A stretch of 64,000 nt of DNA. Source: Glycomyces sp. TRM65418 (GTDB taxonomy: Bacteria > Actinomycetota > Actinomycetes > Mycobacteriales > Micromonosporaceae). Made by a program: the position numbers and the translations under genes. The notes beneath the pieces are model-generated. The model was not told the DNA's origin, did no database searches, and saw only the letters and a list, made by a program, of their open reading frames with translations. This document shows, in pieces, positions 1-64,000 of this stretch (position 1 is its first letter; every line of letters starts with the position of its first letter). The stretch is from contig NZ_JAJFAX010000002.1 in the NCBI RefSeq assembly GCF_019710475.1, positions 186,001 through 250,000 on the forward strand, read 5' to 3'.

Positions 1-1108
1 CCGGGGTCTCACCGCGGGTCAGCGCGGCTAGCCCTTCCATGGCCGTCCAGGTGGCGTCAGCCATGCCGGCGCCGTTGGTGAGCACCGCGATGCCGTACCC
101 GCTGTCGGGGTCGATCCATTGGACAGCGTTGTAGGTCATGAGGTTCCCGGAGTGGACGAGCGTGCCGTCGTCTTCGACACTCCAGCCCATCCCGTATTCC
201 TCGACCGCCGAGGCCGTGTGCATCTCCCGCAGGCCGGCCTCGTTGACCAGTTGCGGGCCGTGGCCGTTCTGGCTGATGAGCCACTGGCCCATGTCGGCGG
301 CGCTGGTGATGATGCCGCCAGAGCCGGAGTTGTCGAGCATGACGTCGTCCTCTTCGCGGGCGATCCATAGGCCGAACAGGGAGTTGTGGCCGAGGGCCGG
401 TCGCACGAGCTCATCGCGGGTGGCGCTGTGGTCCATGCCGAGGGGCGCGAAGACGCGTTCGCGCATGAACGCCTCGAACGGTTGGCCGCTCGCGACCTCG
501 ACCAGTCGCGCGGCGACGTTGAAGTTGGCGTTGCAGTAGGCGTACGCGGTGCCGGGGTCGGCGGCGAGGGCGTCGTCGCCGAGCTTCGCCACATAGTCCT
601 CGAGGGACTCGGCGTCTTCGAGTTCGCGGACGTCGATCGTGGTGTCCTTGAGCCCGGAGGTCTGGTTCACGAGCTGGCGCACGGTCACCTCCTCGGCTCG
701 GGGGTCGGCCATCGTGAAGCCCGGGAGCTGGTCGGCGACCGGTTCGTCGAGCGCGATCGCGCCCTCCTCGGCGAGGATCATGACGGCCATGGCGGTGAAC
801 GACTTCGACACCGAGGCGACCCGCATCGGGGTGTCGGCGCTGACCTCGGTGCCGTCGGCGTCGTGGCCGTACCCGGCGGCGTGGACGATCTGGTCGTCGC
901 GGGTCACGACGGCCGAGATGCCGGGGACGCCGGTGGCCTCGTATACGTCGCTCATGTAGGCGTCGATGGCCTCGGGGGTCGGCTCGATCGCGGGGGCGGC
1001 GGGCACCGGGGCAGCGAAACCGACCGCTGCGGTCGCAGCGATCGCGGTGGCGGTGAGGGCTCGGAGGAGTCGTGGGGCGACGGGTCGATGCGGCGTGCTC
1101 GGTTGCAT
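1..1108 (-). CDS. Secreted serine hydrolase, beta-lactamase/DD-peptidase family (3' end cut by window)
   Basis: Translated by hand from the ATG at 1108; 369 residues are visible and the C-terminus lies beyond the window. The N-terminus (about residues 12-40) is a signal peptide with Arg residues, an Ala-rich core and an AxA-type end. All three motifs of the class C beta-lactamase/penicillin-binding fold are present: SVSK at 99-102 (nucleophile Ser99, Lys102), YCN at 191-193 and HSG at 319-321. Family members hydrolyse beta-lactams, esters or D-Ala peptides outside the membrane; the substrate here cannot be told. An upstream hairpin at 1167-1201 separates it from the truncated peptidase gene, so it probably has its own promoter. 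Many ORFs on the opposite strand here are shadows. Confidence 0.9.
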   Translation of the reverse strand, partial: MQPSTPHRPVAPRLLRALTATAIAATAAVGFAAPVPAAPAIEPTPEAIDAYMSDVYEATGVPGISAVVTRDDQIVHAAGYGHDADGTEVSADTPMRVASVSKSFTAMAVMILAEEGAIALDEPVADQLPGFTMADPRAEEVTVRQLVNQTSGLKDTTIDVRELEDAESLEDYVAKLGDDALAADPGTAYAYCNANFNVAARLVEVASGQPFEAFMRERVFAPLGMDHSATRDELVRPALGHNSLFGLWIAREEDDVMLDNSGSGGIITSAADMGQWLISQNGHGPQLVNEAGLREMHTASAVEEYGMGWSVEDDGTLVHSGNLMTYNAVQWIDPDSGYGIAVLTNGAGMADATWTAMEGLAALTRGETP

Positions 1109-1166
1109 GCTTTGAACCGTATGGATTCTCGGGCGCCGTGACCTCGGCCCGAAGACCCAAACGGCC

Positions 1167-1201
1167 GCGGCGCACCCCTGACGAAAGTCAGGGGTCGCCG
1201 C
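1167..1201. terminator. Two-part hairpin with GAAA tetraloop
   Basis: Inner stem CCCCTGAC/GTCAGGGG closes a GAAA (GNRA) loop at 1183-1186; an outer stem GCGGCG/CGCCGC is separated from it by a small internal loop. There is no T-run, as is usual for actinomycete terminators. It lies about 150 bp past the end of the S9-like remnant and 59 bp before the serine hydrolase start, both on the minus strand, so it most likely ends the former transcript. Confidence 0.65.
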
Positions 1202-1347
1202 GCAGGCAGTGCGGGTCCGCGCAGGAAGCCCGAACCGCTCCCGGACCCGGGCTGGCCCAAGCCCTCGGGGGACGATCAGCCGACACGCGGTCGGCGCGGT
1301 GTGGCACGGGTCCGCCGCCGCGGTGCTGAACGCCCGAGCAGCCCGCT

Positions 1348-2175
1348 TCAGTCCGACCCCCGTCCAGGTCCGTCCACCGGCGGCGCGCTTGACGCGGCCT
1401 GGACGAGTTCGACCGGGCAGGCCTTCATGCCGGCCGTCAGATTGCGATGTTCTCCCGTCGCGATCGCCACATCGAAGACCGGGAGGCCGCCGACCGGCTC
1501 CGTGTAGGCGAGATTGGCGACATGCCAGCCGTCCTCGGCCTCCCACCAGACCGGAGAGGAGGCCACGATGCCGGCCCGGCCGAGATCGTGGACGGACCCA
1601 GTCTCCGGGTCCAGCAGGGAAAGCTGCGGCTCGAGCGCGCCGGGGTCCAATTCGGGCGTCGGCCAGGAGATGACTGCGAGCGGTCCGCCGTCCGGGCGCT
1701 GCGCGACCGCGGTGGCATGGTCCTGCCCAAGCGTCCTGACCGCTCCGTTCTCCAGGTCGAGTACCCGCAGCCGCCTTGGGTGCAGGCTCTCGCTCCCGAT
1801 CCGGACGCCCTCGACTGCGGCCGTGTCCTCGGCGAGGAAGACGACCGCGTTCGTCAGCGGCAGATGGTCCGAGACCGCCCCGTCCCAGGCGGTCAGCGTC
1901 TCCGACTCGCTCTCGGCGATCCGGCACAGCTGCCCTTCGCGCAGGAAGTACATGGTGGCCGAATCCGGCGACCAGCGCGGCGAGGCGCCTTCGGCCAGTT
2001 TTCGGGGCGGGACGCTTCCGTCAGCGGCCGCGAGCCATAGTTCCTCGGCGCCTCTCGCGACCGATCTGACCGTATAGGCCCCCCAGCGGCCGTCCGGCGA
2101 CAGCGCGAGTTGGGACGGGACGCGGAGATCGACGACAAAGATTGAGGACACCCCTCGGTCGGGCCACATCACCAC
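1348..2175 (-). pseudogene. S9-family peptidase, N-terminal propeller only (truncated)
   Basis: A 275-aa ORF with beta-propeller character: repeats such as LSPDGRWGAYTV and PRWSPDSATMYFL are typical of the TolB/WD40-like N-terminal propeller of prolyl-oligopeptidase-type peptidases. Those enzymes are normally about 600-680 aa with a C-terminal alpha/beta-hydrolase domain (GxSxG), and no trace of that domain follows before the hairpin at 1175. The ORF therefore looks like the front half of a peptidase that lost its catalytic domain, although a stand-alone propeller protein cannot be excluded. It starts at GTG 2175 with an ATG two codons on. A lone insertion-sequence end lies about 35 bp upstream (2212-2230), evidence of past rearrangement nearby. 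Confidence 0.6.
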
Positions 2176-2211
2176 CGATCCCCACTGCGGACACCGCCGC
2201 CGACGGGAGTG

Positions 2212-2230
2212 AGGTTAAAAATCAAGCTAA
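2212..2230. repeat. Solo terminal inverted repeat of the 22864-24432 IS
   Basis: The sequence AGGTTAAAAATCAAGCTAA matches, base for base, the outer end of the IS at 22864-24432 (same as its left inverted repeat in reverse complement). No transposase is attached, so this is an isolated end left by deletion or recombination between copies. Confidence 0.6.
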
Positions 2231-2488
2231 GAATGTGTCTTGGTTGGGGAGCTGCTTGGAGCAGAGGCCTGACTTGAACGAACACCACCGGTCCTGATAC
2301 ATGTGAAGCAAGGAACGAAGACCGCCCAGAAGCATTGCCGCCCATGACACCGGCGGGTTGAACTCCCTGCAGTCAGAGTTGTCGAAGCGCTCGAGATATC
2401 GGGATGGCAAGCACGCCAATAAAACCTGCATGTGCAAAAAGGGCACCCTGTTCCACGACTGTCGGTAAGCTCGGTAAGACTGTTCCTC

Positions 2489-4057
2489 ATGAAGGAGCGC
2501 AGACGCGCAGCGAGGATCCGTTGGTCCTGCTTGATCGCCGGTGGGGTGTTGTTCGTGGCCGCCGGTGGCCTGATCGTGTTCAGGGCCATCGTGCCGCAGG
2601 CAGAGGGCGACCCGGCAGCTCAGCGGGATGCGATCCGGTTGGCCTGGGTGATCACCTTTGGTCTGGCGACGTTTGTCAGTAGTGTCATAGGGCCCCCGCT
2701 GTGGATTCAGTGGAAGGCGCTCCGTTTCCAGGAGGAGTCCAAGGAGCTGCAGGCCAAGTCGCTGGAGCTCCAGCGCGAGCAGCATGCGTTCCAGGTCAAG
2801 AAGGACGAGTTCGACCGTGTCGAGGCCCGCCAGCGGCAGGTGAACGACCAATTCGAGCAAGCGTGCGCGATGCTCAGTTCCGACAGCGTCGCTGCCCGAA
2901 TCGCCGGGGTCAAGGCGTTGGATCGGCTCGGACGCGAGCACCTCGATCTACGCGAGGACATCGTCGAAGTCTGGTGTTCGCTGCTGCGCATGCGCGTAGG
3001 CGACCCTGCTGAGCAGGACGACGTCCGCGCCCTCGTCCAGCGCCTCCTCCTGGAACACCTGCGGGCCCCCTATGAAGGAACGCCGACCACCGCGGTGGGC
3101 AGCGGAAACCCGGAGTACTGGGAGCTGCGGCGCATTGACCTGAGCGGAGCTGACTTGGTCGATGCCGATTTCACCGACTGCCTCCTCCCGAACTTCTGTG
3201 CCCGCCGGGCTCGATTCTGGGGCACCACCCACTTCACGAAGGCGCGCTTCGCCGGTCCGGCAACCTTCACCGGCGCGCAGGGCAAGGGGCCGGTCGACTT
3301 CACCGGCGTGTTCTTCGCCGACGAGTGCACCATGGACTCACTCACCATCGAGGTCAGCGCCGACTTCGCCAAGACGGTCTTCCAAGGCCCCTTCGAAAGC
3401 TCCTCGTCGACCTTCACCGGACCGGTCACCTTCACCCACGCCAAATTCCTGAACACCGCCCGGTTCAGCAAGAGCAACTTCGGCAGCACCGCCGATTTCA
3501 CGAACTCGAAGTGGGTGTTCAAGGCCGAATTCACCTCGGCGACCTTCGAAGACTATGCGGGCTTCAGCCATACCAGCTTCATCGACCGGGCAGTGTTCGG
3601 GCGCGCCTCGTTCGGCGCAGCAGTCTCCTTCGAGGGCGCCCAGTTCGGCCGAAACGCCCTCTTCACCGGTATCACATGCTGCGGTTCGGCCTCGTTCAAC
3701 GATGCGTACTTCGATGAGGACGTGGCCTTCGACGACGCACAGTTCGCCGAAATCGCCGGCTTCCGACGCATCAAGGTCTGGGGCCAGATGACCTGCTGCG
3801 GTGCCCGCTTCGACGCCCTGGCGGCCTTCAGAGGTGCGAAGTTCACTGGCCGGGTCGACTTCTCCTCGACCGTCCTCGGTAAGAACGCCGCCGTCGACTG
3901 CACCGACGCGACCGCTGCACTCGGGGACTACCTGCCCTCGGACAGGATCTGGCCTACCGGATGGACCACCATCAACGAGTTGACCACCCTGCGACTCATC
4001 CCGCTTCCTGACCCCAAGACCGACCTCGCCCCTACGTCTCACGCTCCAACCACTTGA
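2489..4057 (+). CDS. Membrane-anchored pentapeptide-repeat protein
   Basis: A 522-aa protein from ATG 2489; upstream in-frame codons exist but give a poor N-terminus. Two hydrophobic segments (about residues 9-32 and 50-72) are followed by a charged coiled-coil-like helix (about 75-120), then a long pentapeptide-repeat domain (about 210-480) with the A(D/N)F or xxF pattern every five residues, e.g. ADFTDC, ATFTGA, VDFTGV, AVFGRA. The repeat folds into a right-handed quadrilateral beta-helix. Known members include DNA mimics acting on gyrase, but proteins with two N-terminal TM helices, like this one, have no established function. Phe-rich positions (A-x-F) dominate rather than A-x-L. It stands alone on the plus strand. 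Confidence 0.85.
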   Translation: MKERRRAARIRWSCLIAGGVLFVAAGGLIVFRAIVPQAEGDPAAQRDAIRLAWVITFGLATFVSSVIGPPLWIQWKALRFQEESKELQAKSLELQREQHAFQVKKDEFDRVEARQRQVNDQFEQACAMLSSDSVAARIAGVKALDRLGREHLDLREDIVEVWCSLLRMRVGDPAEQDDVRALVQRLLLEHLRAPYEGTPTTAVGSGNPEYWELRRIDLSGADLVDADFTDCLLPNFCARRARFWGTTHFTKARFAGPATFTGAQGKGPVDFTGVFFADECTMDSLTIEVSADFAKTVFQGPFESSSSTFTGPVTFTHAKFLNTARFSKSNFGSTADFTNSKWVFKAEFTSATFEDYAGFSHTSFIDRAVFGRASFGAAVSFEGAQFGRNALFTGITCCGSASFNDAYFDEDVAFDDAQFAEIAGFRRIKVWGQMTCCGARFDALAAFRGAKFTGRVDFSSTVLGKNAAVDCTDATAALGDYLPSDRIWPTGWTTINELTTLRLIPLPDPKTDLAPTSHAPTT

Positions 4058-4093
4058 CACCGAAGCTGACGTGGCGCGAACGCATGGTCGGGG

Positions 4094-4654
4094 TCAGGAC
4101 ATCCAGAACTCCGAGGCGAGCCGCGCAAGCGTGTGACGTTGAGGCCAAGTCAAGCGATCCTCGTACTTGTGGCTGACGCGGATCACGGGCGGTTCAGCAT
4201 CGATACGAAAGACCGTACTGATCCACATGCTGGGGTGCCCCTCCTCAAGCTCCCAGAGCGCCACGGTCGTTTCTCCAGGGGTGATCGTCATCCTGATGCG
4301 AAGGCCGAAAATCTCCAGGTCCTTGAGACGAAACCGGCCGACCTTCTCTGCATCGGGGTACCTCTCAGGTAGCGGACGCGTCGTTCCAGGCATCGCGGGC
4401 AGCCGTCCCATCCAGCAGTTCACATTCCTCTCCATCATCGCAAACGCGCTGCGCTGGGGAACCCTCACCCAGGCGATGCTGGCCATCTCGACACGTCTGG
4501 TGGACTTGGCTGGGCACCAGCGGGCATCGATGGTGCTAGCCTGCGCCTCAATAGAGGACTCGCTGACCGGCCCGCACACGGTTGATCGCGAGACGTCGGG
4601 CTCAAAGGTCCAGGTTCTGACCGAGCGGAACAGCCCGCCGTCGGCCCTGCTCAT
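4094..4654 (-). CDS. Hypothetical protein
   Basis: Minus-strand ORF with consistently G/C third positions from ATG 4654; an internal start pair at 4438/4435 would give a 113-115-aa protein. The C-terminal part (motifs such as DLEIFGLRIRMTITPGE, WISTVFRIDAEPPVIRVSH, TWPQRHTLARLASEFW) looks like a compact alpha/beta domain. I do not recognise the family. It converges with the pentapeptide-repeat gene 36 bp away and its 5' side abuts an IS5-type scar at about 4670-4750, so the true N-terminus may have been lost. Confidence 0.5.
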   Translation of the reverse strand: MSRADGGLFRSVRTWTFEPDVSRSTVCGPVSESSIEAQASTIDARWCPAKSTRRVEMASIAWVRVPQRSAFAMMERNVNCWMGRLPAMPGTTRPLPERYPDAEKVGRFRLKDLEIFGLRIRMTITPGETTVALWELEEGHPSMWISTVFRIDAEPPVIRVSHKYEDRLTWPQRHTLARLASEFWMS

Positions 4655-4664
4655 CCCGGCGGCG

Positions 4665-4755
4665 AACCTCGAGCGAGACGGGCACCTACTCGCCCTGTTC
4701 CTCGCCTTGGCCGCTGCCATCATCTGCTACAAGAAACCCGCCAACTGAGGCAAGC
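4665..4755 (+). mobile_element. IS5-family transposase C-terminal scar
   Basis: The plus strand encodes a peptide ending LALAAAIICYKKPAN and a stop, the characteristic C-terminus of actinomycete IS5-type transposases. The same end occurs, more or less decayed, at 28870-29030 and 34258-34345. Nothing else of the element remains. Confidence 0.6.
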
Positions 4756-4757
4756 AT

Positions 4758-5768
4758 TTAGTCCTGCGGTGGACCGTGGCGGACCTCGAATTCGATGAGC
4801 GGGCCGTCGAGTATCGGGATCAGTCGGGCTGCTGCGCGGTACAAGTGCGTAGTGAGCCGTACGCTTTCGGACTCGAGGTTGCGCCGCCATACCGATGTTG
4901 TCAGAGCGATCCGGTCGTTGGTACGGGGTCCGGTGTGGACCAAGAGTGCGAGACAGGATCCGACAGTGCAGTATTGGCCTTCGGCCACGAACAGCCGTCC
5001 GGGCTCGCGTACCAGGAGCGGCTCCAGCTCGTCGGCGCTTGTCGGCGTCAGACTGGTGAACCGCGGCATGCCGTGGCGTGCGAGGTAGCGTTCGCGCTGG
5101 TCCTGGTCGAGCCACGTGAGTACGGCTTGTCCGCTGGCAGTGGCGTGGGCGGCGTCGGCTCCGATGTCCTCCAGCAGGGACTCCTGGCCGGGAGCTCGAT
5201 GGAGATGGGAGAGGATCAGGCCTTGCTCCTGTGACAGGTGCACGAGCGCAGCGTCGTGCCCGCTTTCGGCGGTGAACTCCTTCAGGACGGCGCCGATGTC
5301 TTCGTCCGAGGCCGTGCACGGCGGCAGCAGCAATCCATCCGGGCGCAGTCTGAAGGTGCCCGTTTCTTCGGCGATGCAGCCGAACTCGATGCCGACGTCC
5401 AATGCCGCCTGCACAGCGTGAGGCGCTGCATCGAGCACCGCGACGATGTCCTCGATGCCGAGACCGGGCCGGGCGGGAGGCAGGATGCGAGTCAACTGCT
5501 GGAAGAGACGGATTGCCTCGACTCCGCCGGATCCGGCCTTCGGCCCGGGCACGAGACGGCCACCCGGGGACCGGTGCACCCAATGGCTCGTGATCAGCAC
5601 CCGCAGGTGATCGCGGAGCGTGTGCTCGGGGACCGCATCCCCCATCAGCCGGACCAGTTGCTTCACCGTGCGGCCGGGGTGGGCGATGACCGCGTCGAGG
5701 ATCCGGAACGTGCGCTCGGAGGACTGCACGCGGTGGCCGCGCGTTCGGGGATGATCGAGCTCATCCAT
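4758..5768 (-). CDS. IclR-family transcriptional regulator
   Basis: A 336-aa protein. An N-terminal winged helix (about residues 17-75, e.g. RTFRILDAVIAHPGRTVKQL) is followed by an IclR effector-binding domain (about 150-330) with typical elements: LRPDG, LILSHLHRAPGQ, DAAHATASGQAVL and RLFVAEGQYCTVGSCLA. IclR proteins bind small metabolites through the C-terminal domain and act as tetramers or dimers on palindromic operators. The usual target is a divergent operon; here that is the Tad-like locus starting at 5921. Two palindromes lie in the 152-bp divergent region and are candidate operators. The length is rather longer than the 250-270 aa norm because of an extended linker. Confidence 0.8.
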   Translation of the reverse strand: MDELDHPRTRGHRVQSSERTFRILDAVIAHPGRTVKQLVRLMGDAVPEHTLRDHLRVLITSHWVHRSPGGRLVPGPKAGSGGVEAIRLFQQLTRILPPARPGLGIEDIVAVLDAAPHAVQAALDVGIEFGCIAEETGTFRLRPDGLLLPPCTASDEDIGAVLKEFTAESGHDAALVHLSQEQGLILSHLHRAPGQESLLEDIGADAAHATASGQAVLTWLDQDQRERYLARHGMPRFTSLTPTSADELEPLLVREPGRLFVAEGQYCTVGSCLALLVHTGPRTNDRIALTTSVWRRNLESESVRLTTHLYRAAARLIPILDGPLIEFEVRHGPPQD

Positions 5769-5846
5769 GACTCACTCCCTCGGGCCCGCGCCTCTAGCGC
5801 CCGTGCCTTGATCGGCAATGGGAGCTGCGAGTCGAAACGTCGCAGT

Positions 5847-5865
5847 TTTTGGGTGGTCCCCAAAA
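5847..5865. promoter_or_regulatory. Palindrome TTTTGGG-N5-CCCAAAA in the IclR/Tad divergent region
   Basis: A perfect 7-bp inverted repeat with a 5-bp spacer, about 80 bp upstream of the IclR start and 55 bp upstream of the lipoprotein start. Size and position fit an IclR-type operator; the assignment is by position only. Confidence 0.45.
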
Positions 5866-5892
5866 TGAGCGTCGATGATGACCCTTCCATAA

Positions 5893-5910
5893 CTGTCGGT
5901 CATCCGACAG
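5893..5910. promoter_or_regulatory. Palindrome CTGTCGG-N4-CCGACAG just before the Tad-locus start
   Basis: A perfect 7-bp inverted repeat with a 4-bp spacer, ending 10 bp before the GTG of the first Tad-locus gene. It could be a second operator or an RNA hairpin that occludes the start. Confidence 0.4.
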
Positions 5911-5920
5911 CATTGTTTGC

Positions 5921-6505
5921 GTGACTGCTTATGCTACCTCGTTGAACCTGGTACGACTCCCCGTTCTTGGCTTCGCTGCCGTCTTCGTGGCAGCCACTGC
6001 CTGCACGAACACCGGCGACGCCTCCGATGGCCCGACCGATCCGACCACTCCGGCCACCGCGCCGACCCCCGCCCCCGAGCAGATCGATGATCCTGAAGAG
6101 GCCGCTATCGCCGCCTACACCCGCTACTGGGACACCGTGATGGCGGCTTTCGCGGCCCCGGACGGCGACTTCTCCGACTTCGAGGCCATCGCCTCGGGAC
6201 AAGCCCTCGAACAAGCCCAGGCAATCGAGCAGCGCGGGCTCGACGAGGGCGTCCACGGTGCCGGAACCCTCAGGCACAACATCACGATCAAGGACAGCCT
6301 GCTCACAGATGAGGTCCAGCAGGTCGTCGTCACCGACTGCGCCGATTCGACCGACACGCAGGTCCTCGACGCCGAGGGCAACCCGGTGGCCGGCGAGGAG
6401 TACGGATACCAGGAGGTGCAAGCGCGCATGGAGTTCGTCGATCAGCGTTGGATGGTCACCGTAATGGCAGTGCAGGACTTCGGATCATGCTCGCCCGATC
6501 CGTAA
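5921..6505 (+). CDS. Secreted lipoprotein, first gene of the Tad-like locus
   Basis: A 194-aa protein from GTG 5921. The N-terminus LPVLGFAAVFVAATAC is a lipoprotein signal with lipobox AATAC (Cys at about residue 28), followed by a Thr/Pro linker and a globular domain containing AAYTRYWDTVMAAF, an NTF2/SnoaL-like pattern seen in actinomycete lipoproteins. It should be exported and lipid-anchored to the outer face of the membrane. The next gene starts inside its 3' end, showing translational coupling to the Tad-like locus; a role as an accessory envelope component is inferred from position only. Confidence 0.75.
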   Translation: MTAYATSLNLVRLPVLGFAAVFVAATACTNTGDASDGPTDPTTPATAPTPAPEQIDDPEEAAIAAYTRYWDTVMAAFAAPDGDFSDFEAIASGQALEQAQAIEQRGLDEGVHGAGTLRHNITIKDSLLTDEVQQVVVTDCADSTDTQVLDAEGNPVAGEEYGYQEVQARMEFVDQRWMVTVMAVQDFGSCSPDP

Positions 6506-7365
6506 AGCGATTCGCCGTCGTCGTTTTCGCAGCGGCATTCTGCATCGCGGTGCTGCCGCAGTCCGCTCTGGCGGGCCCATTGGGCCCGGACTGCTCGGAC
6601 GATGCGGATGCCTGCGAAGTCGAAGTGGAGGTCCCTGGGAGTCCCGGCGGATCCGATGGCGGCTCAGGTGAGGATGTCACCGGCGGGAACGGTAGCGGCG
6701 GTGCTTCCGGTGAGGATGCGGGCGGATTGACCGACTGCACCTCCAAGATCGTCGACACGGATGCCGATTCGCACCCTCTGGCTGGCCCCCGGCCGGAGGG
6801 CGGTGTGTATGTGCTGGTGGTCGAGACCTGCACGACCGAGTCCGGCTCGACCATCCAGTCGGGCGAGTGGTTGGAGCAAGGCGCGGACGGCCAGGTGCAG
6901 ATCCGTCCCGAGCTCCTCGCGCAGCGGGCAATCGACCGGCTCAGCCTGCCGAGTCCGGTCATGAACGCCTCGCCCGAGTCGATGCAACTGGTGCAGCTGC
7001 CGGTCTGGCTCGCGGTCACTGAGTCCTCGTGGGCGGAGCAGAGCGCGAGCGCGTCCGTTCCCGGATTGACGGTGACGGCGACCGCGACGCCGGTATCAGC
7101 GTCGTGGTCGATGGGCAACGGCGACACCGAAACATGCACCGGACCGGGTACGGCGTGGACGCCAGCCTCGGGGGAGACCGAGGCGTCGCCGGACTGCGGC
7201 TACGTCTATGAGCATGCTTCCGAGTCAGATCTGCGGATCGCGGTGACCGTGGTCTGGCAGATCCGCTGGTCAGGGGGCGGGGCGTCGGGCACGGCCCCGG
7301 ATATGACCACGACATCGTCGGCCACCTGGCCGGTGATCGAGTCGCAATCGCTGGTCCAGCGCTAG
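6487..7365 (+). CDS. Secreted protein of the Tad-like locus
   Basis: ATG 6487 is chosen because MLARSVKRFAVVVFAAAF begins a clean signal peptide ending at about ALAGP; it overlaps the preceding gene by 19 bp. The mature 292-residue protein has an acidic Gly/Ser linker (about residues 45-85) and a Thr/Ser-rich beta-type domain containing three Cys in the second half (ETCTG, PDCGY). Proteins of this layout sit immediately upstream of SAF and CpaE-like genes in actinomycete flp/Tad loci and are usually called hypothetical. It is probably extracytoplasmic; function unknown. Confidence 0.75.
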   Translation: MLARSVKRFAVVVFAAAFCIAVLPQSALAGPLGPDCSDDADACEVEVEVPGSPGGSDGGSGEDVTGGNGSGGASGEDAGGLTDCTSKIVDTDADSHPLAGPRPEGGVYVLVVETCTTESGSTIQSGEWLEQGADGQVQIRPELLAQRAIDRLSLPSPVMNASPESMQLVQLPVWLAVTESSWAEQSASASVPGLTVTATATPVSASWSMGNGDTETCTGPGTAWTPASGETEASPDCGYVYEHASESDLRIAVTVVWQIRWSGGGASGTAPDMTTTSSATWPVIESQSLVQR

Positions 7366-7394
7366 CGCAAAACGAACGGGGGATAAGGAACAAC

Positions 7395-8051
7395 ATGGAT
7401 GAATCGTCGACTTCAGGATCACCGCCGCGGGCGCAAAAGCGCATGTCCCGCAGGGCACTGGTGCTCAGCGTGAGCATCGTCGCCGCGCTCGCTTCCGCGA
7501 CGGTCTTCGGCCTCCTGGCCTTCACGACCGAGGAAGAACAGGTGCAAGTCCTCGTGACCGCCGCACCGCTGGCAGCGGGCCAGACCGTATCCGGCGCTGA
7601 TCTGGCCGAGGTGACCGTTGACGCGGATGCCGTGCTGCGGCTCCGCGCGATGTCGGCCGAGGAAGCTGATGCCGTGGTCGGCCAGACGGTGGCGATCCCG
7701 CTCGCGGCCGGAGCGCTCGTCACCGCCGAGGTGATCGGCAAGGCCCGTACTCCCTCCTCCGGGCAAGTGGAGGCGACCGTGCTGGCCGCGGACGGGCGGT
7801 GGCCCGAGACCTTGCAGGCGGGCCAGTCGGTCTCGGTCATGGCGACCGCCGCCGACGGCACGATCTGGCAAGCCAGCGCTGTCGCGCACCGCGTCACCGT
7901 GCCCGACACCGGGGGCGCGCTCATCACAGTGGCCTTGGCCGAAGCTGACGCGGTCGGTCTGGCCGGCGTCGAGCCGACCTCGCTGCTCGTCGTCGTCACG
8001 GCCCCTGCTGTGACCGGTGGCCAGGCCTCGGCGGAAGGTGGTGGGAACTGA
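7395..8051 (+). CDS. SAF-domain protein (CpaB/RcpC-like)
   Basis: A 218-aa protein with one TM helix (about residues 22-45) then a SAF domain: VLVTAAPLAAGQTVSGADL, followed by PLAAGALVTAEVI. In Flp/Tad systems CpaB (RcpC) is the periplasmic or extracytoplasmic SAF protein that works with the pilus assembly platform. The start has a GGGGATAAGGA-type ribosome site. Its stop overlaps the next gene's ATG (ATGA-type junction at 8051). Confidence 0.8.
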   Translation: MDESSTSGSPPRAQKRMSRRALVLSVSIVAALASATVFGLLAFTTEEEQVQVLVTAAPLAAGQTVSGADLAEVTVDADAVLRLRAMSAEEADAVVGQTVAIPLAAGALVTAEVIGKARTPSSGQVEATVLAADGRWPETLQAGQSVSVMATAADGTIWQASAVAHRVTVPDTGGALITVALAEADAVGLAGVEPTSLLVVVTAPAVTGGQASAEGGGN

Positions 8052-8836
8052 TGGGCCTCATCGCCATCGCGAGCCTGAGCGGCTCCCCGGGGGTCACAAC
8101 CGCTGCACTGGCGCTGGCTGTGACCTGGCCCCAGGTGCCCGGCCCGACGGTGGTGGAGTGCGATCCGTCCGGAGGCGATATCGCCGCCTACTGGCACCTT
8201 CACTCCCGGCCCGGGCTCACGGATGTGGCCGCGGCTGCCGCCGAGTTCGGGACCAGTGAGCCCGAAGCGCTCGAGGAGGGCGTGCAGACGATTCAGGTTG
8301 CCGGCGCCGAGGTGCGGGTGGTGTGCGCAGCTCCGGGGGGTGCGGGGGTCCGCTCGGCGCTGCCGACGATCGCCGCTCCGGGGGCGAAGGTCTTGGACCG
8401 GCCGGGGGTGTGGACGATCGCCGATGTGGGACGGCTCGACTGGGGTTCGGTCGCCTGGCCGCTGGTCACCGCTGCCGATGCCACGCTCGTGGTGGTCAAA
8501 GGTTCCCTCGCCGGGGCCGCCCATCTGCGTTCGCGCCTGGGCGATCTGCGCCAGGCCGAAGCGTTCGGTGCCCGTGTCGCGGTCGCGGTCGCACCCGGGG
8601 AGTACTCGTCCGGCGAAGTCGCCGACCTGCTTCTGGCCGCCGATGTGCATTTGCCGGTCATCGGCGCGCTCGGCCGGGTCGAGCCGATCGCCCCGGACCC
8701 GCTGACGTGGCGGGGTCGGCGGGCCATGGCCGAATGGAAGCAGTTGGCCGCCGTGCTGCTTTCGGGAGCTGCGATGCCGTCGCGGCCCGAGCTGCCTGTG
8801 GGCACTGCCGGAACCGAAGCAGGTGGGCTGGCATGA
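8051..8836 (+). CDS. CpaE/TadZ-like MinD-family protein with degenerate Walker A
   Basis: A 261-aa MinD/ParA-fold protein. The P-loop region reads SLSGSPGVTTAALAL (about residues 9-22) where active family members have KGGxGKT, so both the signature and the P-loop lysine are missing. The later strands VVECDPSGGD and WTIADVGRLDW match the switch I and switch II regions. TadZ/CpaE proteins localise the Tad apparatus, often without strong ATPase activity. Overlapping starts and stops on both sides tie it to the SAF protein and TadA. The degenerate P-loop suggests a scaffold rather than an enzyme. Confidence 0.75.
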   Translation: MGLIAIASLSGSPGVTTAALALAVTWPQVPGPTVVECDPSGGDIAAYWHLHSRPGLTDVAAAAAEFGTSEPEALEEGVQTIQVAGAEVRVVCAAPGGAGVRSALPTIAAPGAKVLDRPGVWTIADVGRLDWGSVAWPLVTAADATLVVVKGSLAGAAHLRSRLGDLRQAEAFGARVAVAVAPGEYSSGEVADLLLAADVHLPVIGALGRVEPIAPDPLTWRGRRAMAEWKQLAAVLLSGAAMPSRPELPVGTAGTEAGGLA

Positions 8837-10125
8837 CCGACTTGATCGATGCCGCAGCAGAGCAGGCCGGGGGCAACGAGGCGCTGGTCGCTGAGTTGTT
8901 CGCCAAGGCGAACACCAGACTGGCCCAGTCCACCCAGTTGGACGAAGCGAGCCGCGCCGGGGCCATCACTGGTGCGGTCGCCGCGGCCATGCGAGAGCTC
9001 AACGAGACCCGTATGCGGGAGCGGGGCCAGGCTCCGATCACTGGTGCGGCGCAGGGGCGGCTGCGCCAAAGCGTCGAGGCGCGGCTGGGTCGGCTCGGCG
9101 CACTGGCTCCGCTCTTGGCCGATCGAACGATCGAGGACGTCGTCGCCAACGGCTGCGACAACGTCTGGATCACCCGAGCCGGGTCCCGGCCCGTCCAAGG
9201 CGCGCCGATTGCGGCGACTGACGAGGCGCTCGTCGCGCTGGTGCGCTCGCTGGCCTCGGCCGCTGGGCGCCGCTTCGACCACGCTGCCCCAGAGCTCAGT
9301 CTCGAGTTGCCGGACGGGTCACGCCTGCACGCGATCATGGACGTCGCCGACCGGCCATCGGTCTCCATCCGCCGCCACCGCATTATCAGCGCCGACCTGG
9401 AGGACCTGGCCGCGAATGGCATGGTCAGCGGTGAGATCGCCGATTTCCTGCGCGCGATCGTCTTGGCCCGCTGCAACGCGATCGTCGCTGGTCCTTTCGC
9501 CTCGGGCAAGACCACGCTGCTGTCGGCCATGGCCGGGCTCGTCCCTCCCTGGGAGCGCATCGTGACGATCGAGGATGCCAGGGAACTGGGTTTGCACAGG
9601 GACGATCGGCACGGCAACGTCGTCTCGCTGCAGACCAGGGACGCGAACATTGAAGGCCAAGGTGCGGTCACGGCCGCGGACCTGTTCCGGGCCAGCTTGC
9701 GGATGACGCCTGACCGGGTGATCGTCGGTGAGGTCCGCGGCGCTGAGGCGTCGGTGATGTTGGAGGCCATGTCCAACGGCAAGGACGGCAGCCTTTCGAC
9801 GATCCACACCTCTTCCAGCGCCGGCGTGGTCGCCAAGCTCAAGTCCTACGCGCGCGCTGCCGGGGATGATCCGGAGACGACCGCCGAGCGCATCGCGATC
9901 GCGCTCGACTTCATCGTTCAGCTGCGGCACACCCCGCAGCACGGCCGCCATATCGCTTCGATCCGCGAAGTCCGCGGTGCCGACGGGGCCATGGTCGCCA
10001 CGAACGAGTTGTGGACGCCGGTCCCCGGTGGGGCGCACTGGGCCGGGTCGATCAGCGATGAGCGGGCCGAGCGGCTCATCGAGGCTGGATGGACCCGGCC
10101 GCGCGCAGGGCGGTGGACGACATGA
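8833..10125 (+). CDS. tadA: TadA/CpaF secretion ATPase
   Basis: A 430-aa type II/IV secretion ATPase of the CpaF family. Start at ATG 8833, overlapping the previous stop by 4 bp (ATGA). Walker A is GPFASGKTT at about residues 220-228. The Asp-box and Walker B region includes EDARELGL and RVIVGEVRGAEA (about 293-305), and the His-box SLSTIHTSS follows. It drives pilin assembly or secretion in Tad systems as a cytoplasmic hexamer at the membrane. The P-loop has Phe-Ala in place of the usual small residues but the GKT core is intact, so it should be active. Confidence 0.93.
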   Translation: MTDLIDAAAEQAGGNEALVAELFAKANTRLAQSTQLDEASRAGAITGAVAAAMRELNETRMRERGQAPITGAAQGRLRQSVEARLGRLGALAPLLADRTIEDVVANGCDNVWITRAGSRPVQGAPIAATDEALVALVRSLASAAGRRFDHAAPELSLELPDGSRLHAIMDVADRPSVSIRRHRIISADLEDLAANGMVSGEIADFLRAIVLARCNAIVAGPFASGKTTLLSAMAGLVPPWERIVTIEDARELGLHRDDRHGNVVSLQTRDANIEGQGAVTAADLFRASLRMTPDRVIVGEVRGAEASVMLEAMSNGKDGSLSTIHTSSSAGVVAKLKSYARAAGDDPETTAERIAIALDFIVQLRHTPQHGRHIASIREVRGADGAMVATNELWTPVPGGAHWAGSISDERAERLIEAGWTRPRAGRWTT

Positions 10126-10997
10126 GCCCGGTGCTCGCCACACTCCTGGGGGCGGTCTTCGGGCTGGCCCTGGTCGGCCTCGTGCTGGCGGCCACTGGCC
10201 GCCTGCAGCCAGTCGATGCGGCTGCACCTGGCGGGGCCGGGGCCGACGCCGCGCCGAAGGCCCGCCATCGCCTGCCGCTCGCCCGTACGGCCGCGACGGG
10301 GGCCGCCATCGCGGCCGTGTGGGCCGCGACCGGATGGCCGGTCGCGGCGATCGGCGCGGGGGCGCTGATCTGGTTCGGCCCCGTCCTGTTCGGCGGGGAC
10401 GCCGCCTACCGGGCCGAACTGGTGAAGATCGACGCGATCGCCTCCTGGGTAGAGGGCCTGCGCGACAATCTGGCCGCCGCAGCCGGCCTGGAGCAGACCA
10501 TCACCTCCTCGGCCCGATTCGCACCACCGGCACTCGAAGAGGCCATCACCGATCTGGTGACCGACCTCCATGCAGGCGTGGGCCTGGAGACCGCGCTGCG
10601 AACTTTCGCCGCCCGCGTCGACGATGAGACCTGCGACCTGACGGTCATGGCGCTGGTTGAGGCCGCCCAGCGGGCCGGGAACCTCGCCGAGGTCCTCGAC
10701 AACCTCGCTACCGCCGCCAGGGAAGAGGCCGCGATGCGGATGCGCATCCACACCTCACGCGCCCGCATCCGCACCTCGGCGCGCGTCGTCACTGGCATCA
10801 CGGTCGCCATGGCCGCCGGGCTCATCGCCTTCGGCGGCGACTTCCTCGCCGCCTACGACACCCCCATGGGGCAGGTGGTGATGGCGATCGCCTTCGGCTG
10901 CACCGGTCTCGGGCTCGCATGGATCCACCAGCTCGTCGCCGAGGAACAGCCCCCTTCCTTCCTCAGGCACGACATCGAACCAGGAGCGCTGTCATGA
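10122..10997 (+). CDS. tadB: TadB-like inner-membrane platform protein
   Basis: A 291-aa protein starting at ATG 10122 (ATGA overlap with tadA). N-terminal TM helices (about residues 3-23 and 56-90), a GspF-like cytoplasmic domain with VEGLRDNLAAAAGLEQTI and EAAQRAGNLAEVL, and two C-terminal TM segments form the type II secretion F-domain layout. It should form the membrane platform that TadA acts on, paired with TadC downstream. Confidence 0.85.
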   Translation: MSPVLATLLGAVFGLALVGLVLAATGRLQPVDAAAPGGAGADAAPKARHRLPLARTAATGAAIAAVWAATGWPVAAIGAGALIWFGPVLFGGDAAYRAELVKIDAIASWVEGLRDNLAAAAGLEQTITSSARFAPPALEEAITDLVTDLHAGVGLETALRTFAARVDDETCDLTVMALVEAAQRAGNLAEVLDNLATAAREEAAMRMRIHTSRARIRTSARVVTGITVAMAAGLIAFGGDFLAAYDTPMGQVVMAIAFGCTGLGLAWIHQLVAEEQPPSFLRHDIEPGALS

Positions 10998-11845
10998 CGC
11001 TTTCCCTCGCCATCGCGCTCGGTGCCGTTTTCGGCCTCGGCATCTCCGGCGTCTGGACCGCGCTGCGCCCCGCCCGGCCCGCCCTCGCCACCGCCATCGA
11101 GCACCTGGAGCATGTCGGCGCCCAGGCGCACACACCCGCCGGGTCCGCAATGGAACGCACTGCGGGACGCCTGGGCGTGCCCTCAGTGCGGATCCGCGCC
11201 GACTTGATCATCACGGGCCTGCCCGAGCGCATCTACCTGCGACGACTCGCGATCGCGGTCGCCTGCCCATTCGCGGTGGCGGCGCTGCTCATCGCGTTCG
11301 GCCTCTCGCCGATCCTCACGCTCGCCGGAGCCTGCTGCCTGGCGTTCCTCGGTGCAAGTCTCGTGGGCGCCGCCGTCCGGTCGGCCGCGAACGACCAGCG
11401 CCGCCGCTACCTCCGGGCACTGGCGATCTACCTCCACTTGTGCGCGCTGAACTTGACCGGCGGGGCCGGCATCGAATCCGCGCTCCACTCCGCCGCCAGC
11501 GCCGGGCGAGGCAAGGAGTTCGCGGCCATCAGCACCGCGCTGGATCGGGCCGCAGTCCTGCACCAGACACCGTGGGAAGCCCTCGGGGCCTTGGGGCAGA
11601 GGATCGGCGTCCCCGCGTACCAGCAGCTCGCCGCGACCACCGGCCTCGCTGGTACCGAAGGCGCCCGCATTCGAAAAAGTCTGACCGACCGGTCCCGAGC
11701 CCTGCGCACCGCCCGCATGGCCGACGACGAAGCGCTGAGCAACACCCGGACCGAGCAGATGAGCTTGCCCTCGGTCCTGACCGCGCTCGGTTTCATCATC
11801 CTGATCGTCTACGCCGCCATCGCCAACGTCCTCAACGGACTTTGA
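10994..11845 (+). CDS. tadC: TadC-like inner-membrane platform protein
   Basis: A 283-aa protein from ATG 10994 (ATGA overlap with tadB). TM helices occur at about residues 3-20, 85-130 and 258-282, with a GspF-like domain between them (LHLCALNLTGGAGIESAL, TGLAGTEGARIRKSL). It is the second F-domain protein of the Tad platform and likely heterodimerises with TadB. Confidence 0.85.
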   Translation: MTLSLAIALGAVFGLGISGVWTALRPARPALATAIEHLEHVGAQAHTPAGSAMERTAGRLGVPSVRIRADLIITGLPERIYLRRLAIAVACPFAVAALLIAFGLSPILTLAGACCLAFLGASLVGAAVRSAANDQRRRYLRALAIYLHLCALNLTGGAGIESALHSAASAGRGKEFAAISTALDRAAVLHQTPWEALGALGQRIGVPAYQQLAATTGLAGTEGARIRKSLTDRSRALRTARMADDEALSNTRTEQMSLPSVLTALGFIILIVYAAIANVLNGL

Positions 11846-11888
11846 GCGACCGCATCTGCCTATCACTATTGCAACGGGGGAATTCGAA

Positions 11889-12077
11889 ATGAGCACGCAT
11901 TGGACGCTGGCGCTCCTGCAGGTGCGCATCTGGATCGCCGAGCTGCGGTCGGCACCGGCGCGCGGCGGGATGCCCGACGAGGTCGGCTACACCGCAGCCA
12001 TGGTGGTCGGCGCACTCGCTGCCGCCGCCATCATCACCGGAGCCGTGCTCGCCGCCGCCGGAGCCATCAGCTTCTGA
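11889..12077 (+). CDS. Small Flp-pilin-like membrane peptide
   Basis: A 62-aa peptide with a GGGGG-type ribosome site before ATG 11889. Residues about 27-62 contain GGMPDEVGYTAAMVVGALAA and one hydrophobic helix. Flp pilins are similarly short (50-70 aa) with a single N-terminal-type hydrophobic helix following a Gly processing site; a Gly-Gly-Met and a Glu-x-Gly-Tyr stretch are visible here but no strict Flp motif. The position between tadC and the TadE-like genes is the expected place for the structural subunit. Confidence 0.65.
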   Translation: MSTHWTLALLQVRIWIAELRSAPARGGMPDEVGYTAAMVVGALAAAAIITGAVLAAAGAISF

Positions 12078-12091
12078 GCTGGTGAACCGAT

Positions 12092-12499
12092 ATGGAATCC
12101 ACACCGCTGTGGGAACGGCAGCGCCCCGACCGCGGCTCGGCCACCATCCAGGGCGTCATCGCCGCGAGCGTGATGATGCTGCTGGTCCTCGCCGTCATGC
12201 AGGTCAGTATCTGGGCACACGCGCATCATGTCGCCGCCGCGGCCGCGCAGACCGCGCTGGCGACCGGCCGGGCCGAGGACGGCTCCGTGGCGGCGGCGTC
12301 CGGCGAAGGGTCGGCGTCGCTGGGCCGCAACGCCGGTGGCTCGCTCACCATCGCCGCGATCACGGTCGACCAGGGCGCGGAGACGGTCACCGTCACCGTC
12401 ACCGGCGAAGCCCCCTCCCTGATCCCGGGCTTGGCATGGCCGGTCGAAGCATCGGCGACAGGACCGCGCGAACGCTTCGTCCCCGCAGGAGGCGATTGA
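12092..12499 (+). CDS. TadE-like pseudopilin 1
   Basis: A 135-aa protein with a TadE-type N-terminus: RGSATIQGVIAASVMMLLVL, a charged or polar residue followed by a single TM helix. The rest is a Thr/Val-rich beta region. Minor pseudopilins of this type are exported and joined to the pilus base. The gene is separated from the 62-aa gene by 14 bp and followed by the next TadE-like gene with a 1-bp gap. Confidence 0.8.
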   Translation: MESTPLWERQRPDRGSATIQGVIAASVMMLLVLAVMQVSIWAHAHHVAAAAAQTALATGRAEDGSVAAASGEGSASLGRNAGGSLTIAAITVDQGAETVTVTVTGEAPSLIPGLAWPVEASATGPRERFVPAGGD

Positions 12500-12500
12500 C

Positions 12501-12953
12501 ATGGCCGCCTACGACCCCTATCTGCTGGGACCCTGGGCCGGGGCCGGCCTCGGCCAGCGCGCCCTGCCGCCCCAAGCCGGTTCGGCCATGCTTCAGGCGG
12601 TCATCATGGCCCCGGTCTTGGTGCTGGTAATGATGTTCGCCTTCGGCGGCGGCAAGCTCGCTCTGGCCCAGATCGACGTCGACGGTGCCGCGCACGCCGC
12701 CGTCCGCGCCGCGACCATCGAGCGGACCATGGCCGAGGCCGAAGCCGCCGCGCAGGCTGCCGCCGCGGCCGGTTCCGCCGCCCACTGCTCGGGGGTCGCC
12801 ATCGGCATCAGTGGCGACCTGACGCCCGGCGGCACCCTCACTGCCACCCTCACCTGCACGGTCACCGGCACCGGGATCCCGCTCCTGGACGGGCGCACGC
12901 TCACCGCCGAGGCGTCCTCGCCGGTCGACCAATGGCGAAGTGAAACACCATGA
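12501..12953 (+). CDS. TadE-like pseudopilin 2
   Basis: A 150-aa protein. After a 28-residue leader, GSAMLQAVIMAPVLVLVMMF forms the TadE-type hydrophobic helix (about residues 27-52). An Ala-rich helical stretch follows (DGAAHAAVRAATIERTM) and then a beta domain with two Cys (HCSG, LTCTV) that could form a disulphide outside the cell. It overlaps the next gene by 4 bp. Confidence 0.8.
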   Translation: MAAYDPYLLGPWAGAGLGQRALPPQAGSAMLQAVIMAPVLVLVMMFAFGGGKLALAQIDVDGAAHAAVRAATIERTMAEAEAAAQAAAAAGSAAHCSGVAIGISGDLTPGGTLTATLTCTVTGTGIPLLDGRTLTAEASSPVDQWRSETP

Positions 12954-13447
12954 GGAACACCGACCTGCTCAGCAGACCAGGCCCGCACCGTTTGCTGCAG
13001 CCGGAGCGACGCGACCAGGGATTCGCCACCGCGTTCTCCGTGGCGCTGCTGGTGGCGCTCCTCGCGGCGGTGGGCCTGTCGATCGACGGCGGGGGCGCGG
13101 CAGCGGCCAAAGCCCGCGTCGCGACTGCCGCAGCCGAATCCGCGCGGGCCGGGGCCGACGCGATCGACGTCAGTTACTTCCGCCAGTCCGGGATCGTCCG
13201 GCTCGACCCACCCGAGGCTGAAGCCGCCGCCCGCGCCTGGCTCACCGCCACCGGCATGGACGGCACTGTCACCGCCACCGGGGCCGACGTCACGGTCACC
13301 GCCGAGACGACCTACGACACGCAGATCCTTTCGGCCGTCGGCTTCAGCGCCTTCACCGTCACCGCGACCGCCACCGCCGAGCCCGACCAGGGCGACACAC
13401 CCGCCGCCTTCGCCGGTCAACCGATGCAAGGAAGGAACGGGCTATGA
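12950..13447 (+). CDS. TadG/Rv3654c-like pilus-assembly protein
   Basis: A 165-aa protein with DQGFATAFSVALLVALLAAV as the membrane helix (about residues 22-45) and DGGGAAAAKARVATAAAESA next to it, the pattern of the putative TadG-type flp proteins of actinomycetes. It contains AAARAWLTATGMDG and a Val/Thr-rich beta part, and its C-terminus is Pro-rich. ATGA-type overlaps on both sides couple it to its neighbours. Confidence 0.8.
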   Translation: MRNTDLLSRPGPHRLLQPERRDQGFATAFSVALLVALLAAVGLSIDGGGAAAAKARVATAAAESARAGADAIDVSYFRQSGIVRLDPPEAEAAARAWLTATGMDGTVTATGADVTVTAETTYDTQILSAVGFSAFTVTATATAEPDQGDTPAAFAGQPMQGRNGL

Positions 13448-16173
13448 CCAGAATCGCCACCGAAGGACACCGCAGGCACCGGGCCGAACCCGTCCGGCTG
13501 CCCTCACTGGCCGCCCGCACCGCCTGGGGCATCGTCGCCGGTCTCGGCCTCGCCGCACTGCTGCTCGGCGTCCCGTTCATCTTGCTGGCCGCGTTCGGGT
13601 GGCCGCCGCCGTTCCCCAGCGAGTCGGCATGGAAGTATCCGCACCTGTTCACCAACGAGTTCCTCACCAGCGCCCTCGCCCTCGCGGGTTGGGCGGCCTG
13701 GGGTTGGCTGGCCTTGATCGTCCTGCGCGAAGCCGTCCACGCGCTCCGCTGGGGCATCGATCCCGCCCACCTTAAGGACGCGGCCAGCCCGGTCCGCTGG
13801 CTCGCCGGAGCCCTCATCGGCGCGGTCGCTGCCCTCTGGCCCGCCACTACCCAGGCGGCCGCCGCCACACCTGCGGAAGCGACCACCAGCCTCGAACTCG
13901 ACGACACCGAGCCCGCCGGCGACGGCCGCGTCCGGCCACTCGTCTGGCGCATCGACACGGTCGCAGCTCCGAGCGCCAACGCCGAACCGGCGGCCCACAC
14001 CGAGCCCGCGACCGACCACGGGACGGGGCTGCGAGTAGTGACCGTCGGACCCGAGCACCCGACCCTGTGGGACATCGCCGAGCAATACCTGGGTGACGGC
14101 ACCCGGTACATGGAGATCTTCGACCTCAACCGGGGCCGCGACCTTGGCGGCGGTGCTCGGTTGACCCGGCCGGGGATGGTCCTCGACGGATGGGCGCTGC
14201 TCGTTCCCGACATCGGGACCACGCCTGCGGTCGACGAAGTGACCGGACTGCGCGTGGTGACTGTAGGACCGCAGAACCCGACCTTGTGGGACATTGCCGC
14301 GACGCACCTGGGCGACCCGACGCGCTATATGGAGATCTTCGAACTGAACAAGGACCGCACCTTCGAAGGCGGGCACTTCGCCGACCCTGACGAGATCCAC
14401 GACGGCTGGCAACTCCTCATCCCGAACACCGAGACCGAAGATCGTCCCCCCGAGGACGAGGCGCCGCCCGCACCCCCGGACGGCGAGGGCGAGGTCTACG
14501 AACCACCACCGAGCGAACCGGCCGAACCCGACGAAGGCGACACCGAAGCGAGCGTTGAGGAGTCGAGCCCGCCTCCAGCTTTGACCGACCCCCAAACGAC
14601 CGAATCGGAACCTTCACCCGAGTCGGGGACATCGCTCACCACCATGGTGCCGTTCGGGGTGTGGCTGACGGCCGGCACGTGCCTGGCTGCCGGAACCGTG
14701 GTCGCCATTGCACACCGCCTGCGCCGCCGCCGCAACGCCCGGGGCGAGCGCGACTCGGCCCCGCTGGCAGACGAGGTGATGACCGGTCGCCTCTCCGACC
14801 TCGAAGCGATCATCGAAACCGAAGCGCGCAAACTCGCCCAGCCCCACCCCGAGCCGAGCGAGGCCCTGGAATTCGCGGACCCGGTCGTCGCCGTCGACAC
14901 TGACCGGGCACCGGTCGCATTGAGCGACCTGGCCGCCGAGGGAGTGGGACTGCGCGGGCCCGGCCAGCGCGGAGCCGCACGAGCCGCGATCCTCACCGCC
15001 GTCAGCGCCGGCGCCCGTGTCCTGGTCACTGAAGCCGCCGACCTGCGCCTGGAACTGGGCACCGGGGCAGCTTCACAGCAGCTGCAGTTCACCGCCGGGC
15101 TCGACGACGCACTCGACACCGCCGACGACGCTGACACGGTAATCGTGTGCGCCGACACCGATTTGGACGAGTCCACCGGGCCGATGCTTGAGCGGTTCCT
15201 CAACGCCGAGTGCCGCAGCGCCTTCATCCTCGGCCACTGGACCCCTTCCAGTCTCGTCCTGGAAGCCGACGGCACGATCAAGGTTGCGCACGGCCGATCC
15301 GCCGACGCCAACCTCCGCACGCTCCACATCGCCGACCAAAGCACCACCGCAGCAGCCCTAGTCGGCCTCGCCGTACGCGACACCGAGCTGGAGGACGGCT
15401 CCCTCCACGAGCCCGCCGAGCACTTCGACAGCCTTGAGGACGTTGCCGGAGCAGCCGCTCCTACGCGGCCAGAGACTGATCCAGTGCTGCGGTTGTGCCT
15501 GTTCGGCCAACCCGACGCCTACCTCGACGACCACCCGGTCCCGCTTAAGAAGGGCCGCCGGTCCCGCGCCTTCCTGACCGTCCTCGCCTGCGCTGACGGC
15601 CCCATAAGCCGAGACGAACTCCTCGAAGGCGTCGTCGGCGACATGGTCGAGATCGATCGCGCCAAGAACAACTTCTCCGCCGTCGCCATCGACACCCGCC
15701 GCGCCCTGCGCGAGGCCACCGGCGACACCGAAGCCGAGTTCTACACCTACGACCGCGCTACCGAGACCTACGAGCTCGAACGTCACCGCTTCACCATCGA
15801 CCTTGACGAGTTCAACGACGCGGAACAGGCCGCTGCGCTCGCTACTGACCCCGACGAAACCGCCGCTTATCGTGAGCAAGCCCTCGCGCTTTACACTGCC
15901 GACCTCGCCCCTGACGTCGACACCGACGCGGTCCGCGCGCTCCGCGACCAGTACCGTGACGCCGCTGTGCGGCTGTGTGAACAACTCGCCGAGTTCTACG
16001 CGATGAATAGTGACAAGGCTTCCAGCCAGCACTTCCGTGACCGAGGCGCACGCATCGCAGCCGTAATCGACCCCTCAGCGCAACACCAAACTGGCAATGG
16101 GACTCTCCAACAGCCCGAACCTCAGGGGCCCGGTGTGAACCTCGCCGTCTTCGGTAAATCTGATTGGGCCTAG
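13444..16173 (+). CDS. Membrane LysM-BTAD protein closing the Tad-like locus
   Basis: A 909-aa multidomain protein. Three hydrophobic segments lie near the N-terminus (about residues 22-50, 72-95, 118-140). Two tandem LysM-like repeats follow (about 194-255 and 262-320), recognised by the shared VVTVGPxxPTLWDIA and TRYMEIFxLN patterns. A Pro/Glu-rich spacer leads to another TM helix (about 402-425) and a long cytoplasmic region ending in a bacterial transcriptional activator (BTAD/SARP-type) domain at about 680-890 (LRLCLFGQPDAYLDD, RSRAFLTVLACADGPISRDE). LysM binds peptidoglycan, BTAD is a TPR-like signalling domain. This fusion is typical of the last gene of actinomycete flp-like loci and may link the wall to the cytoplasm. 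Confidence 0.85.
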   Translation: MTRIATEGHRRHRAEPVRLPSLAARTAWGIVAGLGLAALLLGVPFILLAAFGWPPPFPSESAWKYPHLFTNEFLTSALALAGWAAWGWLALIVLREAVHALRWGIDPAHLKDAASPVRWLAGALIGAVAALWPATTQAAAATPAEATTSLELDDTEPAGDGRVRPLVWRIDTVAAPSANAEPAAHTEPATDHGTGLRVVTVGPEHPTLWDIAEQYLGDGTRYMEIFDLNRGRDLGGGARLTRPGMVLDGWALLVPDIGTTPAVDEVTGLRVVTVGPQNPTLWDIAATHLGDPTRYMEIFELNKDRTFEGGHFADPDEIHDGWQLLIPNTETEDRPPEDEAPPAPPDGEGEVYEPPPSEPAEPDEGDTEASVEESSPPPALTDPQTTESEPSPESGTSLTTMVPFGVWLTAGTCLAAGTVVAIAHRLRRRRNARGERDSAPLADEVMTGRLSDLEAIIETEARKLAQPHPEPSEALEFADPVVAVDTDRAPVALSDLAAEGVGLRGPGQRGAARAAILTAVSAGARVLVTEAADLRLELGTGAASQQLQFTAGLDDALDTADDADTVIVCADTDLDESTGPMLERFLNAECRSAFILGHWTPSSLVLEADGTIKVAHGRSADANLRTLHIADQSTTAAALVGLAVRDTELEDGSLHEPAEHFDSLEDVAGAAAPTRPETDPVLRLCLFGQPDAYLDDHPVPLKKGRRSRAFLTVLACADGPISRDELLEGVVGDMVEIDRAKNNFSAVAIDTRRALREATGDTEAEFYTYDRATETYELERHRFTIDLDEFNDAEQAAALATDPDETAAYREQALALYTADLAPDVDTDAVRALRDQYRDAAVRLCEQLAEFYAMNSDKASSQHFRDRGARIAAVIDPSAQHQTGNGTLQQPEPQGPGVNLAVFGKSDWA

Positions 16174-16374
16174 GAAGATTTCCAGATTGTTGGTAGTGCG
16201 GCCGTGAAGTGAGGGCTGGGTTGACGCAAGGGCCTGACGATGGTGGAGTTTGCGGACAGTTGTCCTATTCGTGGCTCAGTTCGACACGCCCGGCTACGTG
16301 TTGTCGGGCGGTGGCCGCTTCTGGGTTCCTCAGAAGTTCGTCGGTGGTTGTGAGCTGGTTTTTCTGCTTCTGAA
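16174..16374. other. Intergenic region, nothing identified
   Basis: No coding or structured feature stands out between the end of the Tad-like locus and the small membrane ORF. Confidence 0.4.
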
Positions 16375-16548
16375 TCAGAAATCGCACATCCTGTGCGACA
16401 CCATCCTAGGATTTTTTTCAAAGGCGATTAGGGCAGCGAGCACCAAGTAGACCGCGACCAAAGTTCGGTCACCAGTGCTGGAACTGAATGTCCCTGCAAG
16501 CACTGGAATCGCAGCAGTCACTGCCGCAAAGAGAATGGTCCGGTTCAT
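16375..16548 (-). CDS. Small two-helix membrane protein (57 aa)
   Basis: A hand-found ORF: ATG at 16548, TGA at 16375. It encodes two hydrophobic stretches, TILFAAVTAAIPVLAG and TLVAVYLVLAALIAF, separated by a short polar loop. The hexamer TATACT sits 6 bp upstream of the ATG, which would give a leaderless transcript, common in actinomycetes. No homologue is recognised and no function is proposed. Confidence 0.45.
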   Translation of the reverse strand: MNRTILFAAVTAAIPVLAGTFSSSTGDRTLVAVYLVLAALIAFEKNPRMVSHRMCDF

Positions 16549-16791
16549 GGGCCCAGTATACGAGAGTCCGCGTTGTTCACGTTGGGTTGATACCCGGGGG
16601 ACAGCGTTGGTGGTTCGATTGCTAGCGTTCGCGCCTCACCCGGCGTCTGGGCGTCGCGGCAAGGGGTGCAGGGGGCCCTTGGCTGTTAGCGAGGGTGTGG
16701 CCCTGCCTTCAGCGGCGGAGCCGCACTGGTCGGCGATCATGGCGGGTCGTTGTCGGTAGGTGCGGTCAGCAGCGCACCTCATCAAGCTGGA

Positions 16792-17355
16792 TCAGGACCA
16801 ACTGCGATGTTGCTTGTGCAGGGACTCGGACTTATCCAGTTTGTCCGCCCAGTCGTCACACAGCGGCTCAACGCCTGACTCGATCAAGCGTTTCACGACT
16901 GACTCGAATGTCACTCTCCCAGTAGGGATGTGCTGTTTACTGGTGAGTACAGCGTCCTGGCTGAGCTGTGCTTCACCGATGTGCAAGTGAGGGCTGGTTT
17001 CGTGTGACTCGCCTTCAGGGTGCCAGTGGAAATCCAAGACTGCACGCCCATCAGCCAGCTGGATCGAGTAGTCGTACCAACAGGTCGTCACGCGGTACTT
17101 GCCGGCCCCAGGGCGCTCGCTCAGGATGATTCGGTACTTCATGCGCGCCCGTAGTTCCAGGTTGATGCGGTCGTTCACGCTCAACGGCAGGTATTCGCGG
17201 CCTCCGCGCGTGCCGATGTAAAGATGGTGGACAACTCCGAGGTCGCGTTTGCCGCCCTGGCTGCAGATGATCTTGGCGCGGGAAACCGTCGCCAGAGCTG
17301 TAGCAAGCGGCGTAGAGAACGCCTGGTAGGCGTCATAGGGGGTGCGTCCGGGCAT
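16792..17355 (-). CDS. Hypothetical protein, second gene of a toxin-antitoxin-like pair
   Basis: A 187-aa protein: ATG 17355, 3 bp after the stop of a 65-aa gene. It contains YRVTTCWYDYSIQLADGRAV and FHWHPEGESHETSPHLHIG; the His-rich FHWHP...PHLHIG motif is striking and could bind metal or form a nuclease centre. I do not recognise a named family, though similar sequences are frequent hypothetical proteins in actinomycetes. The arrangement (short acidic upstream partner, immediate coupling) is what toxin-antitoxin modules show; function is inferred from this alone. Confidence 0.65.
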   Translation of the reverse strand: MPGRTPYDAYQAFSTPLATALATVSRAKIICSQGGKRDLGVVHHLYIGTRGGREYLPLSVNDRINLELRARMKYRIILSERPGAGKYRVTTCWYDYSIQLADGRAVLDFHWHPEGESHETSPHLHIGEAQLSQDAVLTSKQHIPTGRVTFESVVKRLIESGVEPLCDDWADKLDKSESLHKQHRSWS

Positions 17356-17358
17356 GGA

Positions 17359-17556
17359 CTAGTGGAGCCAGAACGCCACGCTGGTGACCTTTGGGTCCGG
17401 ATTGCCCCGGTATTCTCCGGCGCGCCAGCGGCGCTTGAACTCCTCGAAGCTGATGCCCAGGTTTCGCTGAGACTCTTCCTCTGCGATCTGCTGCTCTTCT
17501 TCGAGACTGATCTCATCAGGTTCACAGGCTGCGGGTGGTGTCTGGAGTTGTCGCAT
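17359..17556 (-). CDS. Small acidic protein, putative antitoxin partner
   Basis: A 65-aa protein from ATG 17556 with an AGGAGG ribosome site 8 bp upstream; an earlier in-frame ATG at 17607 lacks one. It is strongly acidic (ISLEEEQQIAEEES) with a helix followed by ISFEEFKRRWRAGEY. It is the first gene of the pair and lies 3 bp before the 187-aa gene. Its size, charge and order are those of an antitoxin. Confidence 0.6.
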   Translation of the reverse strand: MRQLQTPPAACEPDEISLEEEQQIAEEESQRNLGISFEEFKRRWRAGEYRGNPDPKVTSVAFWLH

Positions 17557-18121
17557 CGCGCTGCCCTCCTCTTGGGGTGAGGTGACACGCTCCCCGTTTG
17601 CGTGCATGATTCCGTATCACCTCCACGATACGGCAGTCAGGCGCCCATTGCGCATCATCCGAACGGACGAGTTCTAGCAGGTCATCACGTCAGCCACATT
17701 CAGGACAGCTGTCTCATACGAAAGGCTAGTTGCGAGCGTTCTCGGCGTGGTGGATCTCCAACGCTCTGCTGTGGCCCTGCTTCCTGCGGGTGGGTTCGTA
17801 GTCACCGAAGCTCTGGATGCCGGCCCCCGTCGGGGGAGTCGCGATGACCCGGTTAACTCCGCCTGGCATCGGTTCGATCCACACCGATGTCCCCCCATCG
17901 ACCCCACCCCGGCGGCCCCTCCCGAAGACAAGTCGGGGTCCCGGGCTACGAACACTTTCTGCAGTACTGGTTTGTAACGTCCGCCAACTACGGTCTTCGA
18001 TCCCGAAGATTCACCCTATATTCGTTCAGCAGGAGGCCGACCTGACGGCCGTGGGACCAGGAAGTTAGGGAGCGAAGCGGCTGCAACAGCTCGCCTCGGC
18101 GTCGATTGTCTTCGACTTGGG
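17557..18121. other. 565-bp intergenic region
   Basis: Nothing coding was found. A short CCCCC/GGGGG hairpin lies at about 17823-17835. The region may hold the promoter of the toxin-antitoxin-like pair. Confidence 0.4.
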
Positions 18122-19003
18122 TCAGATGCGACGCAGGAAGTCGGCGTCGATGGTGATGTCTTCGACGGTGCGCAGGGTGGTGGTAACCCCGAGGCCGTAG
18201 TCCTTGAGCAGGTCACACAACTGCTCGCCGTCAATGAGGTCGATCGGCGGGGCGCCATCGCGAGTAGCCTCGGTGAGCGCGTCGGTGGTGAAGCGACCAG
18301 TGGTGATCAGCAGGCCCTTGTCGCCGCGTCCGACCATCGCGCCGCGGAAGTCGCGCACTGCTGGTGCACCGACGCTCCCTTTGTAGCGTTTGCACTGGAA
18401 ATAGACCGGAAAGCTCACCAACGAGACCCGATAGACGCCTTGACCGTCGATTCCACCGTCGCCCGTGCGGCCGAGTACGGCGGTGTTGACGAAGCCCGCC
18501 CGGCGCAGCAGCCGCTCGGAGAGCCGCTCGAAACCGGTGGGGTCCATCGTCATGAGCTCGGTAAGCAACTCTGCCCGCCAGTCGTCGACCCCGTCTTCGG
18601 CAACAGCCTCAGCAAGCTCTTCAACGTGCTCGGACTTGGTTTCCTCCCTCCTGGAACGGTTCCGCTGCCGTTGCTCGCGCAGCTTCAGCTTGTACAAATG
18701 CGGGATCTCCGCCTCGGTGATCTCCCCGCCACGCCCGACTAGCTCCCAGGTACCGCGGCGACTGGAGTTGTCTAGCAAACCCATGATCTTTAGGTGGCTG
18801 AGCGTCCAAGCGCCTCGATACTCCAGGCGCGTCCTTGGACCGTCGTTGTGCATTTCAGCCAGCTGCTCGTCGGTGAACTGTTCAATCCGCGCGACCTCAG
18901 CCTGGATTTCCTTCACTGAGCCGCTCCCGCCCAGTGACCGGACCGCCAACAGGGTGGGCCAGAGCAATTGCGGCACTTTGGGAATCGTGTCCTGTTCTTC
19001 CAT
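18122..19003 (-). CDS. mrr: Mrr-type restriction endonuclease
   Basis: A protein of 293 aa from ATG 19003 (starts at 19009 and 19033 also possible). The N-terminal winged-helix Mrr_N domain (about residues 10-95: LLAVRSLGGSGSVKEIQAEV, RGTWELVGRGG) is followed by a charged linker and a C-terminal Mrr catalytic domain of the PD-(D/E)xK superfamily: DPTGFERLSERLLRRAGF, GDGGIDGQG and VYFQCKRYKG carry the Asp and QxK catalytic positions. Mrr enzymes are type IV, cutting modified DNA. It diverges from the integration operon whose second gene is a DNA methyltransferase, which suggests either a defence role or discrimination between own and foreign methylation. Confidence 0.88.
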   Translation of the reverse strand: MEEQDTIPKVPQLLWPTLLAVRSLGGSGSVKEIQAEVARIEQFTDEQLAEMHNDGPRTRLEYRGAWTLSHLKIMGLLDNSSRRGTWELVGRGGEITEAEIPHLYKLKLREQRQRNRSRREETKSEHVEELAEAVAEDGVDDWRAELLTELMTMDPTGFERLSERLLRRAGFVNTAVLGRTGDGGIDGQGVYRVSLVSFPVYFQCKRYKGSVGAPAVRDFRGAMVGRGDKGLLITTGRFTTDALTEATRDGAPPIDLIDGEQLCDLLKDYGLGVTTTLRTVEDITIDADFLRRI

Positions 19004-19178
19004 TCGCATCAGGGTACTTCGACTTGCCGACATTCGGGGCCGTCAGCCACGCCCTTGCTCTGTCGCCCGCTCCCTCTTGCGGGGTGGCCCCCACCCCATG
19101 CACACCCATCGCGCATTCGCGCCCACCCTTGGTCTTCCCTCGGAGCCTGGATCTATCGGTAGCCGGTGAGACGCTCTC

Positions 19179-19823
19179 TTGCCCAACCGCATACACCAAC
19201 CGCCGCTGGCGATCGCCCGTTACGGCAGCCTGGACGTTCCATTGACTGTGTGGACCGTTAAGGACGCCGCCGACCTGGTCGACGGACTCCTCGACGAGCT
19301 CACTCCGACCGGGCGCATCATCGCTGTCGACCTGCAGGGCTGGCAGGCGATACCGCGCGCCGGTCGCCGCGCCCACGTCTACTACCGCCGCCGGGCCATC
19401 GTTACCCGCACGCTCGCGGGGCTGACTGCCGACCAGCAGCGCCGCACCGCCATCGAGGCCGCCTGCGAGTCCACGCTCGCGGTCAAGCTGCGCGAGCACC
19501 AGGCCGGAATGATCATCGCCTCGGCGTGGCTACTGCGCTGCCCCGGGGCACTGGAGAAGACCGCCGAGGCACTGCGGCCAGGCGGCATGCTCGTGCTCGC
19601 CGGCCGCAGCGAGCAGGACGCGGTCGACATCGCCACGCTCACCGACGTCCGCTTCCTGCCACTGTCGTTCACCGCCTATCTGGTCGCTGCCGCGGCAGCC
19701 GTGTTTGACACTGCGGCCAGTACACCGCCCGAGGCCGTGAGCGGCGCAGGTACGACGCCGGCCTCGCACTGGGGCATCGGCATCTGGCGCAAGACGGACG
19801 AAGGAGGTCGCGCCCATGTCTAA
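19179..19823 (+). CDS. Hypothetical protein at the head of the integration operon
   Basis: A 214-aa protein, probably starting at TTG 19179. It contains GRIIAVDLQGWQAIPR, VKLREHQAGMIIASAWLLRC and ALEKTAEALRPGGMLVLAG, the last resembling methyltransferase-fold strands, but SAM-binding motifs are not evident. It overlaps the following methyltransferase by 8 bp, so the two are co-translated. It could be a degenerate Rossmann partner of that enzyme. Confidence 0.6.
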   Translation: MPNRIHQPPLAIARYGSLDVPLTVWTVKDAADLVDGLLDELTPTGRIIAVDLQGWQAIPRAGRRAHVYYRRRAIVTRTLAGLTADQQRRTAIEAACESTLAVKLREHQAGMIIASAWLLRCPGALEKTAEALRPGGMLVLAGRSEQDAVDIATLTDVRFLPLSFTAYLVAAAAAVFDTAASTPPEAVSGAGTTPASHWGIGIWRKTDEGGRAHV

Positions 19824-20676
19824 GCGCACACCGGGCCCGCTGCCGAGTATCTGGGCGACCGGCCAAGCCAAACCGCACCGCCAGCGCTCGGACGCCTACG
19901 TCGCCGGCAACGCCCACCCGGCGAAGATGTGGCCCCACATCGCCACCACCGCGATTGCGCGCTATTCGAAAGCTGGGGACACGATCCTGGACCCGATGTG
20001 CGGGGTCGGCACGTCCGTGATCGAGGCGATCCAGCAAGGCCGAAACGCCTACGGCGTCGATCTCGAACCAGAGTGGGTGGAGCTGGCACGCGCCAACATC
20101 GAAGCGGCCATGGCCGCTCACCCGGGTTCCTGGGGTGAGGTCGTCCAAGGCGACGCGGCGGACCTTGCCCTGCTCCTGGACGGTACGCGGCTGCGGGCTC
20201 CGGTCGACATGGTGCTCACCAGCCCGCCCTACGGCGCGGTCACCCACGGCCAGCCCGATACGTCACGAGTGACCGGCGGCAAGATCCGCAACCGCGCTCA
20301 CCGATACAGCACCGGCAAGGCCAAACCGGAGTCGCTGGCGACCTCGTCGGCGTCGCGGCTACAGGCCGGTCTGGAAGCGGTGTTCGCGGGCTGCCTGCTC
20401 GCGCTAAAGCCCGGCGGGTTCGCGGTCGTCACCGCGCGCCCGTTCACCGAAGCCGGGGCACTGGTCGACTTTCCTTCCTTCGTGATCCGCGCCGGGCTCG
20501 CAGCCGGGCTCACCCTTGCTGAACGGCGCGTCGCGCTCCTCGCCCGCTGGGACGGGGCACTGCATCCGCATGTGACGTTCTTCCACCTGCACAACGTGCG
20601 CGAGGCCCGCCGCCAAGGCAAGAAGTTGTTCGCCCGCGCCCACGAGGACGTCCTCGTCTTCCGGAAGCCGTCATGA
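19816..20676 (+). CDS. DNA methyltransferase (N4-cytosine/N6-adenine type)
   Basis: A 286-aa SAM-dependent DNA methyltransferase. Motif I is DPMCGVGTS (about residues 59-67); the catalytic motif IV is TSPPYGA (about 135-141), and LKPGGFAVVTARPF is the later strand. The S/T-PP-Y form is typical of amino-methyltransferases acting on exocyclic nitrogen. No cognate restriction gene follows; Mrr lies divergently 0.8 kb to the left. Genes of this kind precede xis and int in several actinomycete integrative elements. It overlaps both neighbours. Confidence 0.85.
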   Translation: MSKRTPGPLPSIWATGQAKPHRQRSDAYVAGNAHPAKMWPHIATTAIARYSKAGDTILDPMCGVGTSVIEAIQQGRNAYGVDLEPEWVELARANIEAAMAAHPGSWGEVVQGDAADLALLLDGTRLRAPVDMVLTSPPYGAVTHGQPDTSRVTGGKIRNRAHRYSTGKAKPESLATSSASRLQAGLEAVFAGCLLALKPGGFAVVTARPFTEAGALVDFPSFVIRAGLAAGLTLAERRVALLARWDGALHPHVTFFHLHNVREARRQGKKLFARAHEDVLVFRKPS

Positions 20677-20855
20677 ACGTGGCACGAAAGACGATTCCCT
20701 ACTCCAGCCCGGTCCGCCGTACCGGTGCAGGCCGAGGCCGCATCCGGGCGCTTGAGCCGAGCTGGAAGTCGCCCTACGGTCCCAGCTCCCCGCGATGCGC
20801 GGGGTCCATCCGGCGCAACGGCCCGAACGGGGCGGGAAGCGCAGGTGGGGCATGA
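20673..20855 (+). CDS. Small Arg/Gly/Ser-rich ORF (60 aa)
   Basis: Starts at an ATGA overlap with the methyltransferase stop and ends in an ATGA overlap with the excisionase start, a double coupling that argues for translation. The product is basic (ARKTIPYSSPVRRTGAGRGR) without recognisable domains. It may serve as a coupling peptide rather than a folded protein. Confidence 0.45.
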   Translation: MNVARKTIPYSSPVRRTGAGRGRIRALEPSWKSPYGPSSPRCAGSIRRNGPNGAGSAGGA

Positions 20856-21088
20856 ACGCGCGCGACCACTCCCGGCCCAAGGACCGGGAGTGGATGACTG
20901 TGTCGGAGATCCTCCGCATCTTCGCCGACGAGGACGGCCGGCCGCTGCCGCGCAGGACTTGGCAGCAATGGCGCGCCGAAAACAAAGCCCCGCCTGCTAT
21001 CCGGCTCCCCAACGGGCAGTTGCGCATCCGGCGAGCCGACTTCGACACCTGGCTCGCCGGTCTTGCAGAACCTGAGGAGCAACCGTAG
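20852..21088 (+). CDS. xis: Excisionase-like helix-turn-helix protein
   Basis: A 78-aa protein with the MerR/Xis winged-helix pattern WMTVSEILRIFADEDG, RRTWQQWRAENKAPPAIRLPN and IRRADFDTWLAG. Proteins of this form act as recombination directionality factors or activators beside tyrosine integrases. It overlaps both neighbours by a few bases and lies directly upstream of int, the usual position. Confidence 0.82.
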   Translation: MNARDHSRPKDREWMTVSEILRIFADEDGRPLPRRTWQQWRAENKAPPAIRLPNGQLRIRRADFDTWLAGLAEPEEQP

Positions 21089-22512
21089 TGGAAATCGAGC
21101 CGTGCTGGGACGTCAGCCTGTACAAGATTGACGAGATCAAGTCCGCGACCAAGCGCCCGTGGCGCTTGCGCTGGCGGGTCGGCAAGCTGAAGCGGCCCCC
21201 GTTCACGCGGTACTTCACGTCCGAGAATCAGGCAGGCAACTTCAAGAAGAAACTCGAGGTCGCCATTATCGAAGGCCGGGCCTTCGACCTGTATGAAGGC
21301 CTGCCAGCCGACATGCTGCGTGCCAAACGCGAAGCCGAGGCCAAGACTCCAGCCGCCCTCGCTACGGTGAAGCGCCTCAGCCTCTACGACCACGCCCGCG
21401 ATTACGCCGTCGCGAACTGGGCAGGTCGGGCGGCGAATACGAGGGTAGGGAACGCTGACGGGCTCCGCGACATTCTCATCGCTGTCCTGCCCGAACCTCC
21501 CAAACCGGTGGGGGAGTTGCGTCTGGCGCTGCGCAACTGGGCCCTCAACCCGTCCGCGGACATGAAAGCCGCGCCGCCAGCAGTCACCGATCTCCTGGCA
21601 TGGGCCGCGGAGCATTCACCGGCCGTCGCCGACCTGGCCGATCTTGGAGCCCTCCACGACTTGCTCGAGGCGCTCACCCTCTGCCACAACGGCAAGAAAG
21701 CCTCCGCCCGGCACTTCGACAAACGCAAGGGCACGCTCGCGGCCCTTCTTAAACACGCCGTCGTTAAGGGCGAACTTGACGACAACCCCCTCCACAACCC
21801 GCGCCTGGCCTGGCACAGGCCCAGCGACTACCGCGGCGCATCCGCAGTCGACCCGCGCGAGGTCGGCACCCGTGAGCAGGTCGAGGCGCTCATCGCCGCT
21901 GTGTCTTACACCTGGCCCTCAGGCGGCAGCTACGTTGCCTTCCTCGGGTGCCTTTACTACGGGATGATGCGGCCCGAAGAAGCCGCCGCCCTCAAGCTCA
22001 ACCAATGCGATCTGCCCGCCACTGGGTGGGGAACCGTCACACTTTCCCAAGCAGCCACCCAGGTCGGGCGGTTGTGGACCGACACCGGCACCTCCCACGA
22101 GGTCCGCGGACTCAAGCACCGCTCATCGAAGGACGTGCGGATCGTGCCGATCCCCCCGCGCCTGGTCGAGCTCATCAACACTCACGTCGATCGGTACGGC
22201 ACCAGTCGCGGCGGAACGCTCTTCCGGTCAGCAACCGGGCGCAAGGTCAGCCCCGGAACGGTCTGGCTGCTCTCGCGGCAGGCTCGCGAGTACGCTTTCG
22301 GGCCCGCTGAGCGGCTGTCCAACCTGCTCAAGCGCCCCTACAGCCTGCGGCATTCGGGGATCTCCCTGCGGTTGTACGCGGGAGTCCCGCCGGTGCAGGT
22401 CGCCGCCTGGGCCGGGCACTCCGTCGAAGTGCTGCTGCGGATCTACGCGAACGTCATCGGCGGGTACGAGAACCGCTGGCAGGGCGAGATCGATAAATTC
22501 TTGGGGGAGTGA
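21088..22512 (+). CDS. int: Tyrosine site-specific integrase
   Basis: A 474-aa phage/ICE-type integrase starting at GTG 21088, overlapping the xis stop. Catalytic residues: Arg295 (GMMRPEEAA), Arg421-His422 (PYSLRHSG), His444 (WAGHS) and nucleophile Tyr453 (RIYANV). The first position of box II is Tyr where His is usual, a variant seen in actinomycete integrases. The N-terminal part should hold arm- and core-binding domains. The gene ends 120 bp before the intact tRNA-Lys, i.e. on its 5' side, while the repeated att cores lie on the 3' side. That unusual geometry leaves open whether this enzyme serves the elements to the right. Confidence 0.92.
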   Translation: MEIEPCWDVSLYKIDEIKSATKRPWRLRWRVGKLKRPPFTRYFTSENQAGNFKKKLEVAIIEGRAFDLYEGLPADMLRAKREAEAKTPAALATVKRLSLYDHARDYAVANWAGRAANTRVGNADGLRDILIAVLPEPPKPVGELRLALRNWALNPSADMKAAPPAVTDLLAWAAEHSPAVADLADLGALHDLLEALTLCHNGKKASARHFDKRKGTLAALLKHAVVKGELDDNPLHNPRLAWHRPSDYRGASAVDPREVGTREQVEALIAAVSYTWPSGGSYVAFLGCLYYGMMRPEEAAALKLNQCDLPATGWGTVTLSQAATQVGRLWTDTGTSHEVRGLKHRSSKDVRIVPIPPRLVELINTHVDRYGTSRGGTLFRSATGRKVSPGTVWLLSRQAREYAFGPAERLSNLLKRPYSLRHSGISLRLYAGVPPVQVAAWAGHSVEVLLRIYANVIGGYENRWQGEIDKFLGE

Positions 22513-22519
22513 GCGTGCC

Positions 22520-22561
22520 GGCCGCCACGAGGGACCGGCTCGGACGGTTCCCGTGGCGGCC
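22520..22561 (+). terminator. Long stem-loop after int
   Basis: Arms GGCCGCCAC (22520-22528) and GTGGCGGCC (22553-22561), with further pairing GGGACCG/CGGTTCCC inside. It lies 8 bp after the integrase stop and separates the int operon from the tRNA gene. Confidence 0.65.
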
Positions 22562-22618
22562 ATGCCGTACCATCGATGCCGCAGCCGACTGCTCCAGCTC
22601 GGCAGCGCGCCGATACGG

Positions 22619-22624
22619 TATGGT
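22619..22624 (+). promoter_or_regulatory. Probable -10 element of tRNA-Lys
   Basis: The hexamer TATGGT lies 8 bp before the mature tRNA 5' end and after the int terminator. No convincing -35 is seen. Confidence 0.4.
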
Positions 22625-22632
22625 CTCGGCAA

Positions 22633-22707
22633 GGGCCTCTAGCTCAATGGCAGAGCTGCGGACTTTTAATCCGTAGGTTCTCGGTTCGAGTCCGAGGGGG
22701 CCCACCA
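22633..22707 (+). tRNA. tRNA-Lys (anticodon TTT)
   Basis: A complete cloverleaf of 75 nt including an encoded CCA end. The acceptor GGGCCTC pairs with GGGGCCC, the D arm is TAGCTCAATGGCAGAGCT, the anticodon loop CTTTTAA reads TTT, and the T arm is CTCGGTTCGAGTCCGAG. Its 3' half (from 22671) is the att core repeated at 27905 and 61411. It is the only intact copy in the window and so should be the functional gene. Confidence 0.96.
22671..22705 (+). repeat. att site 1 (core within the intact tRNA)
   Basis: The 35-bp stretch beginning CCGTAGGTTCTCGGTTCGAG, from the anticodon stem to the acceptor, is identical at 27905-27939 and 61411-61445. As the only copy with the tRNA 5' half it is the chromosomal-type junction (attL) of the array to the right. 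Confidence 0.85.
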
Positions 22708-22863
22708 CTTCGATCCTCTGACCAGCGGTTCTATTCTCATCGGGCAACTGGGAGCGATCTAGAAACCGCTTGCCATCCTGATTTTGTGGATGTCCTGTGG
22801 ATGGGCTCGGTCCGTTGTCTATTTGGACAGTGGAGTTGAGCCACACTGCGGGCCCGGACCTAC
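22708..22863 (+). repeat. att flank (P'-type arm), copy 1
   Basis: About 155 bp right of the core is nearly the same as 27940-28101, with scattered substitutions. It contains two TGTGGAT heptamers at 22785 and 22796, 11 bp apart, 80 bp past the core. It is cut off by the IS at 22864. Confidence 0.75.
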
Positions 22864-24432
22864 TAGCTTGATTTTTAACCTTTGGTGCTGGTCAGGCACC
22901 CCTGCCTGAACGTGAGCGAAGCCCTTGCTTGATGATTCTTGTTGCGACACAACGAATCTCAACAGCAAGGGCTTCGTTTGTCTATCCTTCCTGAACCCGG
23001 TCCCGACGCGGGAGCCGGGGCGCTGCGGGCCTTCCGGGCCCGCTTCCATCAGTGCCTGAGGGCCCGCTCGGATGCGTTGTTCAAGCTGGCCGACGCAGTG
23101 CTGTGCAGTTCCGGGCCCGTGGTTTCGCTGCCGGGCCTGTCACTGACCGGGGTGTTCACCCGCGGGCACGGCGCGCTCTACGACGCTCTGGCCGCGGGCC
23201 GGATCGACGCCGACCGGCTCCGCGACGCCCTGGCCACGCAGCCGCTGGGGCGCGTATCGGGCCGGATCGTGCTCGCGGTCAATACGACCGGGTGGCTGCG
23301 CCCGGACGCGAACTGCTCCCCAGGGCGCCTGTACTGCCACGGGTCCGGGCACGGCCGAGGCCAGGACCAGATGGTGCCCGGCTGGTCCTACTCCTTCGTC
23401 GCCGCCCTCGAACCCGGTGCGAGCTCGTGGACCCAGATCCTCGACGCCACCCGCATCGGTCCCGACGACGACCCTGCCGCGGTGACCGCCCTCCAACTGC
23501 GCGCGGTGATCGACCGCCTGACCAGTGCCGGGCAGCACCGCAGCGGCGACGCGCCGATCGCGGTCGTGACCGACGGCGGCTACGACGTCCCACGCCTGGC
23601 CTGGCAACTGCGCGACCTGCCGGTGATCATCGTCGGCCGCCTCAAGTCGGACCGGGTGCTCTACGGCAGGCCCGGCCCTTGGTCCGGCCGTGGTCGTCCG
23701 CCGAAACACGGCCGGGCCTGCCGCATGGCCGACCCCGACACCTGGGGCGGGCCTGACACCGCCAGCAGCACCGAGACCGCCCGCTACGGACGGCTCGAAG
23801 CCATGGCCTGGGAAAACCTCCACTCCCGACTGACCCACCGGGCCGCCTGGATCGGCCACGAGGGCGACCTGCCGATCATCGAGGCCACCCTCATCCGCCT
23901 GAAGACCGAACGGCTCCCGCACACCGGCAAGCCGACCCCGCTCTGGCTCTGGACCTCCCAGCAAGCCCTCGACACCGACCTGCTCAATGCGATCTGGTCG
24001 GCCTGGCTGCGCCGCTTCGACATCGAGCACACCTTCCGGTTCCTCAAACAGACCCTGGGATGGACCATCCCCCAGGTCCGCGACCCCGAAGCGGCCGACC
24101 GCTGGACCTGGCTGGTCATCGCCGCGTTCACCCAGCTTGGCCTGGCCCGCGCCCTCGCCGCCGACCGCCGCCTGCCCTGGGAGGCCCCCGCAGGGCCGGG
24201 CCGACTCACCCCCCCCCGCCCGCGTCCGCCGGGCTTTCCCGAACCTTCACGCGGCCCTGCCCCGACTCACTGCGGCGCTGAAACCCTCCAAACCCGGGCC
24301 CGGAAGGCCTGCCGGGCAACGCAATCGGCGCAAAGCACCGATCCGCGACCCGGGCAAGAAAGCCAAACGCGACAAGACCATAAGAGAACGAGAACAGCGC
24401 CTGACCAGCACCAAAGGTCAAAAATCAAGCTA
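22864..24432 (+). mobile_element. Insertion sequence with 33-bp inverted repeats
   Basis: Left end 22864-22896 and right end 24400-24432 are near-perfect inverted repeats (starting TAGCTTGATTTTT, with one mismatch). A single transposase gene lies between them. The element interrupts the att flank on the left and the 3' end of a regulator gene on the right. A lone copy of the end is at 2212, and a decayed relative of the transposase is at 50590-52093. Confidence 0.85.
22917..22976 (+). promoter_or_regulatory. Stem-loop spanning the IS transposase start
   Basis: CGAAGCCCTTGCT (22917-22929) pairs with AGCAAGGGCTTCG (22964-22976). In RNA the hairpin would cover the start region (TTG 22939, TTG 22978) of the transposase. 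Such fold-back structures are known in IS10/IS50 to block translation of read-through transcripts; that role here is inferred. Confidence 0.45.
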
Positions 24433-24433
24433 A
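22939..24433 (+). pseudogene. IS transposase (DDE, IS701-like/NF041680 type) frameshifted near its C-terminus
   Basis: The first about 420 residues form an intact DDE-type transposase: FTRGHGALYDAL, RIVLAVNTTGWLRPDA, GWSYSFVAALEPGASSW, VVTDGGYDVPRLAWQLRDLP and RFDIEHTFRFLKQTLGW. A run of nine C at 24209-24217 shifts the frame; with eight C the reading continues as LTPPARVRRAFPNLHAALP to a basic tail, matching the tail of the related copy at 50.6 kb. The unshifted ORF instead runs to 24453. Either the gene is inactive, the run slips during expression, or the assembly has one C too many. Start codons are TTG (22939 or 22978), overlapped by a hairpin. Confidence 0.75.
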
Positions 24434-24925
24434 GGGCCGGGGAATGCGCTTGAGGTGCAGCGGCGGCGTGTTCTTGCTGGATTCGGCAAGGGCCGCTTCG
24501 GCGTCGGTGGCATCGACGGTGAGACCCGAGATGCTCAAGACGGCGAGGATCGCCTTCGCGCCACCGACGCCCATATGGGCTCCGGTCAGCACGGCGAGGT
24601 GGGCGACGGTGTCAGGGACCTCGAGCGGAATCTCGTCGGCGCTGCGGGGCTCGGTGTGGAAGGCCTGGACGACCTTCGCGAGGTCGGCCTTGCGCAGCGC
24701 GTCGTTGGCGGCGCGGGCGGTACGGGCGGCGCGGAGGATCTCCAGGACGCGGTCGCGGCCCCATCCCGGTCCGCCAGCGTAGGCGCCGAGGTTCGTCGCG
24801 ATGGTGTTGGCGCCGAGGCCGTGTTCCATGTGCGCTTCGACTGCGGCGTGGAGGAGGAGGCGGCGCTGTTCCTCGAACGTGCGCGCCTGCGTCCTCACGG
24901 ATTGGAGTGCTTCGGAAAGGTTCAC
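24425..24925 (-). pseudogene. Putative regulator, 3' end replaced by the IS
   Basis: A 166-aa ORF whose N-terminal half (ALQSVRTQARTFEEQRRLLL, GLGANTIATNLGAYAGGPGW) is helical with a possible HTH-like segment. Its last residues PLA and its TGA stop are read from the inverted repeat of the IS at 24432, so the native C-terminus is missing. The family is not recognised. A palindrome at 24951-24976 just upstream suggests autoregulation by a DNA-binding protein. Confidence 0.6.
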
Positions 24926-24950
24926 GCCCTCGATAGTACGCCAGTTTTTT

Positions 24951-24976
24951 CGACCAGTCTATTATTCGACTGGTCG
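24951..24976. promoter_or_regulatory. Operator-like inverted repeat CGACCAGTC-N8-GACTGGTCG
   Basis: Perfect 9-bp arms at 24951-24959 and 24968-24976 around an AT-rich centre, 25 bp upstream of the start at 24925. AT-richness and position fit a promoter with an overlapping operator. Confidence 0.55.
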
Positions 24977-25102
24977 GATTTTCGATCAAATTCATCCCAT
25001 GAATACGACACGCCCGGGGCCGAATTGCGGGAACCTTGCGCTTCTCGGTGGTAGCCACATGGGTTGATATGTCTGTTTCTGGGGCCACACAGTGCAGCTG
25101 AT

Positions 25103-25132
25103 GAAGGCCCACAGCGTGCGCTGTGGGCCTTC
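25103..25132 (-). terminator. Strong 14-bp hairpin
   Basis: GAAGGCCCACAGCG pairs with CGCTGTGGGCCTTC, loop 2-4 nt. It lies 58 bp past the end of the small membrane protein gene, in the right place to end its transcript. Confidence 0.75.
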
Positions 25133-25189
25133 GGGCACCTCGACGTCGGGTCCCGCGCGGGGGCGGCGGCTCGCCACCGCACGCGGCGG

Positions 25190-25540
25190 TCAGGTCATCG
25201 GTTCGGCCTCGGTGGTGATGGTGTCCTCGATGTGCTGGGTCAGCTCGGTGACCGCCTGTTCGACGCGCTGGAGTCCTTCATCGAGCAAGGCGCCGCGGGG
25301 TGGCGAGGCGGTGCGACGTCGGCGGTGCGATCGCTCGACGACGCGGTGCAGGCCCAGGACGGTGGCCCCCAGGGCGCTGAGGCCGATGAGCGCTGCGGCG
25401 GGTATGGGTTGGCCGGCGGCGAAGCTCAGCGCCCCGACCACCAGCCCGACGACGACTCCGGCCTGCAAGATCCCCAAGGTTCGTACTGAGAGCAGGCCTT
25501 CGGTCGGCGGCTCGTGGGGGGTCTCGTTCGGGTTCTTCAT
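25190..25540 (-). CDS. Small membrane protein (116 aa)
   Basis: ATG 25540 follows an AAGGAG ribosome site by 6 bp. Two hydrophobic helices (LGILQAGVVVGLVVGALSF and IPAAALIGLSALGATVLGL, about residues 22-62) are followed by a basic segment RSHRRRRTA and a C-terminal amphipathic helix. Size and layout recall holins or element-encoded membrane proteins, but no family is recognised. Confidence 0.65.
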   Translation of the reverse strand: MKNPNETPHEPPTEGLLSVRTLGILQAGVVVGLVVGALSFAAGQPIPAAALIGLSALGATVLGLHRVVERSHRRRRTASPPRGALLDEGLQRVEQAVTELTQHIEDTITTEAEPMT

Positions 25541-25767
25541 GGCAGCTCCTTCCGGTCTTGTGCTGCTATGAAGTTCCATGCCCGACTGGGCCCAGCTGCG
25601 CCCTTACGGCGCCATCGCGAAGATCCCAAAAAAACTTCGCCCTCCAGGGGCGCAACCGCGCCCCCGCCGGTCTAGAAGTCCGTACGCCTAACTCCGACCG
25701 ATTTCCGGAGCACAACTGCACCCCACCTTTTGGAGACTTCCCCCGTGATCACACCAGGAGACTGTGA

Positions 25768-26526
25768 ATGGACAGCCGCACCCCGCAAGTCATCGAGCAC
25801 GCCACTAACGGACCATCTGACGGCCTTGACCACCTTGACGTACCGGAACCGGACGTGTCGTCGCTCCATGCGGATGCGGCAAAGGTCGCGCGGTTCGCTG
25901 CTGACGGCTTCACCGGGCCCGAGTTCACCTGCTGGTTCAAGGAGCTACTCGACACCGCGGCCCGGGTGCTCAACGCATGGATTCTCAGCGAGATGGTCTT
26001 CGCCAAGCTCCGTGGGATCGGCATCGACTTGGAAGCGTCAACGAGCGAACGACTTGCGCTTCGGCAGCAGGCTGCCGACCGCGCCGACCTGGTCCAGTAC
26101 GCGGTCAGCGAAGCGGGCCGCACCCTCATCGACGCCCTGCGGAAGGGCGAGTGGCGACCCGACGGACGCGCGAGCGTGCAGACCTACTTCGTCCGCCGCA
26201 CGCTTTACAAGTTCCCCACGGCCTTCAGGTCGTGGCGCCGCCGGCGGCGCGCCGATGCGCGGTGTGTCGACAGGCTGGTCGACAGTGGCGAACAGCTCGA
26301 CGGCACCGAGTTCATCGAGAAGGTCGAGCGCGACGACCACTTCGAGCGGATGCTGCGCGGTGCCGAGTCCGACACCGATCGCGCCATCATGATCCTGGTC
26401 AAGGAAGAGTATTCCGAACGGGCCGTCGCCGAGCTGCTCAGCCTGCAGTCGACCAAACGCGTCCGGACCATCAAGAAGCGCATGGAGCAAGCCGACAGAG
26501 AGTTCGAGGGAGGGCACGATGCATGA
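25768..26526 (+). CDS. Sigma-factor-like protein
   Basis: A 252-aa protein from ATG 25768 with AGGAG upstream. It contains GFTGPEFTCWFKELLDTAARVLNAW, YFVRRTLYKFPTAFRSWRRRRR and a C-terminal SERAVAELLSLQSTKRVRTIKKRM that reads like a region-4 helix-turn-helix. The layout suggests a divergent sigma-70/ECF-like regulator. I cannot confirm regions 2 and 4 without a profile search. It overlaps the next gene by 8 bp, an arrangement like that of sigma factors with a partner. Confidence 0.55.
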   Translation: MDSRTPQVIEHATNGPSDGLDHLDVPEPDVSSLHADAAKVARFAADGFTGPEFTCWFKELLDTAARVLNAWILSEMVFAKLRGIGIDLEASTSERLALRQQAADRADLVQYAVSEAGRTLIDALRKGEWRPDGRASVQTYFVRRTLYKFPTAFRSWRRRRRADARCVDRLVDSGEQLDGTEFIEKVERDDHFERMLRGAESDTDRAIMILVKEEYSERAVAELLSLQSTKRVRTIKKRMEQADREFEGGHDA

Positions 26527-27580
26527 CTACGAGGAAGTCGACCCGTTCAAGGAGTTCGATGGGTGCGCCGACGACATCGACGTTCCCGAGCTGAGCGAAG
26601 CCACCATCGCCGAACTCCGCCGCGACGACGGCGTCAGCGACGACCTGCTCCAGCGCATCTTCGACGACGTGCTGGGCTCAGCCGAAACGTCCACTCCGCC
26701 CGATCGGGCGGACCACGCGGGGAGCGAGGGCGCTTCGGCGCCCTCGCCCCTGCGGGGCCCTTGGGTATATAACCCCACTCAGTTGATGGTCGATCTGCGC
26801 GACCGTTGGAGCAACGAGGCCGCAGAAGCTGTCCCCGACCACGGCATTGACGCTGTGAGCTTCGATCGGGAGCAGATGACCACCATTATCGTCCAGGTAA
26901 AACACGCTCCACTGACGCGGGATGCGCTCGCGCTCGGCGCTGCGTCCGCCCTGACGGCGAGGATCGACTCAATGCCGATCGTCGATGCGGTGCGGCGCGC
27001 GCTGGAATCGCTGTACGGCAGCATCGGTGATCCGCTTCCACCACCACCTTCGTGCTCGATGGCAAACCACCGGTGGCTTCTACCAACCGCTGGTGACCGC
27101 TTTACCAAGCCGGGAGGGGAGCATTCGGAGGCGCCGTCGTGCAGTGCCTTGTCGAATCCTCCCGGCGCCCCGAACACGGCACCGACATCGGATGACGCCC
27201 CCACCTCAACCGATCTGTTCACCTACTACCCGAAGGAGATCCCGAACCCCGACGGTTCAACACCGAAGCACCTCCCCCCTCTGGGTGCTCTCGTCTGGAC
27301 ATATCCCGTGACCGACGTCGACGTCGTCGTGTCCCTCCAGCAGGAACCGGAACCCCGTCTACCCAAGCTCGATCCCGAATCTGAACCCGACCCAGATATG
27401 GACGATGCCTCAGTCGAAGACGTCGACCAACTCCGACGCCCGATCCGCGAACTGGCGCGAGCAGTGAACGGCTTCGCCCGCACCCACCGCGCCACCACAG
27501 GCAACACGATCTACGCTGGCGACCCGAGCGCAGGCGACGAACCCGTTGTCGTGCTGACCGGCGAACTCCGGCCGTCCTAA
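26519..27580 (+). CDS. Hypothetical acidic protein coupled to the sigma-like gene
   Basis: A 353-aa protein from ATG 26519 with GGGAGGGC upstream. The N-terminal third is acidic (DPFKEFDGCADDIDVPEL). The middle includes TIIVQVKHAPLTRDALALGA and ARIDSMPIVDAVRRALESL; the C-terminal part is Pro/Asp-rich and ends in a short helical and beta region. Codon use weakens at about 27030-27110, where another frame reads TFVLDGKPPVASTNRW then stop, so a frameshift is possible there. It could be a partner (anti-sigma) of the preceding protein, by position only. Confidence 0.55.
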   Translation: MHDYEEVDPFKEFDGCADDIDVPELSEATIAELRRDDGVSDDLLQRIFDDVLGSAETSTPPDRADHAGSEGASAPSPLRGPWVYNPTQLMVDLRDRWSNEAAEAVPDHGIDAVSFDREQMTTIIVQVKHAPLTRDALALGAASALTARIDSMPIVDAVRRALESLYGSIGDPLPPPPSCSMANHRWLLPTAGDRFTKPGGEHSEAPSCSALSNPPGAPNTAPTSDDAPTSTDLFTYYPKEIPNPDGSTPKHLPPLGALVWTYPVTDVDVVVSLQQEPEPRLPKLDPESEPDPDMDDASVEDVDQLRRPIRELARAVNGFARTHRATTGNTIYAGDPSAGDEPVVVLTGELRPS

Positions 27581-27602
27581 CTCAACCTCATTGCCCACCA
27601 CG

Positions 27603-27629
27603 GCGCCGGCGGTCAACGACCGCCGGCGC
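27603..27629 (+). terminator. Perfect 12-bp hairpin
   Basis: GCGCCGGCGGTC, loop AAC, GACCGCCGGCGC, 23 bp after the 353-aa gene; followed by a short T/C stretch. Confidence 0.8.
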
Positions 27630-27656
27630 TTCTCGCTCTCACGCAAGGACGACGAA

Positions 27657-27686
27657 GGCCCGGAACCCATCTTGGGGTTCCGGGCC
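27657..27686. terminator. Second 12-bp hairpin
   Basis: GGCCCGGAACCC and GGGTTCCGGGCC around a 6-nt loop, 28 bp after the first hairpin. Two stems in series insulate segment A from the att site. Confidence 0.7.
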
Positions 27687-27841
27687 TGGCGTCTCGGCCG
27701 GGTCGGCTACTTGGCGGTGCGGGCCTTGGCCGCTCGCCCCGGCAAGCGCGACGGACAGCGGCCTGAACAAGCCGCTGAGACTACCGAGAGCCCTTTAGTA
27801 ACACCGCCTCAGAGCTTTGTCCACGTCGGCTCGGCGGGCCT

Positions 27842-27856
27842 GGATGGGCTATGAAT
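27842..27856 (+). repeat. Decayed arm-type pair left of att site 2
   Basis: GGAT at 27842 and GAAT at 27853, 11 bp apart and about 60 bp before the core, correspond to the better TGTGGAT pair found 62 bp before the core of att site 3. Confidence 0.4.
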
Positions 27857-27904
27857 GGGTTGACAGTCGCAAGGTGTAACCGCAGGTCACGGGCGCCTTT
27901 CGAA

Positions 27905-27939
27905 CCGTAGGTTCTCGGTTCGAGTCCGAGGGGGCCCAC
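27905..27939 (+). repeat. att site 2 (35-bp tRNA-Lys 3' end)
   Basis: Identical to 22671-22705. The tRNA 5' half is absent, so this is an element junction and not a tRNA gene. The next bases differ from a CCA end. Confidence 0.85.
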
Positions 27940-28101
27940 AACTCCGATTCTCTGACCAGCGGTTCTATTCTCATCGGGCAACTGGGAGCGATCTAGAAAT
28001 CGCTTGCCATCCTGATTTTGTGGATGTCCTGTGGATGGGCTAGGTCCGTTGTCTATTTGGACAGTAGAGCTGAGCCACGGCGCGGGCCCGGACCTGCTAG
28101 G
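27940..28101 (+). repeat. att flank (P'-type arm), copy 2
   Basis: Near-identical to 22708-22863. The heptamer TGTGGAT occurs at 28019 and 28030, again 11 bp apart and 80 bp past the core. The match stops at about 28101, 27 bp before the end of the RNA-ligase-like gene. Confidence 0.75.
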
Positions 28102-28127
28102 AGTTCACTAGGTCGAGAACGAGCTTG

Positions 28128-28811
28128 TCATGGGTTGAGCGTTGCCTTGAACCGCACCGCCTCCAACGCCTGCGGGGCGATCTCGATGCCGGCGGCCGGT
28201 TGGCCCGGCACGGCGAGGGAACCGGAGTGCTCCAGCTGGTGCAAGGCGCCTTCGACGGCGGCTGAAAGCTCGGGTCCGCGGGCACGGGCGATGAGGGGGA
28301 CGGTTTCGACTTGCTCGGATAGGAGCCCGGGTAGGTGGGACCAGCGTTCGGCGTCAAAGAGCGCCAGGCGGCGGTGATCGAGGCCGTAGGTGCGCGTGAT
28401 GCCCTGGCCGTACCAAACCCCGAAGTGCCGGCCGGTTCCGAGTCGAACGAGTTGCGTGGCCGATGCGTGTGCCCATGCGGCGAATCCGAAGTTGTCTCGC
28501 TCGCGGGTCAGCCACCGGTGTGGGCTCATCGGCTGCAGCAGCCACGATTGCCCCTCGACTTCGACATGGTGTCCTGGGCTTGCTGCAAGCGACTCCGGAG
28601 CCGCACGAGTGATGTGGAGACCGACACGCGAACCATCGATCTTCTCGGTGATCAGGAACTGATCGTTGAAGTCGACATACCTGGACTGCCACGGCACCTC
28701 TCTTGGCGCTTCGCTGCCGGCTAGGGGCTCGCGGCTTGGATCTAGCTCGAGGCTGTTCCATAGGCTCTTCACGTAGTGCCTAACGAGCATTGGGGGCGAC
28801 CGGGGCCGCAC
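28128..28811 (-). CDS. RNA-ligase-like nucleotidyltransferase
   Basis: A 227-aa protein (GTG-type start 28811; ATG 28790 is an alternative). Motif I is EKIDGSRVG (adenylated Lys57), motif III is HFGVWYGQGI followed by RLALFDAERW, and the motif V-like Lys is in RFKATL near the C-terminus. The motif IV Glu-Gly is replaced by AAGIEI, and the chain stops soon after motif V at the element edge. Family members join or repair RNA ends, often tRNA. A complete small ligase and a C-terminally clipped one are both possible. Confidence 0.6.
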   Translation of the reverse strand: MRPRSPPMLVRHYVKSLWNSLELDPSREPLAGSEAPREVPWQSRYVDFNDQFLITEKIDGSRVGLHITRAAPESLAASPGHHVEVEGQSWLLQPMSPHRWLTRERDNFGFAAWAHASATQLVRLGTGRHFGVWYGQGITRTYGLDHRRLALFDAERWSHLPGLLSEQVETVPLIARARGPELSAAVEGALHQLEHSGSLAVPGQPAAGIEIAPQALEAVRFKATLNP

Positions 28812-28869
28812 TCGCGGTGCAGCAGCGGGAGGTTTTCCTTCTGGCGTTTACGTCGTCCTATGCGGCGGG

Positions 28870-29030
28870 GGATAAGTGCGTGTCTCAGTAAGCGAGTTTC
28901 TTGTAGCAGGCGAAGCTGCGGCCAGGGCGAGGAATGCGGCGACGAGGGAGCCGTGGCGCTCATACCGAAGGGTTAGTCGGCGGTAGCCCGAGCCAGGCGA
29001 TGGTGTGCTCGATGGCCCAGCCGCTGCTGG
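28870..29030 (-). mobile_element. IS5-family transposase C-terminal remnant
   Basis: The minus strand encodes WAIEHTIAWLG and, in another frame, YRRLTLRYERHGSLVAAFLA then an end related to CYKKLAN. Frame changes show it is decayed. Confidence 0.6.
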
Positions 29031-29280
29031 ATCACCCTCGCGCTACTGGCAGCCTGCACGACCGCGATCGCCCACCACCGCGCCCGCGCCGCGGGCACCC
29101 GCCTCACCTTGACCGGCCTCTCCCGCCTCTACGGCCAGATCACCCGCACCCAACATGACCGAGACTTCCGCTACCAGTGGGCCGAATGGATCTGTGATCG
29201 GAACGACCGAGCCCGCCGATCCCACTCTCGCCGCAGAGGCGACTTTCGGCCACCGGCGCACATGACCGCCGCAGCGTTAG
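29031..29280 (+). other. Possible transposase tail fragment
   Basis: An open stretch reads TTAIAHHRARAAGTRLTLTG and FRYQWAEWICDRNDRARRSH, a Trp/His/Arg pattern like the tails of some transposases. It has no start and is not identified. Confidence 0.3.
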
Positions 29281-29290
29281 GGTCGATGCC

Positions 29291-29770
29291 ATGTCTCCCA
29301 ACGAATGGCAACCGCCGGAGCAGTGGGTCGCGGGCCTTCCCAAGCACCTCGCTTCGGCGGGCTCCCTGTTCACCGACTCTGCCGGCCGCATTCTGCTCGT
29401 CAAGCCGAACTACCGCGATCACTGGCTGCTCGTCGGTGGTCTCCTCAATGAGGGCGAGTCGCCCGAACAAGCCTGCCGCCGCGAGGTCAAGGAGGAGATC
29501 GGCATCGACCTACCTCCCGGCCGGCTGCTCCTGGTCGACTGGACGCCACCTTCCTCGGCACGGCCCCTGCCGCTGATCGAGTTCATCTTCGAGGGCGACA
29601 CCATCGAGCCCCACCAGGTCAAACTGGACACCGGCGAACTCGATGAACACCGTTTCACTCCACCTGAGCAGGCGATGTCCCTGCTGTCCAACGACGGGCA
29701 ACGACGGCTGACGGACGCACTTCGAGCCCAACAGACCGGCACCACGCTCTACCGGTCCGGAGTTAGATAA
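29291..29770 (+). CDS. Nudix hydrolase
   Basis: A 159-aa protein. The Nudix box is complete: GGLLNEGESPEQACRREVKE followed by EIG (about residues 50-72), with the RE..EE catalytic Glu residues that bind Mg2+. The N-terminus (HLASAGSLFTDSAGRILLV) is the first strand of the fold. The family hydrolyses nucleoside diphosphates linked to another moiety; the substrate is not predictable here. It lies between IS remnants and the toxin cassette. Confidence 0.9.
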   Translation: MSPNEWQPPEQWVAGLPKHLASAGSLFTDSAGRILLVKPNYRDHWLLVGGLLNEGESPEQACRREVKEEIGIDLPPGRLLLVDWTPPSSARPLPLIEFIFEGDTIEPHQVKLDTGELDEHRFTPPEQAMSLLSNDGQRRLTDALRAQQTGTTLYRSGVR

Positions 29771-30263
29771 CGAACTTCCCCCGCCGAACTAGCGGCAGTT
29801 GTCCAGGCCGGTCTCGTTGGACAGTCCTTTTCATAATCAACGGGGAGCCCGGGCGGGGGGACGTATGTCCGCGCAGGCAGGGTCCGAATGTGAGCAGGTG
29901 CCGCAGCGGTCGTGGGCCGAGGCGGCACGACTCAGCACAGCGGCAGGATCATCACGTTGCGCAAGTCATAGACCCACTCGGATCATCTCCAGATACGTGG
30001 AGGTGTTCCGCAGACGATGGCGCAGCCGGTCTACGCCACCTCGTGCTCTCCACGGACGTGGAGGGGGTCCGTCGCGAAGCATCGGAAGGCCGCCCAACCG
30101 TCCACCGCTTGCGAGACAATTGCAGTCGGCTTGGCGGCAGGTTCACCGCGTTGCCGCAGTAGCTTTCACCACCCTGAAGTGGCGCGGTGAGTTCGGGGCT
30201 GTCTGGGTTGTCTTGCTGGCTTATGATGGGCACCTCGAGGCGGCTGGTGAGAGTGGAGGCTTG
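29771..30263. other. 493-bp region before the toxin cassette
   Basis: An open frame extends through here into the YbaB gene but has irregular codon use and no ribosome site. I treat the region as non-coding, probably holding the cassette promoter. Confidence 0.4.
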
Positions 30264-30665
30264 GTGTTCGGTGAGGACACGATCGCACAGCAGCTCGCGG
30301 ATGCACGCGCGAAGTTGGCCGGTGCCGTCCAGTCGCCGGACGCGACCCCCGTCGAGCCGGTCACGGTCGAAGGCGCCGAAGGCTTGGCGTCGGTGACGAT
30401 CGGCATCGACGGCCGTATCGACCGATTCGACGCCGACCCCCGGGTGATGCGCTTGGGCTCCGAGGTGTTGTTCGAGGAATTGAAGCGAATGATCAACGCC
30501 GCGTTGGACGAGCGTGCCCAGGCGATGAGCGTCGACGTGCCGGTACCGGACCTTGAAGCGGTCAACGAGTCGGTTGCCGAGATCCAGGACCGGTCCCTGC
30601 GACAGTTCCAGGCTATGAGCGCCTCGATCAGCGAGGTCATGACGAAGATCCACGGAGGACGGTGA
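30264..30665 (+). CDS. YbaB/EbfC-family protein, first gene of the toxin cassette
   Basis: A 133-aa protein from GTG 30264 with GGAGG 5 bp upstream. It has an N-terminal helix (QQLADARAKLAGAV), a beta sheet containing GLASVTIGIDGRIDRFDADP, and a C-terminal helix with EVLFEELKRMINAALDERAQ: the YbaB/EbfC fold. In actinomycetes these proteins commonly open operons encoding ESX-type substrates and polymorphic toxins. The next gene follows after 1 bp. Confidence 0.8.
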   Translation: MFGEDTIAQQLADARAKLAGAVQSPDATPVEPVTVEGAEGLASVTIGIDGRIDRFDADPRVMRLGSEVLFEELKRMINAALDERAQAMSVDVPVPDLEAVNESVAEIQDRSLRQFQAMSASISEVMTKIHGGR

Positions 30666-30666
30666 C

Positions 30667-30993
30667 ATGCCCGATCTCGAACTCGACCTAGAGACCTTCC
30701 GGCAGACCGCTGACCAGCTCGACGCCGCTAAGGACGAGGTTCAGGGACTTCTCGACCAGTTCACCGGTGCCCTGGAACAATTCGCTGACGCCTTCGGCGG
30801 TGACGAAATCGGGATGCTCGTCGGCTTGGCCCACCAAGCATGCGCGGACGGACTCACCGAGTGCTTCTCGACCAACATCGAAGAGCTGGCCGATTATGCC
30901 CAGAACCTGCGGGAAATGGCCGACGACCACGAAGCCGCCGACGCCGAGATCGCGCAGGCCTTCGACGGCATCGGCGGCGAGATCGGTACCTGA
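30667..30993 (+). CDS. WXG100/ESX-like helical hairpin protein
   Basis: A 108-aa all-helical protein: ETFRQTADQLDAAKDEVQGL, a turn with FGGDEIG in place of the canonical WxG, and a second helix with DYAQNLREMADDHEAADAEI. This is the ESX secretion substrate or chaperone layout. It probably pairs with the N-terminal region of the next protein for type VII secretion. Confidence 0.72.
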   Translation: MPDLELDLETFRQTADQLDAAKDEVQGLLDQFTGALEQFADAFGGDEIGMLVGLAHQACADGLTECFSTNIEELADYAQNLREMADDHEAADAEIAQAFDGIGGEIGT

Positions 30994-31026
30994 CCACCAC
31001 TCCTACCCCCGGAAGGCGTTACCCCT

Positions 31027-31521
31027 ATGGGCTTGCAATTGCCCTCTGAGCTGACGGGTCTGCTGAGCATGCTCGGCTACGACTGGCCCGAGTCCGACGA
31101 GGAAAAGCTGTTCAACCTCGCCGGCGAGTGGACCGGCATGGCCGACCAGATCTCCGGCCGGATCGAGTCGTTGAACGCCGCGGCGCGGACGCTGTTGGAG
31201 AACAACATCGGTGCCGAGATCGACGCGTTCGGCCAGGAGTGGGAGGACGAGGAGTCGGCGCCGCGGAACCTCGCCGACGCCGCCGACCCGGCCAACATCA
31301 TCAACATCGGGTTGACGATCGTCGCCGGGGTTGTGCTGACGCTGAAGATCCAGGTGATCGTGCAGCTGGTGATCCTGGCATTCCAGATCGCTCAAGCCAT
31401 CGCGACCGCAGTGGTCACTTTTGGGGCCTCGCTCGCGCAGATACCGATCTTCAAGACCATTACCGGCATCATCGTCGACCAGCTCATCGGTATGGCCATC
31501 GAGATGGTGCTCAATGGCTAG
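31027..31521 (+). CDS. ESX-delivered toxin, N-terminal carrier half
   Basis: A 164-aa protein. Residues about 1-95 form a helical LXG/WXG-type region (WTGMADQISGRIESLNAAA) and about 95-160 are strongly hydrophobic (NIGLTIVAGVVLTLKIQVIV). In full-length polymorphic toxins such a carrier is fused to a C-terminal effector. Here it stops at 31521 while the effector starts at 31514 in the next frame (ATGGCTAG junction). The two halves therefore appear as coupled genes. Confidence 0.7.
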   Translation: MGLQLPSELTGLLSMLGYDWPESDEEKLFNLAGEWTGMADQISGRIESLNAAARTLLENNIGAEIDAFGQEWEDEESAPRNLADAADPANIINIGLTIVAGVVLTLKIQVIVQLVILAFQIAQAIATAVVTFGASLAQIPIFKTITGIIVDQLIGMAIEMVLNG

Positions 31522-32092
31522 GGTCCGCCGGAATCCGCCCCGCAAAGCGAAAGCGGCCGGGAGCCGAGCCGTGTCGAGGATCCTCGACGACGTCAAGATC
31601 TTCCGCACTGGCAAGGGCGGCGGCGGCAAGGGCGGAACGGGCGGTGGCTCCGGGAGCCCCTCGGGGCCGCGGCGCAAGACCGATGCCGAGCTGCGCCGCG
31701 ACGCTGAGGCCATCCACGAGACCTTCCGCAAGGGCAAAACCCCTGAAGCCGCCGACAAGTCCTACAACCGCAAAACCGTAGCGACCGCGCAAGACGCCGA
31801 TGGCAATCTCTACTACTCCGTCAGCTCCCGCGGCACCTCACCCGAATCACGCGAGCTTGCCGAACGACTCGGCTACCAAAGGGTCGACGGTCCTAGCTTC
31901 GTGAAAGACAACCCGAAACAGACCCACGCTGAGCACATTCTCGCCAATGCGACCGAGCAGGGGCATCTGAAGCCGCCGATCCGCATGGCGCCCTCTAGAA
32001 AGCCTTGCGACAGCTACAACAACCCCAGTAACCAAGGATGCGGAGAACGCGCAGAAAATAACCCCGATACCGACCTGGTAGGGTGGCCGTGA
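31514..32092 (+). CDS. Toxin C-terminal half, possibly deaminase-like
   Basis: A 192-aa protein starting at ATG 31514, overlapping the carrier gene by 8 bp. A basic N-terminus and Gly/Lys linker (KGGGGKGGTGGGSGS) lead to a toxin domain: LYYSVSSRGTSPESRELAER, THAEHILANA and APSRKPCDSYNNPSNQGC. A His-Ala-Glu followed by spaced Cys is the zinc-site pattern of cytidine-deaminase-fold toxins, but the Cys spacing is atypical and the assignment is tentative. A frameshift in an originally single gene is an alternative explanation of the split. Confidence 0.55.
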   Translation: MARVRRNPPRKAKAAGSRAVSRILDDVKIFRTGKGGGGKGGTGGGSGSPSGPRRKTDAELRRDAEAIHETFRKGKTPEAADKSYNRKTVATAQDADGNLYYSVSSRGTSPESRELAERLGYQRVDGPSFVKDNPKQTHAEHILANATEQGHLKPPIRMAPSRKPCDSYNNPSNQGCGERAENNPDTDLVGWP

Positions 32093-32113
32093 GCTTGATG
32101 AGGAGGACAGGAA

Positions 32114-32611
32114 TTGTATCTTTGGGACTATGAAATGCGCCCGTACAAAGAAACGATTGACGGCCTCAGTGCGCTTCCCCGACTGAAGATCGCCGTCAAT
32201 GCATTGTCCTGGACGATGCGGACCATGACTCCACCGATCGCCGACGAGTCGGTCGTCGCCTTCGTCGCCGATGTGCTGGAGCACCTGCAGCAGCAGATCC
32301 GACAGGGCAACGCCAGCCCGGACTTCATCACCGAGCTCGACGAGCGGCATGAAGCGCTCCTAGACGAGGAGATCGCTGAAGCCGGCGTCGACCCGATCCT
32401 CTCCGCGGTCACCGGCTGCTTCGGCTACGGCGAGCCCGAACTGCGCACCCAAGCGGTGTACGACACGCTCTCCTCCTGCTATGAAGCCCAGTTGCAGCGC
32501 ATCGCACCCGACATGGCGGGTATCGAGTTCGAACGCGAAAGCGCCCGCTGCCTCGAAGTCATCGACTTCCAAAAGACGCTGATTGACCAAGGCGGCGACC
32601 TCGACGAATAG
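32114..32611 (+). CDS. Immunity protein candidate
   Basis: A 165-aa acidic helical protein from TTG 32114 with AGGAGG 7 bp upstream. It follows the toxin half by 21 bp, the standard position for its immunity gene. Shared patterns with the gene at 37885-38277 (VLSQCYEFELVRICPD versus TLSSCYEAQLQRIAPD; NALSWTM versus DVLGWSM) show the two are paralogues. It presumably binds the toxin in the cytoplasm. Confidence 0.7.
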   Translation: MYLWDYEMRPYKETIDGLSALPRLKIAVNALSWTMRTMTPPIADESVVAFVADVLEHLQQQIRQGNASPDFITELDERHEALLDEEIAEAGVDPILSAVTGCFGYGEPELRTQAVYDTLSSCYEAQLQRIAPDMAGIEFERESARCLEVIDFQKTLIDQGGDLDE

Positions 32612-32639
32612 CCAGCATGTTACGCCGCGGTAGCGATAA

Positions 32640-33070
32640 GGCAGGGTTCTTACAAGATCGGGGAACCCTCATACGGTGTAAGCGGCTCCCGCCTCCGCCC
32701 ACGAACCACCTTCCGCTGGCGTCTTCGCGTTGCCTGCGCGCGGCGGCCATGGAGTTGATCTGGGCGTTGGTCGAGCGTTGCCCGCAGGTGGTCCTGGAGG
32801 CGTACTTCCTGCCGCGCCACCCCGATACTCCGCCCCGCATCGATGCACTGGGCGCCAGGGGACCGGTTTGGACCGTGCACCGAGTGCCGGTCGAGCAGCA
32901 GATGGATCTTCTGGTCGACGTGGGCGATGAGCTTGATGAAGAACGCTATGCAGGTGGCGGCATCGAAGCGGCCTACGACGAGCGCGAAGGCTGCGGACAG
33001 CCGCGCCGTACGCGCCGACCTCTTCCGCCGACTGCTTGCAATGAACTTCAAGTGCAACAGCCAGTATTAA
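32640..33070 (-). pseudogene. IS630-family transposase remnant
   Basis: The minus strand encodes AFFIKLIAHVDQKIHLLLDR and HSVHGPNRS, the DDE core region of IS630-type transposases, then continues in shifted frames past the place where the C-terminal DE motif should be. Several frameshifts make it non-functional. Confidence 0.65.
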
Positions 33071-33244
33071 GGGGCCTTGAAGCGCCAAGATCTGAGAGTT
33101 TCACTAATTTCCCGCATGCCTCCCGGGAATGTGTTAGAACAACAGTCTCGAGCCGATTCAGAGGCCATGCTGTTTTCCGGAGTTTCGGTCCGGCTTTCAC
33201 CTGCGGTACCGCAGGTGCCGCAGCGTCTTGCAGGGGCGATCCAA

Positions 33245-34255
33245 ATGCGTGCACTACTGCTCAGCAGACGGCGCCGCCTCGGCGCAGTTGTCGCAGCCTT
33301 GCTGACAGCCACTGCCCTCAGCTGTACCTCCAGCGGGAGCGACGACGAAGGGACACCGGAGGAGGGAGGTGCAGCTTCGGGCACGAGCCCGGAGGATCCG
33401 TATCCGCCTGGCTCCGAAGTTGAAGTAGCGGATTGGAGCGTGAAGCTCAGTGACCTCCGGTTCGGCGTGAGCGAAGAAATCCTCCAGTCCGACCCATATG
33501 GTATTGCTCCCTCACCGGACAACCAGTTCGCGACGTTCACCATCGAAGGTACCTACAACGGGTCCACGTCCAGCGCGCTTTGGCTCGACTTCACCTTCGG
33601 CATGTGGGCTGACGGTGCGTTCTATCTCCCGTGCCCCGCTTCGACCCCGCAGGACATCTACTTCACCCCGGAAGTTTCAGGCGGCAACGCGGTCTCGGGC
33701 ACGGTCTGCACCGAAATCCCCACCGACGTCGAGAACGTCGTTGCCTACCTTGAACAAGTCAACGGCAAGCAGACCCGCACGTTCATCGCGGTTGACGCCA
33801 ACGCGCCCGAAGAGATACCGACTAACGGCACGCGCTCGAAGGCGCCGCTTCCTGCCGGATCGGCGGCTCAGGTCGGCGACTGGATGATCACACCCTCACA
33901 ACTTCAGTTTGACGCGGTGCAGAAGGGAGACGGCAGCTTGTATGGGGTTATCACTCCCGGCCGACAGATCGTTTCGTACAACGTCAGTGGGACCTACTCC
34001 GGGCCCGGCATCGGTTCGTTGTCACTAGAGGTGGAGGTCGGCATCTGGGTCGACGGGGCGTTCTACCCGGAAGGCTGCGAAGCGACGTTCCCGGACTACT
34101 GGGCAGATGCTCCTGACGTGGAAGCTGGCGGTACCGCATCGGGGACGGCTTGCGCTGAAATCCCTGAGGATCTCGCTGACACCTCCGACCTGCTGTTTTA
34201 TGTGGGACCTGCTGATGGTTTCGGTAGTTCGGTCTACTTCATCGAAGTCGATTAA
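33245..34255 (+). CDS. Secreted lipoprotein with two DUF4352-like repeats
   Basis: A 336-aa protein from ATG 33245. The signal is RRRRLGAVVAALLTATALSC with lipobox ALSC. After a Ser/Gly/Glu linker come two homologous beta domains of about 130 aa (VEVADWSVKLSDLRFGVSEE and AAQVGDWMITPSQLQFDAVQ begin them); each contains a WxDGAFY turn and a C...C pair. The fold is probably Ig-like, as in DUF4352-type lipoproteins. Function is unknown; it is anchored outside the membrane. An IS5-type scar touches its 3' end. Confidence 0.75.
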   Translation: MRALLLSRRRRLGAVVAALLTATALSCTSSGSDDEGTPEEGGAASGTSPEDPYPPGSEVEVADWSVKLSDLRFGVSEEILQSDPYGIAPSPDNQFATFTIEGTYNGSTSSALWLDFTFGMWADGAFYLPCPASTPQDIYFTPEVSGGNAVSGTVCTEIPTDVENVVAYLEQVNGKQTRTFIAVDANAPEEIPTNGTRSKAPLPAGSAAQVGDWMITPSQLQFDAVQKGDGSLYGVITPGRQIVSYNVSGTYSGPGIGSLSLEVEVGIWVDGAFYPEGCEATFPDYWADAPDVEAGGTASGTACAEIPEDLADTSDLLFYVGPADGFGSSVYFIEVD

Positions 34256-34257
34256 GA

Positions 34258-34345
34258 AGGTGCCTCAGTTGGCGAGTTTCTTGTAGCAGGTGATAGCTGC
34301 CGTGAGGGCTAGAAATGCGTCGAAGAGGTGTCCGTGGCCGGGTAT
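34258..34345 (-). mobile_element. IS5-family transposase C-terminal scar
   Basis: The minus strand reads GHLFDAFLALTAAITCYKKLAN then stop, the best-preserved of three such ends in the window. The rest of the element is missing. Confidence 0.65.
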
Positions 34346-34464
34346 AGGCAGGATTGTGTTATATCTGGTTTGTGAGGCCAGGCCCGTCTGGGCCGCATCG
34401 CAAGTCCAGGCCCGGGGATGCCAGGTCGGGACCCCTCCCGGGACGGTCCAGGTATACCTGTGGC

Positions 34465-35013
34465 ATGGCGGTTTTGGGATTGCGGTCCGCGCGCGGACTG
34501 ATCAAACAAGGGCAGCGGCGAGCGGCCAAGGGCGACATAGCGGGAGCGACCGAGGCCTTCCAGCGGGCCATGACCGCCCGGCAGATTCGCGGCATCGACA
34601 ACCTCTTTGCGGCGCTGCACCTCTGGATCTTGCGCTCCGAGGCTGAAGACCAGTCGGGCGCACACTCGGCTTTCATGCGTGCCGCCGAGCTTCACGGCAA
34701 AAGTCATGAATGGAGAACCCAGGGCAAGCCGTCCGGAAACAAGAGTTTGGCGCTGGGCACGGGCATTGCCGCCTACTGGACCGAGTTCAACCAGCCCGCG
34801 CGAACGGCACTCCACCGTTGCATCGAGATCGGCGACCAGGAACAAGCCTCCCACGCTCTCCTGGCTCTCGCCGGATTGGAACTGCAGACCATGGAGGAGA
34901 TGCACGGCATGATCGACACGCGCGATTCCGTCTTCGCCTCATTGCGCCGTGTGGTCGGCTTGGGCCATCCCGAATGCGCCCCGGTCGCTGCCGAATGGCT
35001 CCGCGAGCGCTGA
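34465..35013 (+). CDS. Hypothetical TPR-like helical protein
   Basis: A 182-aa all-helical protein from ATG 34465. Repeats such as RRAAKGDIAGATEAFQRAM, HSAFMRAAELHGKSHEW and ALLALAGLELQTMEEM recall tetratricopeptide helices. No family is recognised. It is a single gene between two IS remnants, so its context gives no functional clue. Confidence 0.6.
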   Translation: MAVLGLRSARGLIKQGQRRAAKGDIAGATEAFQRAMTARQIRGIDNLFAALHLWILRSEAEDQSGAHSAFMRAAELHGKSHEWRTQGKPSGNKSLALGTGIAAYWTEFNQPARTALHRCIEIGDQEQASHALLALAGLELQTMEEMHGMIDTRDSVFASLRRVVGLGHPECAPVAAEWLRER

Positions 35014-35164
35014 TCACCGCCATGTGCACAGCCAGCCAGCGAGAAGGACGAGAGTCGTTGATGGCGGATTCTCGTGGGAGAGACGGGTTGGGGTGCAGTG
35101 AGAGCGCAGGCACGGCTTGGGTGATCATTCGGGTGCTGAATCCGTTTGAGCGCCAAGGAGAGCC

Positions 35165-36364
35165 GTGCCTGCTCCGCTATCTTCTGCCATCGCCGTTGCC
35201 TTCGTGAAGCTGAGCGAGATCAATCTCGACGAGGTCTCTGACCTTCGCCGCTATCTCTCCTGGGTGCCCGACCCGCGTGGGCGGTGCGGCCGCTGGTACT
35301 CCCTGTCGAGCCTGCTCGCACGGTGCGCGGCAGCGGTCGTGGCCGGAGCGGTCACGGTCGAGGCGGTCTGTGAATGGGCTGCCGACACCCCGACCGAGGT
35401 CCTGGCCGCACTCGGCATCCGCCGACACCCGCTGGGCCTCAGAAGATCACCCTCGCGCCGGTGCCTGACCTTGCTCCTGGCCCGGATCGACGGCGACGCC
35501 CTGGACCGGGCCGTCTGCGCCTGGCTCGCCGCTCGCCGCATCACTGCGGCCTGCAAGAAGCCGGCGGGTCTGCGGACGGTCGCGGTCGACGGCAAGACCC
35601 TCCGCGGCTCCAAGAGCACCGAGGGGAAACGCGTCCACCTGCTCTCGGCGGTCGACCATGCCGCGGCGGTCTGCCTGGCCTAACGCGATGTCGGGTCGAA
35701 GACGAATGAGACCGGCGAGTTCATCCCGCTCCTGGCCTGGATGCACCTCCAGGACACGGTCGTGACCTTCGATGCGCTGCACACGGTCATGGCCCAAGCC
35801 TCGTGGCTGGTCGAGACGAAGCGCGCCGACTACATCGCGATCGTGAAGGCGAATCAGAAGCACCTCTACCGCCCGTTGCACAGCCTGCCCTGAGCCGAGG
35901 TCAAGCGCGGGGCCTTCACGGCCGGGACCGGGCACGGCCGGACCGAGTCGCGCTCTATCAAGGCATGCGGCATCGACCTGGCCGCCGGAGGCCTGCCCTT
36001 CCCCGGCGCGGTCACCGCCATCAGGCTCCACCGCCGCAGGCAGGTCAAAGGAAAGAAGCAGTCCCGCGAGACCGTCTACGCAGTCACCACACTCGAAGCC
36101 CACCGGGCTTCACCGGCCGACATCGCCGCGCTCGTCCGCCGGCATTGGGTGATCGAGAACCGCCACCATCTGGTCAGAGACACCACGTTCCGCGAAGACG
36201 CCTCCCGGCTCAGAACCGGCAGCGCGCCCCGCGCCATGGCCGCGTTCCGCAACCTCGCCATCGGCGCGCTCCGCCTGTCCGGAGTCGACAACCTCGCCAA
36301 AGCCACCCGACACAACGCCCGGAACCCTTACAGGCCACTGCCATTCATCGGAATCACACCATAA
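35165..36364 (+). pseudogene. ISAs1-family transposase with two nonsense codons
   Basis: Reading one frame from 35165 to 36364 gives an almost full ISAs1 transposase: YLSWVPDPRGRCGRWYSL, TVAVDGKTLRGSK, TVVTFDALHTVMAQASWL, YIAIVKANQKHLY and [20 protein letters not shown]. It is broken by TAA at 35681 (expected Gln) and TGA at 35891 (expected Trp). Both are single-base changes, so the copy died recently. Confidence 0.85.
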
Positions 36365-36372
36365 CCAGCACT

Positions 36373-36902
36373 CGCCCACGCCCTGGGCGGGTGCCGCCGG
36401 TAAGGATCACCGCTAGCGGCAGGCCGTTCGCGTCGGTGGCCAGGTGGTGTTTGGAGCCGGTGCGGTCACGGTCTACCGGGCTCCGACCGGTTTTGGGCCG
36501 CCTCCGAGCGCGAGCAGGTGCGCCGCGTCCACCACCGCCCGGTCCAGATCGAGATCGCCGAACTCGTTGAGCTCATCGAGCAGCACCCGATGGAGGGGCT
36601 TCCCACACGCCGGCCTCCTGCCAGTCGCGCAGCCGTCGCCAGCACGTCATCCCGCACTCGAAGCCGAGCTCTTGGGGCAGCCACTGCCACTGGATGCCGG
36701 TGTAGAGCACGAACAGGATGCCGCACAACGCTTTCCGGTCATCGAGCGGCTTCCTGCCCGGGGTGCCCGGCTTCCGCTCGCGCTTGGGGATGAGCGGCTC
36801 GATCCTGGCCCACAGGGCGTCATCGAAAATGCACGGCCCACGGCTTCGACGCTGCTGCGGGCCACGCTTCCCACGTTTCACACCAGCAGAAACGAACCAC
36901 AA
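36373..36902 (-). pseudogene. IS5-family transposase N-terminal part
   Basis: The minus strand starts with IFDDALWARIEPLIPKRERK, TPGRKPLDDRKALCGILFVL and GFECGMTCWRRLRDWQEAGVW, then shifts frame at about 36600 to VLLDELNEFG and HLLALGGG. It ends abruptly beside the ISAs1 copy at 36364. The DDE C-terminus is missing. Confidence 0.75.
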
Positions 36903-36958
36903 ACGAAATAGTTACGACCTTTAAATCCTATCGCTGCGTGATTCGACACATTTTGAGG

Positions 36959-37534
36959 TCAGCTGCCCCACCACATTGCCCTGTAACTCAGCTCGGCCTT
37001 CTTCATTACCACACGTATCGTCAGATGTGTATCGATATTGCTGTTAGGGGAGAGTAGTCGGTCTGGCCGCACTGTGTAAGTCGTAATACGATTGTCGTTG
37101 TCCAGCAAGCACAGCAGTGGATCGGGCCCATAGGGGGAATTCCAATTGTCGGGGAGTTCCCCCTTCTTTTGAGGGCGTTGAAGGGCATCGAACAGGGTTT
37201 TGATCCTGTTGTCCACGTCCCCCCGGTCCGGTGTGTATGACCGGCCTGTGTAAGGCAAAAGCATCGTGATGTCCAACTCTGCCAAGGTGCCTGTGTTTGG
37301 GTGGACCAATCCCGCGAAGGGATTCCCATCCACGTACCTGACCAAAGTTTCGTCTCCTGAGGTGATGGATCCGTCAACGTACTGGGTACGGTCGACCATC
37401 CAAGGATGAATCTCGAGGAGACGCTTGAGTTGGGGGTGGAAGTGCTCGCGAACGCGTTGCTTGATGGCACGCTTGTCCGGTCTGCTGTTTCCAGTCGGTT
37501 CAAGGGGACCGCTGTAGGTCAGGGTAAACTCCAT
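36959..37534 (-). CDS. RusA-like (DVDN motif) protein
   Basis: A 191-aa protein. The central DRGDVDNRIKTLFDALQRPQ matches the RusA Holliday-junction resolvase signature (D-x-DN followed by Lys and Asp). RusA proper is about 120 aa; this form is longer, with extra strands (LVRYVDGNPFAGLVHPNTG). Codon use is less GC-biased than in the neighbours, suggesting recent acquisition from a phage. It stands alone on the minus strand. Confidence 0.65.
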   Translation of the reverse strand: MEFTLTYSGPLEPTGNSRPDKRAIKQRVREHFHPQLKRLLEIHPWMVDRTQYVDGSITSGDETLVRYVDGNPFAGLVHPNTGTLAELDITMLLPYTGRSYTPDRGDVDNRIKTLFDALQRPQKKGELPDNWNSPYGPDPLLCLLDNDNRITTYTVRPDRLLSPNSNIDTHLTIRVVMKKAELSYRAMWWGS

Positions 37535-37884
37535 CGACTCACCGTAGCGGGCGGCATCTTGGAGTAAGTGGCGTGTAGCTTCCTCTCTGCACCGCCTGCT
37601 CAGGTACGTGGCGGATACGGACCATGTTGGGCCGTTGAGTGGCGAGCGGGAGGTACTAGCAGTCGGTCATCGCTGGATCAGTCCGTCATCAACCCTGCTG
37701 CCACCGTCTCAAGCTGGTCGCACCGGTCTACGAAGGGCACGGCAATCCACCATACTCACTTGCATGGCCCTGAAACACAGTTGCAGACCCTGTCGGACAT
37801 CGATGAAGCACTCATGTGGTACCCGCAGCGCCAAGCGGGAGCAACGAGCTGCACCAACTGGCAACCAGTTCTTAATGAGAGCGT
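37535..37884. other. 350-bp intergenic region
   Basis: Nothing coding or structured could be supported here. Confidence 0.4.
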
Positions 37885-38277
37885 CTACGTTTCGCCGGTG
37901 TAGGAGGTGAGGAGGGCCTGTTGGCAGTCGAGGATGTCGCGCATCCGCTCGCTGCGTTCTTCGAAGGCGCGGGTGACGATCGGGTCGGGGCAGATGCGGA
38001 CGAGTTCGAACTCGTAGCACTGGCTGAGGACTTCGAGGGTGCGGCCGGGGGTGAGGGCGGTGTCGAGTTCGTCGAAGCACAACCCGAGCGCGAGCACGAT
38101 CCCCATCGTCCCCGGTGCTTCGGCTCGGTTCTGCTGGTCCGTCAGTTCAGAGAGCACTTCGGGGGTCGCTTCGGCGAGAGCCCGGCCCTGTTGGAGGGCT
38201 GCGCGGAGGGCGGCGAGGGTGCGGTCGACATAGGCGCTGAGACCGGGGTCTTCGATGGGACGCTCGGTGGTGGCCAT
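37885..38277 (-). pseudogene. Orphan immunity paralogue, N-terminus lost
   Basis: The 130-aa ORF from ATG 38277 aligns along its length with the immunity protein at 32114. The homology continues upstream of the ATG (FIAVDVLGWS aligns with the region ending NALSWT) back to an in-frame TAG, with no start codon in between. About 30 residues of the N-terminus are therefore missing and no toxin gene accompanies it. It may still be translated from the internal ATG. Confidence 0.6.
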
Positions 38278-38324
38278 GGACCAGCCGAGGACGTCGACGG
38301 CGATAAAGAACGGCTCCTACGCAC

Positions 38325-38797
38325 TCAGAGTGAGCGTGAGCCTTGAGGCCCCGCCGTCCACCTCTCTGCTCACGTTCACCAGGTCAAGCTCGCGCGGGGA
38401 AGCGAATAAATTGCCGGCTCTCAACTGAGTTCATTGTGCTGCAGTGGATCTGTGTCCAGCCTTGAAGATCTTCCTGCAATCGCAAGTGAGGCAAGGGTGT
38501 TCGTTATCGAATTGTGATGTCTTTTAGTGTCGGGTGGTGCTCGAGATCGGTCGTCTCAGGCGGGGGACTCGATAGATGGCGCCCCTGAACTGGCGGTGCG
38601 TGCCGATTGGCGGTAGTCGGTTGCGACCTCGGCTGAGTGGCTTCGTAGGATTTCCGCTGGATCAGGCGCGGATTTTGTCCCTTTTGGTGTCGTCGCTGCG
38701 CGTGGCTTGGGCTTGACAGGCCGAAGCGGCAACCGATAACTTTCCGAATCGTTGCGGTCGGTGCGCGGCTGCTTGCCCATCTCATAACTGGAAAGCA
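38325..38797. other. 473-bp region upstream of the LamG/RHS operon
   Basis: No gene found. Probably contains the promoter of the large operon at 38798-50588. Confidence 0.4.
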
Positions 38798-41700
38798 GTG
38801 CCCCTCGTGAAGCCCCTCCCCCCTACGGTGCCCTCATGTCTCATATGGAAAACCCTCGCTCTGCTCCCTGTTCCGTCGATGCCGCGGGTGCGTGATCTGG
38901 TCGGTGCCCGTTCGCTGACGACGCTGGCCCTGGGCGCGCTCGTCGGAGCGGGGTTGGCGGTCCCGGCTGCGGCACAGGATCCCGCGTCGATGGAGTGCAC
39001 GATCGACACCGGTGAGGTCGCCGAGCTCGAGGGCGAACTCGATGCATTGGGTCAGGCCGCAGCATGCGGTCGCCCGGTCGAGGTCGTCGATCAGCGCAAT
39101 GAGTTCGGCACCGTGGTGGCGATGCCTTCAGGTGAACTCAAGGCTGAGATAGGTGTGGAGCCGATCCAGGCGCAGGATGAGTCAGGCCAGTGGGCGCCGA
39201 TCGACACCACGCTCGAGGTCGCAGCCGACGGGTCGGTCCGGCCGGTGAACATCACTGAGGACGTGTCCTTCTCGGCGGGCGGCATCGCACCCTTGGCGGC
39301 TGTGGATTACGGCGCGGAGGGCGGCTTCACGCTCTCGTGGCCGGGCGAACTGCCCGAGCCGGCCCTTGATGGGCCGCAGGCGATCTACGACGAGGTCCTA
39401 GCTGGGGTCGACCTGGTGGTCGAGGCGACCGCGCAGGGCTTCAGGTATGACCTGGTCGTAGCCGACGCCGAGGCCGCTCAGCACCCCGACCTCGAAGCGA
39501 TCGCCTTCGCGGTCGAGGCCTCGGGCGTTGCGGTAGTGGAGAGCGCGACCGGCTCGGTCGAGGTCGAGGTCGCCGGCCAGGCCGAGATGGCCTCGGGCGA
39601 GGCGCTCATGTGGGAGGCGCCCTCGTCCCATGATGGGAGCGAGACCGTCCCAGATTTGACGGCGATTACTGACACCCCCAAGGATTCGGACCAGGAAATC
39701 GCGCCGGTCGAGGTGACCCTTGAGTCCGACGACGTAGTGCTGCGTCCGGATCTGGAGCTGTTGCGCGGCGAGGACACCCGCTACCCAGTGGTCATCGACC
39801 CGCAGTGGAACGGCGGGATCCAGGACAACCTGTGGGGCCTGGTGAACACCAAATTCCCCAACTCGGCCTTTTACCGCGGCAAGAACTCCTCGGGTTCGTA
39901 CTTCATGAACAACACCGGCACCCTCGGCAATGCCGGGGCCGGTCAGACCTGCGACTCCTGGAACAACCTGGACTGCTACTCCAGCACCTACGACATGCGG
40001 TCGATGTTCCGGATGGACACCGACACCATCACCCAGAACGACTACAAGATCCCCAACAAGGGCCTCTTCAAAATCATCCAGAATCATTCGGCGTCGTGCT
40101 CGAACGGTACGGCGAGGATCTACCGCACCGGCGGCTACAACGCCAACGACACCTGGAACACCCAGCCGGCGTGGCACGAGTCGGTGTCGATCTCCTCGGC
40201 GAACAACGGTGCGACGTGCGACGGCTCGGCATACGTGTCGTTCAACGTCACCTCGATGGTCAAGACGGCCGACGACAACGGCTGGGCGAACCTCACCCTC
40301 GGCCTGCGCGCCCCTGACGAATCACCCTCACCGGAACTGCTGCAATGGAACCGATTCGACTCCTTTTCAGCGGTCTTGGAGATCTACTACGACGTGATGC
40401 CCTACGCGGTGTCGAACCGGAAGCTCAACGGCGTCTTCTGCACGACCTCGGTGGAGAACGCGCCGTGGACGAACAGCCGCACTCCAAGAATGAGCGCACT
40501 GTACCGGTCGCAGGACACCTCGCTCCTGTACCAGGCGCGGCTGCGCTCCTCGACACCGGTCGACGCGATCGTCTACGACTACACCACCTCTGAGCCGCTG
40601 ACCTCCAACAAGGAGTACTCGAACACGCTGCCGTCGAGATACGCGCTTGGGGACGGGCTGTACTACTGGCTGGCCCGAAGTTTCTCCAGCACTAACACCG
40701 GCCTGGCCTCGGCCTGGTCGCCGCCATGCCGATTCAAAGTCGACGGAACGAAACCCTCGACACCGACCGTCACCCCTGGAAGTGAAGGCCCGTACCAGGC
40801 CGACGGCACGCTGAGTCTGACATTGGCATCGGAGGATCCGGTCGTGAACGGCATCGCCTCCGGGATCGATCATTTCGAATACTCCTGGCAGTCCAATAGT
40901 TTCGACAAGCACGTGGATTCGACCGGGACTGCCACGATCAGCAGGACACTGTCGGCCGGCAGGCACGTGCTGTATGTCCGCGCAGTCGACAAGGCCGGGA
41001 ACGAGTCCGATCAACGGGCCTACACCTTCTTCGTAGGCCGGGACATCCTTGCGACGCCGATGGCGACGTGGCGGTTCGAAGGCGACACGCTGGATGACAC
41101 CGGCCACGGCCACAACCTTGAGCTCGCCGATGGCGCATCGATCGCCTACACCGCCGACCGTGACGGCCGCACGGACGCGGCCCTGGCCTTGGACGGTTCG
41201 ACCTGCCTGTCCGTACAGGATCCGATCATGCGCACCGATGCGGCCTATTCACTGTCGGCATGGGTGCGCATGGACGCGGTCGACGAGGCCACCGAGCGAC
41301 CCATCGCCCAACTGAACGATTCGCACTCGGCCTTCCAAGTCTGGTACTCGGCGACCGCCGACCTCTGGTACTTCTCAGTGCTCGACCAGAACAAGAACTG
41401 GAACAGCATCGGCGCGGCCCCGACTGTCGCCCTAGGAGCGTGGGAGCACATCGGGGCGGTCTATGACCCGGACAAGAGCGTGATCCGCCTCTACCTCGGC
41501 GGTTTCCTGGTCGGAGAGAAGAGCATCAACTTCACCCCTTGGAACGCCGACAAGGTCTTCAGCCTCGGATGCCTGATGACCGCCGGTACGCCGGTTCATC
41601 ACGTCTCAGGCGCGATCGACCAGGTCGGCCTCTGGCAGGGCGTGCTGAGCCAAGCCGACATCCAGGCCGCGATGACCGACCTACCCACCGCGAGCGTCCA

Positions 41701-43018
41701 AGCGCAGTGGACCTTCCGCAATGACGGCACCGACGACTCCGGGCACGGCCGTGACCTGAACACCGACGGCCTGCCGGTCGGCACCGACCCCTACCACCGG
41801 CCTTCCGGCGCAATCGAGCTCGACGGCACTACCTGCCTCGAATACCCCGAACCGGTCGTCGATACCACCCAGTCGTTCACCGTTGCGGCCTGGGCGAAGC
41901 TCGACTCGACCAGCGCGAACGCGACGGTGGTGGCCACTTCGGGTCAGAACACGTCTGCGGTGCGGCTGCGATATGTTGAGTCGATCGGGAAGTGGGCCTT
42001 CGTCTTCACCGACCAGGACAGCGCCACAGCAGCCTGGCCACAAGTGCAGTCAACGGAGATCGTCGAGGCCGACCGCTGGTACCACCTGGTAGGCGTCTTC
42101 GACGCCCCAACCAAAGAGCTGAAGCTCTACGTCGATGGCGTTTTGCAGGGCACACGCACCAACGTCACCTCAGTCTGGAATGCGACCGGTCCGACCATTC
42201 TCGGCTGCGCCGGACATGAATCCGGACCGGCCCGCTGGGACCGATTGGACGGTTCGCTTCACGGCGTTAGCCTGTGGCGCGGTGCCGTCGATACCTCTGC
42301 GATTGCCGGCATGATGGGCAATCCGCCGGTCGAGACCGCCGCGCGGTGGGACTTCAACAACTTCCCAGAAGACCTCACCGTCACGCCCACGCCGGGAGCA
42401 GATCTCACCGGCAACGGCAACGACCTCACCGTCACCGGCAGCGAATCGTACGACTTCGGCTACAACAACGCACTGGACAACGCGCTGCTGGTCGATGGCA
42501 CCAACCATGTACGAACCATCGGTCCTGTGATCGCGACCGACGAGTCGTTCACGATCGCGACCTGGATGAGGGCCGACGACCTCACCCGCGATGGCGTGGC
42601 AGTGAGTATTCCCGGCGCCGACCGCAGCACCATCGTCGTCAAGTACTCCACCGCGAAGGCCCACTGGGAGTTCGCCGCCCCGCCCGCAGCCGGGGGCACC
42701 TGGCACACCGCAGGCGCCGCGGCCACACCGTCAGATACCCATGTCGGGTACATCTTCCTCGTCGGCGTGTACGACCTGCCCTCCAACGAACTGCGGCTGT
42801 ACATCGACGGTGCCCTCATTGCGACCGCCACCGACGTCGTCATGCCCTCCTCGACCGGCTCGGTCGTGATCGGGGCCGAAGGCAACGCCGACGGCACCAT
42901 CAGGGACGGGCTGATCGGTGCGGTCGACGACACCATCATCTGGCAAGGCGCCCTCGACTGCGCGACCATCGCCAGCATCTACGACCCCGAACTGCCTGCG
43001 CAGGTGTGCGGATCGTGA
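38798..43018 (+). CDS. Secreted LamG (concanavalin-like) protein, RHS partner
   Basis: A 1406-aa protein from GTG 38798; ATG 38879 would give a tidier signal peptide (RDLVGARSLTTLALGALVGA then PAAAQ). The order is: signal; beta-rich N-terminal region with YPVVIDPQWNGG; a domain with WNTQPAWHESVSIS and SFNVTSMVK typical of DNRLRE proteins; a fibronectin-like part (KPSTPTVTPGSEG); and three LamG jelly-roll domains (about residues 745-935, 950-1130, 1140-1400), each with a W-x-F start, GHG/GNG-x-(D/N)L and LYVDG-type strand. Such proteins precede RHS toxins in actinomycetes and may assist surface display. The stop overlaps the RHS start. Confidence 0.8.
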   Translation: MPLVKPLPPTVPSCLIWKTLALLPVPSMPRVRDLVGARSLTTLALGALVGAGLAVPAAAQDPASMECTIDTGEVAELEGELDALGQAAACGRPVEVVDQRNEFGTVVAMPSGELKAEIGVEPIQAQDESGQWAPIDTTLEVAADGSVRPVNITEDVSFSAGGIAPLAAVDYGAEGGFTLSWPGELPEPALDGPQAIYDEVLAGVDLVVEATAQGFRYDLVVADAEAAQHPDLEAIAFAVEASGVAVVESATGSVEVEVAGQAEMASGEALMWEAPSSHDGSETVPDLTAITDTPKDSDQEIAPVEVTLESDDVVLRPDLELLRGEDTRYPVVIDPQWNGGIQDNLWGLVNTKFPNSAFYRGKNSSGSYFMNNTGTLGNAGAGQTCDSWNNLDCYSSTYDMRSMFRMDTDTITQNDYKIPNKGLFKIIQNHSASCSNGTARIYRTGGYNANDTWNTQPAWHESVSISSANNGATCDGSAYVSFNVTSMVKTADDNGWANLTLGLRAPDESPSPELLQWNRFDSFSAVLEIYYDVMPYAVSNRKLNGVFCTTSVENAPWTNSRTPRMSALYRSQDTSLLYQARLRSSTPVDAIVYDYTTSEPLTSNKEYSNTLPSRYALGDGLYYWLARSFSSTNTGLASAWSPPCRFKVDGTKPSTPTVTPGSEGPYQADGTLSLTLASEDPVVNGIASGIDHFEYSWQSNSFDKHVDSTGTATISRTLSAGRHVLYVRAVDKAGNESDQRAYTFFVGRDILATPMATWRFEGDTLDDTGHGHNLELADGASIAYTADRDGRTDAALALDGSTCLSVQDPIMRTDAAYSLSAWVRMDAVDEATERPIAQLNDSHSAFQVWYSATADLWYFSVLDQNKNWNSIGAAPTVALGAWEHIGAVYDPDKSVIRLYLGGFLVGEKSINFTPWNADKVFSLGCLMTAGTPVHHVSGAIDQVGLWQGVLSQADIQAAMTDLPTASVQAQWTFRNDGTDDSGHGRDLNTDGLPVGTDPYHRPSGAIELDGTTCLEYPEPVVDTTQSFTVAAWAKLDSTSANATVVATSGQNTSAVRLRYVESIGKWAFVFTDQDSATAAWPQVQSTEIVEADRWYHLVGVFDAPTKELKLYVDGVLQGTRTNVTSVWNATGPTILGCAGHESGPARWDRLDGSLHGVSLWRGAVDTSAIAGMMGNPPVETAARWDFNNFPEDLTVTPTPGADLTGNGNDLTVTGSESYDFGYNNALDNALLVDGTNHVRTIGPVIATDESFTIATWMRADDLTRDGVAVSIPGADRSTIVVKYSTAKAHWEFAAPPAAGGTWHTAGAAATPSDTHVGYIFLVGVYDLPSNELRLYIDGALIATATDVVMPSSTGSVVIGAEGNADGTIRDGLIGAVDDTIIWQGALDCATIASIYDPELPAQVCGS

Positions 43019-46000
43019 CCCGACGCTTCCCCATCGCCCTCGACTCGAACCCCCTTGGGAGCCTCCACGTGCACACCCTCCCGCGGCGGCCCCGCCTCCG
43101 CTCCTTGCTTGCCATGACCGCTGCCGCAGTGGTGACCATGGCCGGGTTGACCACCGGACCTGCGTGGGCCGCTGATTTCCAGCGTGGAGCGCAGACGTTC
43201 GCCTCGAGCCCCGTCTCGGCCGTGGGTGCGGCCGAGTCCGCATTCGATGACAACGCCGCCGACTGGTCGGGCGCTCCCGCCGAAACGGGGGAAGGCGCAG
43301 GGCAGTGGACGGCGACGGATCTGTCATCGGCAGGGTCGTGGTCGCAGGGCGGCTCGTCCGGGGCGTACTCGTACTCCTACTCGATGCGTGTGCCTCCGGC
43401 TGCCGGTCCGACTCCCGCCTTGGCGTTGTCGTATTCCTCGGCTGCGCACGATGGTTTGACATCCGGCACGAACAACCAGGCGTCGTGGTTCGGGGATGGA
43501 TGGGGGTACTCACCCGGGTTCATCGAACGGACCTATACCGGCTGTGCCTCCGAAGCCGAACAGGACGGCAACAACGGCACCGACCAGACCGGGGACCTGT
43601 GCTGGGACGGAAGCTCGCCCTCCGTCACCATGGCCTTGGGGGGCATCAACACCGCGCTGGTTCTGGACGATGACTCCGGGGTCTGGCACGCCGCGGGCGA
43701 TGCGAACTGGCGGATTGAGAAGCTCGGATCGCCGGCTTCGGCTTCCGCGCCGACTTCGGAGCGGTGGAAGGTCACCGGGACCGACGGTACGCAGTACTAC
43801 TTCGCCGCCGAACCGGCCACGACCGGCTCTCGGTGGACGGTTCCGGTGTTCGGCAACCACTCCGGTGAGGCCTGCTACAAATCGGGTGACTTCGCGGGTT
43901 CTCGTTGCACTCAGGCCTATCGGTGGATGCTTGACAAGGTGGTCGACCTCAACGGGAACATGACCCGTTACCTCTACGGCACCGAGACCGGCTATTATTC
44001 CCCAGCGGCTGACAGCGCGAAGGACGCGGTCGCGTTCACCCGTTCGGGCTGGCTCAAGCGCATCGAGTACGGCTTGCGGTCGGACGATCCTGCAGTGCCG
44101 GCGACCGGCCGAGTCCAACTTGTCGCCGGAGACCGGTGCCTGTCGGACTGCTACGACACCGCAGGAGACCCGAAGACCAACAAGTGGCCCGACACGCCAT
44201 GGGACTTGAACTGCGAAGCCGGGACCGGTTGTGAGCAGTACGCGCCGGTGTTCTTCTCCACTAAGCGGCTCGCCGAGGTCAAGACCGAAGTCCGAATCGC
44301 TGCGACAGGTCTGTTCGACACTGTCGACACCTGGAAGCTGACCCATGAGTTCAAAGACTACGGGGACAAATCCCAGGTAGTGATGTGGCTGGCTGCGATC
44401 CGGCACACCGGGCACGTGGGCGACGGCATGCAATCCACGCCCGCGATCGAATTCGGCGGCACGTTCATGCCCAACCGGGTCGAGGACGGCTCGGCCGACC
44501 CGATGATCCAACGGCCCCGCTTGACCTCCATCAAGAACGAGACCGGTGGTGTCACCACGGTCAACTACTCCGCACCCGACTGCGGCGTCGGCGATCTGCC
44601 GACCGTCGGTGAGTCGAACACTCAGCGGTGCTACCCCGCCAAATGGATCCCTGAAGGCACTTACAACGCTGTTGACGCCTACTTCCACAAATACGTGGTC
44701 ACCTCGGTTGCCGAGACCGACACCACTGCCGGTGCCGACACGGTCTGGACCTTCTACGAGTACTCCACAGTCGGAGGCGGCACCAACGTCCTCTGGGCCT
44801 GGAACGACTCCGAATTCACTCCTGAAGATCTTCGGACCTACAACCAATGGCGCGGTTACACGCAGGTGGCGACCCTCGTCGGTGACCCGGCCGATCCCGG
44901 CCCGCAACTGCGGACCGCTTCCCGCTACTACCGGGGCATGGACGGCGAACCACTCCCTGACGGCACCGAACGCGACATCATGCTCACCAGCACCCAGGGC
45001 GATACCGTCGCCGACCATGAGGCGCTCGCCGGACAGGTCTGGGAGCAGATCACCTACGACAACACCACTGTCATCGGCTCCACCATCACCCGATACTGGA
45101 CGAAGAACACCGCCGCCCGCGCCTACGATGGTGGTGAGCTCAAAGCTTGGATGACCGGCCCCAGCCAAACCCTGGCGCGCGCCAAACTCTCCGACACCTC
45201 GTGGCAGACCGTCCGCGCCGACACCACCTACGACGCCCGCGGCCGTGTGGCGACCCTCAGCAACCACGGTGACGTCAGCAGGTCCGGTGACGAGATGTGC
45301 ACCACGACCGAATACATCGACAACACCGAAAAATGGATCCTCAAGGCCCCCTCGCGGATCGAGACCGTCGCCGTTGTTTGCGGTAAACCGGTGTCCAGAC
45401 CCGACCAGGTCTTGAGCGACGTCCGCGCTTACTACGACGGGCATGATTTCGGCGCGGTGCCTACGTACGCCCGGATGACGAAGTCCGAGACCATCGACGG
45501 CTGGGACGCAGGACCGAAGTATGCGACCCTTGCCGAATCCACCTACGACGCGCTAGGCCGGGAGATCACCACGACCGACGCGCTCGGTGCGGTCACCACG
45601 ACCGCCTACACCCCGACGGGCGCCGGTCCGGTCACCGCGGTGTCGACGACGAACCCGCTCGGCCACATCGAGACCATTACCATCGCCCCTGCCTGGGGGT
45701 CGACCACCTCAGCTACTAGCGCGGCGGGCCGTAAGACCACGCTCACCTATGACGAGCTCGGTCGCGCGACGGCCGTCTGGTACCCCGGTCAGGACGCGCC
45801 GACCGAGGTCCCGAACCTGAAGTTCTCGTACACCGTTTCCGATACGGCCCCCAGCACCACGACCACCGAGACGATGATCTGGAATCAGTCCTATCTGACC
45901 GAGATCAAGATCTTCGACGCGCTCATGCGGCCACGCCAGACTCAGGCCGAGACCTACGGCGGGCGCTTGATCAACCAGAGCGAGTACAACTCCTACGGTC

Positions 46001-49000
46001 AGCTTGTCTACTCCTCCGGCGCGAATTTCAACAACGAGTCAGGGCCCACCGGTGACCTCGTGCGGATCTCCCGCTCCAACGACGTCGCCCGCACCGAGTA
46101 CGTCTACGACACGGTCGGGCGGGTCACCGCCGAGCTCTTCGTCGTCAAAGACGAGGAACAGTGGCGCACCACCACCGCCTACGGCGGCAACGACGACTAT
46201 TGGCAGACGACCGTCACACCGCCCGAAGGGACGTCAGCCTCCGGCACGCTCACCGACGCCCGCGGCCTCGTAGTCCAGGCGCTCCAGTACCACGGCAACA
46301 CACCCACTGGCGAGCCAGACCGGACACGCTACACCTACACGCCTGCAGGATTGCTGGAAACCGCGACCGACCCGGCCGGACACCAGTGGACCTTCGGATA
46401 CGACCTGCGCGGCCGCCAAATCACCGCGAACGACCCCGACACCGGGACCACCAGCGTCACCTACGACGACGCTGGACAGCTGCTCTCGACCACCGCCAAC
46501 GCCGGGACTAGCGCCGAGTCCACACTGTCATACGAGTACGATGCGCTTGGCCGCCAGACCGCGAAATGGGAAGGCGCAGTAGACAGCGGTAAGCGTCTAT
46601 CAGAGTGGACGTACGACACTGCCTCCGCGTACGGTAAAGGCGCGCTGCACAAGTCGATCAACTACGTCGACAACCAGGCCTGGACCACCGAGTACCGCCG
46701 CTATGACATCAGCGGACAACCCACTCAGGTCCTGACCACGTTGCCTTCCGCCGCAGGCAGCCTCGCCGGCTCCTACTACGAGGCGTTCACCTACCACCCC
46801 GACGGCAGCATGAAGACCTCCGTTGCCAACGCCACCGCCGGACTCACCTCCGAGACCATGACCTACGGCTACGACTCCATGGGGCAGCCCTCGCGGGTGA
46901 CAGGCAACAGCTCTACCTTCGGCGCGACCCAGATCTACGTTGACGAGGCTCTCTACTCCCCATACGGGCAACTGCTGCAGCTGCGCCTGGGCGATCCCGC
47001 CGACGTCGGAGGCACCTCTGGGCAGACCTGGCAGACCTGGATCTACGAGGAAGAGACCGGCCGCCTCGCTGAGTTCTATTTCGACAAGGTCACCGCCGGA
47101 GAGTTCGACGGCACCAACTACGGCATCGCCGCCCTCTCGTACGAATACGACCAGGCCGGGAAGATCACCTCGATCACCGACCAGCCCGTCCACACCTCCG
47201 ACGCCCTCCAGCCTGAAACCCAGTGCTTCCAATATGACTACCTGAACCGTCTCACCGAAGCATGGGCACAATCAGGGGCGGACGCCTGCGCCGCCATCCC
47301 AACTGAAGAAGCTGTCGGGGGGCCCGGTGCGTATTGGTCCTCGTACGAATACGACCTCACAGGCAACCGCACCGCCGAAACCCGGTGGACTGTCGCGGGA
47401 CGCTTCACCGACACCTACACCTACGAGACCGACAGCCACGCCCTCACCTCGATAGCCACCACCGAGAACGGGCCAGAACGAACCAATTACACCTATAACG
47501 AAACCGGATACGCGACCTCGATATCCCGCGCAGGCGACCTCTCGATCTTGAAGTGGAACAGCTCTGGCCGCCTGGAGACCGTCACCAATGGCGAGAACAC
47601 CACTCGGTTCTACGACGACGCCGAGGGCAACCGGCTCGTCCGCAAGGATCCTGACGGCAGCATCACCGCCTGGGTTGCCGGCTACGAACTCCACTACAAC
47701 GCCGCCGCCAACACCAAACAAGCCATCCGTTACTACACCCACGCTGGCACCGTCATCGCCCAACGAACCGGTCTTGGCGCCATCCTCTTCGTCGCTAGCG
47801 ACCACCACGGCACCGGCCAATGGATCGTCAACGGCAACACCCTCACCGCCACCGTTCGGCGCCATGACCCCTTCGGCAACACCAGAGGCCTTACCCAAGG
47901 AACCTGGCCCGACGACCGCGGCTTCGTCGGCGGTATCGACAACACCACTGTCGGCCTGACCACCCTCGGCGCTCGAGAGTACGACCCCACCACAGGCAGG
48001 TTCGTCTCCGTCGACCCCATCGCCGACTACACCAACCCCCAACAGCTCAACGGCTACGCCTACGCCAACAACGACCCCATCAACATGATCGACGCCACCG
48101 GCCTGTGCATGACAGGGCCCGGCGACACGTACTACTACCCGGGCGAATGCACTAGCAGCGGCGGTGGCGGCAGCGAACCGAGCGGAGGTCCCTCCAGCGA
48201 CCCCGTCGCCAGTGCGACCAGCGGCGGCGGGACGGTCTACGGCGAACAGTACTCATCCGACGAAGGCGGCTGCGTCTACGTCATGCAAGGCGCCGTCGGC
48301 GTCCCCTGCGACATGTGGGAAGGCGACCTCCAAGACCTTGTCGACGAAGTCGAGGAATATTTGTACGATGTCGGCGATGTCGTCGACCCCGTTACCGGCA
48401 TGTACGACCCGGTAACGCTCTCGAGAGCGGTAACCGACCTCTGCTTCGGCGGCGACTACTACGCAAGTGTCGTGGACAACTGTCAGATGGACTACCTCGA
48501 GGTCCTCGACGACCAGCGGATGGCCATTGACCAAGCATGGACGGCCGAAGCTGCCGAACGGAACAATTTGGTGGGGGCACTCATCGCCGACCTCTCCGGC
48601 GGTCCTCTTCAAGCAGGAAGCGCAGGCTTCACTGCACCATGGATGACCGGCAGCATCGGCCTCCAGTCGTTCTTCCGCAACAAGAACTTCCTTAAAAGTT
48701 GCAAATCCTTCGAAGCCGGAACACTCGTGGTCATGCCCGACGGCAGCACCAAGCCCATCGAGCAAATCATGACAGGGGAATCAGTCCTCGCTGCAGACCC
48801 CACCACCGGAGATATCGGTGCCGCAACGGTATCGGCCACGCATACCACGCTCGAACAACCCCGCAGCCTTGTTACCATCGGTATCGACACAAATCATGAC
48901 GGCGAGCCCGACGCCGACATTACTGCCACGGCAGGCCACGCCTTCTGGGCTGCTGAGCGAGAGGCTCGTCATGGAATTAGCGCCCTGCCAGGATGGATCA

Positions 49001-49485
49001 CTGCTGAGAATCTGACGGAAGGAGCCTGGCTCCAGGCTGCGGCTAATAGCCAAGTTCAGGTGGTTTCCACCCAGCAAGACATTGAAGTAACGACTACATA
49101 CAACCTGAGCGTCGCGAATGCACATACGTACTTCGTCGCTGCCGGTGATGTTGATATCCTGACCCACAACTGCGGCGGCAGTGGTTCGGGGCACTCAGCA
49201 TCCTGTACCTGTACCCCAGCGGGGAGCCTCCCCTCAATTCTTAGAGGTACGAATCCGCGATCGACAAATAATGGAAAGGGCACGACCTATGACATCAATC
49301 CTTCGGCCTATGGATTCGACTCCAGGGTTGTTTCCATGAGGGTTATGTCCAGCACTAGCCGTTATCCGAATGGCTACGTTGTCTTCATGAATAAATCCGG
49401 TCAGACTGTTAATCCTCTCACCGGGAGGACGACTACAGGCAAGGCTGACCCATGGGGGCACATTCCCCTGTACCCGGGAGGCTGA
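43015..49485 (+). CDS. RHS polymorphic toxin with Hint domain and variable C-terminal toxin
   Basis: A 2156-aa protein from GTG 43015 (GTGA overlap with the LamG gene). The signal is LLAMTAAAVVTMAGLTTG then PAWAAD. A long RHS/YD-repeat shell follows (TYDALGREITTTDALGAVTT, YEYDALGRQTAKWEG), closed by the core end YDPTTGRFVSVDPIADYTNP and NMIDATGL. Next comes a Hint (intein-like) domain from Cys1896 (CKSFEAGTLVVMPDG) to THN, able to cut at its C-terminal Asn and release the about 105-aa toxin tip (SILRGTNPRSTNNGKGTTYD, KADPWGHIPL). I do not recognise the toxin family. Base composition drops in the last 0.5 kb, as in swapped tips. Confidence 0.88.
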   Translation: MTRRFPIALDSNPLGSLHVHTLPRRPRLRSLLAMTAAAVVTMAGLTTGPAWAADFQRGAQTFASSPVSAVGAAESAFDDNAADWSGAPAETGEGAGQWTATDLSSAGSWSQGGSSGAYSYSYSMRVPPAAGPTPALALSYSSAAHDGLTSGTNNQASWFGDGWGYSPGFIERTYTGCASEAEQDGNNGTDQTGDLCWDGSSPSVTMALGGINTALVLDDDSGVWHAAGDANWRIEKLGSPASASAPTSERWKVTGTDGTQYYFAAEPATTGSRWTVPVFGNHSGEACYKSGDFAGSRCTQAYRWMLDKVVDLNGNMTRYLYGTETGYYSPAADSAKDAVAFTRSGWLKRIEYGLRSDDPAVPATGRVQLVAGDRCLSDCYDTAGDPKTNKWPDTPWDLNCEAGTGCEQYAPVFFSTKRLAEVKTEVRIAATGLFDTVDTWKLTHEFKDYGDKSQVVMWLAAIRHTGHVGDGMQSTPAIEFGGTFMPNRVEDGSADPMIQRPRLTSIKNETGGVTTVNYSAPDCGVGDLPTVGESNTQRCYPAKWIPEGTYNAVDAYFHKYVVTSVAETDTTAGADTVWTFYEYSTVGGGTNVLWAWNDSEFTPEDLRTYNQWRGYTQVATLVGDPADPGPQLRTASRYYRGMDGEPLPDGTERDIMLTSTQGDTVADHEALAGQVWEQITYDNTTVIGSTITRYWTKNTAARAYDGGELKAWMTGPSQTLARAKLSDTSWQTVRADTTYDARGRVATLSNHGDVSRSGDEMCTTTEYIDNTEKWILKAPSRIETVAVVCGKPVSRPDQVLSDVRAYYDGHDFGAVPTYARMTKSETIDGWDAGPKYATLAESTYDALGREITTTDALGAVTTTAYTPTGAGPVTAVSTTNPLGHIETITIAPAWGSTTSATSAAGRKTTLTYDELGRATAVWYPGQDAPTEVPNLKFSYTVSDTAPSTTTTETMIWNQSYLTEIKIFDALMRPRQTQAETYGGRLINQSEYNSYGQLVYSSGANFNNESGPTGDLVRISRSNDVARTEYVYDTVGRVTAELFVVKDEEQWRTTTAYGGNDDYWQTTVTPPEGTSASGTLTDARGLVVQALQYHGNTPTGEPDRTRYTYTPAGLLETATDPAGHQWTFGYDLRGRQITANDPDTGTTSVTYDDAGQLLSTTANAGTSAESTLSYEYDALGRQTAKWEGAVDSGKRLSEWTYDTASAYGKGALHKSINYVDNQAWTTEYRRYDISGQPTQVLTTLPSAAGSLAGSYYEAFTYHPDGSMKTSVANATAGLTSETMTYGYDSMGQPSRVTGNSSTFGATQIYVDEALYSPYGQLLQLRLGDPADVGGTSGQTWQTWIYEEETGRLAEFYFDKVTAGEFDGTNYGIAALSYEYDQAGKITSITDQPVHTSDALQPETQCFQYDYLNRLTEAWAQSGADACAAIPTEEAVGGPGAYWSSYEYDLTGNRTAETRWTVAGRFTDTYTYETDSHALTSIATTENGPERTNYTYNETGYATSISRAGDLSILKWNSSGRLETVTNGENTTRFYDDAEGNRLVRKDPDGSITAWVAGYELHYNAAANTKQAIRYYTHAGTVIAQRTGLGAILFVASDHHGTGQWIVNGNTLTATVRRHDPFGNTRGLTQGTWPDDRGFVGGIDNTTVGLTTLGAREYDPTTGRFVSVDPIADYTNPQQLNGYAYANNDPINMIDATGLCMTGPGDTYYYPGECTSSGGGGSEPSGGPSSDPVASATSGGGTVYGEQYSSDEGGCVYVMQGAVGVPCDMWEGDLQDLVDEVEEYLYDVGDVVDPVTGMYDPVTLSRAVTDLCFGGDYYASVVDNCQMDYLEVLDDQRMAIDQAWTAEAAERNNLVGALIADLSGGPLQAGSAGFTAPWMTGSIGLQSFFRNKNFLKSCKSFEAGTLVVMPDGSTKPIEQIMTGESVLAADPTTGDIGAATVSATHTTLEQPRSLVTIGIDTNHDGEPDADITATAGHAFWAAEREARHGISALPGWITAENLTEGAWLQAAANSQVQVVSTQQDIEVTTTYNLSVANAHTYFVAAGDVDILTHNCGGSGSGHSASCTCTPAGSLPSILRGTNPRSTNNGKGTTYDINPSAYGFDSRVVSMRVMSSTSRYPNGYVVFMNKSGQTVNPLTGRTTTGKADPWGHIPLYPGG

Positions 49486-49508
49486 TCTCCTTGACACCTG
49501 AATCACTG

Positions 49509-50099
49509 ATGAACTCATTCGCGGGAGAGCCACAGGCTCGAGATGAGGGCGGCATTGCGATGCGATCGCCGATTGATCTTGAGCGCTTCACGGAGTTTCA
49601 ACTGCTAGATTTCCGAATGAATTGCAGGAGGCAAATCGCGGGAATTCTATTCGAAGGCAGAATGGCTTTGGATCTCGATGAAGGCGATACCGGAGTATTG
49701 GTCGCTCGGGAAGTGGTTGAGTTTCAATGGGAATCCGAGGTTCGAGTAAGTTCAAGTACGGCATGGAATAGCATAACTGCAGAAATTAGCGATTCCGGCG
49801 ACCTTTTGGCGCTTGAGATGGAGTTTATGCCTGTGGCAAAGCTTCGAATCCTTGCGCGAGCGCTTGGTTTCTTCGAGGTGAAGGCCGATAGACTTTCAGG
49901 TATTGGGATTCCAGATTATGCTGCTTCGGAAAATGAGATCAAATCTGCACTCGTGGATTGGGAAACTCCAGTTGCTGTCGTGCGAAAATACGAGCTATTG
50001 AGTAGAAGCTTAGCTTGCGTTTTAATCTCTGGGCCGTTCCGGTGTGAGACGACCCCGGCGGCCATGATCCGGGCCCGGTGGTCGGCCTGGAGCCCATGA
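49509..50099 (+). CDS. Immunity candidate for the RHS toxin, 3' end altered
   Basis: A protein of about 196 aa from ATG 49509 (ATG 49560 also possible), beginning 24 bp after the toxin gene. It includes SPIDLERFTEFQLLDFRMNC, DLDEGDTGVLVAREVVEFQW and AKLRILARALGFFEVKADR, with AT-rich codons like the toxin tip. After about 50030 the sequence abruptly becomes GC-rich and reads PAAMIRARWSAWSP, unlike the rest, so the native C-terminus may have been replaced by a fused fragment. Confidence 0.6.
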   Translation: MNSFAGEPQARDEGGIAMRSPIDLERFTEFQLLDFRMNCRRQIAGILFEGRMALDLDEGDTGVLVAREVVEFQWESEVRVSSSTAWNSITAEISDSGDLLALEMEFMPVAKLRILARALGFFEVKADRLSGIGIPDYAASENEIKSALVDWETPVAVVRKYELLSRSLACVLISGPFRCETTPAAMIRARWSAWSP

Positions 50100-50183
50100 C
50101 GCCTGGCTCCGAGTTGCAGTCTTCCGCCCGGTGGAGCGACCATCGCGAGCTGACGAGTTCGCGGACCGATTCAGGAGGGTCAT

Positions 50184-50588
50184 GTGGAGGACGAAGAGCT
50201 CATACGGTTCTCCAAAATCGATATGGACGACGTCGACTATGTGGTCAAGATGTTGACGATGGATGAACTTGTTGCGGCTCATGAGCTTGCGAAGGAGCGG
50301 CGTTGGGGAGCCGCTTGGAGTTCAACTGATGCTCTGCGAGCGGAGGTAGATCCGTCCTCCCCGAAGTTCCTCCTCCCTGCCATGAGAAATGCAGCTGGTG
50401 ACATGGAGGTCGAGTCCTTGCGTTGCCATCTCTGGTTTCTCCCTCGCCAGGAACCAAAGCTCGGTCGCGCAACGACCTTCGATATCGAGCCCACTCGCTT
50501 TCGAGGACTTCGCGAAGTTCCCCAGGACAAGGCCTCCGCCGCTTTGAGACTCCTGATCGCCTGGCACCCTCTTTCTGCCACCAGTTAG
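50184..50588 (+). CDS. Hypothetical protein (134 aa), possible second immunity gene
   Basis: From GTG 50184 with AGGAGGG upstream. The sequence contains DDVDYVVKMLTMDELVAAHE, LPAMRNAAGDMEVESLRCHL and FDIEPTRFRGLREVPQDKAS. It is acidic and of immunity-protein size and sits behind the RHS toxin and its first immunity candidate. RHS loci often carry such orphan immunity genes. Family not recognised. Confidence 0.55.
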   Translation: MEDEELIRFSKIDMDDVDYVVKMLTMDELVAAHELAKERRWGAAWSSTDALRAEVDPSSPKFLLPAMRNAAGDMEVESLRCHLWFLPRQEPKLGRATTFDIEPTRFRGLREVPQDKASAALRLLIAWHPLSATS

Positions 50589-50589
50589 C

Positions 50590-52093
50590 TCAACAGGTCA
50601 GCTTGCGTCTTTGGCCTTTGGCGACTGTTGCGGCCACGCGCGGTTGCCGCGGCCCAGGCCGTTGGTTCCGGGGCGTTTCGTCTGCTTGCCCGGGTCATGG
50701 CGGGCGGCTCGGTGACGGTTCTTGGCGCCTTTGGGCCGGCCGGGGCCGGGCCGGGCGGGTTTCGCGACACTGGCGGGGCGGGTGAGTGCGCCGCGGAGGT
50801 TGCGCAATCCTCGGCGGACGCGCCGGGGCGAGCACTGCCCGGGCAGTGCGGGCCGTTCCCAAGGCAGGCGATGGTCGGCGACGAGGCTGCGGGCCAACCA
50901 TAGTTGCAGGTAGACGGCCATCACGATCACTGTCCAGGCGTCGGCGGCGCGCGGGTCGCGGACGGCCGGAACAGTCCAGCCCAGGTCCTGCTTGATGTAG
51001 CGGTGGAGGTGCTCCTGGTCGAAGCGGCGCAGCCAAGCGAACCAGACCGTGTTGATCACGGCCGCTTCGAGATCGGCCCGCGAAATCCACAAGTTCACCG
51101 GATCGGGCCTGCTCTGGCGGGGCAGGTGGTCGACCTCCAGCCGCGCCACGGTCCCTTCGACGACCGGCAGCGGCCCCTCGTGGCCGACCCGCGCCGACCT
51201 TCCGGTGAGCTTCGGGTGCAGGAACCGCCAGAACCGCGACCGGACCTGCCCGTACCGGGCCGAAGACACTGTCACCGCGCCGTCGGGGACCGCCCAGGAG
51301 GCCTCGTTGGCGCATTCGTGCCGCCACCCGTGCCTGGGGTCGGGGCCCGACCGCGCCGGGAGCCTTCGGCTCGCCCCGGCCGTAGTAGACCCGGTCGGAT
51401 CGCACGCGCGAGCACACCACCACCGGCAGGTCGCCAAGCTGCCATGCCAGCCGGGCCGGGTCGTAGCCCGCATCGGTCACCAGGATGATCGGCCGGTCGC
51501 CTTCGGTCCCCTGGCCGGCAGCGACAAGGTCGACCACCACTGCCCGGACCTGCGCCACGGTCGCCTCCTGCACGTCGTCATCAGGGCCGAGACGGCGCGC
51601 TCAGCGGCACTACCCACGAAGAAGCGCCCGGTGTCAGCGACACGACGAACGAGTACGGCCATCCCGGAATCGTCTGGTCGCTGCCCCGCCCCCGCCCATA
51701 GACGCGGCAGAACAACCGCTCCGGGCTGCATGCCGCGTCCGGACGCAGCCACGGCGAGACATCCACCGCCAACACGATATGGCCCCGCATCCGCGGCAGC
51801 GGCTCGGCCAACGCCGCCGACCGGACCGCCTCGGGATCGATCCGGCCGGCATTGACCGCCGTGTACACCGACCCGTGGCCCCGCGTGAACGCATTCTCGA
51901 GCGACATCCCGGGGAGGGAATCGACCTTCCCCTCATGCTCAAGGACGGCATCGGACAGTTCGAACACCGCATCAGCCCGACCACCGATCGCAGCATAGAA
52001 CGCATCACGAAACGCCGACAAAGCTGACAGGTCGCCGGCCGTCCTGGCTTGCCCCGGCTCAGTAGCGGATGCAGTCGCGAACTCTTGTGGCAC
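50590..52093 (-). pseudogene. Decayed transposase related to the 22.9-kb IS
   Basis: Starting at 52093 the frames read NAFTRGHGSVYTAVNAGRID and HIVLAVDVSPWLRPDAACSP; then, shifted at about 51590, LVTDAGYDPARLAWQLGDLP; then, shifted again at about 51330, FAWLRRFDQEHLHRYIKQDL and RRVRRGLRNLRGAL with a basic tail. It is homologous over its length to the transposase at 22939 but diverged and broken in two places. Confidence 0.8.
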
Positions 52094-52451
52094 AACGACG
52101 ATGATGAACCATCGACCTCAGGATGCTTTCAAACACCCTGCAGCGCAAGTTAAGCAGGTTAAAACGCAAGCTGAGTCTCCGAGATCACGTGACCGATACG
52201 ATCCGGCCCGCTCCCCACCACGGGCACCACTGGGTGCGGTGGGAGAGCGGGGGACCATGCCGACGTCTAGAGACTGTGCAGGTTCGGCGTACGTCCACGG
52301 TCCGAGATTCATGGCCGCAGGCTCAGTTGCCAAGTGGACGTAACGCGGACGATCTCCAATCGTTACTGCTCTGAATGACGTTTCGACAGATGCTCTGTGA
52401 CGCCACTTCGTCCAGGCGCATGGTGCTGTCACGCGTGAACGGAGCCTTGAC
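52094..52451. other. 358-bp intergenic region
   Basis: No gene found; probably includes the promoter of the serine recombinase and may hold one of its crossover sites, which I could not identify. Confidence 0.35.
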
Positions 52452-54155
52452 ATGAGCCAGCAGCAGCGGCGCCGTGCGGTCGCCTACTACCGTGTCTCCA
52501 CCACCCGGCAAGCCCAGACCGGCAGCCAAGCCGAGGAGTTCGGTTCCTCGATCGCCAGTCAGCAAGCCGCATGCCATCGGTATGCGAGCCAACACGAACT
52601 CGACATCATCGAGGAGTACGCCGAGCCCGGCGGCACCGCAACCGCCATCGATCGCAGGCCCAAGTTCCGCCAGCTCCTGGACCGCGTGCTGCACCAGCGC
52701 GATGTCGACGTCGTGCTGGTCTACACCCGTTCCCGCGCCTTCCGGAATGCCTTCGAGGCCATGGTCATCCGCGAGGAGTTCCGGAAAATCGATGTTGAAC
52801 TGCTTTCGGTACAAGAACCGTGCGAGAACGGCCCCGAGGGCGACCTCGTGACGCTCATCCTCGACGGCGTCAACGAGTACCAGTCCCGCAAGCTCGGCAT
52901 CGACGTTGCTTTCAAGATGGCGGCCACCGCCGCCCGCGGCAGCACCCCCGGACGCGCGAAACTCGGGTACCGCAACGCCCGAACCTACGTGGACGGGCGC
53001 TCGACACCCACGATCGAAATCGACCCCGACCGCGCCCCCTATATCGGCACCGCCTTCCGCCTGTTCGCCTCCGGGCAGTACACGCTGCGGCGACTGCGCG
53101 ATGAACTGTCCAACGCCGGCCTCCGCACTCGACCGACCAAGTCGCATCCTGCAGGGGCACCGGTCACCATCACGCAGCTGACCAAGCTCCTGCGCGATCG
53201 CACCTACCTCGGCCTCGTGCAATGGTGCGGCGAGGAGTATCCCGGCAATCATCCCGCCCTGATCGACCAAGACCTCTTCGACCGTGTGCAGCGGGTGCTC
53301 AACGATCGATGCCGCAGGACCCGCGACCGCAAATGGGACCACCACCTCAAAGGCCTGCTGCAATGCGCTCGCTGTGGAGACAGACTCCACCTCGAGGTCA
53401 CCCGGAACCGGCACGGGTGGCGCTATTGCTACTTCGTCTGCGCCGGCAGGCAACCGCGCACCTGCGACCTGCCACGCCTGCCGCTCCCTGCCGTCGAGGC
53501 GGCAGTTGAAGCCCACTGGGCTACAGTCACATTCAGCCGCGACGAGAAGACCGCGATAGGTCAAGACCTGCACCGGGCGGCCCAAAGCCAGCGGGCCGCA
53601 ACCGAAGCCCTGCGACGCCGGCTCCGCAGCGAACGAACTCGACTTAACAGACTCGAAGACCAGTGCCTCGAAGTCCTCGGCCAGCCAGACTGGCCGACGG
53701 CGAAACTCACTGCACGGCTCGAACAGGTCCGCCAGCAAAGACTCGACATCAAGCGGCGTCTCGACGAACTCAAGCAACGCACCGGCGATGGACAGGCTGT
53801 CATCGACATTGCCGGTGCCACGATCGCTACCCTCGACAACCCTCGCGACCTGTTTCGCAGGCTGCCGCCGAAGCTGCGAAAAACCCTCGGTCGCCTGTGC
53901 TTCGACCACATCTCCCTCGACGTCCACAACCCCTGCAAGGAATTCCTCGGGCCCGCTCAGCCTGGAAACCGAGGCGGCATTCCAGCCACGCGAATCAATG
54001 CCGGCGACCTGGTCGTCACAGGTGAGCGGCGTGTAGAGCTCAATGTGTGCGCGATCGCCGACCTCATTATTGCTGCCACCAGAGTCAATCCGGAGGCACC
54101 AAAACGCGAACACGGTCGAGATGTCACCGTCTGGGAGATCCCGAGCTACGCCTAA
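52452..54155 (+). CDS. Large serine recombinase
   Basis: A 567-aa member of the large serine recombinase family. The catalytic resolvase domain begins AVAYYRVSTTRQ with nucleophile Ser16, followed by the conserved Arg-rich strand (VLVYTRSRAFRNAFEAMVIR). The recombinase domain (about residues 150-290: GRAKLGYRN, LRRLRDELSNAGLRTRP, LLRDRTYLG) and zinc ribbon (LQCARCGDRL ... CxxC-like YFVCAGRQPRTCDLP) are followed by a coiled-coil region (RRRLRSERTRLNRLEDQCLE). These enzymes integrate phages and elements directionally. It offers a second integration route independent of the tRNA-linked tyrosine integrase. Confidence 0.9.
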   Translation: MSQQQRRRAVAYYRVSTTRQAQTGSQAEEFGSSIASQQAACHRYASQHELDIIEEYAEPGGTATAIDRRPKFRQLLDRVLHQRDVDVVLVYTRSRAFRNAFEAMVIREEFRKIDVELLSVQEPCENGPEGDLVTLILDGVNEYQSRKLGIDVAFKMAATAARGSTPGRAKLGYRNARTYVDGRSTPTIEIDPDRAPYIGTAFRLFASGQYTLRRLRDELSNAGLRTRPTKSHPAGAPVTITQLTKLLRDRTYLGLVQWCGEEYPGNHPALIDQDLFDRVQRVLNDRCRRTRDRKWDHHLKGLLQCARCGDRLHLEVTRNRHGWRYCYFVCAGRQPRTCDLPRLPLPAVEAAVEAHWATVTFSRDEKTAIGQDLHRAAQSQRAATEALRRRLRSERTRLNRLEDQCLEVLGQPDWPTAKLTARLEQVRQQRLDIKRRLDELKQRTGDGQAVIDIAGATIATLDNPRDLFRRLPPKLRKTLGRLCFDHISLDVHNPCKEFLGPAQPGNRGGIPATRINAGDLVVTGERRVELNVCAIADLIIAATRVNPEAPKREHGRDVTVWEIPSYA

Positions 54156-54856
54156 GGTGGCTTGCTGTCCAGATCAGCTCGATTTCGTGTGCGCTAGGAG
54201 TTGTTTCGCGACCTGGAACTGCTCTGATGCAAAGGTTGCTTTAGATGCGCCGGGAATCGGATAGGACCCCGCTCCCCGGCCGCTGCGCTAAGTTAGCCGC
54301 CGGTGTCGTGTTCGCTGCTGAGTATCGCGGACAGTCGAGTGCGAAGCGCCTCGACGTCCTCCATGTGAGGGCCAAAGACAGGGGGCTCTGCCGCCACGAG
54401 CTCTCGGTACAGTTTGATTGAAGAGGATTACCTGCACATCACCGATTCCTGGCCACACCAGCAACGGTCGGCCTCGGTGATCATGTCGCATTAGGTCAAA
54501 ATGTCGAGCCCGGTCGCTGAATGTCCCTGGCTACAACCAAGATTTTGCTGTAACCAGCCTGGTTGGATCCATGGTAAAATTGACCCAGCCGAAGACTCCA
54601 TGCCGCGAATCCTCCCGAAGTCTCATGGCCCAAAAGGGTTGAGATCCTCCACAATTCCTTTCCAATCCGACCCGGGGGTCGGCCAAGGTCAGGTGTGACC
54701 CAACGGATGATACTCGGACGAGGCTGCACCTACATCGCGCTGCGTGCGGTGCCGATCTGGTGACCTTGGAATCGACTGGGGTCCGGGTGTCGACGCGCTC
54801 TGCCTGGTTTGTCCGGGCAGCCTCTAGCCGCCCGAGCATGAATCCCAGGTGCATAG
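54156..54856. other. 700-bp intergenic region
   Basis: Lower in GC than its surroundings and without a convincing gene on either strand. It precedes the 707-aa gene and may contain its promoter and the remains of a recombinase attachment site. Confidence 0.4.
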
Positions 54857-56980
54857 ATGTTGCAATCCCTCCCTCATCGAGAGGACGGCGACTCGACCTC
54901 CTCCAACCCATTCCCTGGTGCTGACAAACAGGTGTGGTCCCGGAACTTCTCCAATGCCCTCCATGTCGCCACTGGTCTTCCCTTGGCGATCACCGATACC
55001 GTCGCCGTCTACGTAGTCCACCCCAAGACCTACCTGACTCGCGCTCGTGCGTCCCAGGCTTTTGAATACCAGCTGAGGGACGACGTTGTCGCTGTCGACC
55101 TATACGGCCACAAGATCATCGAAGTCACTGTCCACGGATTTGCCGGAGGTCCCGGAGAGTACAACGAGCGCATCCGCTCCGCGTTCGATGCCCCGATCCG
55201 CCGCAACGCTGTCGACGCGCGGACGCTCCCGGCCCTTGTAACAGGCGTAGACGAAAATGGGAAGCCGTCTGCCTACCTAACCACCAGCCAGTCGGTCGAC
55301 AGCACCAAGCTCAGCAATCTTATCGACATCACCGACGAAGCGCTCCGGCGCGCCGACGGACGGCGTGGTTACAGCCTCCAAGACGATCTCGCGACCTTCG
55401 GCCAGCACGAGACGACCCTGCACGCAGTTCTCGACAGGCACCTCCGCGAAACCGACGATGCCGGTCACACACAGGTACGGCATGTCATCGACCTGACGGC
55501 GATCAAGGGTGCCAACCGATCCCGAGCCCGGCAACTCCTATTCGACCTGAGCATGAAAGATGTCGTCTACGGCGTCGAGCGCAACCGCCTCGGGCTCGAG
55601 GGCCACGGCCGGATCGCCGACCCGACCGTCTGGGTACCGGCCTTCGCCAACCAGATCAAACTTGCCTTCGAACAGTCCCAACACCCCTTGCACCAGACCG
55701 CAGTCAAGGCCGCAGCGGTCGCGACCGTCAAGATGCAGATCATCGTCGGCACCGAAAGCGGCGATGATTTCCACAACCAGGTCTTCGACCCCAACCGCGT
55801 CGACCATCGCCGGCCGCCGCTCGACTACGACGTCCTGGATAAGTCTGAATCCGACATGCGCGCAGTCCTCCGGGAACTGAAACAACGCGGATGGCTGACC
55901 GAGGCAGCGCGCGCCTGGCTCGCTGGCGAAGGGCCCGATCCGCAAAGCTATCCGGATGAGGACTTCGTCTCTGCGCGGGATCGCCGCGACTGTGAGCTCT
56001 ACGCGGCAGCATTCCCGCAGGATCCAGACAAGGCAGCCGCCGTCCGGCACGTGCTCGGCGAACCCGCCAGGACACATACGACCCAGGACCACATGCGAAA
56101 CCGCCTGCGCATGCTGTCCTCAGCGATCAGCGCGGGCTACCGCCACCGCTGGAACCCCCGGGTAATCGATGGCCTCCGACCTGCGAAATTTCTCAAACAG
56201 GGTGGGAATCTCACCGAGGTCCCCGCATGGAGGTCGGTGCTCGACGAACTCCAGCACACCCCGAAGGACGACCTTCTTCACGAATTCCTGACCACCCGCG
56301 GCATTCACTGGTTGGCCGAATTCGAGATCATCGAGGCTGACCGCGGCTCGATGGAGGCACAGAGCAGGGAAGGCGAGGACGTCAACGGCGATACTCTCAC
56401 GGACAAGAAAGTCCGCCGCAGCGCTATCAACGCCCGCGCGGCGATGCTCGCCAACCCCACCCGGGCGATCGCCCTCTTGCGCGAACTCGCCCGCGCGGCG
56501 AACGAAGGTGACCGTCCACGACAGATAGATACCGATGGGCAGGTATCCCCAGGCACGGTAGCCGACAAATGGTGGTTCGACCAGACCTTCCCCAAGTTCA
56601 AAGGAAGACGTCGGCCGAAACTGGACTGGGAGACCAGCACCGACCCGACCGAACCCCAAGCCCCGCCTCCCAATCCGCTTGCGAACCTCATGCAAGCCCG
56701 GAGCGACCTGTACACGATGGTGACCGACGTGCTGCCCAATGACATGGTCGACGGCTTCAAACGCGTGCAGGAAGTGCTGAATAATGCTACGAACGCTGAG
56801 CGCATTCCCCTCGCCGACGCCCCCGAGGAGGAGTTCAGCGCACTGCTCGAAGCCCTCAGTGTGCTCAGCACCGATCTGCAAACGCTCACCTCAGCGGTTA
56901 CCAGTATGCGGTTCACTGGCCTGGAGCTAAAGGATTCGGCCTGCGAACGGTACCTAACCCGAGGGGCCGACCAGGAGTGA
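54857..56980 (+). CDS. Unrecognised 707-aa protein, coupled to a GIY-YIG-like gene
   Basis: ATG 54857; codon use is coding throughout. The N-terminal third is alpha/beta (VAVYVVHPKTYLTRARASQA, VDLYGHKIIEVTVHGFAGG). The stretch HVIDLTAIKGANRSRARQLL carries a G-x-N-R similar in form to ParB/sulfiredoxin-type active sites, a resemblance I cannot verify. The middle is helical with ALRRADGRRGYSLQDDLATF and LKQRGWLTEAARAWLAGEG. The C-terminal part includes LANLMQARSDLYTMVTDVLP. There is no signal peptide or TM helix, so it is cytoplasmic. It overlaps the next gene by 4 bp (GTGA) and is probably one functional unit with it. Location beside a recombinase and upstream of other unknown genes suggests a defence or maintenance role; that is inference. 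Confidence 0.65.
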   Translation: MLQSLPHREDGDSTSSNPFPGADKQVWSRNFSNALHVATGLPLAITDTVAVYVVHPKTYLTRARASQAFEYQLRDDVVAVDLYGHKIIEVTVHGFAGGPGEYNERIRSAFDAPIRRNAVDARTLPALVTGVDENGKPSAYLTTSQSVDSTKLSNLIDITDEALRRADGRRGYSLQDDLATFGQHETTLHAVLDRHLRETDDAGHTQVRHVIDLTAIKGANRSRARQLLFDLSMKDVVYGVERNRLGLEGHGRIADPTVWVPAFANQIKLAFEQSQHPLHQTAVKAAAVATVKMQIIVGTESGDDFHNQVFDPNRVDHRRPPLDYDVLDKSESDMRAVLRELKQRGWLTEAARAWLAGEGPDPQSYPDEDFVSARDRRDCELYAAAFPQDPDKAAAVRHVLGEPARTHTTQDHMRNRLRMLSSAISAGYRHRWNPRVIDGLRPAKFLKQGGNLTEVPAWRSVLDELQHTPKDDLLHEFLTTRGIHWLAEFEIIEADRGSMEAQSREGEDVNGDTLTDKKVRRSAINARAAMLANPTRAIALLRELARAANEGDRPRQIDTDGQVSPGTVADKWWFDQTFPKFKGRRRPKLDWETSTDPTEPQAPPPNPLANLMQARSDLYTMVTDVLPNDMVDGFKRVQEVLNNATNAERIPLADAPEEEFSALLEALSVLSTDLQTLTSAVTSMRFTGLELKDSACERYLTRGADQE

Positions 56981-57402
56981 CCGCAACACTGCCCACCGGG
57001 CCCATCTTGACCGTCGGTCGCCTTGGATCGCTACCAGGCGCCGCAGGCAGGTACTTCCACCAATCACTTTTCGAAGCAATCCCATGGTCACGGCGCTGGA
57101 TCTTCGACGACGCGGACATCGTCACCGCGATCTACCTGATTTCGGACAGTCAAGACCGGCTGCGCTGGCTCGGCCAAGTCAACCGCAACGATGGCCTGCC
57201 CGGACGGCTCGCACAGCATCACACCAGCCCTACAAAGCGAGCAGTGTTCGCCAAGATCAGGATCCTGCACCTTGCTGATTGGACGCCACCAGAAGCCATC
57301 GACACGATAGAGGGCCGGTGTGCCGACCTCCTGCAGATTCGCCAGTCGATGCGCCCGCGTGTGTGGCCCTCAGCAAGTGCCTGGCCAGAGCTAGTGGTCT
57401 GA
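56977..57402 (+). CDS. GIY-YIG-like small protein
   Basis: A 141-aa protein from GTG 56977. The pattern fits a GIY-YIG nuclease domain: AIYLISD (Tyr53) for the first strand, LRWLGQ (64-66 in the place of Y-I-G), RLAQHH with Arg77, FAKIRILHL for the third strand and TIEGRCADLL with Glu112. GIY and YIG themselves are degenerate, as in several divergent subfamilies, so the assignment is by order of key residues. It overlaps the 707-aa gene and likely acts with it on DNA. Confidence 0.6.
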   Translation: MTATLPTGPILTVGRLGSLPGAAGRYFHQSLFEAIPWSRRWIFDDADIVTAIYLISDSQDRLRWLGQVNRNDGLPGRLAQHHTSPTKRAVFAKIRILHLADWTPPEAIDTIEGRCADLLQIRQSMRPRVWPSASAWPELVV

Positions 57403-57979
57403 TTCGGCCGCATTTGACCTTGAAATCGTGCAAGAAGTATTACCATGATTATGGCCGAGATGTCAGCACCGCGCCGCTCCTCAGTTGCCGGTGCCAACGA
57501 GTTTGGAGCTCCGCAGGCGTAAAATTATGCAGCCGAAGGTGAAGCGGTGCTAGTCGCCCCGAGGCTGGCTGGGTAATCGAGTCCCCGGCGATCTAGCGAG
57601 TACGTCTGAGCCTGATGACCTTGTCTCCTGGATGGGCGGGGGAGCGACCTTATTGCGGCGGTGGAGCCGAGTCGCACCGGGGAGGGCCGTCCGTATGTCA
57701 CTGCCTGGCCGAAGGGTTACTTGCATTTCGGTTGACTCCTCGCCATGGGAGTGGACTACCTTGAGCCCCAAAACGAGGGCGGGGTACTAGGCATTCAGCG
57801 CTCAGTACGACTTCCCGTGTGCGCCGCGGCGAACGATCCCGACCTCCCGGGAGCGCCTAATCCGAGGCGCTGGACTTGCTTCTCCTCCTAGCCTGATGGT
57901 CTGACCCTGACGCCGGCATGTCCTGGGGTGATTGCGGTAAAGGCGACCGCTGGGGCAAAGCATCAGTAGACTCGATCAG
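57403..57979. other. 577-bp intergenic region
   Basis: No gene supported on either strand. The end of the region holds the hexamer TAGACT, 7 bp before the next ATG. Confidence 0.4.
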
Positions 57980-58870
57980 ATGAGAAGCGCCCATCTGGCA
58001 AATCAAGGTCGCGCTGACTTAGTGAGGTTGTGCAGGAAAGTGATGACAGCAGATAAAAATACCGAAATCCCGTACGGTCCCTTTAGTATCACCGAGGCTG
58101 AGCACATCAGCCTACTGTTCGTCCGATATTGGTCGGAATCGGTGCGCGAGCAAGTTGCGACAGTCAGGGACTTGCAGTTGGAACTCGCTCAGATTAATGA
58201 TGAGATTTCCGGGGTATATCGTGATGAAGAAAGGAATATCGGCGAGCCATATAACTATACCGGACTGATAAGTGGCTTGAGTGAAACTCTCGATAGGCTG
58301 CTATCAAAGCGGATAGTGCACGAACATCTCCTTGCCTCGTCCGCTTGGCAGATGGAGGAATGGAAAAGTAGTTTCGAGCGCGCGAGACGACGCAAGCAAT
58401 ACAATTCGAAGAAGATCGATCGAGACCCGGAATTTGACTCCCAGTACGGGCCTTGGTATTACGCCTCATCCGAGTGGAAGAATGGTAAACCTGCGTATAT
58501 CCAGCACCTCAAGGCGTTGCGTGATGCGATGGAACATTTGAGTGAAGCTGAAAATCTTGCAGAGTTTCACGTCTCCACTGACCCGGATAAGACCGATAGG
58601 AAGCGCCGATCTCTGCGCATGTTTCCCGGTTCGCAGTTTGAAGTTGGAAGGTCTCTGTTCGAAATCTTCCCAGACCTTGACGTCGATAAACTCGAGAAAC
58701 GTGCCGAAGTCGTCGCCTCGTGGATGAGTGAAATCAACTCGGAAGTTGAGGAGGCTCTCGCTGCCGGGTATCGCGACGACGAGGACATACATGATGAGGA
58801 GTTAAGCGCCTACTGCTATTCGGCAATTCGTGCGAGGAGGCAGCCGACGTGGATCATGACTTTTCGGTAG
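57980..58870 (+). CDS. Unrecognised 296-aa helical protein
   Basis: ATG 57980 follows TAGACT by 7 bp with no ribosome site, which suggests a leaderless transcript. The protein is charged and helical (VREQVATVRDLQLELAQIND, ISGLSETLDRLLSKRIVHEH, LEKRAEVVASWMSEINSEVE), rich in Glu/Arg, without TM segments. Codons are clearly less GC-biased than in most of the window, a sign of recent transfer. It converges with the XRE-ImmA gene. No family is recognised. Confidence 0.6.
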   Translation: MRSAHLANQGRADLVRLCRKVMTADKNTEIPYGPFSITEAEHISLLFVRYWSESVREQVATVRDLQLELAQINDEISGVYRDEERNIGEPYNYTGLISGLSETLDRLLSKRIVHEHLLASSAWQMEEWKSSFERARRRKQYNSKKIDRDPEFDSQYGPWYYASSEWKNGKPAYIQHLKALRDAMEHLSEAENLAEFHVSTDPDKTDRKRRSLRMFPGSQFEVGRSLFEIFPDLDVDKLEKRAEVVASWMSEINSEVEEALAAGYRDDEDIHDEELSAYCYSAIRARRQPTWIMTFR

Positions 58871-58951
58871 GCCATCCGATGGACTTGGGAGTTCCAACTT
58901 TATCAGCGCCAGGGTTTACCCGGATTTCGGAATCTGATTCGCCCTCCCAAG

Positions 58952-60235
58952 TTATTCGGGCGCCGCACGGATATGTGCAGCGCCCTGACACCTCGAAACA
59001 AGGACTAGCCCCTCGGCTAAGAACAGACTGTCCGCCTGGCGGATTCTTAGAGATGAAATGCGATTGGTCCGATGATGGAGTAGCGAGGAAACAGCGGATG
59101 CATGGATAGGTTCCTCGGAGGTCGCCGACTTTTCATCATCGTCCAGGGTTGGCCATCTGGCTGTGACGGATTGAAACAGCTCAGCCGGGATTCCAGTTTG
59201 TTGCAGGATCGCGGATTCTCCTGGCCCTTCATCTGACACGAGTTCAAGAGCTCTCGGTATGAGAGAGGGGGCCTCAAGTGTTGTTATCAGGCCGGGTTCC
59301 TTGCGTCTCCAGCCTCGATTTGTAACGGTGGTCATCGCATTTCTATAACTCGATGCGCTGAGCTTTCCGACCTGACGTGCCCTATAAAGCAAGGCCTGAA
59401 TACTGATTCCCCAATGCTCCTTGAGCTCGCCCAATTGACTCCAGGCATAGCCGCTCATTACAGAGGGAAGATAGGCTTGAATTGCATCTATCGGGGCAAG
59501 AAACTCTGCCGCAAAACGGTTCGCTTGTTCCTCGATTGCACGACTCCCCGGCTCCGAATCCTCATGCATTACTAGATGACCGAGCTCATGGGCTACATCG
59601 AATCGCTGCCGATAGTAATCATTCTTGAGTGGGCTTAGAATGATAACTGACCTCGAACTCATTGCAAATGAGTATGCATCGACTGCTGCCGCACGCGCTG
59701 GACTGAAAACCACCAAGATTCCTTGGTTTTCAACCAGTCTGATCGTATTCTTAATCCGATCAAGGCCAAGTGACCACGACTCACGCACAAAACGGGCAGC
59801 CGCTTCCGGCCCGTCCCCTGCATCGTCTTCGCTGACCGGACACGAAGGTATTGCAGGCTTGGGAAACTCTACATAGGTTTCGAATACCTCTGCGACGTCA
59901 TTGGCGAGCTCGCCATAAGCACTTGCTTGATCACGCGCTACCTGTGTTGTAGAACGCAGCGAACGGAAATGCGGGCGAAGTTCGCTCCCCCGCTTCCGCC
60001 CGACAAAGAAGCCTGGAGACACCTGCAAGACCATCGCCAGTTGAGCGACGGTCTGTGGTGTAGGACGCTTCGTACCGAGCTCCCACGCGCTGACGGCGGC
60101 AGGGCTCTTACCCACCGCCTCGGCGAGTTGGCTCTTCTTCCAGCCGGCTAGGTGTCGGGCGATGGTAAGCCGATGGCCCTCGAACAGTGCGGCAGCGTCT
60201 GAAGCGCGGTACCTATTTGGTGTGTGATGAGTCAT
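58952..60235 (-). CDS. XRE-type HTH plus ImmA/IrrE metallopeptidase
   Basis: A 427-aa protein from ATG 60235 with GGAGGG upstream. An N-terminal XRE helix-turn-helix (about residues 20-75: KKSQLAEAVGKSPAAVSAWE) is fused to an ImmA/IrrE zinc peptidase domain (about 165-290: FDVAHELGHLVMHEDSEPG, then EEQANRFAAEFLAP, giving HExxH and the third ligand region). ImmA proteins cleave repressors to induce elements; fused forms occur in stress and toxin-antitoxin-like loci. It lies 17 bp after the 264-aa gene and shares its transcript. The HTH is a candidate to bind the operator at 61062-61079. Confidence 0.87.
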   Translation of the reverse strand: MTHHTPNRYRASDAAALFEGHRLTIARHLAGWKKSQLAEAVGKSPAAVSAWELGTKRPTPQTVAQLAMVLQVSPGFFVGRKRGSELRPHFRSLRSTTQVARDQASAYGELANDVAEVFETYVEFPKPAIPSCPVSEDDAGDGPEAAARFVRESWSLGLDRIKNTIRLVENQGILVVFSPARAAAVDAYSFAMSSRSVIILSPLKNDYYRQRFDVAHELGHLVMHEDSEPGSRAIEEQANRFAAEFLAPIDAIQAYLPSVMSGYAWSQLGELKEHWGISIQALLYRARQVGKLSASSYRNAMTTVTNRGWRRKEPGLITTLEAPSLIPRALELVSDEGPGESAILQQTGIPAELFQSVTARWPTLDDDEKSATSEEPIHASAVSSLLHHRTNRISSLRIRQADSLFLAEGLVLVSRCQGAAHIRAAPE

Positions 60236-60252
60236 GTTCCCTCCATGCGTAT

Positions 60253-61047
60253 CTAGGCAGCTTTGCGGTCAGCTCCGCTCGGGCGCAGGCGAACGGGTGC
60301 ATCCGCGGATCGAACATCGTCGTTGCTGATCGGCTCCCAATCTCCGATGGTCTTCTCGTCCATGTCGCGGATGATCGTAGACGTGAGCTCCACCCGCCAG
60401 ACCCACGGCGACCCTCCGCCTCGGTTCATACGGGAGCGCCCGAGGGCAAGGCTGAAGTCGTTCAGGTCGTGGTCCAACCAGTAGGCGACGATGAAGGTGG
60501 TGACCTGAGTGAAGGCGGGAACCTCAAGGGAAGGGATCAAGATCGAGGGGTTGGAGCCGAACAAGGAGGGGACGTCCCCGTCGACGGGAATCTGGCCGAT
60601 GCTGGATTCGGCAACGCGCTGTTTGGTCGGACTCCTCTCCGCCCAGCGAATGTGGTCGATTCCGTCGGGAGCCGAGGCGAGAAGGAATTGAACGTTGCCC
60701 TGACGCCATCCAGGGCTCCCGTTCAGGTTGTCCCGAATGACCAGCCCTGGCGGGAGCTGGGGCATCGTGGTGGCGTCAAAACCGCTGAGTTCGGCCACGA
60801 GTTGCTGACGATCGGCCTCGGTCGGGGCGGTGCCGTCCGGAAGCGCGAATTTCTCGCAAGAGAAGACCCGGTCGTAACGGTCGCAAAGAAGGGTGTGGGC
60901 GGTGGTGCCCAAGAGGCTTCGGCTATGCCCGGCTTCCGGCTTGTGCTCATTCAGGGCGGTCCGGAGGGCCGAGCGAGCTCCCCAGAGGACTCCCGAGAGG
61001 GTCTGGGTCTCCTCAAGGGTACCGATAGCAAGGTCTCGCTCGTTCAT
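60253..61047 (-). CDS. Hypothetical protein (264 aa), partner of XRE-ImmA
   Basis: From ATG 61047 (TTG 61053 also possible). Segments such as DRYDRVFSCEKFALPDGTAP, SPGWRQGNVQFLLASAPDGI and TQVTTFIVAYWLDHDLNDF show an alpha/beta protein without TM helices. The gene directly precedes XRE-ImmA, so it is the first gene of a two-gene unit. A toxin or sensor role is plausible in such pairs but nothing in the sequence decides it. Confidence 0.65.
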   Translation of the reverse strand: MNERDLAIGTLEETQTLSGVLWGARSALRTALNEHKPEAGHSRSLLGTTAHTLLCDRYDRVFSCEKFALPDGTAPTEADRQQLVAELSGFDATTMPQLPPGLVIRDNLNGSPGWRQGNVQFLLASAPDGIDHIRWAERSPTKQRVAESSIGQIPVDGDVPSLFGSNPSILIPSLEVPAFTQVTTFIVAYWLDHDLNDFSLALGRSRMNRGGGSPWVWRVELTSTIIRDMDEKTIGDWEPISNDDVRSADAPVRLRPSGADRKAA

Positions 61048-61054
61048 GCACAAG

Positions 61055-61085
61055 ACTCTACCATGAGCAAACTATCATGCATCAA
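61055..61085 (-). promoter_or_regulatory. Leaderless promoter with internal operator
   Basis: On the minus strand TAGAGT (-10; plus strand 61055-61060) lies 7 bp before ATG 61047. TTGATG is a candidate -35 about 19 bp further upstream. The inverted repeat CATGA-N8-TCATG (61062-61079) sits between the two boxes, where bound protein would block transcription. Confidence 0.45.
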
Positions 61086-61342
61086 ACTGAACTAAGGGTA
61101 TGATTTCATGAGGACATCTGTACTGTTCCGTGAGGTCTCGGACCGTTCCCCGGAGCTTATACCGACGGTGTGACATCGATGGCCGCGAACAGGGCGAGGA
61201 GCTTCGTGTCCGCCCCTCGTTGGTGTTGGAGGTCGGCCCAGTGCTCAGCGGGCGACGCTTGGTGTCGATCTTCGTGTTGCTGAGGGCGGCCGGCAGCGCG
61301 CTGCAGTACGGACGCCGCCGCCGAGGGCGGTTGGCCGGAGGT

Positions 61343-61360
61343 TGTGGATGTCCTGTGGAT
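61343..61360 (+). repeat. Arm-type pair left of att site 3
   Basis: TGTGGAT at 61343 and 61354, period 11 bp, ending 50 bp before the core. Same spacing and sequence as the pairs at 22785 and 28019. Confidence 0.65.
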
Positions 61361-61410
61361 AAGTTGGCCGCGGTTTTGGTTACGCCGCAGGTGAAGGGCT
61401 GCTTTCGAAA

Positions 61411-61447
61411 CCGTAGGTTCTCGGTTCGAGTCCGAGGGGGCCCACCA
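61411..61447 (+). repeat. att site 3 (tRNA-Lys 3' end with CCA)
   Basis: The 35-bp core of 22671-22705 followed by CA. The tRNA 5' half is missing, so it is an att junction. It is flanked by arm pairs on both sides (61343 and 61537), an attP-like arrangement. Confidence 0.85.
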
Positions 61448-61536
61448 TCGTAACCGCCTCAAGCAGCGTTATCGCTGTTCGCGGCAGTTTTGTGTTTTCC
61501 GGCCATGGTAGTCGGCAGCCGGCTTCCGCATGTATT

Positions 61537-61554
61537 CGTGGATGGGCTGTGGAT
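61537..61554 (+). repeat. Arm-type pair right of att site 3
   Basis: CGTGGAT at 61537 and TGTGGAT at 61548, again 11 bp apart, about 92 bp past the core. The surrounding sequence weakly resembles the arms right of att sites 1 and 2. Confidence 0.55.
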
Positions 61555-61687
61555 GCGGTCAGCTCAGTGTCTTTGTGGACTTGTTGCCCTCGGCCGCCGC
61601 GCGGCGGAGACAGGCCGATCGCGTTCGTTTGACGAAGTCCACTGTGGGGCTGGATTTGGCACCGCGAGCAGGTCCTGCGATGTGCCG

Positions 61688-61819
61688 ATGAAAGGCGCCA
61701 CTGGCACGCCCACGACTACGATCCGCGTCAAGCCTAAACCCAGGCCCGCGGTAACCGATCGCATGTGCCCCGAGTGCTGGCGCGTCGCTGGCGAGCCCTG
61801 CCGTCGCGTCATCGGATAA
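61688..61819 (+). CDS. Small zinc-finger-like ORF (43 aa)
   Basis: ATG 61688. The C-terminus DRMCPECWRVAGEPCRRV has a C-x2-C plus later Cys, resembling small zinc-binding proteins of actinophages. Short and possibly a fragment. Confidence 0.35.
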   Translation: MKGATGTPTTTIRVKPKPRPAVTDRMCPECWRVAGEPCRRVIG

Positions 61820-62162
61820 GGCAGACACGGCAGCATCAAGCGGGGCGCCCTCCTGGTCGAGATTCACTCCGCCCGGCGCAACCGCACCGGTCACGGTGAC
61901 CCCGGACCGCTGCCGAAGAAGTAGGTCGAACCCGAACGCACCTGACCCCGTCACCTGCCCGCGGCACCCGCTCCTCATACAACGAGGGCACCATCAAGCA
62001 GGTCGCCGCCGCTATCGGCGCCAAGCCCCGCAATCACCACACCGAGGCGAGCTGAAAAGCGCCCGCACTGGTGGGCGTAGGGCGCCCGAGGCGGCGACGA
62101 GGAGAGGCTCGCGCGCGCTCCCTTTCAGAGGTATGCCGAGACCGGGGCTGCTGACCGCGGGT
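61820..62162. other. 343-bp region without a supported gene
   Basis: Holds an open stretch ending TIKQVAAAIGAKPRNHHTE and stop (at about 62055) that looks like a gene tail without a start. Nothing else was found. Confidence 0.3.
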
Positions 62163-62190
62163 CCTGTCGCGGTGTCAGCGTCGCGACAGG
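62163..62190. promoter_or_regulatory. Palindrome CCTGTCGCG-N10-CGCGACAGG
   Basis: Perfect 9-bp arms about 80 bp upstream of the hydrolase start. Symmetry and position suit a dimeric repressor operator, e.g. of the TetR kind. Confidence 0.45.
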
Positions 62191-62269
62191 GCCGTGTCAG
62201 GCCACGGGGCGAGAGTGGTCCTCATGAGCGGGGAACACTCCCCGCGACCCGTACATGAAGGAGTGCACG

Positions 62270-63133
62270 ATGCACACGCACACCGCCCCCTGGACCGGCA
62301 TGATCGCCACTGAAGACACCGCTCTGGCCTGCACCGACACTGGTGGCGACGGTACCGCGGTCATCTACCTCAACGGCCAGTTCGCGACCCAGGGGTACTG
62401 GCGCAAGACCATCGCCGAGCTCGGTCCGCAGTGGCGCCACATCACCTTCGACGAGCGCGGCCGCGGCCGCAAGTCCAAGACCTCCTCGGACTACTCCGTG
62501 GAGGCCGCGATCCGCGACGTCGACGCCGTCCTGGCCGCCCGCGGCGTGGAGCGGGCCGTGGTCGTGGGCTGGTCCTACGGCGCGGTCGTGGCGGCCATGT
62601 GGGCCCACCGCAACCCCGAGCGCGCCCTGGGCGTGGTGCTGGTCGACGGGTGCTTCCCGTACGACTGGATGGACGAGGCGATGGAGCAGCGGATCCGCAA
62701 GCTGTTCAAGCGGATGCGACCGGTCATGGCCCTGCTGCGCCCGACCGGTCTCACCCCGCGTCTCAACGCCGAGGAGCAGGCCCGGAGCAACATCGAACTG
62801 GGCTGGCTCTCCCGTGCGGACACGCTCGGCCCGGTCCTGGACGCCATCGCCGTCCCCACCCGGTACGTGGTCGCCTCGGGCACCTCCCTGGGCAGCAAGG
62901 GCGATGAGCAGGAGCGGATCCGCACCAGCCTGGCGGGTGTGACGGCCCGCAACGCCAACATCGAGGTCGCCGCGAAAGTGGCGAGCAACCACGGCGCGAT
63001 CCTCAGCAAGGACTTCGGTGCCGTCGCCGAGGCCACCCGCGAGGTCGCCGCCCTCGGCGGCGGGGCCAGTCAGGACCGTGGCCCGCGACGGGGACGAGTC
63101 ACGGGCGCCCGTGCCTGTGCCGCCGGTCGGTGA
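62270..63133 (+). CDS. Alpha/beta hydrolase
   Basis: A 287-aa protein from ATG 62270 with AAGGAG 8 bp upstream. The fold signature is clear: GTAVIYLNGQ (oxyanion strand), FDERGRGRK, and nucleophile elbow GWSYGA with Ser102; the catalytic His is probably in NHGAILSKDF and the Asp earlier. Similar hydrolases are frequent in actinomycete chromosomes next to SRPBCC/ArsR genes. Its last residues (RGRVTGARACAAGR) are atypical and run into the terminator. Substrate unknown. Confidence 0.85.
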   Translation: MHTHTAPWTGMIATEDTALACTDTGGDGTAVIYLNGQFATQGYWRKTIAELGPQWRHITFDERGRGRKSKTSSDYSVEAAIRDVDAVLAARGVERAVVVGWSYGAVVAAMWAHRNPERALGVVLVDGCFPYDWMDEAMEQRIRKLFKRMRPVMALLRPTGLTPRLNAEEQARSNIELGWLSRADTLGPVLDAIAVPTRYVVASGTSLGSKGDEQERIRTSLAGVTARNANIEVAAKVASNHGAILSKDFGAVAEATREVAALGGGASQDRGPRRGRVTGARACAAGR

Positions 63134-63152
63134 CCGCCCGCGGTCACCGACC
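63123..63152. terminator. Bidirectional hairpin between convergent genes
   Basis: CGGTCGGTGACCG and CGGTCACCGACCG form a 13-bp stem with a CCCG loop. It overlaps the ends of both the hydrolase and the SRPBCC genes, so it serves both strands. Confidence 0.8.
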
Positions 63153-63857
63153 GCGCCACCAGTCGGCCCACTGCCGCTCCAGCTCCGCGAACTCCTCGAC
63201 CGGGAGTCCGAAGGTGCTCAGGACGACCTTCGACGCGCCGGTGGAGCCGGTGCCGGAGGCCTGCGCCCCTACGACCACTAGGAGGCCCGCGCCCCACTCG
63301 TCCACCGTCACGCCGAGCTGGTGCTCCGAACGGAACCAGACCTCGCCGGCGATGTCCTGGGCCGCCACCGTCGCGGTGTAACGCGTGCCCGGCGGCGCTC
63401 CGACCGGACCGTCGAGGCGGAGCCGCCCGGTGACGGCCTCCAGGGCGGCATCGGGGCCGCTGAACAGCAGCGTACGGCGCGTCGCGCCGGGCTGGCGTTC
63501 GACGGCGAACCGCAGTTGGTGCATGAACGTCGTCCAGCCCTCGGTGACCTCGTCGTAATAGGCGTCCCAGTCCGGGTTCCCGGACAGCGGCGCGCGAGTG
63601 AGCGTGACCCGGGCCCCGGAGCCGTGCGGTCGGACCTCGAACCGGTCCCCACCGTTGGCGATCAGCGTGCGCCGCTCGGCGTCCTCGACGACGTCGGTGA
63701 AGTAGATCGAGTCGATCTCGGCATCGAGCTCGGCGGCATCCCAGCCGTGCCACTGCCGGATGACACCCCGGTCGCGCAGCGACCGCCATACCTCGTCGGC
63801 GGGGGCCGCCACGGTGACCTGAATCCGCGGCGTCGCGGAAGTGCCGTCGTCATTCAT
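63144..63857 (-). CDS. SRPBCC (AHSA1/START-like) protein
   Basis: A 237-aa protein from ATG 63857. It has the SRPBCC beta-alpha layout: IQVTVAAPADEVWRSLRDRG then IRQWHGWDAAELDAEI, RFEVRPHGSGARVTLTRAPL and YYDEVTEGWTTFMHQLRFAV. A second, similar half (FSGPDAALEAVTGRLRLDGP, TVDEWGAGLLVVVG) may be a partial repeat. Such proteins bind hydrophobic ligands and often pair with an ArsR-type regulator. The upstream gene overlaps it by 8 bp. Confidence 0.8.
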   Translation of the reverse strand: MNDDGTSATPRIQVTVAAPADEVWRSLRDRGVIRQWHGWDAAELDAEIDSIYFTDVVEDAERRTLIANGGDRFEVRPHGSGARVTLTRAPLSGNPDWDAYYDEVTEGWTTFMHQLRFAVERQPGATRRTLLFSGPDAALEAVTGRLRLDGPVGAPPGTRYTATVAAQDIAGEVWFRSEHQLGVTVDEWGAGLLVVVGAQASGTGSTGASKVVLSTFGLPVEEFAELERQWADWWRGR

Positions 63858-64000
63858 CGTTCTGCTCCTCTTCGGCTGGATCGGTTGCGGTGGCGGGGGC
63901 AGGGTGCCCGCCGATCACCACGCGGTAGGGGCGACCCGCAGGGTCGTCGAAATCGTCGGCGGCGCGGCGCAGGGCATCGGTCAGGTGCTCGGTGAACCGG
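63850..64000 (-). CDS. C-terminal end of an upstream gene (partial)
   Basis: The 50 residues visible (HLTDALRRAADDFDDPAGRP, RVVIGGHPAPATAT) end with a stop inside the SRPBCC start. Position suggests the HTH regulator usually found before SRPBCC genes, but no DNA-binding part is in the window, so the identity is open. Confidence 0.5.
   Translation of the reverse strand, partial: RFTEHLTDALRRAADDFDDPAGRPYRVVIGGHPAPATATDPAEEEQNDE

Follow-up and report, generated by a model that had tools for sequence, protein, structure and literature searches.

A putative conjugative element in Glycomyces that appears to split a tRNA-Lys(UUU) gene, to substitute its own copy and to expose that copy to further integration

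Introduction

When the 3' end of a tRNA-Lys gene recurs in direct copies downstream of that gene, is the gene a host gene on which mobile elements have piled up, or did it come with an element itself? We addressed this question for a window (the whole 64,000-nucleotide stretch of DNA analysed) on contig C12 of a 5.09-Mb draft Glycomyces genome in 37 contigs (G000), using other genomes of the genus, which are drafts too, for comparison. Our answer, which we consider very probable, is that an ICE, here called E, integrates into tRNA-Lys(UUU), destroys it and substitutes its own copy, which has become a new target.

Results

A complete tRNA-Lys(UUU) gene lies 120 bp behind the tyrosine integrase gene int, in the same direction (Table 1). 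It is the sole tRNA-Lys(UUU) found in G000, in which 46 intact tRNA genes were identified and each one decoded. An older tRNA-Lys 5' half is located 84 kb upstream of it, at C12:124,788-124,834; it is preceded by a decayed int, ends in ..AATCCGTAGGTT followed by CAGGCTTACTC, and has an exact arm pair behind it at +137/+148. The left end of E is at C12:124,829, which places it some 61 kb before the window start, and because int of E sits 5' of the tRNA-Lys, the left third of the window is element DNA too. Native tRNA halves were found neither at C12:121.8-124.8k nor at 252.8-270.5k, and full closure of the argument therefore comes from a related genome, G009.

Table 1. Features of the tRNA-Lys locus in window coordinates
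Feature	Position	Strand	Details
ICE E, right part	1..22632	+	blastn blocks of 74-81% identity with G009 element; Pfam matches
T2SSE-type secretion ATPase	8323..10125	+	PF00437, E 2.5e-37
Two T2SSF genes after T2SSE	10089-10997, 10919-11845	+	PF00482, E 1.3e-13 and 3.6e-5 (latter just below cut-off)
xis-like gene	20795..21088	+	97 aa, helix-turn-helix; PF12728 HTH_17, E 1.1e-6; overlaps int start
int, tyrosine integrase	21088..22512	+	474 aa; phrog_1 integrase, E 6.7e-22
Complete tRNA-Lys(UUU), element-borne	22633..22707	+	anticodon TTT; ARAGORN
att core S2	22671..22705	+	inside tRNA-Lys gene
Right (P') arm pair of S2	22785..22802	+	TGTGGAT at 22785 and 22796; third, weaker site TTTGGAC at 22822
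Segment F1	22708..27904		5.2 kb; DDE_5 transposase at 22939-24453
Decayed left (P) arm pair of S3	27839..27856	+	heptamers at 27839 and 27850; -69/-58 from TAGGTT
att core S3	27905..27939	+	displaced tRNA 3' half
Right arm pair of S3	28019..28036	+	TGTGGAT at 28019 and 28030
Segment F2	27940..61410		33.5 kb; genes in the next five rows
F2 NUDIX	29291-29770
F2 LamG protein	38798-43018
F2 RHS/pretoxin-HINT protein	42274-49485
F2 large serine recombinase	52452-54155
F2 HTH/M78 peptidase	58952-60235		PADLOC: RmrA-type and weaker matches
Left (P) arm pair of S4	61343..61360	+	TGTGGAT at 61343 and 61354; -71/-60 from TAGGTT
att core S4	61411..61445	+	displaced tRNA 3' half
F3 start, or right end of E	61446..64000		5.4 kb core to core, up to S5
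Right arm pair of S4	61537..61554	+	CGTGGAT at 61537, TGTGGAT at 61548; third site TGTGGAC at 61574
Core S5	66786		outside window; closes 5.4-kb segment

In G009, the native GGGTCTA-type 5' half stops at the same bases as that of G000 and runs on into GAGGCTTACTC. At 65 kb past this half lie an int with 63% identity to that of the window and a complete tRNA-Lys of GGGCCTC type, whose D-loop is one base longer than that of the window's tRNA; a left arm pair and the native 3' half follow another 36.5 kb on. Joining the two G009 flanks yields an intact native tRNA-Lys, and the joined site aligns across the junction to the uninterrupted sites of all eight relatives compared (to seven of them as a single alignment of >1.2 kb). 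The left and right junctions have CCRTAGGTT in common. ARAGORN recognized a tRNA neither at L072 and L075, which hold the left junctions, nor at L067, which holds the right junction of G009. Insertion into the host tRNA gene via a short common core is thus seen at the junctions, and integrase action is its probable cause. In both genomes, E carries a tRNA of the disrupted isotype, tRNA-Lys(TTT), behind int. The left junction sequence occurs in 2 of 354 family genomes, G000 and G009, and among the int matches fetched as loci from 22 genus genomes, only those of G000 and G009 lie beside tRNA-Lys. A further genome, G171, has int and tRNA-Ser in the same direction; a search of the initial 80 kb of its contig found no split tRNA-Ser, and the anticodon arm was not found a second time in its genome. 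At the level of sequence, the locus thus displays a split 5' half and, behind int, a second tRNA that is complete; the junctions match between the two genomes, and an uninterrupted site, element-side arm-type sites and conjugation genes are present as well.

Ordinary accretion, in which islands would have gathered at the 3' end of a tRNA-Lys belonging to the host, with int upstream by chance and the second tRNA piece as a stray duplicate, would account for a core that is the tRNA 3' end and for direct copies that partition the right side like known tandem elements. However, the junction of the 5' half at 124.8 kb is of the element type seen in G009, where the interrupted gene is native and both halves are present, and the conserved flanks C12:122,152 and 268,631 enclose the entire window, with the DNA that precedes the tRNA. 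We therefore regard such accretion as improbable and retain the reading in which E brought the tRNA. The possibility that int is part of some unrelated element preceding the tRNA was likewise rejected, since the decayed int and split tRNA at 124.8 kb, and G009, fit better with E.

The right part of E includes T2SSE and T2SSF genes, a LysM-like protein, an Mrr-type restriction gene, xis and int. Its 97-aa gene is assigned as a putative xis by position and domain. The Int protein has R295, K343, R421, H444 and Y453, which we take to fill their usual roles in the tyrosine-integrase motifs, and Tyr418 replaces the first His of HxxR; it scored just under the PF00589 cut-off in one search and just over it in another. 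Its phage relatives are distant: the 14 records are 24-30% identical to it, across roughly half of the protein. Elsewhere, E encodes a Replic_Relax relaxase (PF13814), a TrwB/TraG-type coupling protein (PF10412), a VirB4/TraG ATPase (PF19044) and PrgI (PF12666), and a TrbL-like match is weak, below its cut-off. By profile matches, the ICE gene set of relaxase, coupling protein, T4SS ATPase, integrase and excisionase is complete. E as a temperate phage was rejected, because a Pfam scan of 30 entries of E turned up conjugation genes and no capsid or tail gene. None of the 85 records of plasmid relatives of the coupling protein reached 60% identity, and conjugation is therefore ascribed to E by gene content only. 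PADLOC matched 18122-19033 to type IV/II restriction and PDC-S02; 8 of the 10 proteins submitted had no match. No other integrase of int's family was found in the stretches of the island searched; a PF00589 search overlooked one such integrase on the same contig, at C12:26946, and absence by that search alone is thus weak evidence.

The sequence-only reading of this DNA had described three direct copies of a 35-bp core, and these are exact (S2-S4 in Table 1). It had also suggested that another element may begin to the right of 61447; consistent with this, a fourth core, S5, lies beyond the window end with 2 mismatches and its own arm pair (66899/66910, one mismatch). Pairs of TGTGGAT 11 bp apart had been reported beside the cores at four places, and three of them are exact, while the right pair of S4 is not; the decayed pair noted before S3 reads CCTGGAT/TATGAAT. 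A third right-arm site, TGTGGAC or a variant, lies 26 bp past the second heptamer at the G000 sites. The left-arm positions at S4 equal those at site 3 of G009.

To what extent are these pairs more than chance? TGTGGAT occurs 15 times in the window compared with 5.8 expected. The exact 11-bp pair occurs four times in the whole genome, each time at an att site of the tRNA-Lys locus, compared with ∼0.005 expected genome-wide at an assumed 70% GC, and the reversed-sequence control gave no match in the whole genome. With up to one mismatch there are nine pairs genome-wide, six at these att sites and three elsewhere. Any 7-mer repeated at 11 bp is found at 10 positions in the window and hence is not rare as such; the non-chance part is the identity of the heptamer together with its location, not the 11-bp repeat per se. 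The 11-bp spacing is general to the integrase family rather than peculiar to the tRNA-Lys locus: it also occurs in 19 of 46 other loci, and some relatives use other heptamers. In favour of DnaA boxes, TGTGGAT is part of the DnaA-box consensus, and the three one-mismatch pairs outside the att sites have the sequence TGTGGA(T/G/C)AACCTGTGGA(A/T). However, all exact pairs lie within about 150 bp of the att cores, on the element side, and relatives with different heptamers retain the spacing behind int. It is thus highly improbable that the pairs serve as DnaA boxes instead of integrase arm sites.

In relatives, the segments between the cores are absent and the chromosome continues on either side. 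Insertion polymorphism is thus real, contrary to the colinear arrangement that would have refuted the sequence-only reading. No tyrosine integrase of int's family was found in F1, F2 or F3, and no conjugation gene in the 27 ORFs scanned there (6 in F1, 18 in F2 and 3 in F3); F1 and F2, in which no tyrosine integrase was found, thus do not resemble complete ICEs. Of the ICE/CIME accretion proposed from sequence alone, the tandem att sites, the inner cores flanked left and right by arm-type sites, and the piling up of elements at a tRNA gene stand; the proposal missed the ICE-borne tRNA-Lys, the split older tRNA-Lys gene and the fact that no tyrosine integrase is found in the 5.2- and 33.5-kb segments. 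The best reading of the 5.2-, 33.5- and 5.4-kb segments is that they are elements which settled one after another on the borne tRNA, although one of them may be the right end of E. Among S2-S5, we chose S5 as the putative right end, because it has CCATAGGTT and 126 bp at 71% in common with the G009 right junction.

Alternatively, F1-F3 could be pieces of E cut up by homologous recombination between the tRNA 3' end repeats. That no tyrosine integrase was found in F1, F2 or F3 is consistent with this, as is the 94% identity of S3 with S2 over the 187 bp after TAGGTT. However, the inner junctions have the order P arm, core, P' arm, like those of abutting elements (P being decayed at S3 and S5), and the G000 segments share only short similarities with the G009 segment; fragmentation of E is therefore unlikely, and we continue with stacked elements.

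Discussion

The mechanism that we propose is as follows. A short core of E would recombine with the variable-loop region of the tRNA-Lys(UUU) gene, presumably within the TAGGTT stretch and with Int bound to the arm pairs. The borne tRNA-Lys would then be expressed and take over the function of the destroyed gene, leaving the cell dependent on it, so that loss of E would be lethal unless excision restores the old gene. Because the att core is still within the tRNA of E, this tRNA would be a fresh attB, on which F1, F2 and perhaps F3, which share its arm sites and in which no tyrosine integrase was found, were stacked, most likely in trans by Int of E. An older E-type tRNA, with the decayed int before it, would be the target that the present E split, and where an element is lost, its tRNA could remain as the host allele.

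A bolder and tentative extension is that xis-int-tRNA-Lys is a self-renewing landing platform. Each ICE of the family would destroy the essential tRNA that it enters and bring in another, which would lock the element in place by being essential and would also offer the att site for the next arrival. If true, successive ICEs and integrase-less cargo would nest, the host tRNA gene would repeatedly be replaced by element-borne alleles, and the locus would be an integron-like collector on an essential gene, with conjugative elements driving tRNA gene turnover. The block might instead be a fixed integron-like platform, with one integrase gathering integrase-less cassettes that have common arm sites. 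One intact int of the family for all att sites, and segments bearing the same heptamers, would suit this. As for integron features, the profile match of int is to phrog_1, and its att sites consist of tRNA cores accompanied by arm pairs. However, the block itself travels with E, the segments are large and mixed (transposase, serine recombinase, toxin-like genes), and the decay of some arms points to capture now and then instead of routinely, making a fixed platform a doubtful account compared with a block carried by E.

Integrase-less, att-flanked segments adjoining an ICE are familiar from CIME and genomic-island accretion, where the target is the host's tRNA and not, as here, one brought by the ICE. 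tRNA-dependent lysogeny is described for actinobacteriophages (Fionnbharth; subclusters K4, K6, L and X), with experimental proof from 2024 that a borne tRNA rescues the split host tRNA (PMC10865867). The logic matches that of E: these phages often use the same tRNA-Lys(TTT), and arm-type sites flank attP (PMC10865867). Unlike them, E encodes conjugation proteins, and its 30 scanned entries include neither a capsid nor a tail gene; its tRNA follows int immediately and with the same orientation, and that tRNA has been struck by further elements. For the phages, use of the borne tRNA as attB by a second plasmid is raised only as speculation (PMC10865867). In Sinorhizobium meliloti, an inactivated host tRNA is, as with E, replaced by a borne foreign-type isoacceptor, but the elements are phage-related sequences, including islands of prophage origin, and the authors state that they have no evidence of borne tRNA genes as new integration sites, the use that the Glycomyces locus appears to supply (PMC11476347). 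Another study reports S. meliloti prophages in tRNA genes without tRNA-dependent lysogeny (PMC12429752). The Frankia AICEs Fean5518 and Fean5534 lie, as here, in tandem at tRNA-Lys, with tyrosine integrases acting on tRNA genes; a borne replacement tRNA is unmentioned in the excerpted text (PMC3218068). ICEAfe1 of Acidithiobacillus ferrooxidans, like E, is an ICE in a tRNA gene (tRNA-Ala) with extra tRNAs aboard but, unlike E, carries a whole tRNA set, and a title cited in the same paper has an anticodon stem/loop segment deciding recombination (PMC10322971). Our searches of titles and abstracts in one open-licence literature library, partly narrow, returned no conjugative element with a rescuing tRNA. 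What is new here is that the element is conjugative, that its borne tRNA has become a target in turn and that two other species bear traces of allele replacement. Phage logic in a conjugative element suggests that essential-gene capture is a more general way for mobile DNA to resist loss.

The two other species are represented by G006 and G012, in which E-type DNA lies directly upstream of the sole pattern-found tRNA-Lys(UUU), without such an int alongside. These seem to be traces of tRNA allele replacement, and at least these two species seem to read AAA codons via an element-derived tRNA, making tRNA replacement by mobile DNA directly testable. The borne-type allele also stands behind a native-type promoter in G011, G014 and G019, where it may be native, and fewer replacements can therefore be claimed. 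In favour of replacement, a tree of flanking DNA places G000 and G012 among the GGGTCTA-type species.

Integration into an intact tRNA-Lys gene

Our search for tRNA genes in the genome studied (G000) returned 47 matches, the weakest of which is a 5' half alone that reads ..GACTTTTAATCCGTAGGTT and then switches to CAGGCTTACTC. Arm sites follow this half at +137, +148, and +174, and a decayed copy of the window integrase, with internal stops, lies immediately 5' of it; the lead-up to the split half and that to the window core are 83% identical over 773 bp. In the related genome G009, the same junction cuts a native (GGGTCTA-type) tRNA-Lys, the 5' half of which is followed by GAGGCTTACTC and, 65 kb on, by int (63% identical) and a complete element-borne (GGGCCTC-type) tRNA-Lys, whose D-loop exceeds that of the window's by one base. 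The native 3' half lies a further 36.5 kb past the borne tRNA, preceded by a left arm pair and CCATAGGTT.

When joined in silico, the G009 flanks gave an intact tRNA-Lys that aligned across the junction with all eight relatives selected among the available regions of this locus: seven in a single alignment of >1.2 kb (stopping near the tRNA 3' end in L090 and L056) and the eighth (L085) in two pieces. The allele carried by G011 and G014, two of these relatives, is that of the element, E (E-type). Because the joined flanks restore an intact gene that aligns with relatives, we conclude that E entered an intact tRNA gene. We infer that the crossover took place in the variable-loop region, inside TAGGTT: right of the element CCA (CCG in the host) and left of the first base after TAGGTT. 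At a tolerance of up to 3 mismatches, 2 of 354 family genomes contained the left junction sequence. Just 5' of the G009 right junction (L067), a short CRISPR-like array with repeats containing CTGCTCTCCACGGACGTGGAGGTGT was noted by eye.

All 46 intact tRNA genes found in G000 were decoded; the single Lys-UUU gene is the window's, and Lys-CUU is at C5:1855. The cell would need the window tRNA-Lys for AAA codons, and the borne gene is presumably expressed. Its upstream block, GATRCGGTAWGGTC, resembles that of several native genes.

Features of the tRNA-Lys locus and its contig (window positions unless marked C12; the window spans C12:186001-250000)
Feature	Position	Remarks
Second integrase (L043)	C12:26946-28256	
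Island	C12:122,152-268,631	146 kb
Two ORFs left of window	C12:122398-123781	
Split tRNA 5' half	C12:124,788	
tRNA-Lys(TTT)	22633-22707	
Core S2	22671	exact, 35 bp
DDE_5 transposase	22939-24453	segment F1 (S2-S3)
Core S3	27905	exact, 35 bp
LamG protein	38798-43018	1406 aa
RHS-repeat protein	42274-49485	2403 aa; segment F2 (S3-S4)
G002-like DNA	50011-50505, 51982-52181	
Large serine recombinase	52452-54155	segment F2
HTH + M78 peptidase protein	58952-60235	
Core S4	61411	exact, 35 bp
Core S5	66786	35 bp, 2 mismatches; beyond window end, same contig

Att cores and arm sites

The sequence-only reading had placed the tRNA-Lys 3' end at S2, S3, and S4, and all three copies were exact; S5 is a fourth. 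Of the four TGTGGAT pairs spaced by 11 bp that it listed, three were exact, and the one at 61537 carries one mismatch. The exact pair occurs four times in the whole genome, every time at att sites of this locus, compared with ∼0.005 expected assuming 70% GC; with one mismatch allowed, six of nine genome matches fall here. On the element side, the P (left) pair lies at -71/-60 (S4 and G009 site 3) and the P' (right) pair begins at +110 to +137, and at most sites a third arm site follows 26-28 bp past the second heptamer. Arm sites were absent from G011, G014, G018, and G004, four relatives in which no E-type element occupies the tRNA.

The 11-bp spacing recurs beyond this locus. Of 46 other integrase loci (relatives that are not independent, counted without the window, G009, and four fragment loci, L036, L037, L038, and L044), 19 had a 7-mer repeated exactly at 11-bp spacing within 180 bp behind int, and each of the other spacings between 7 and 60 gave 0-5 loci. 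Several different 7-mers are involved; the spacing is a trait of the integrase family.

A conjugative element within an island

In blastn comparisons with relatives' regions, almost all from the same genus, the chromosome is conserved up to the left border and again from the right border of an island at the tRNA-Lys(UUU) locus, which takes in the whole window. GC content is 63-69% in its interior and 71-72% outside. Two ORFs with chromosome-like third-position GC separate the conserved left flank from the decayed int.

The split and borne tRNAs are 84 kb apart in G000 and 65 kb apart in G009, and the two intervening stretches share colinear blocks. The 84-kb stretch encodes PrgI, a VirB4/TraG ATPase, a TrwB/TraG-type coupling protein, and a Replic_Relax relaxase, together with T2SSE/T2SSF genes, an HTH_17 xis-like gene, and int; a TrbL-like match fell below cut-off. 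By gene content, E is a predicted integrative conjugative element (ICE).

Order of insertions

At S3, S4, and S5, the order is P arm, core, P' arm, as expected where two elements abut, with the P pair decayed at S3 and S5. S5 and the G009 right junction have CCATAGGTT and the left flank in common (126 bp, 71%). This likeness argues that E most likely spans C12:124,829 to S5 and that F1 and F2 are later inserts into its tRNA; the stretch from S4 to S5 may represent the right end of E itself. In the simplest reading, F1 and F2 would have been moved in trans by E's Int. An earlier round probably preceded these events, an older E-type tRNA already being the host gene when the present E arrived, because an arm pair lies right of S5 and a decayed int before the split tRNA. 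Overall, the locus structure is real and informative, its anatomy well-supported and its function putative.

The segments carry diverse genes. In F1, the transposase gene starts ∼235 bp past the core, and an IS insertion may have truncated the segment. The RHS-repeat protein of F2 has a pretoxin-HINT domain and adjoins the LamG protein; the pair would be polymorphic-toxin-like cargo. The serine recombinase (best phage family phrog_95; CcrB likeness far below model cut-off) possibly belongs to a nested element of its own. The G002-like stretches are 94-96% identical to DNA ∼5 kb downstream of the G002 tRNA-Lys, and in opposite orientation to each other, which suggests that DNA was recently exchanged at this locus. 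The HTH + M78 protein strongly matches PADLOC RmrA models (E 5e-100).

Probable replacement of the host allele in the genus

Of 22 genus genomes surveyed, 5 share an identical 72-nt tRNA (all but G020 and G021 were read at this locus), and G019 has the same allele with 7 unknown bases. A flanking-DNA tree of 20 genomes (two of its three regions missing in some, leaving 18 and 14) placed G000 and G012 among GGGTCTA-type species. Node support was 1.0 for grouping G000 with its neighbours and 0.8 for pairing G012 with G009, and was weak at some deeper nodes. E-type DNA lies immediately upstream of the tRNA in G012 (∼240 bp, up to the core) and G006, and neither has a window-family int near the tRNA by protein search or, on the examined stretches, by a profile of 25 integrases. 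In G011, G014, and G019, the allele stands behind a native-type promoter, and these may be its original owners. G014 also has a 14-kb segment from tRNA-Lys to a displaced core without TGTGGAT arms (L063:15129), which suggests another integrase type using the same tRNA.

Relation to known systems

ICEAfe1 is reportedly an ICE in a tRNA-Ala gene with many tRNAs and is a possible precedent. Within one open-licence library, the conjugative version of tRNA-dependent integration appears new, because no conjugative element was found by title or shown abstract among its literature on tRNA-dependent lysogeny; the phage version is already known. PMC10865867 describes this phage version, in which the tRNA is the same, the core is 10 bp long, and arm sites are present; its authors speculate on tandem integration into the borne tRNA. 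According to PMC11476347, S. meliloti prophages and islands bear replacement tRNAs, with no evidence there for these becoming new integration sites. Frankia AICEs in tandem at tRNA-Lys are described in PMC3218068.

The integrase and its relatives

Int has R295, K343, R421, H444, and Y453, with Tyr418 in what we take to be the position of the first His of the HxxR motif. Among 52 integrase loci, counting that of the window, 33 have a tRNA (31 distinct genes) oriented toward int, three (window, G009, and G171) have one in the same direction as int, and 16 had no tRNA called. The 25-integrase profile matched only the window int and its decayed copy in C12:106-306k of G000; in the examined G009 stretch, its sole match was the known int, and no match was found in the examined stretches of G006, G011, G012, and G014. 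A PF00589 search found none in the G000 segments and also missed the C12:26946 integrase, which a protein search found. This second member of the family shares the window's contig, is sited at tRNA-Arg(CCU), and has its own 11-bp-spaced TCTGACC pair. In G171, a tRNA-Ser(UGA) directly behind a related integrase and in the same direction (L099, C1:56771-56854) is the sole match to its own anticodon arm in that genome and may represent another borne tRNA.
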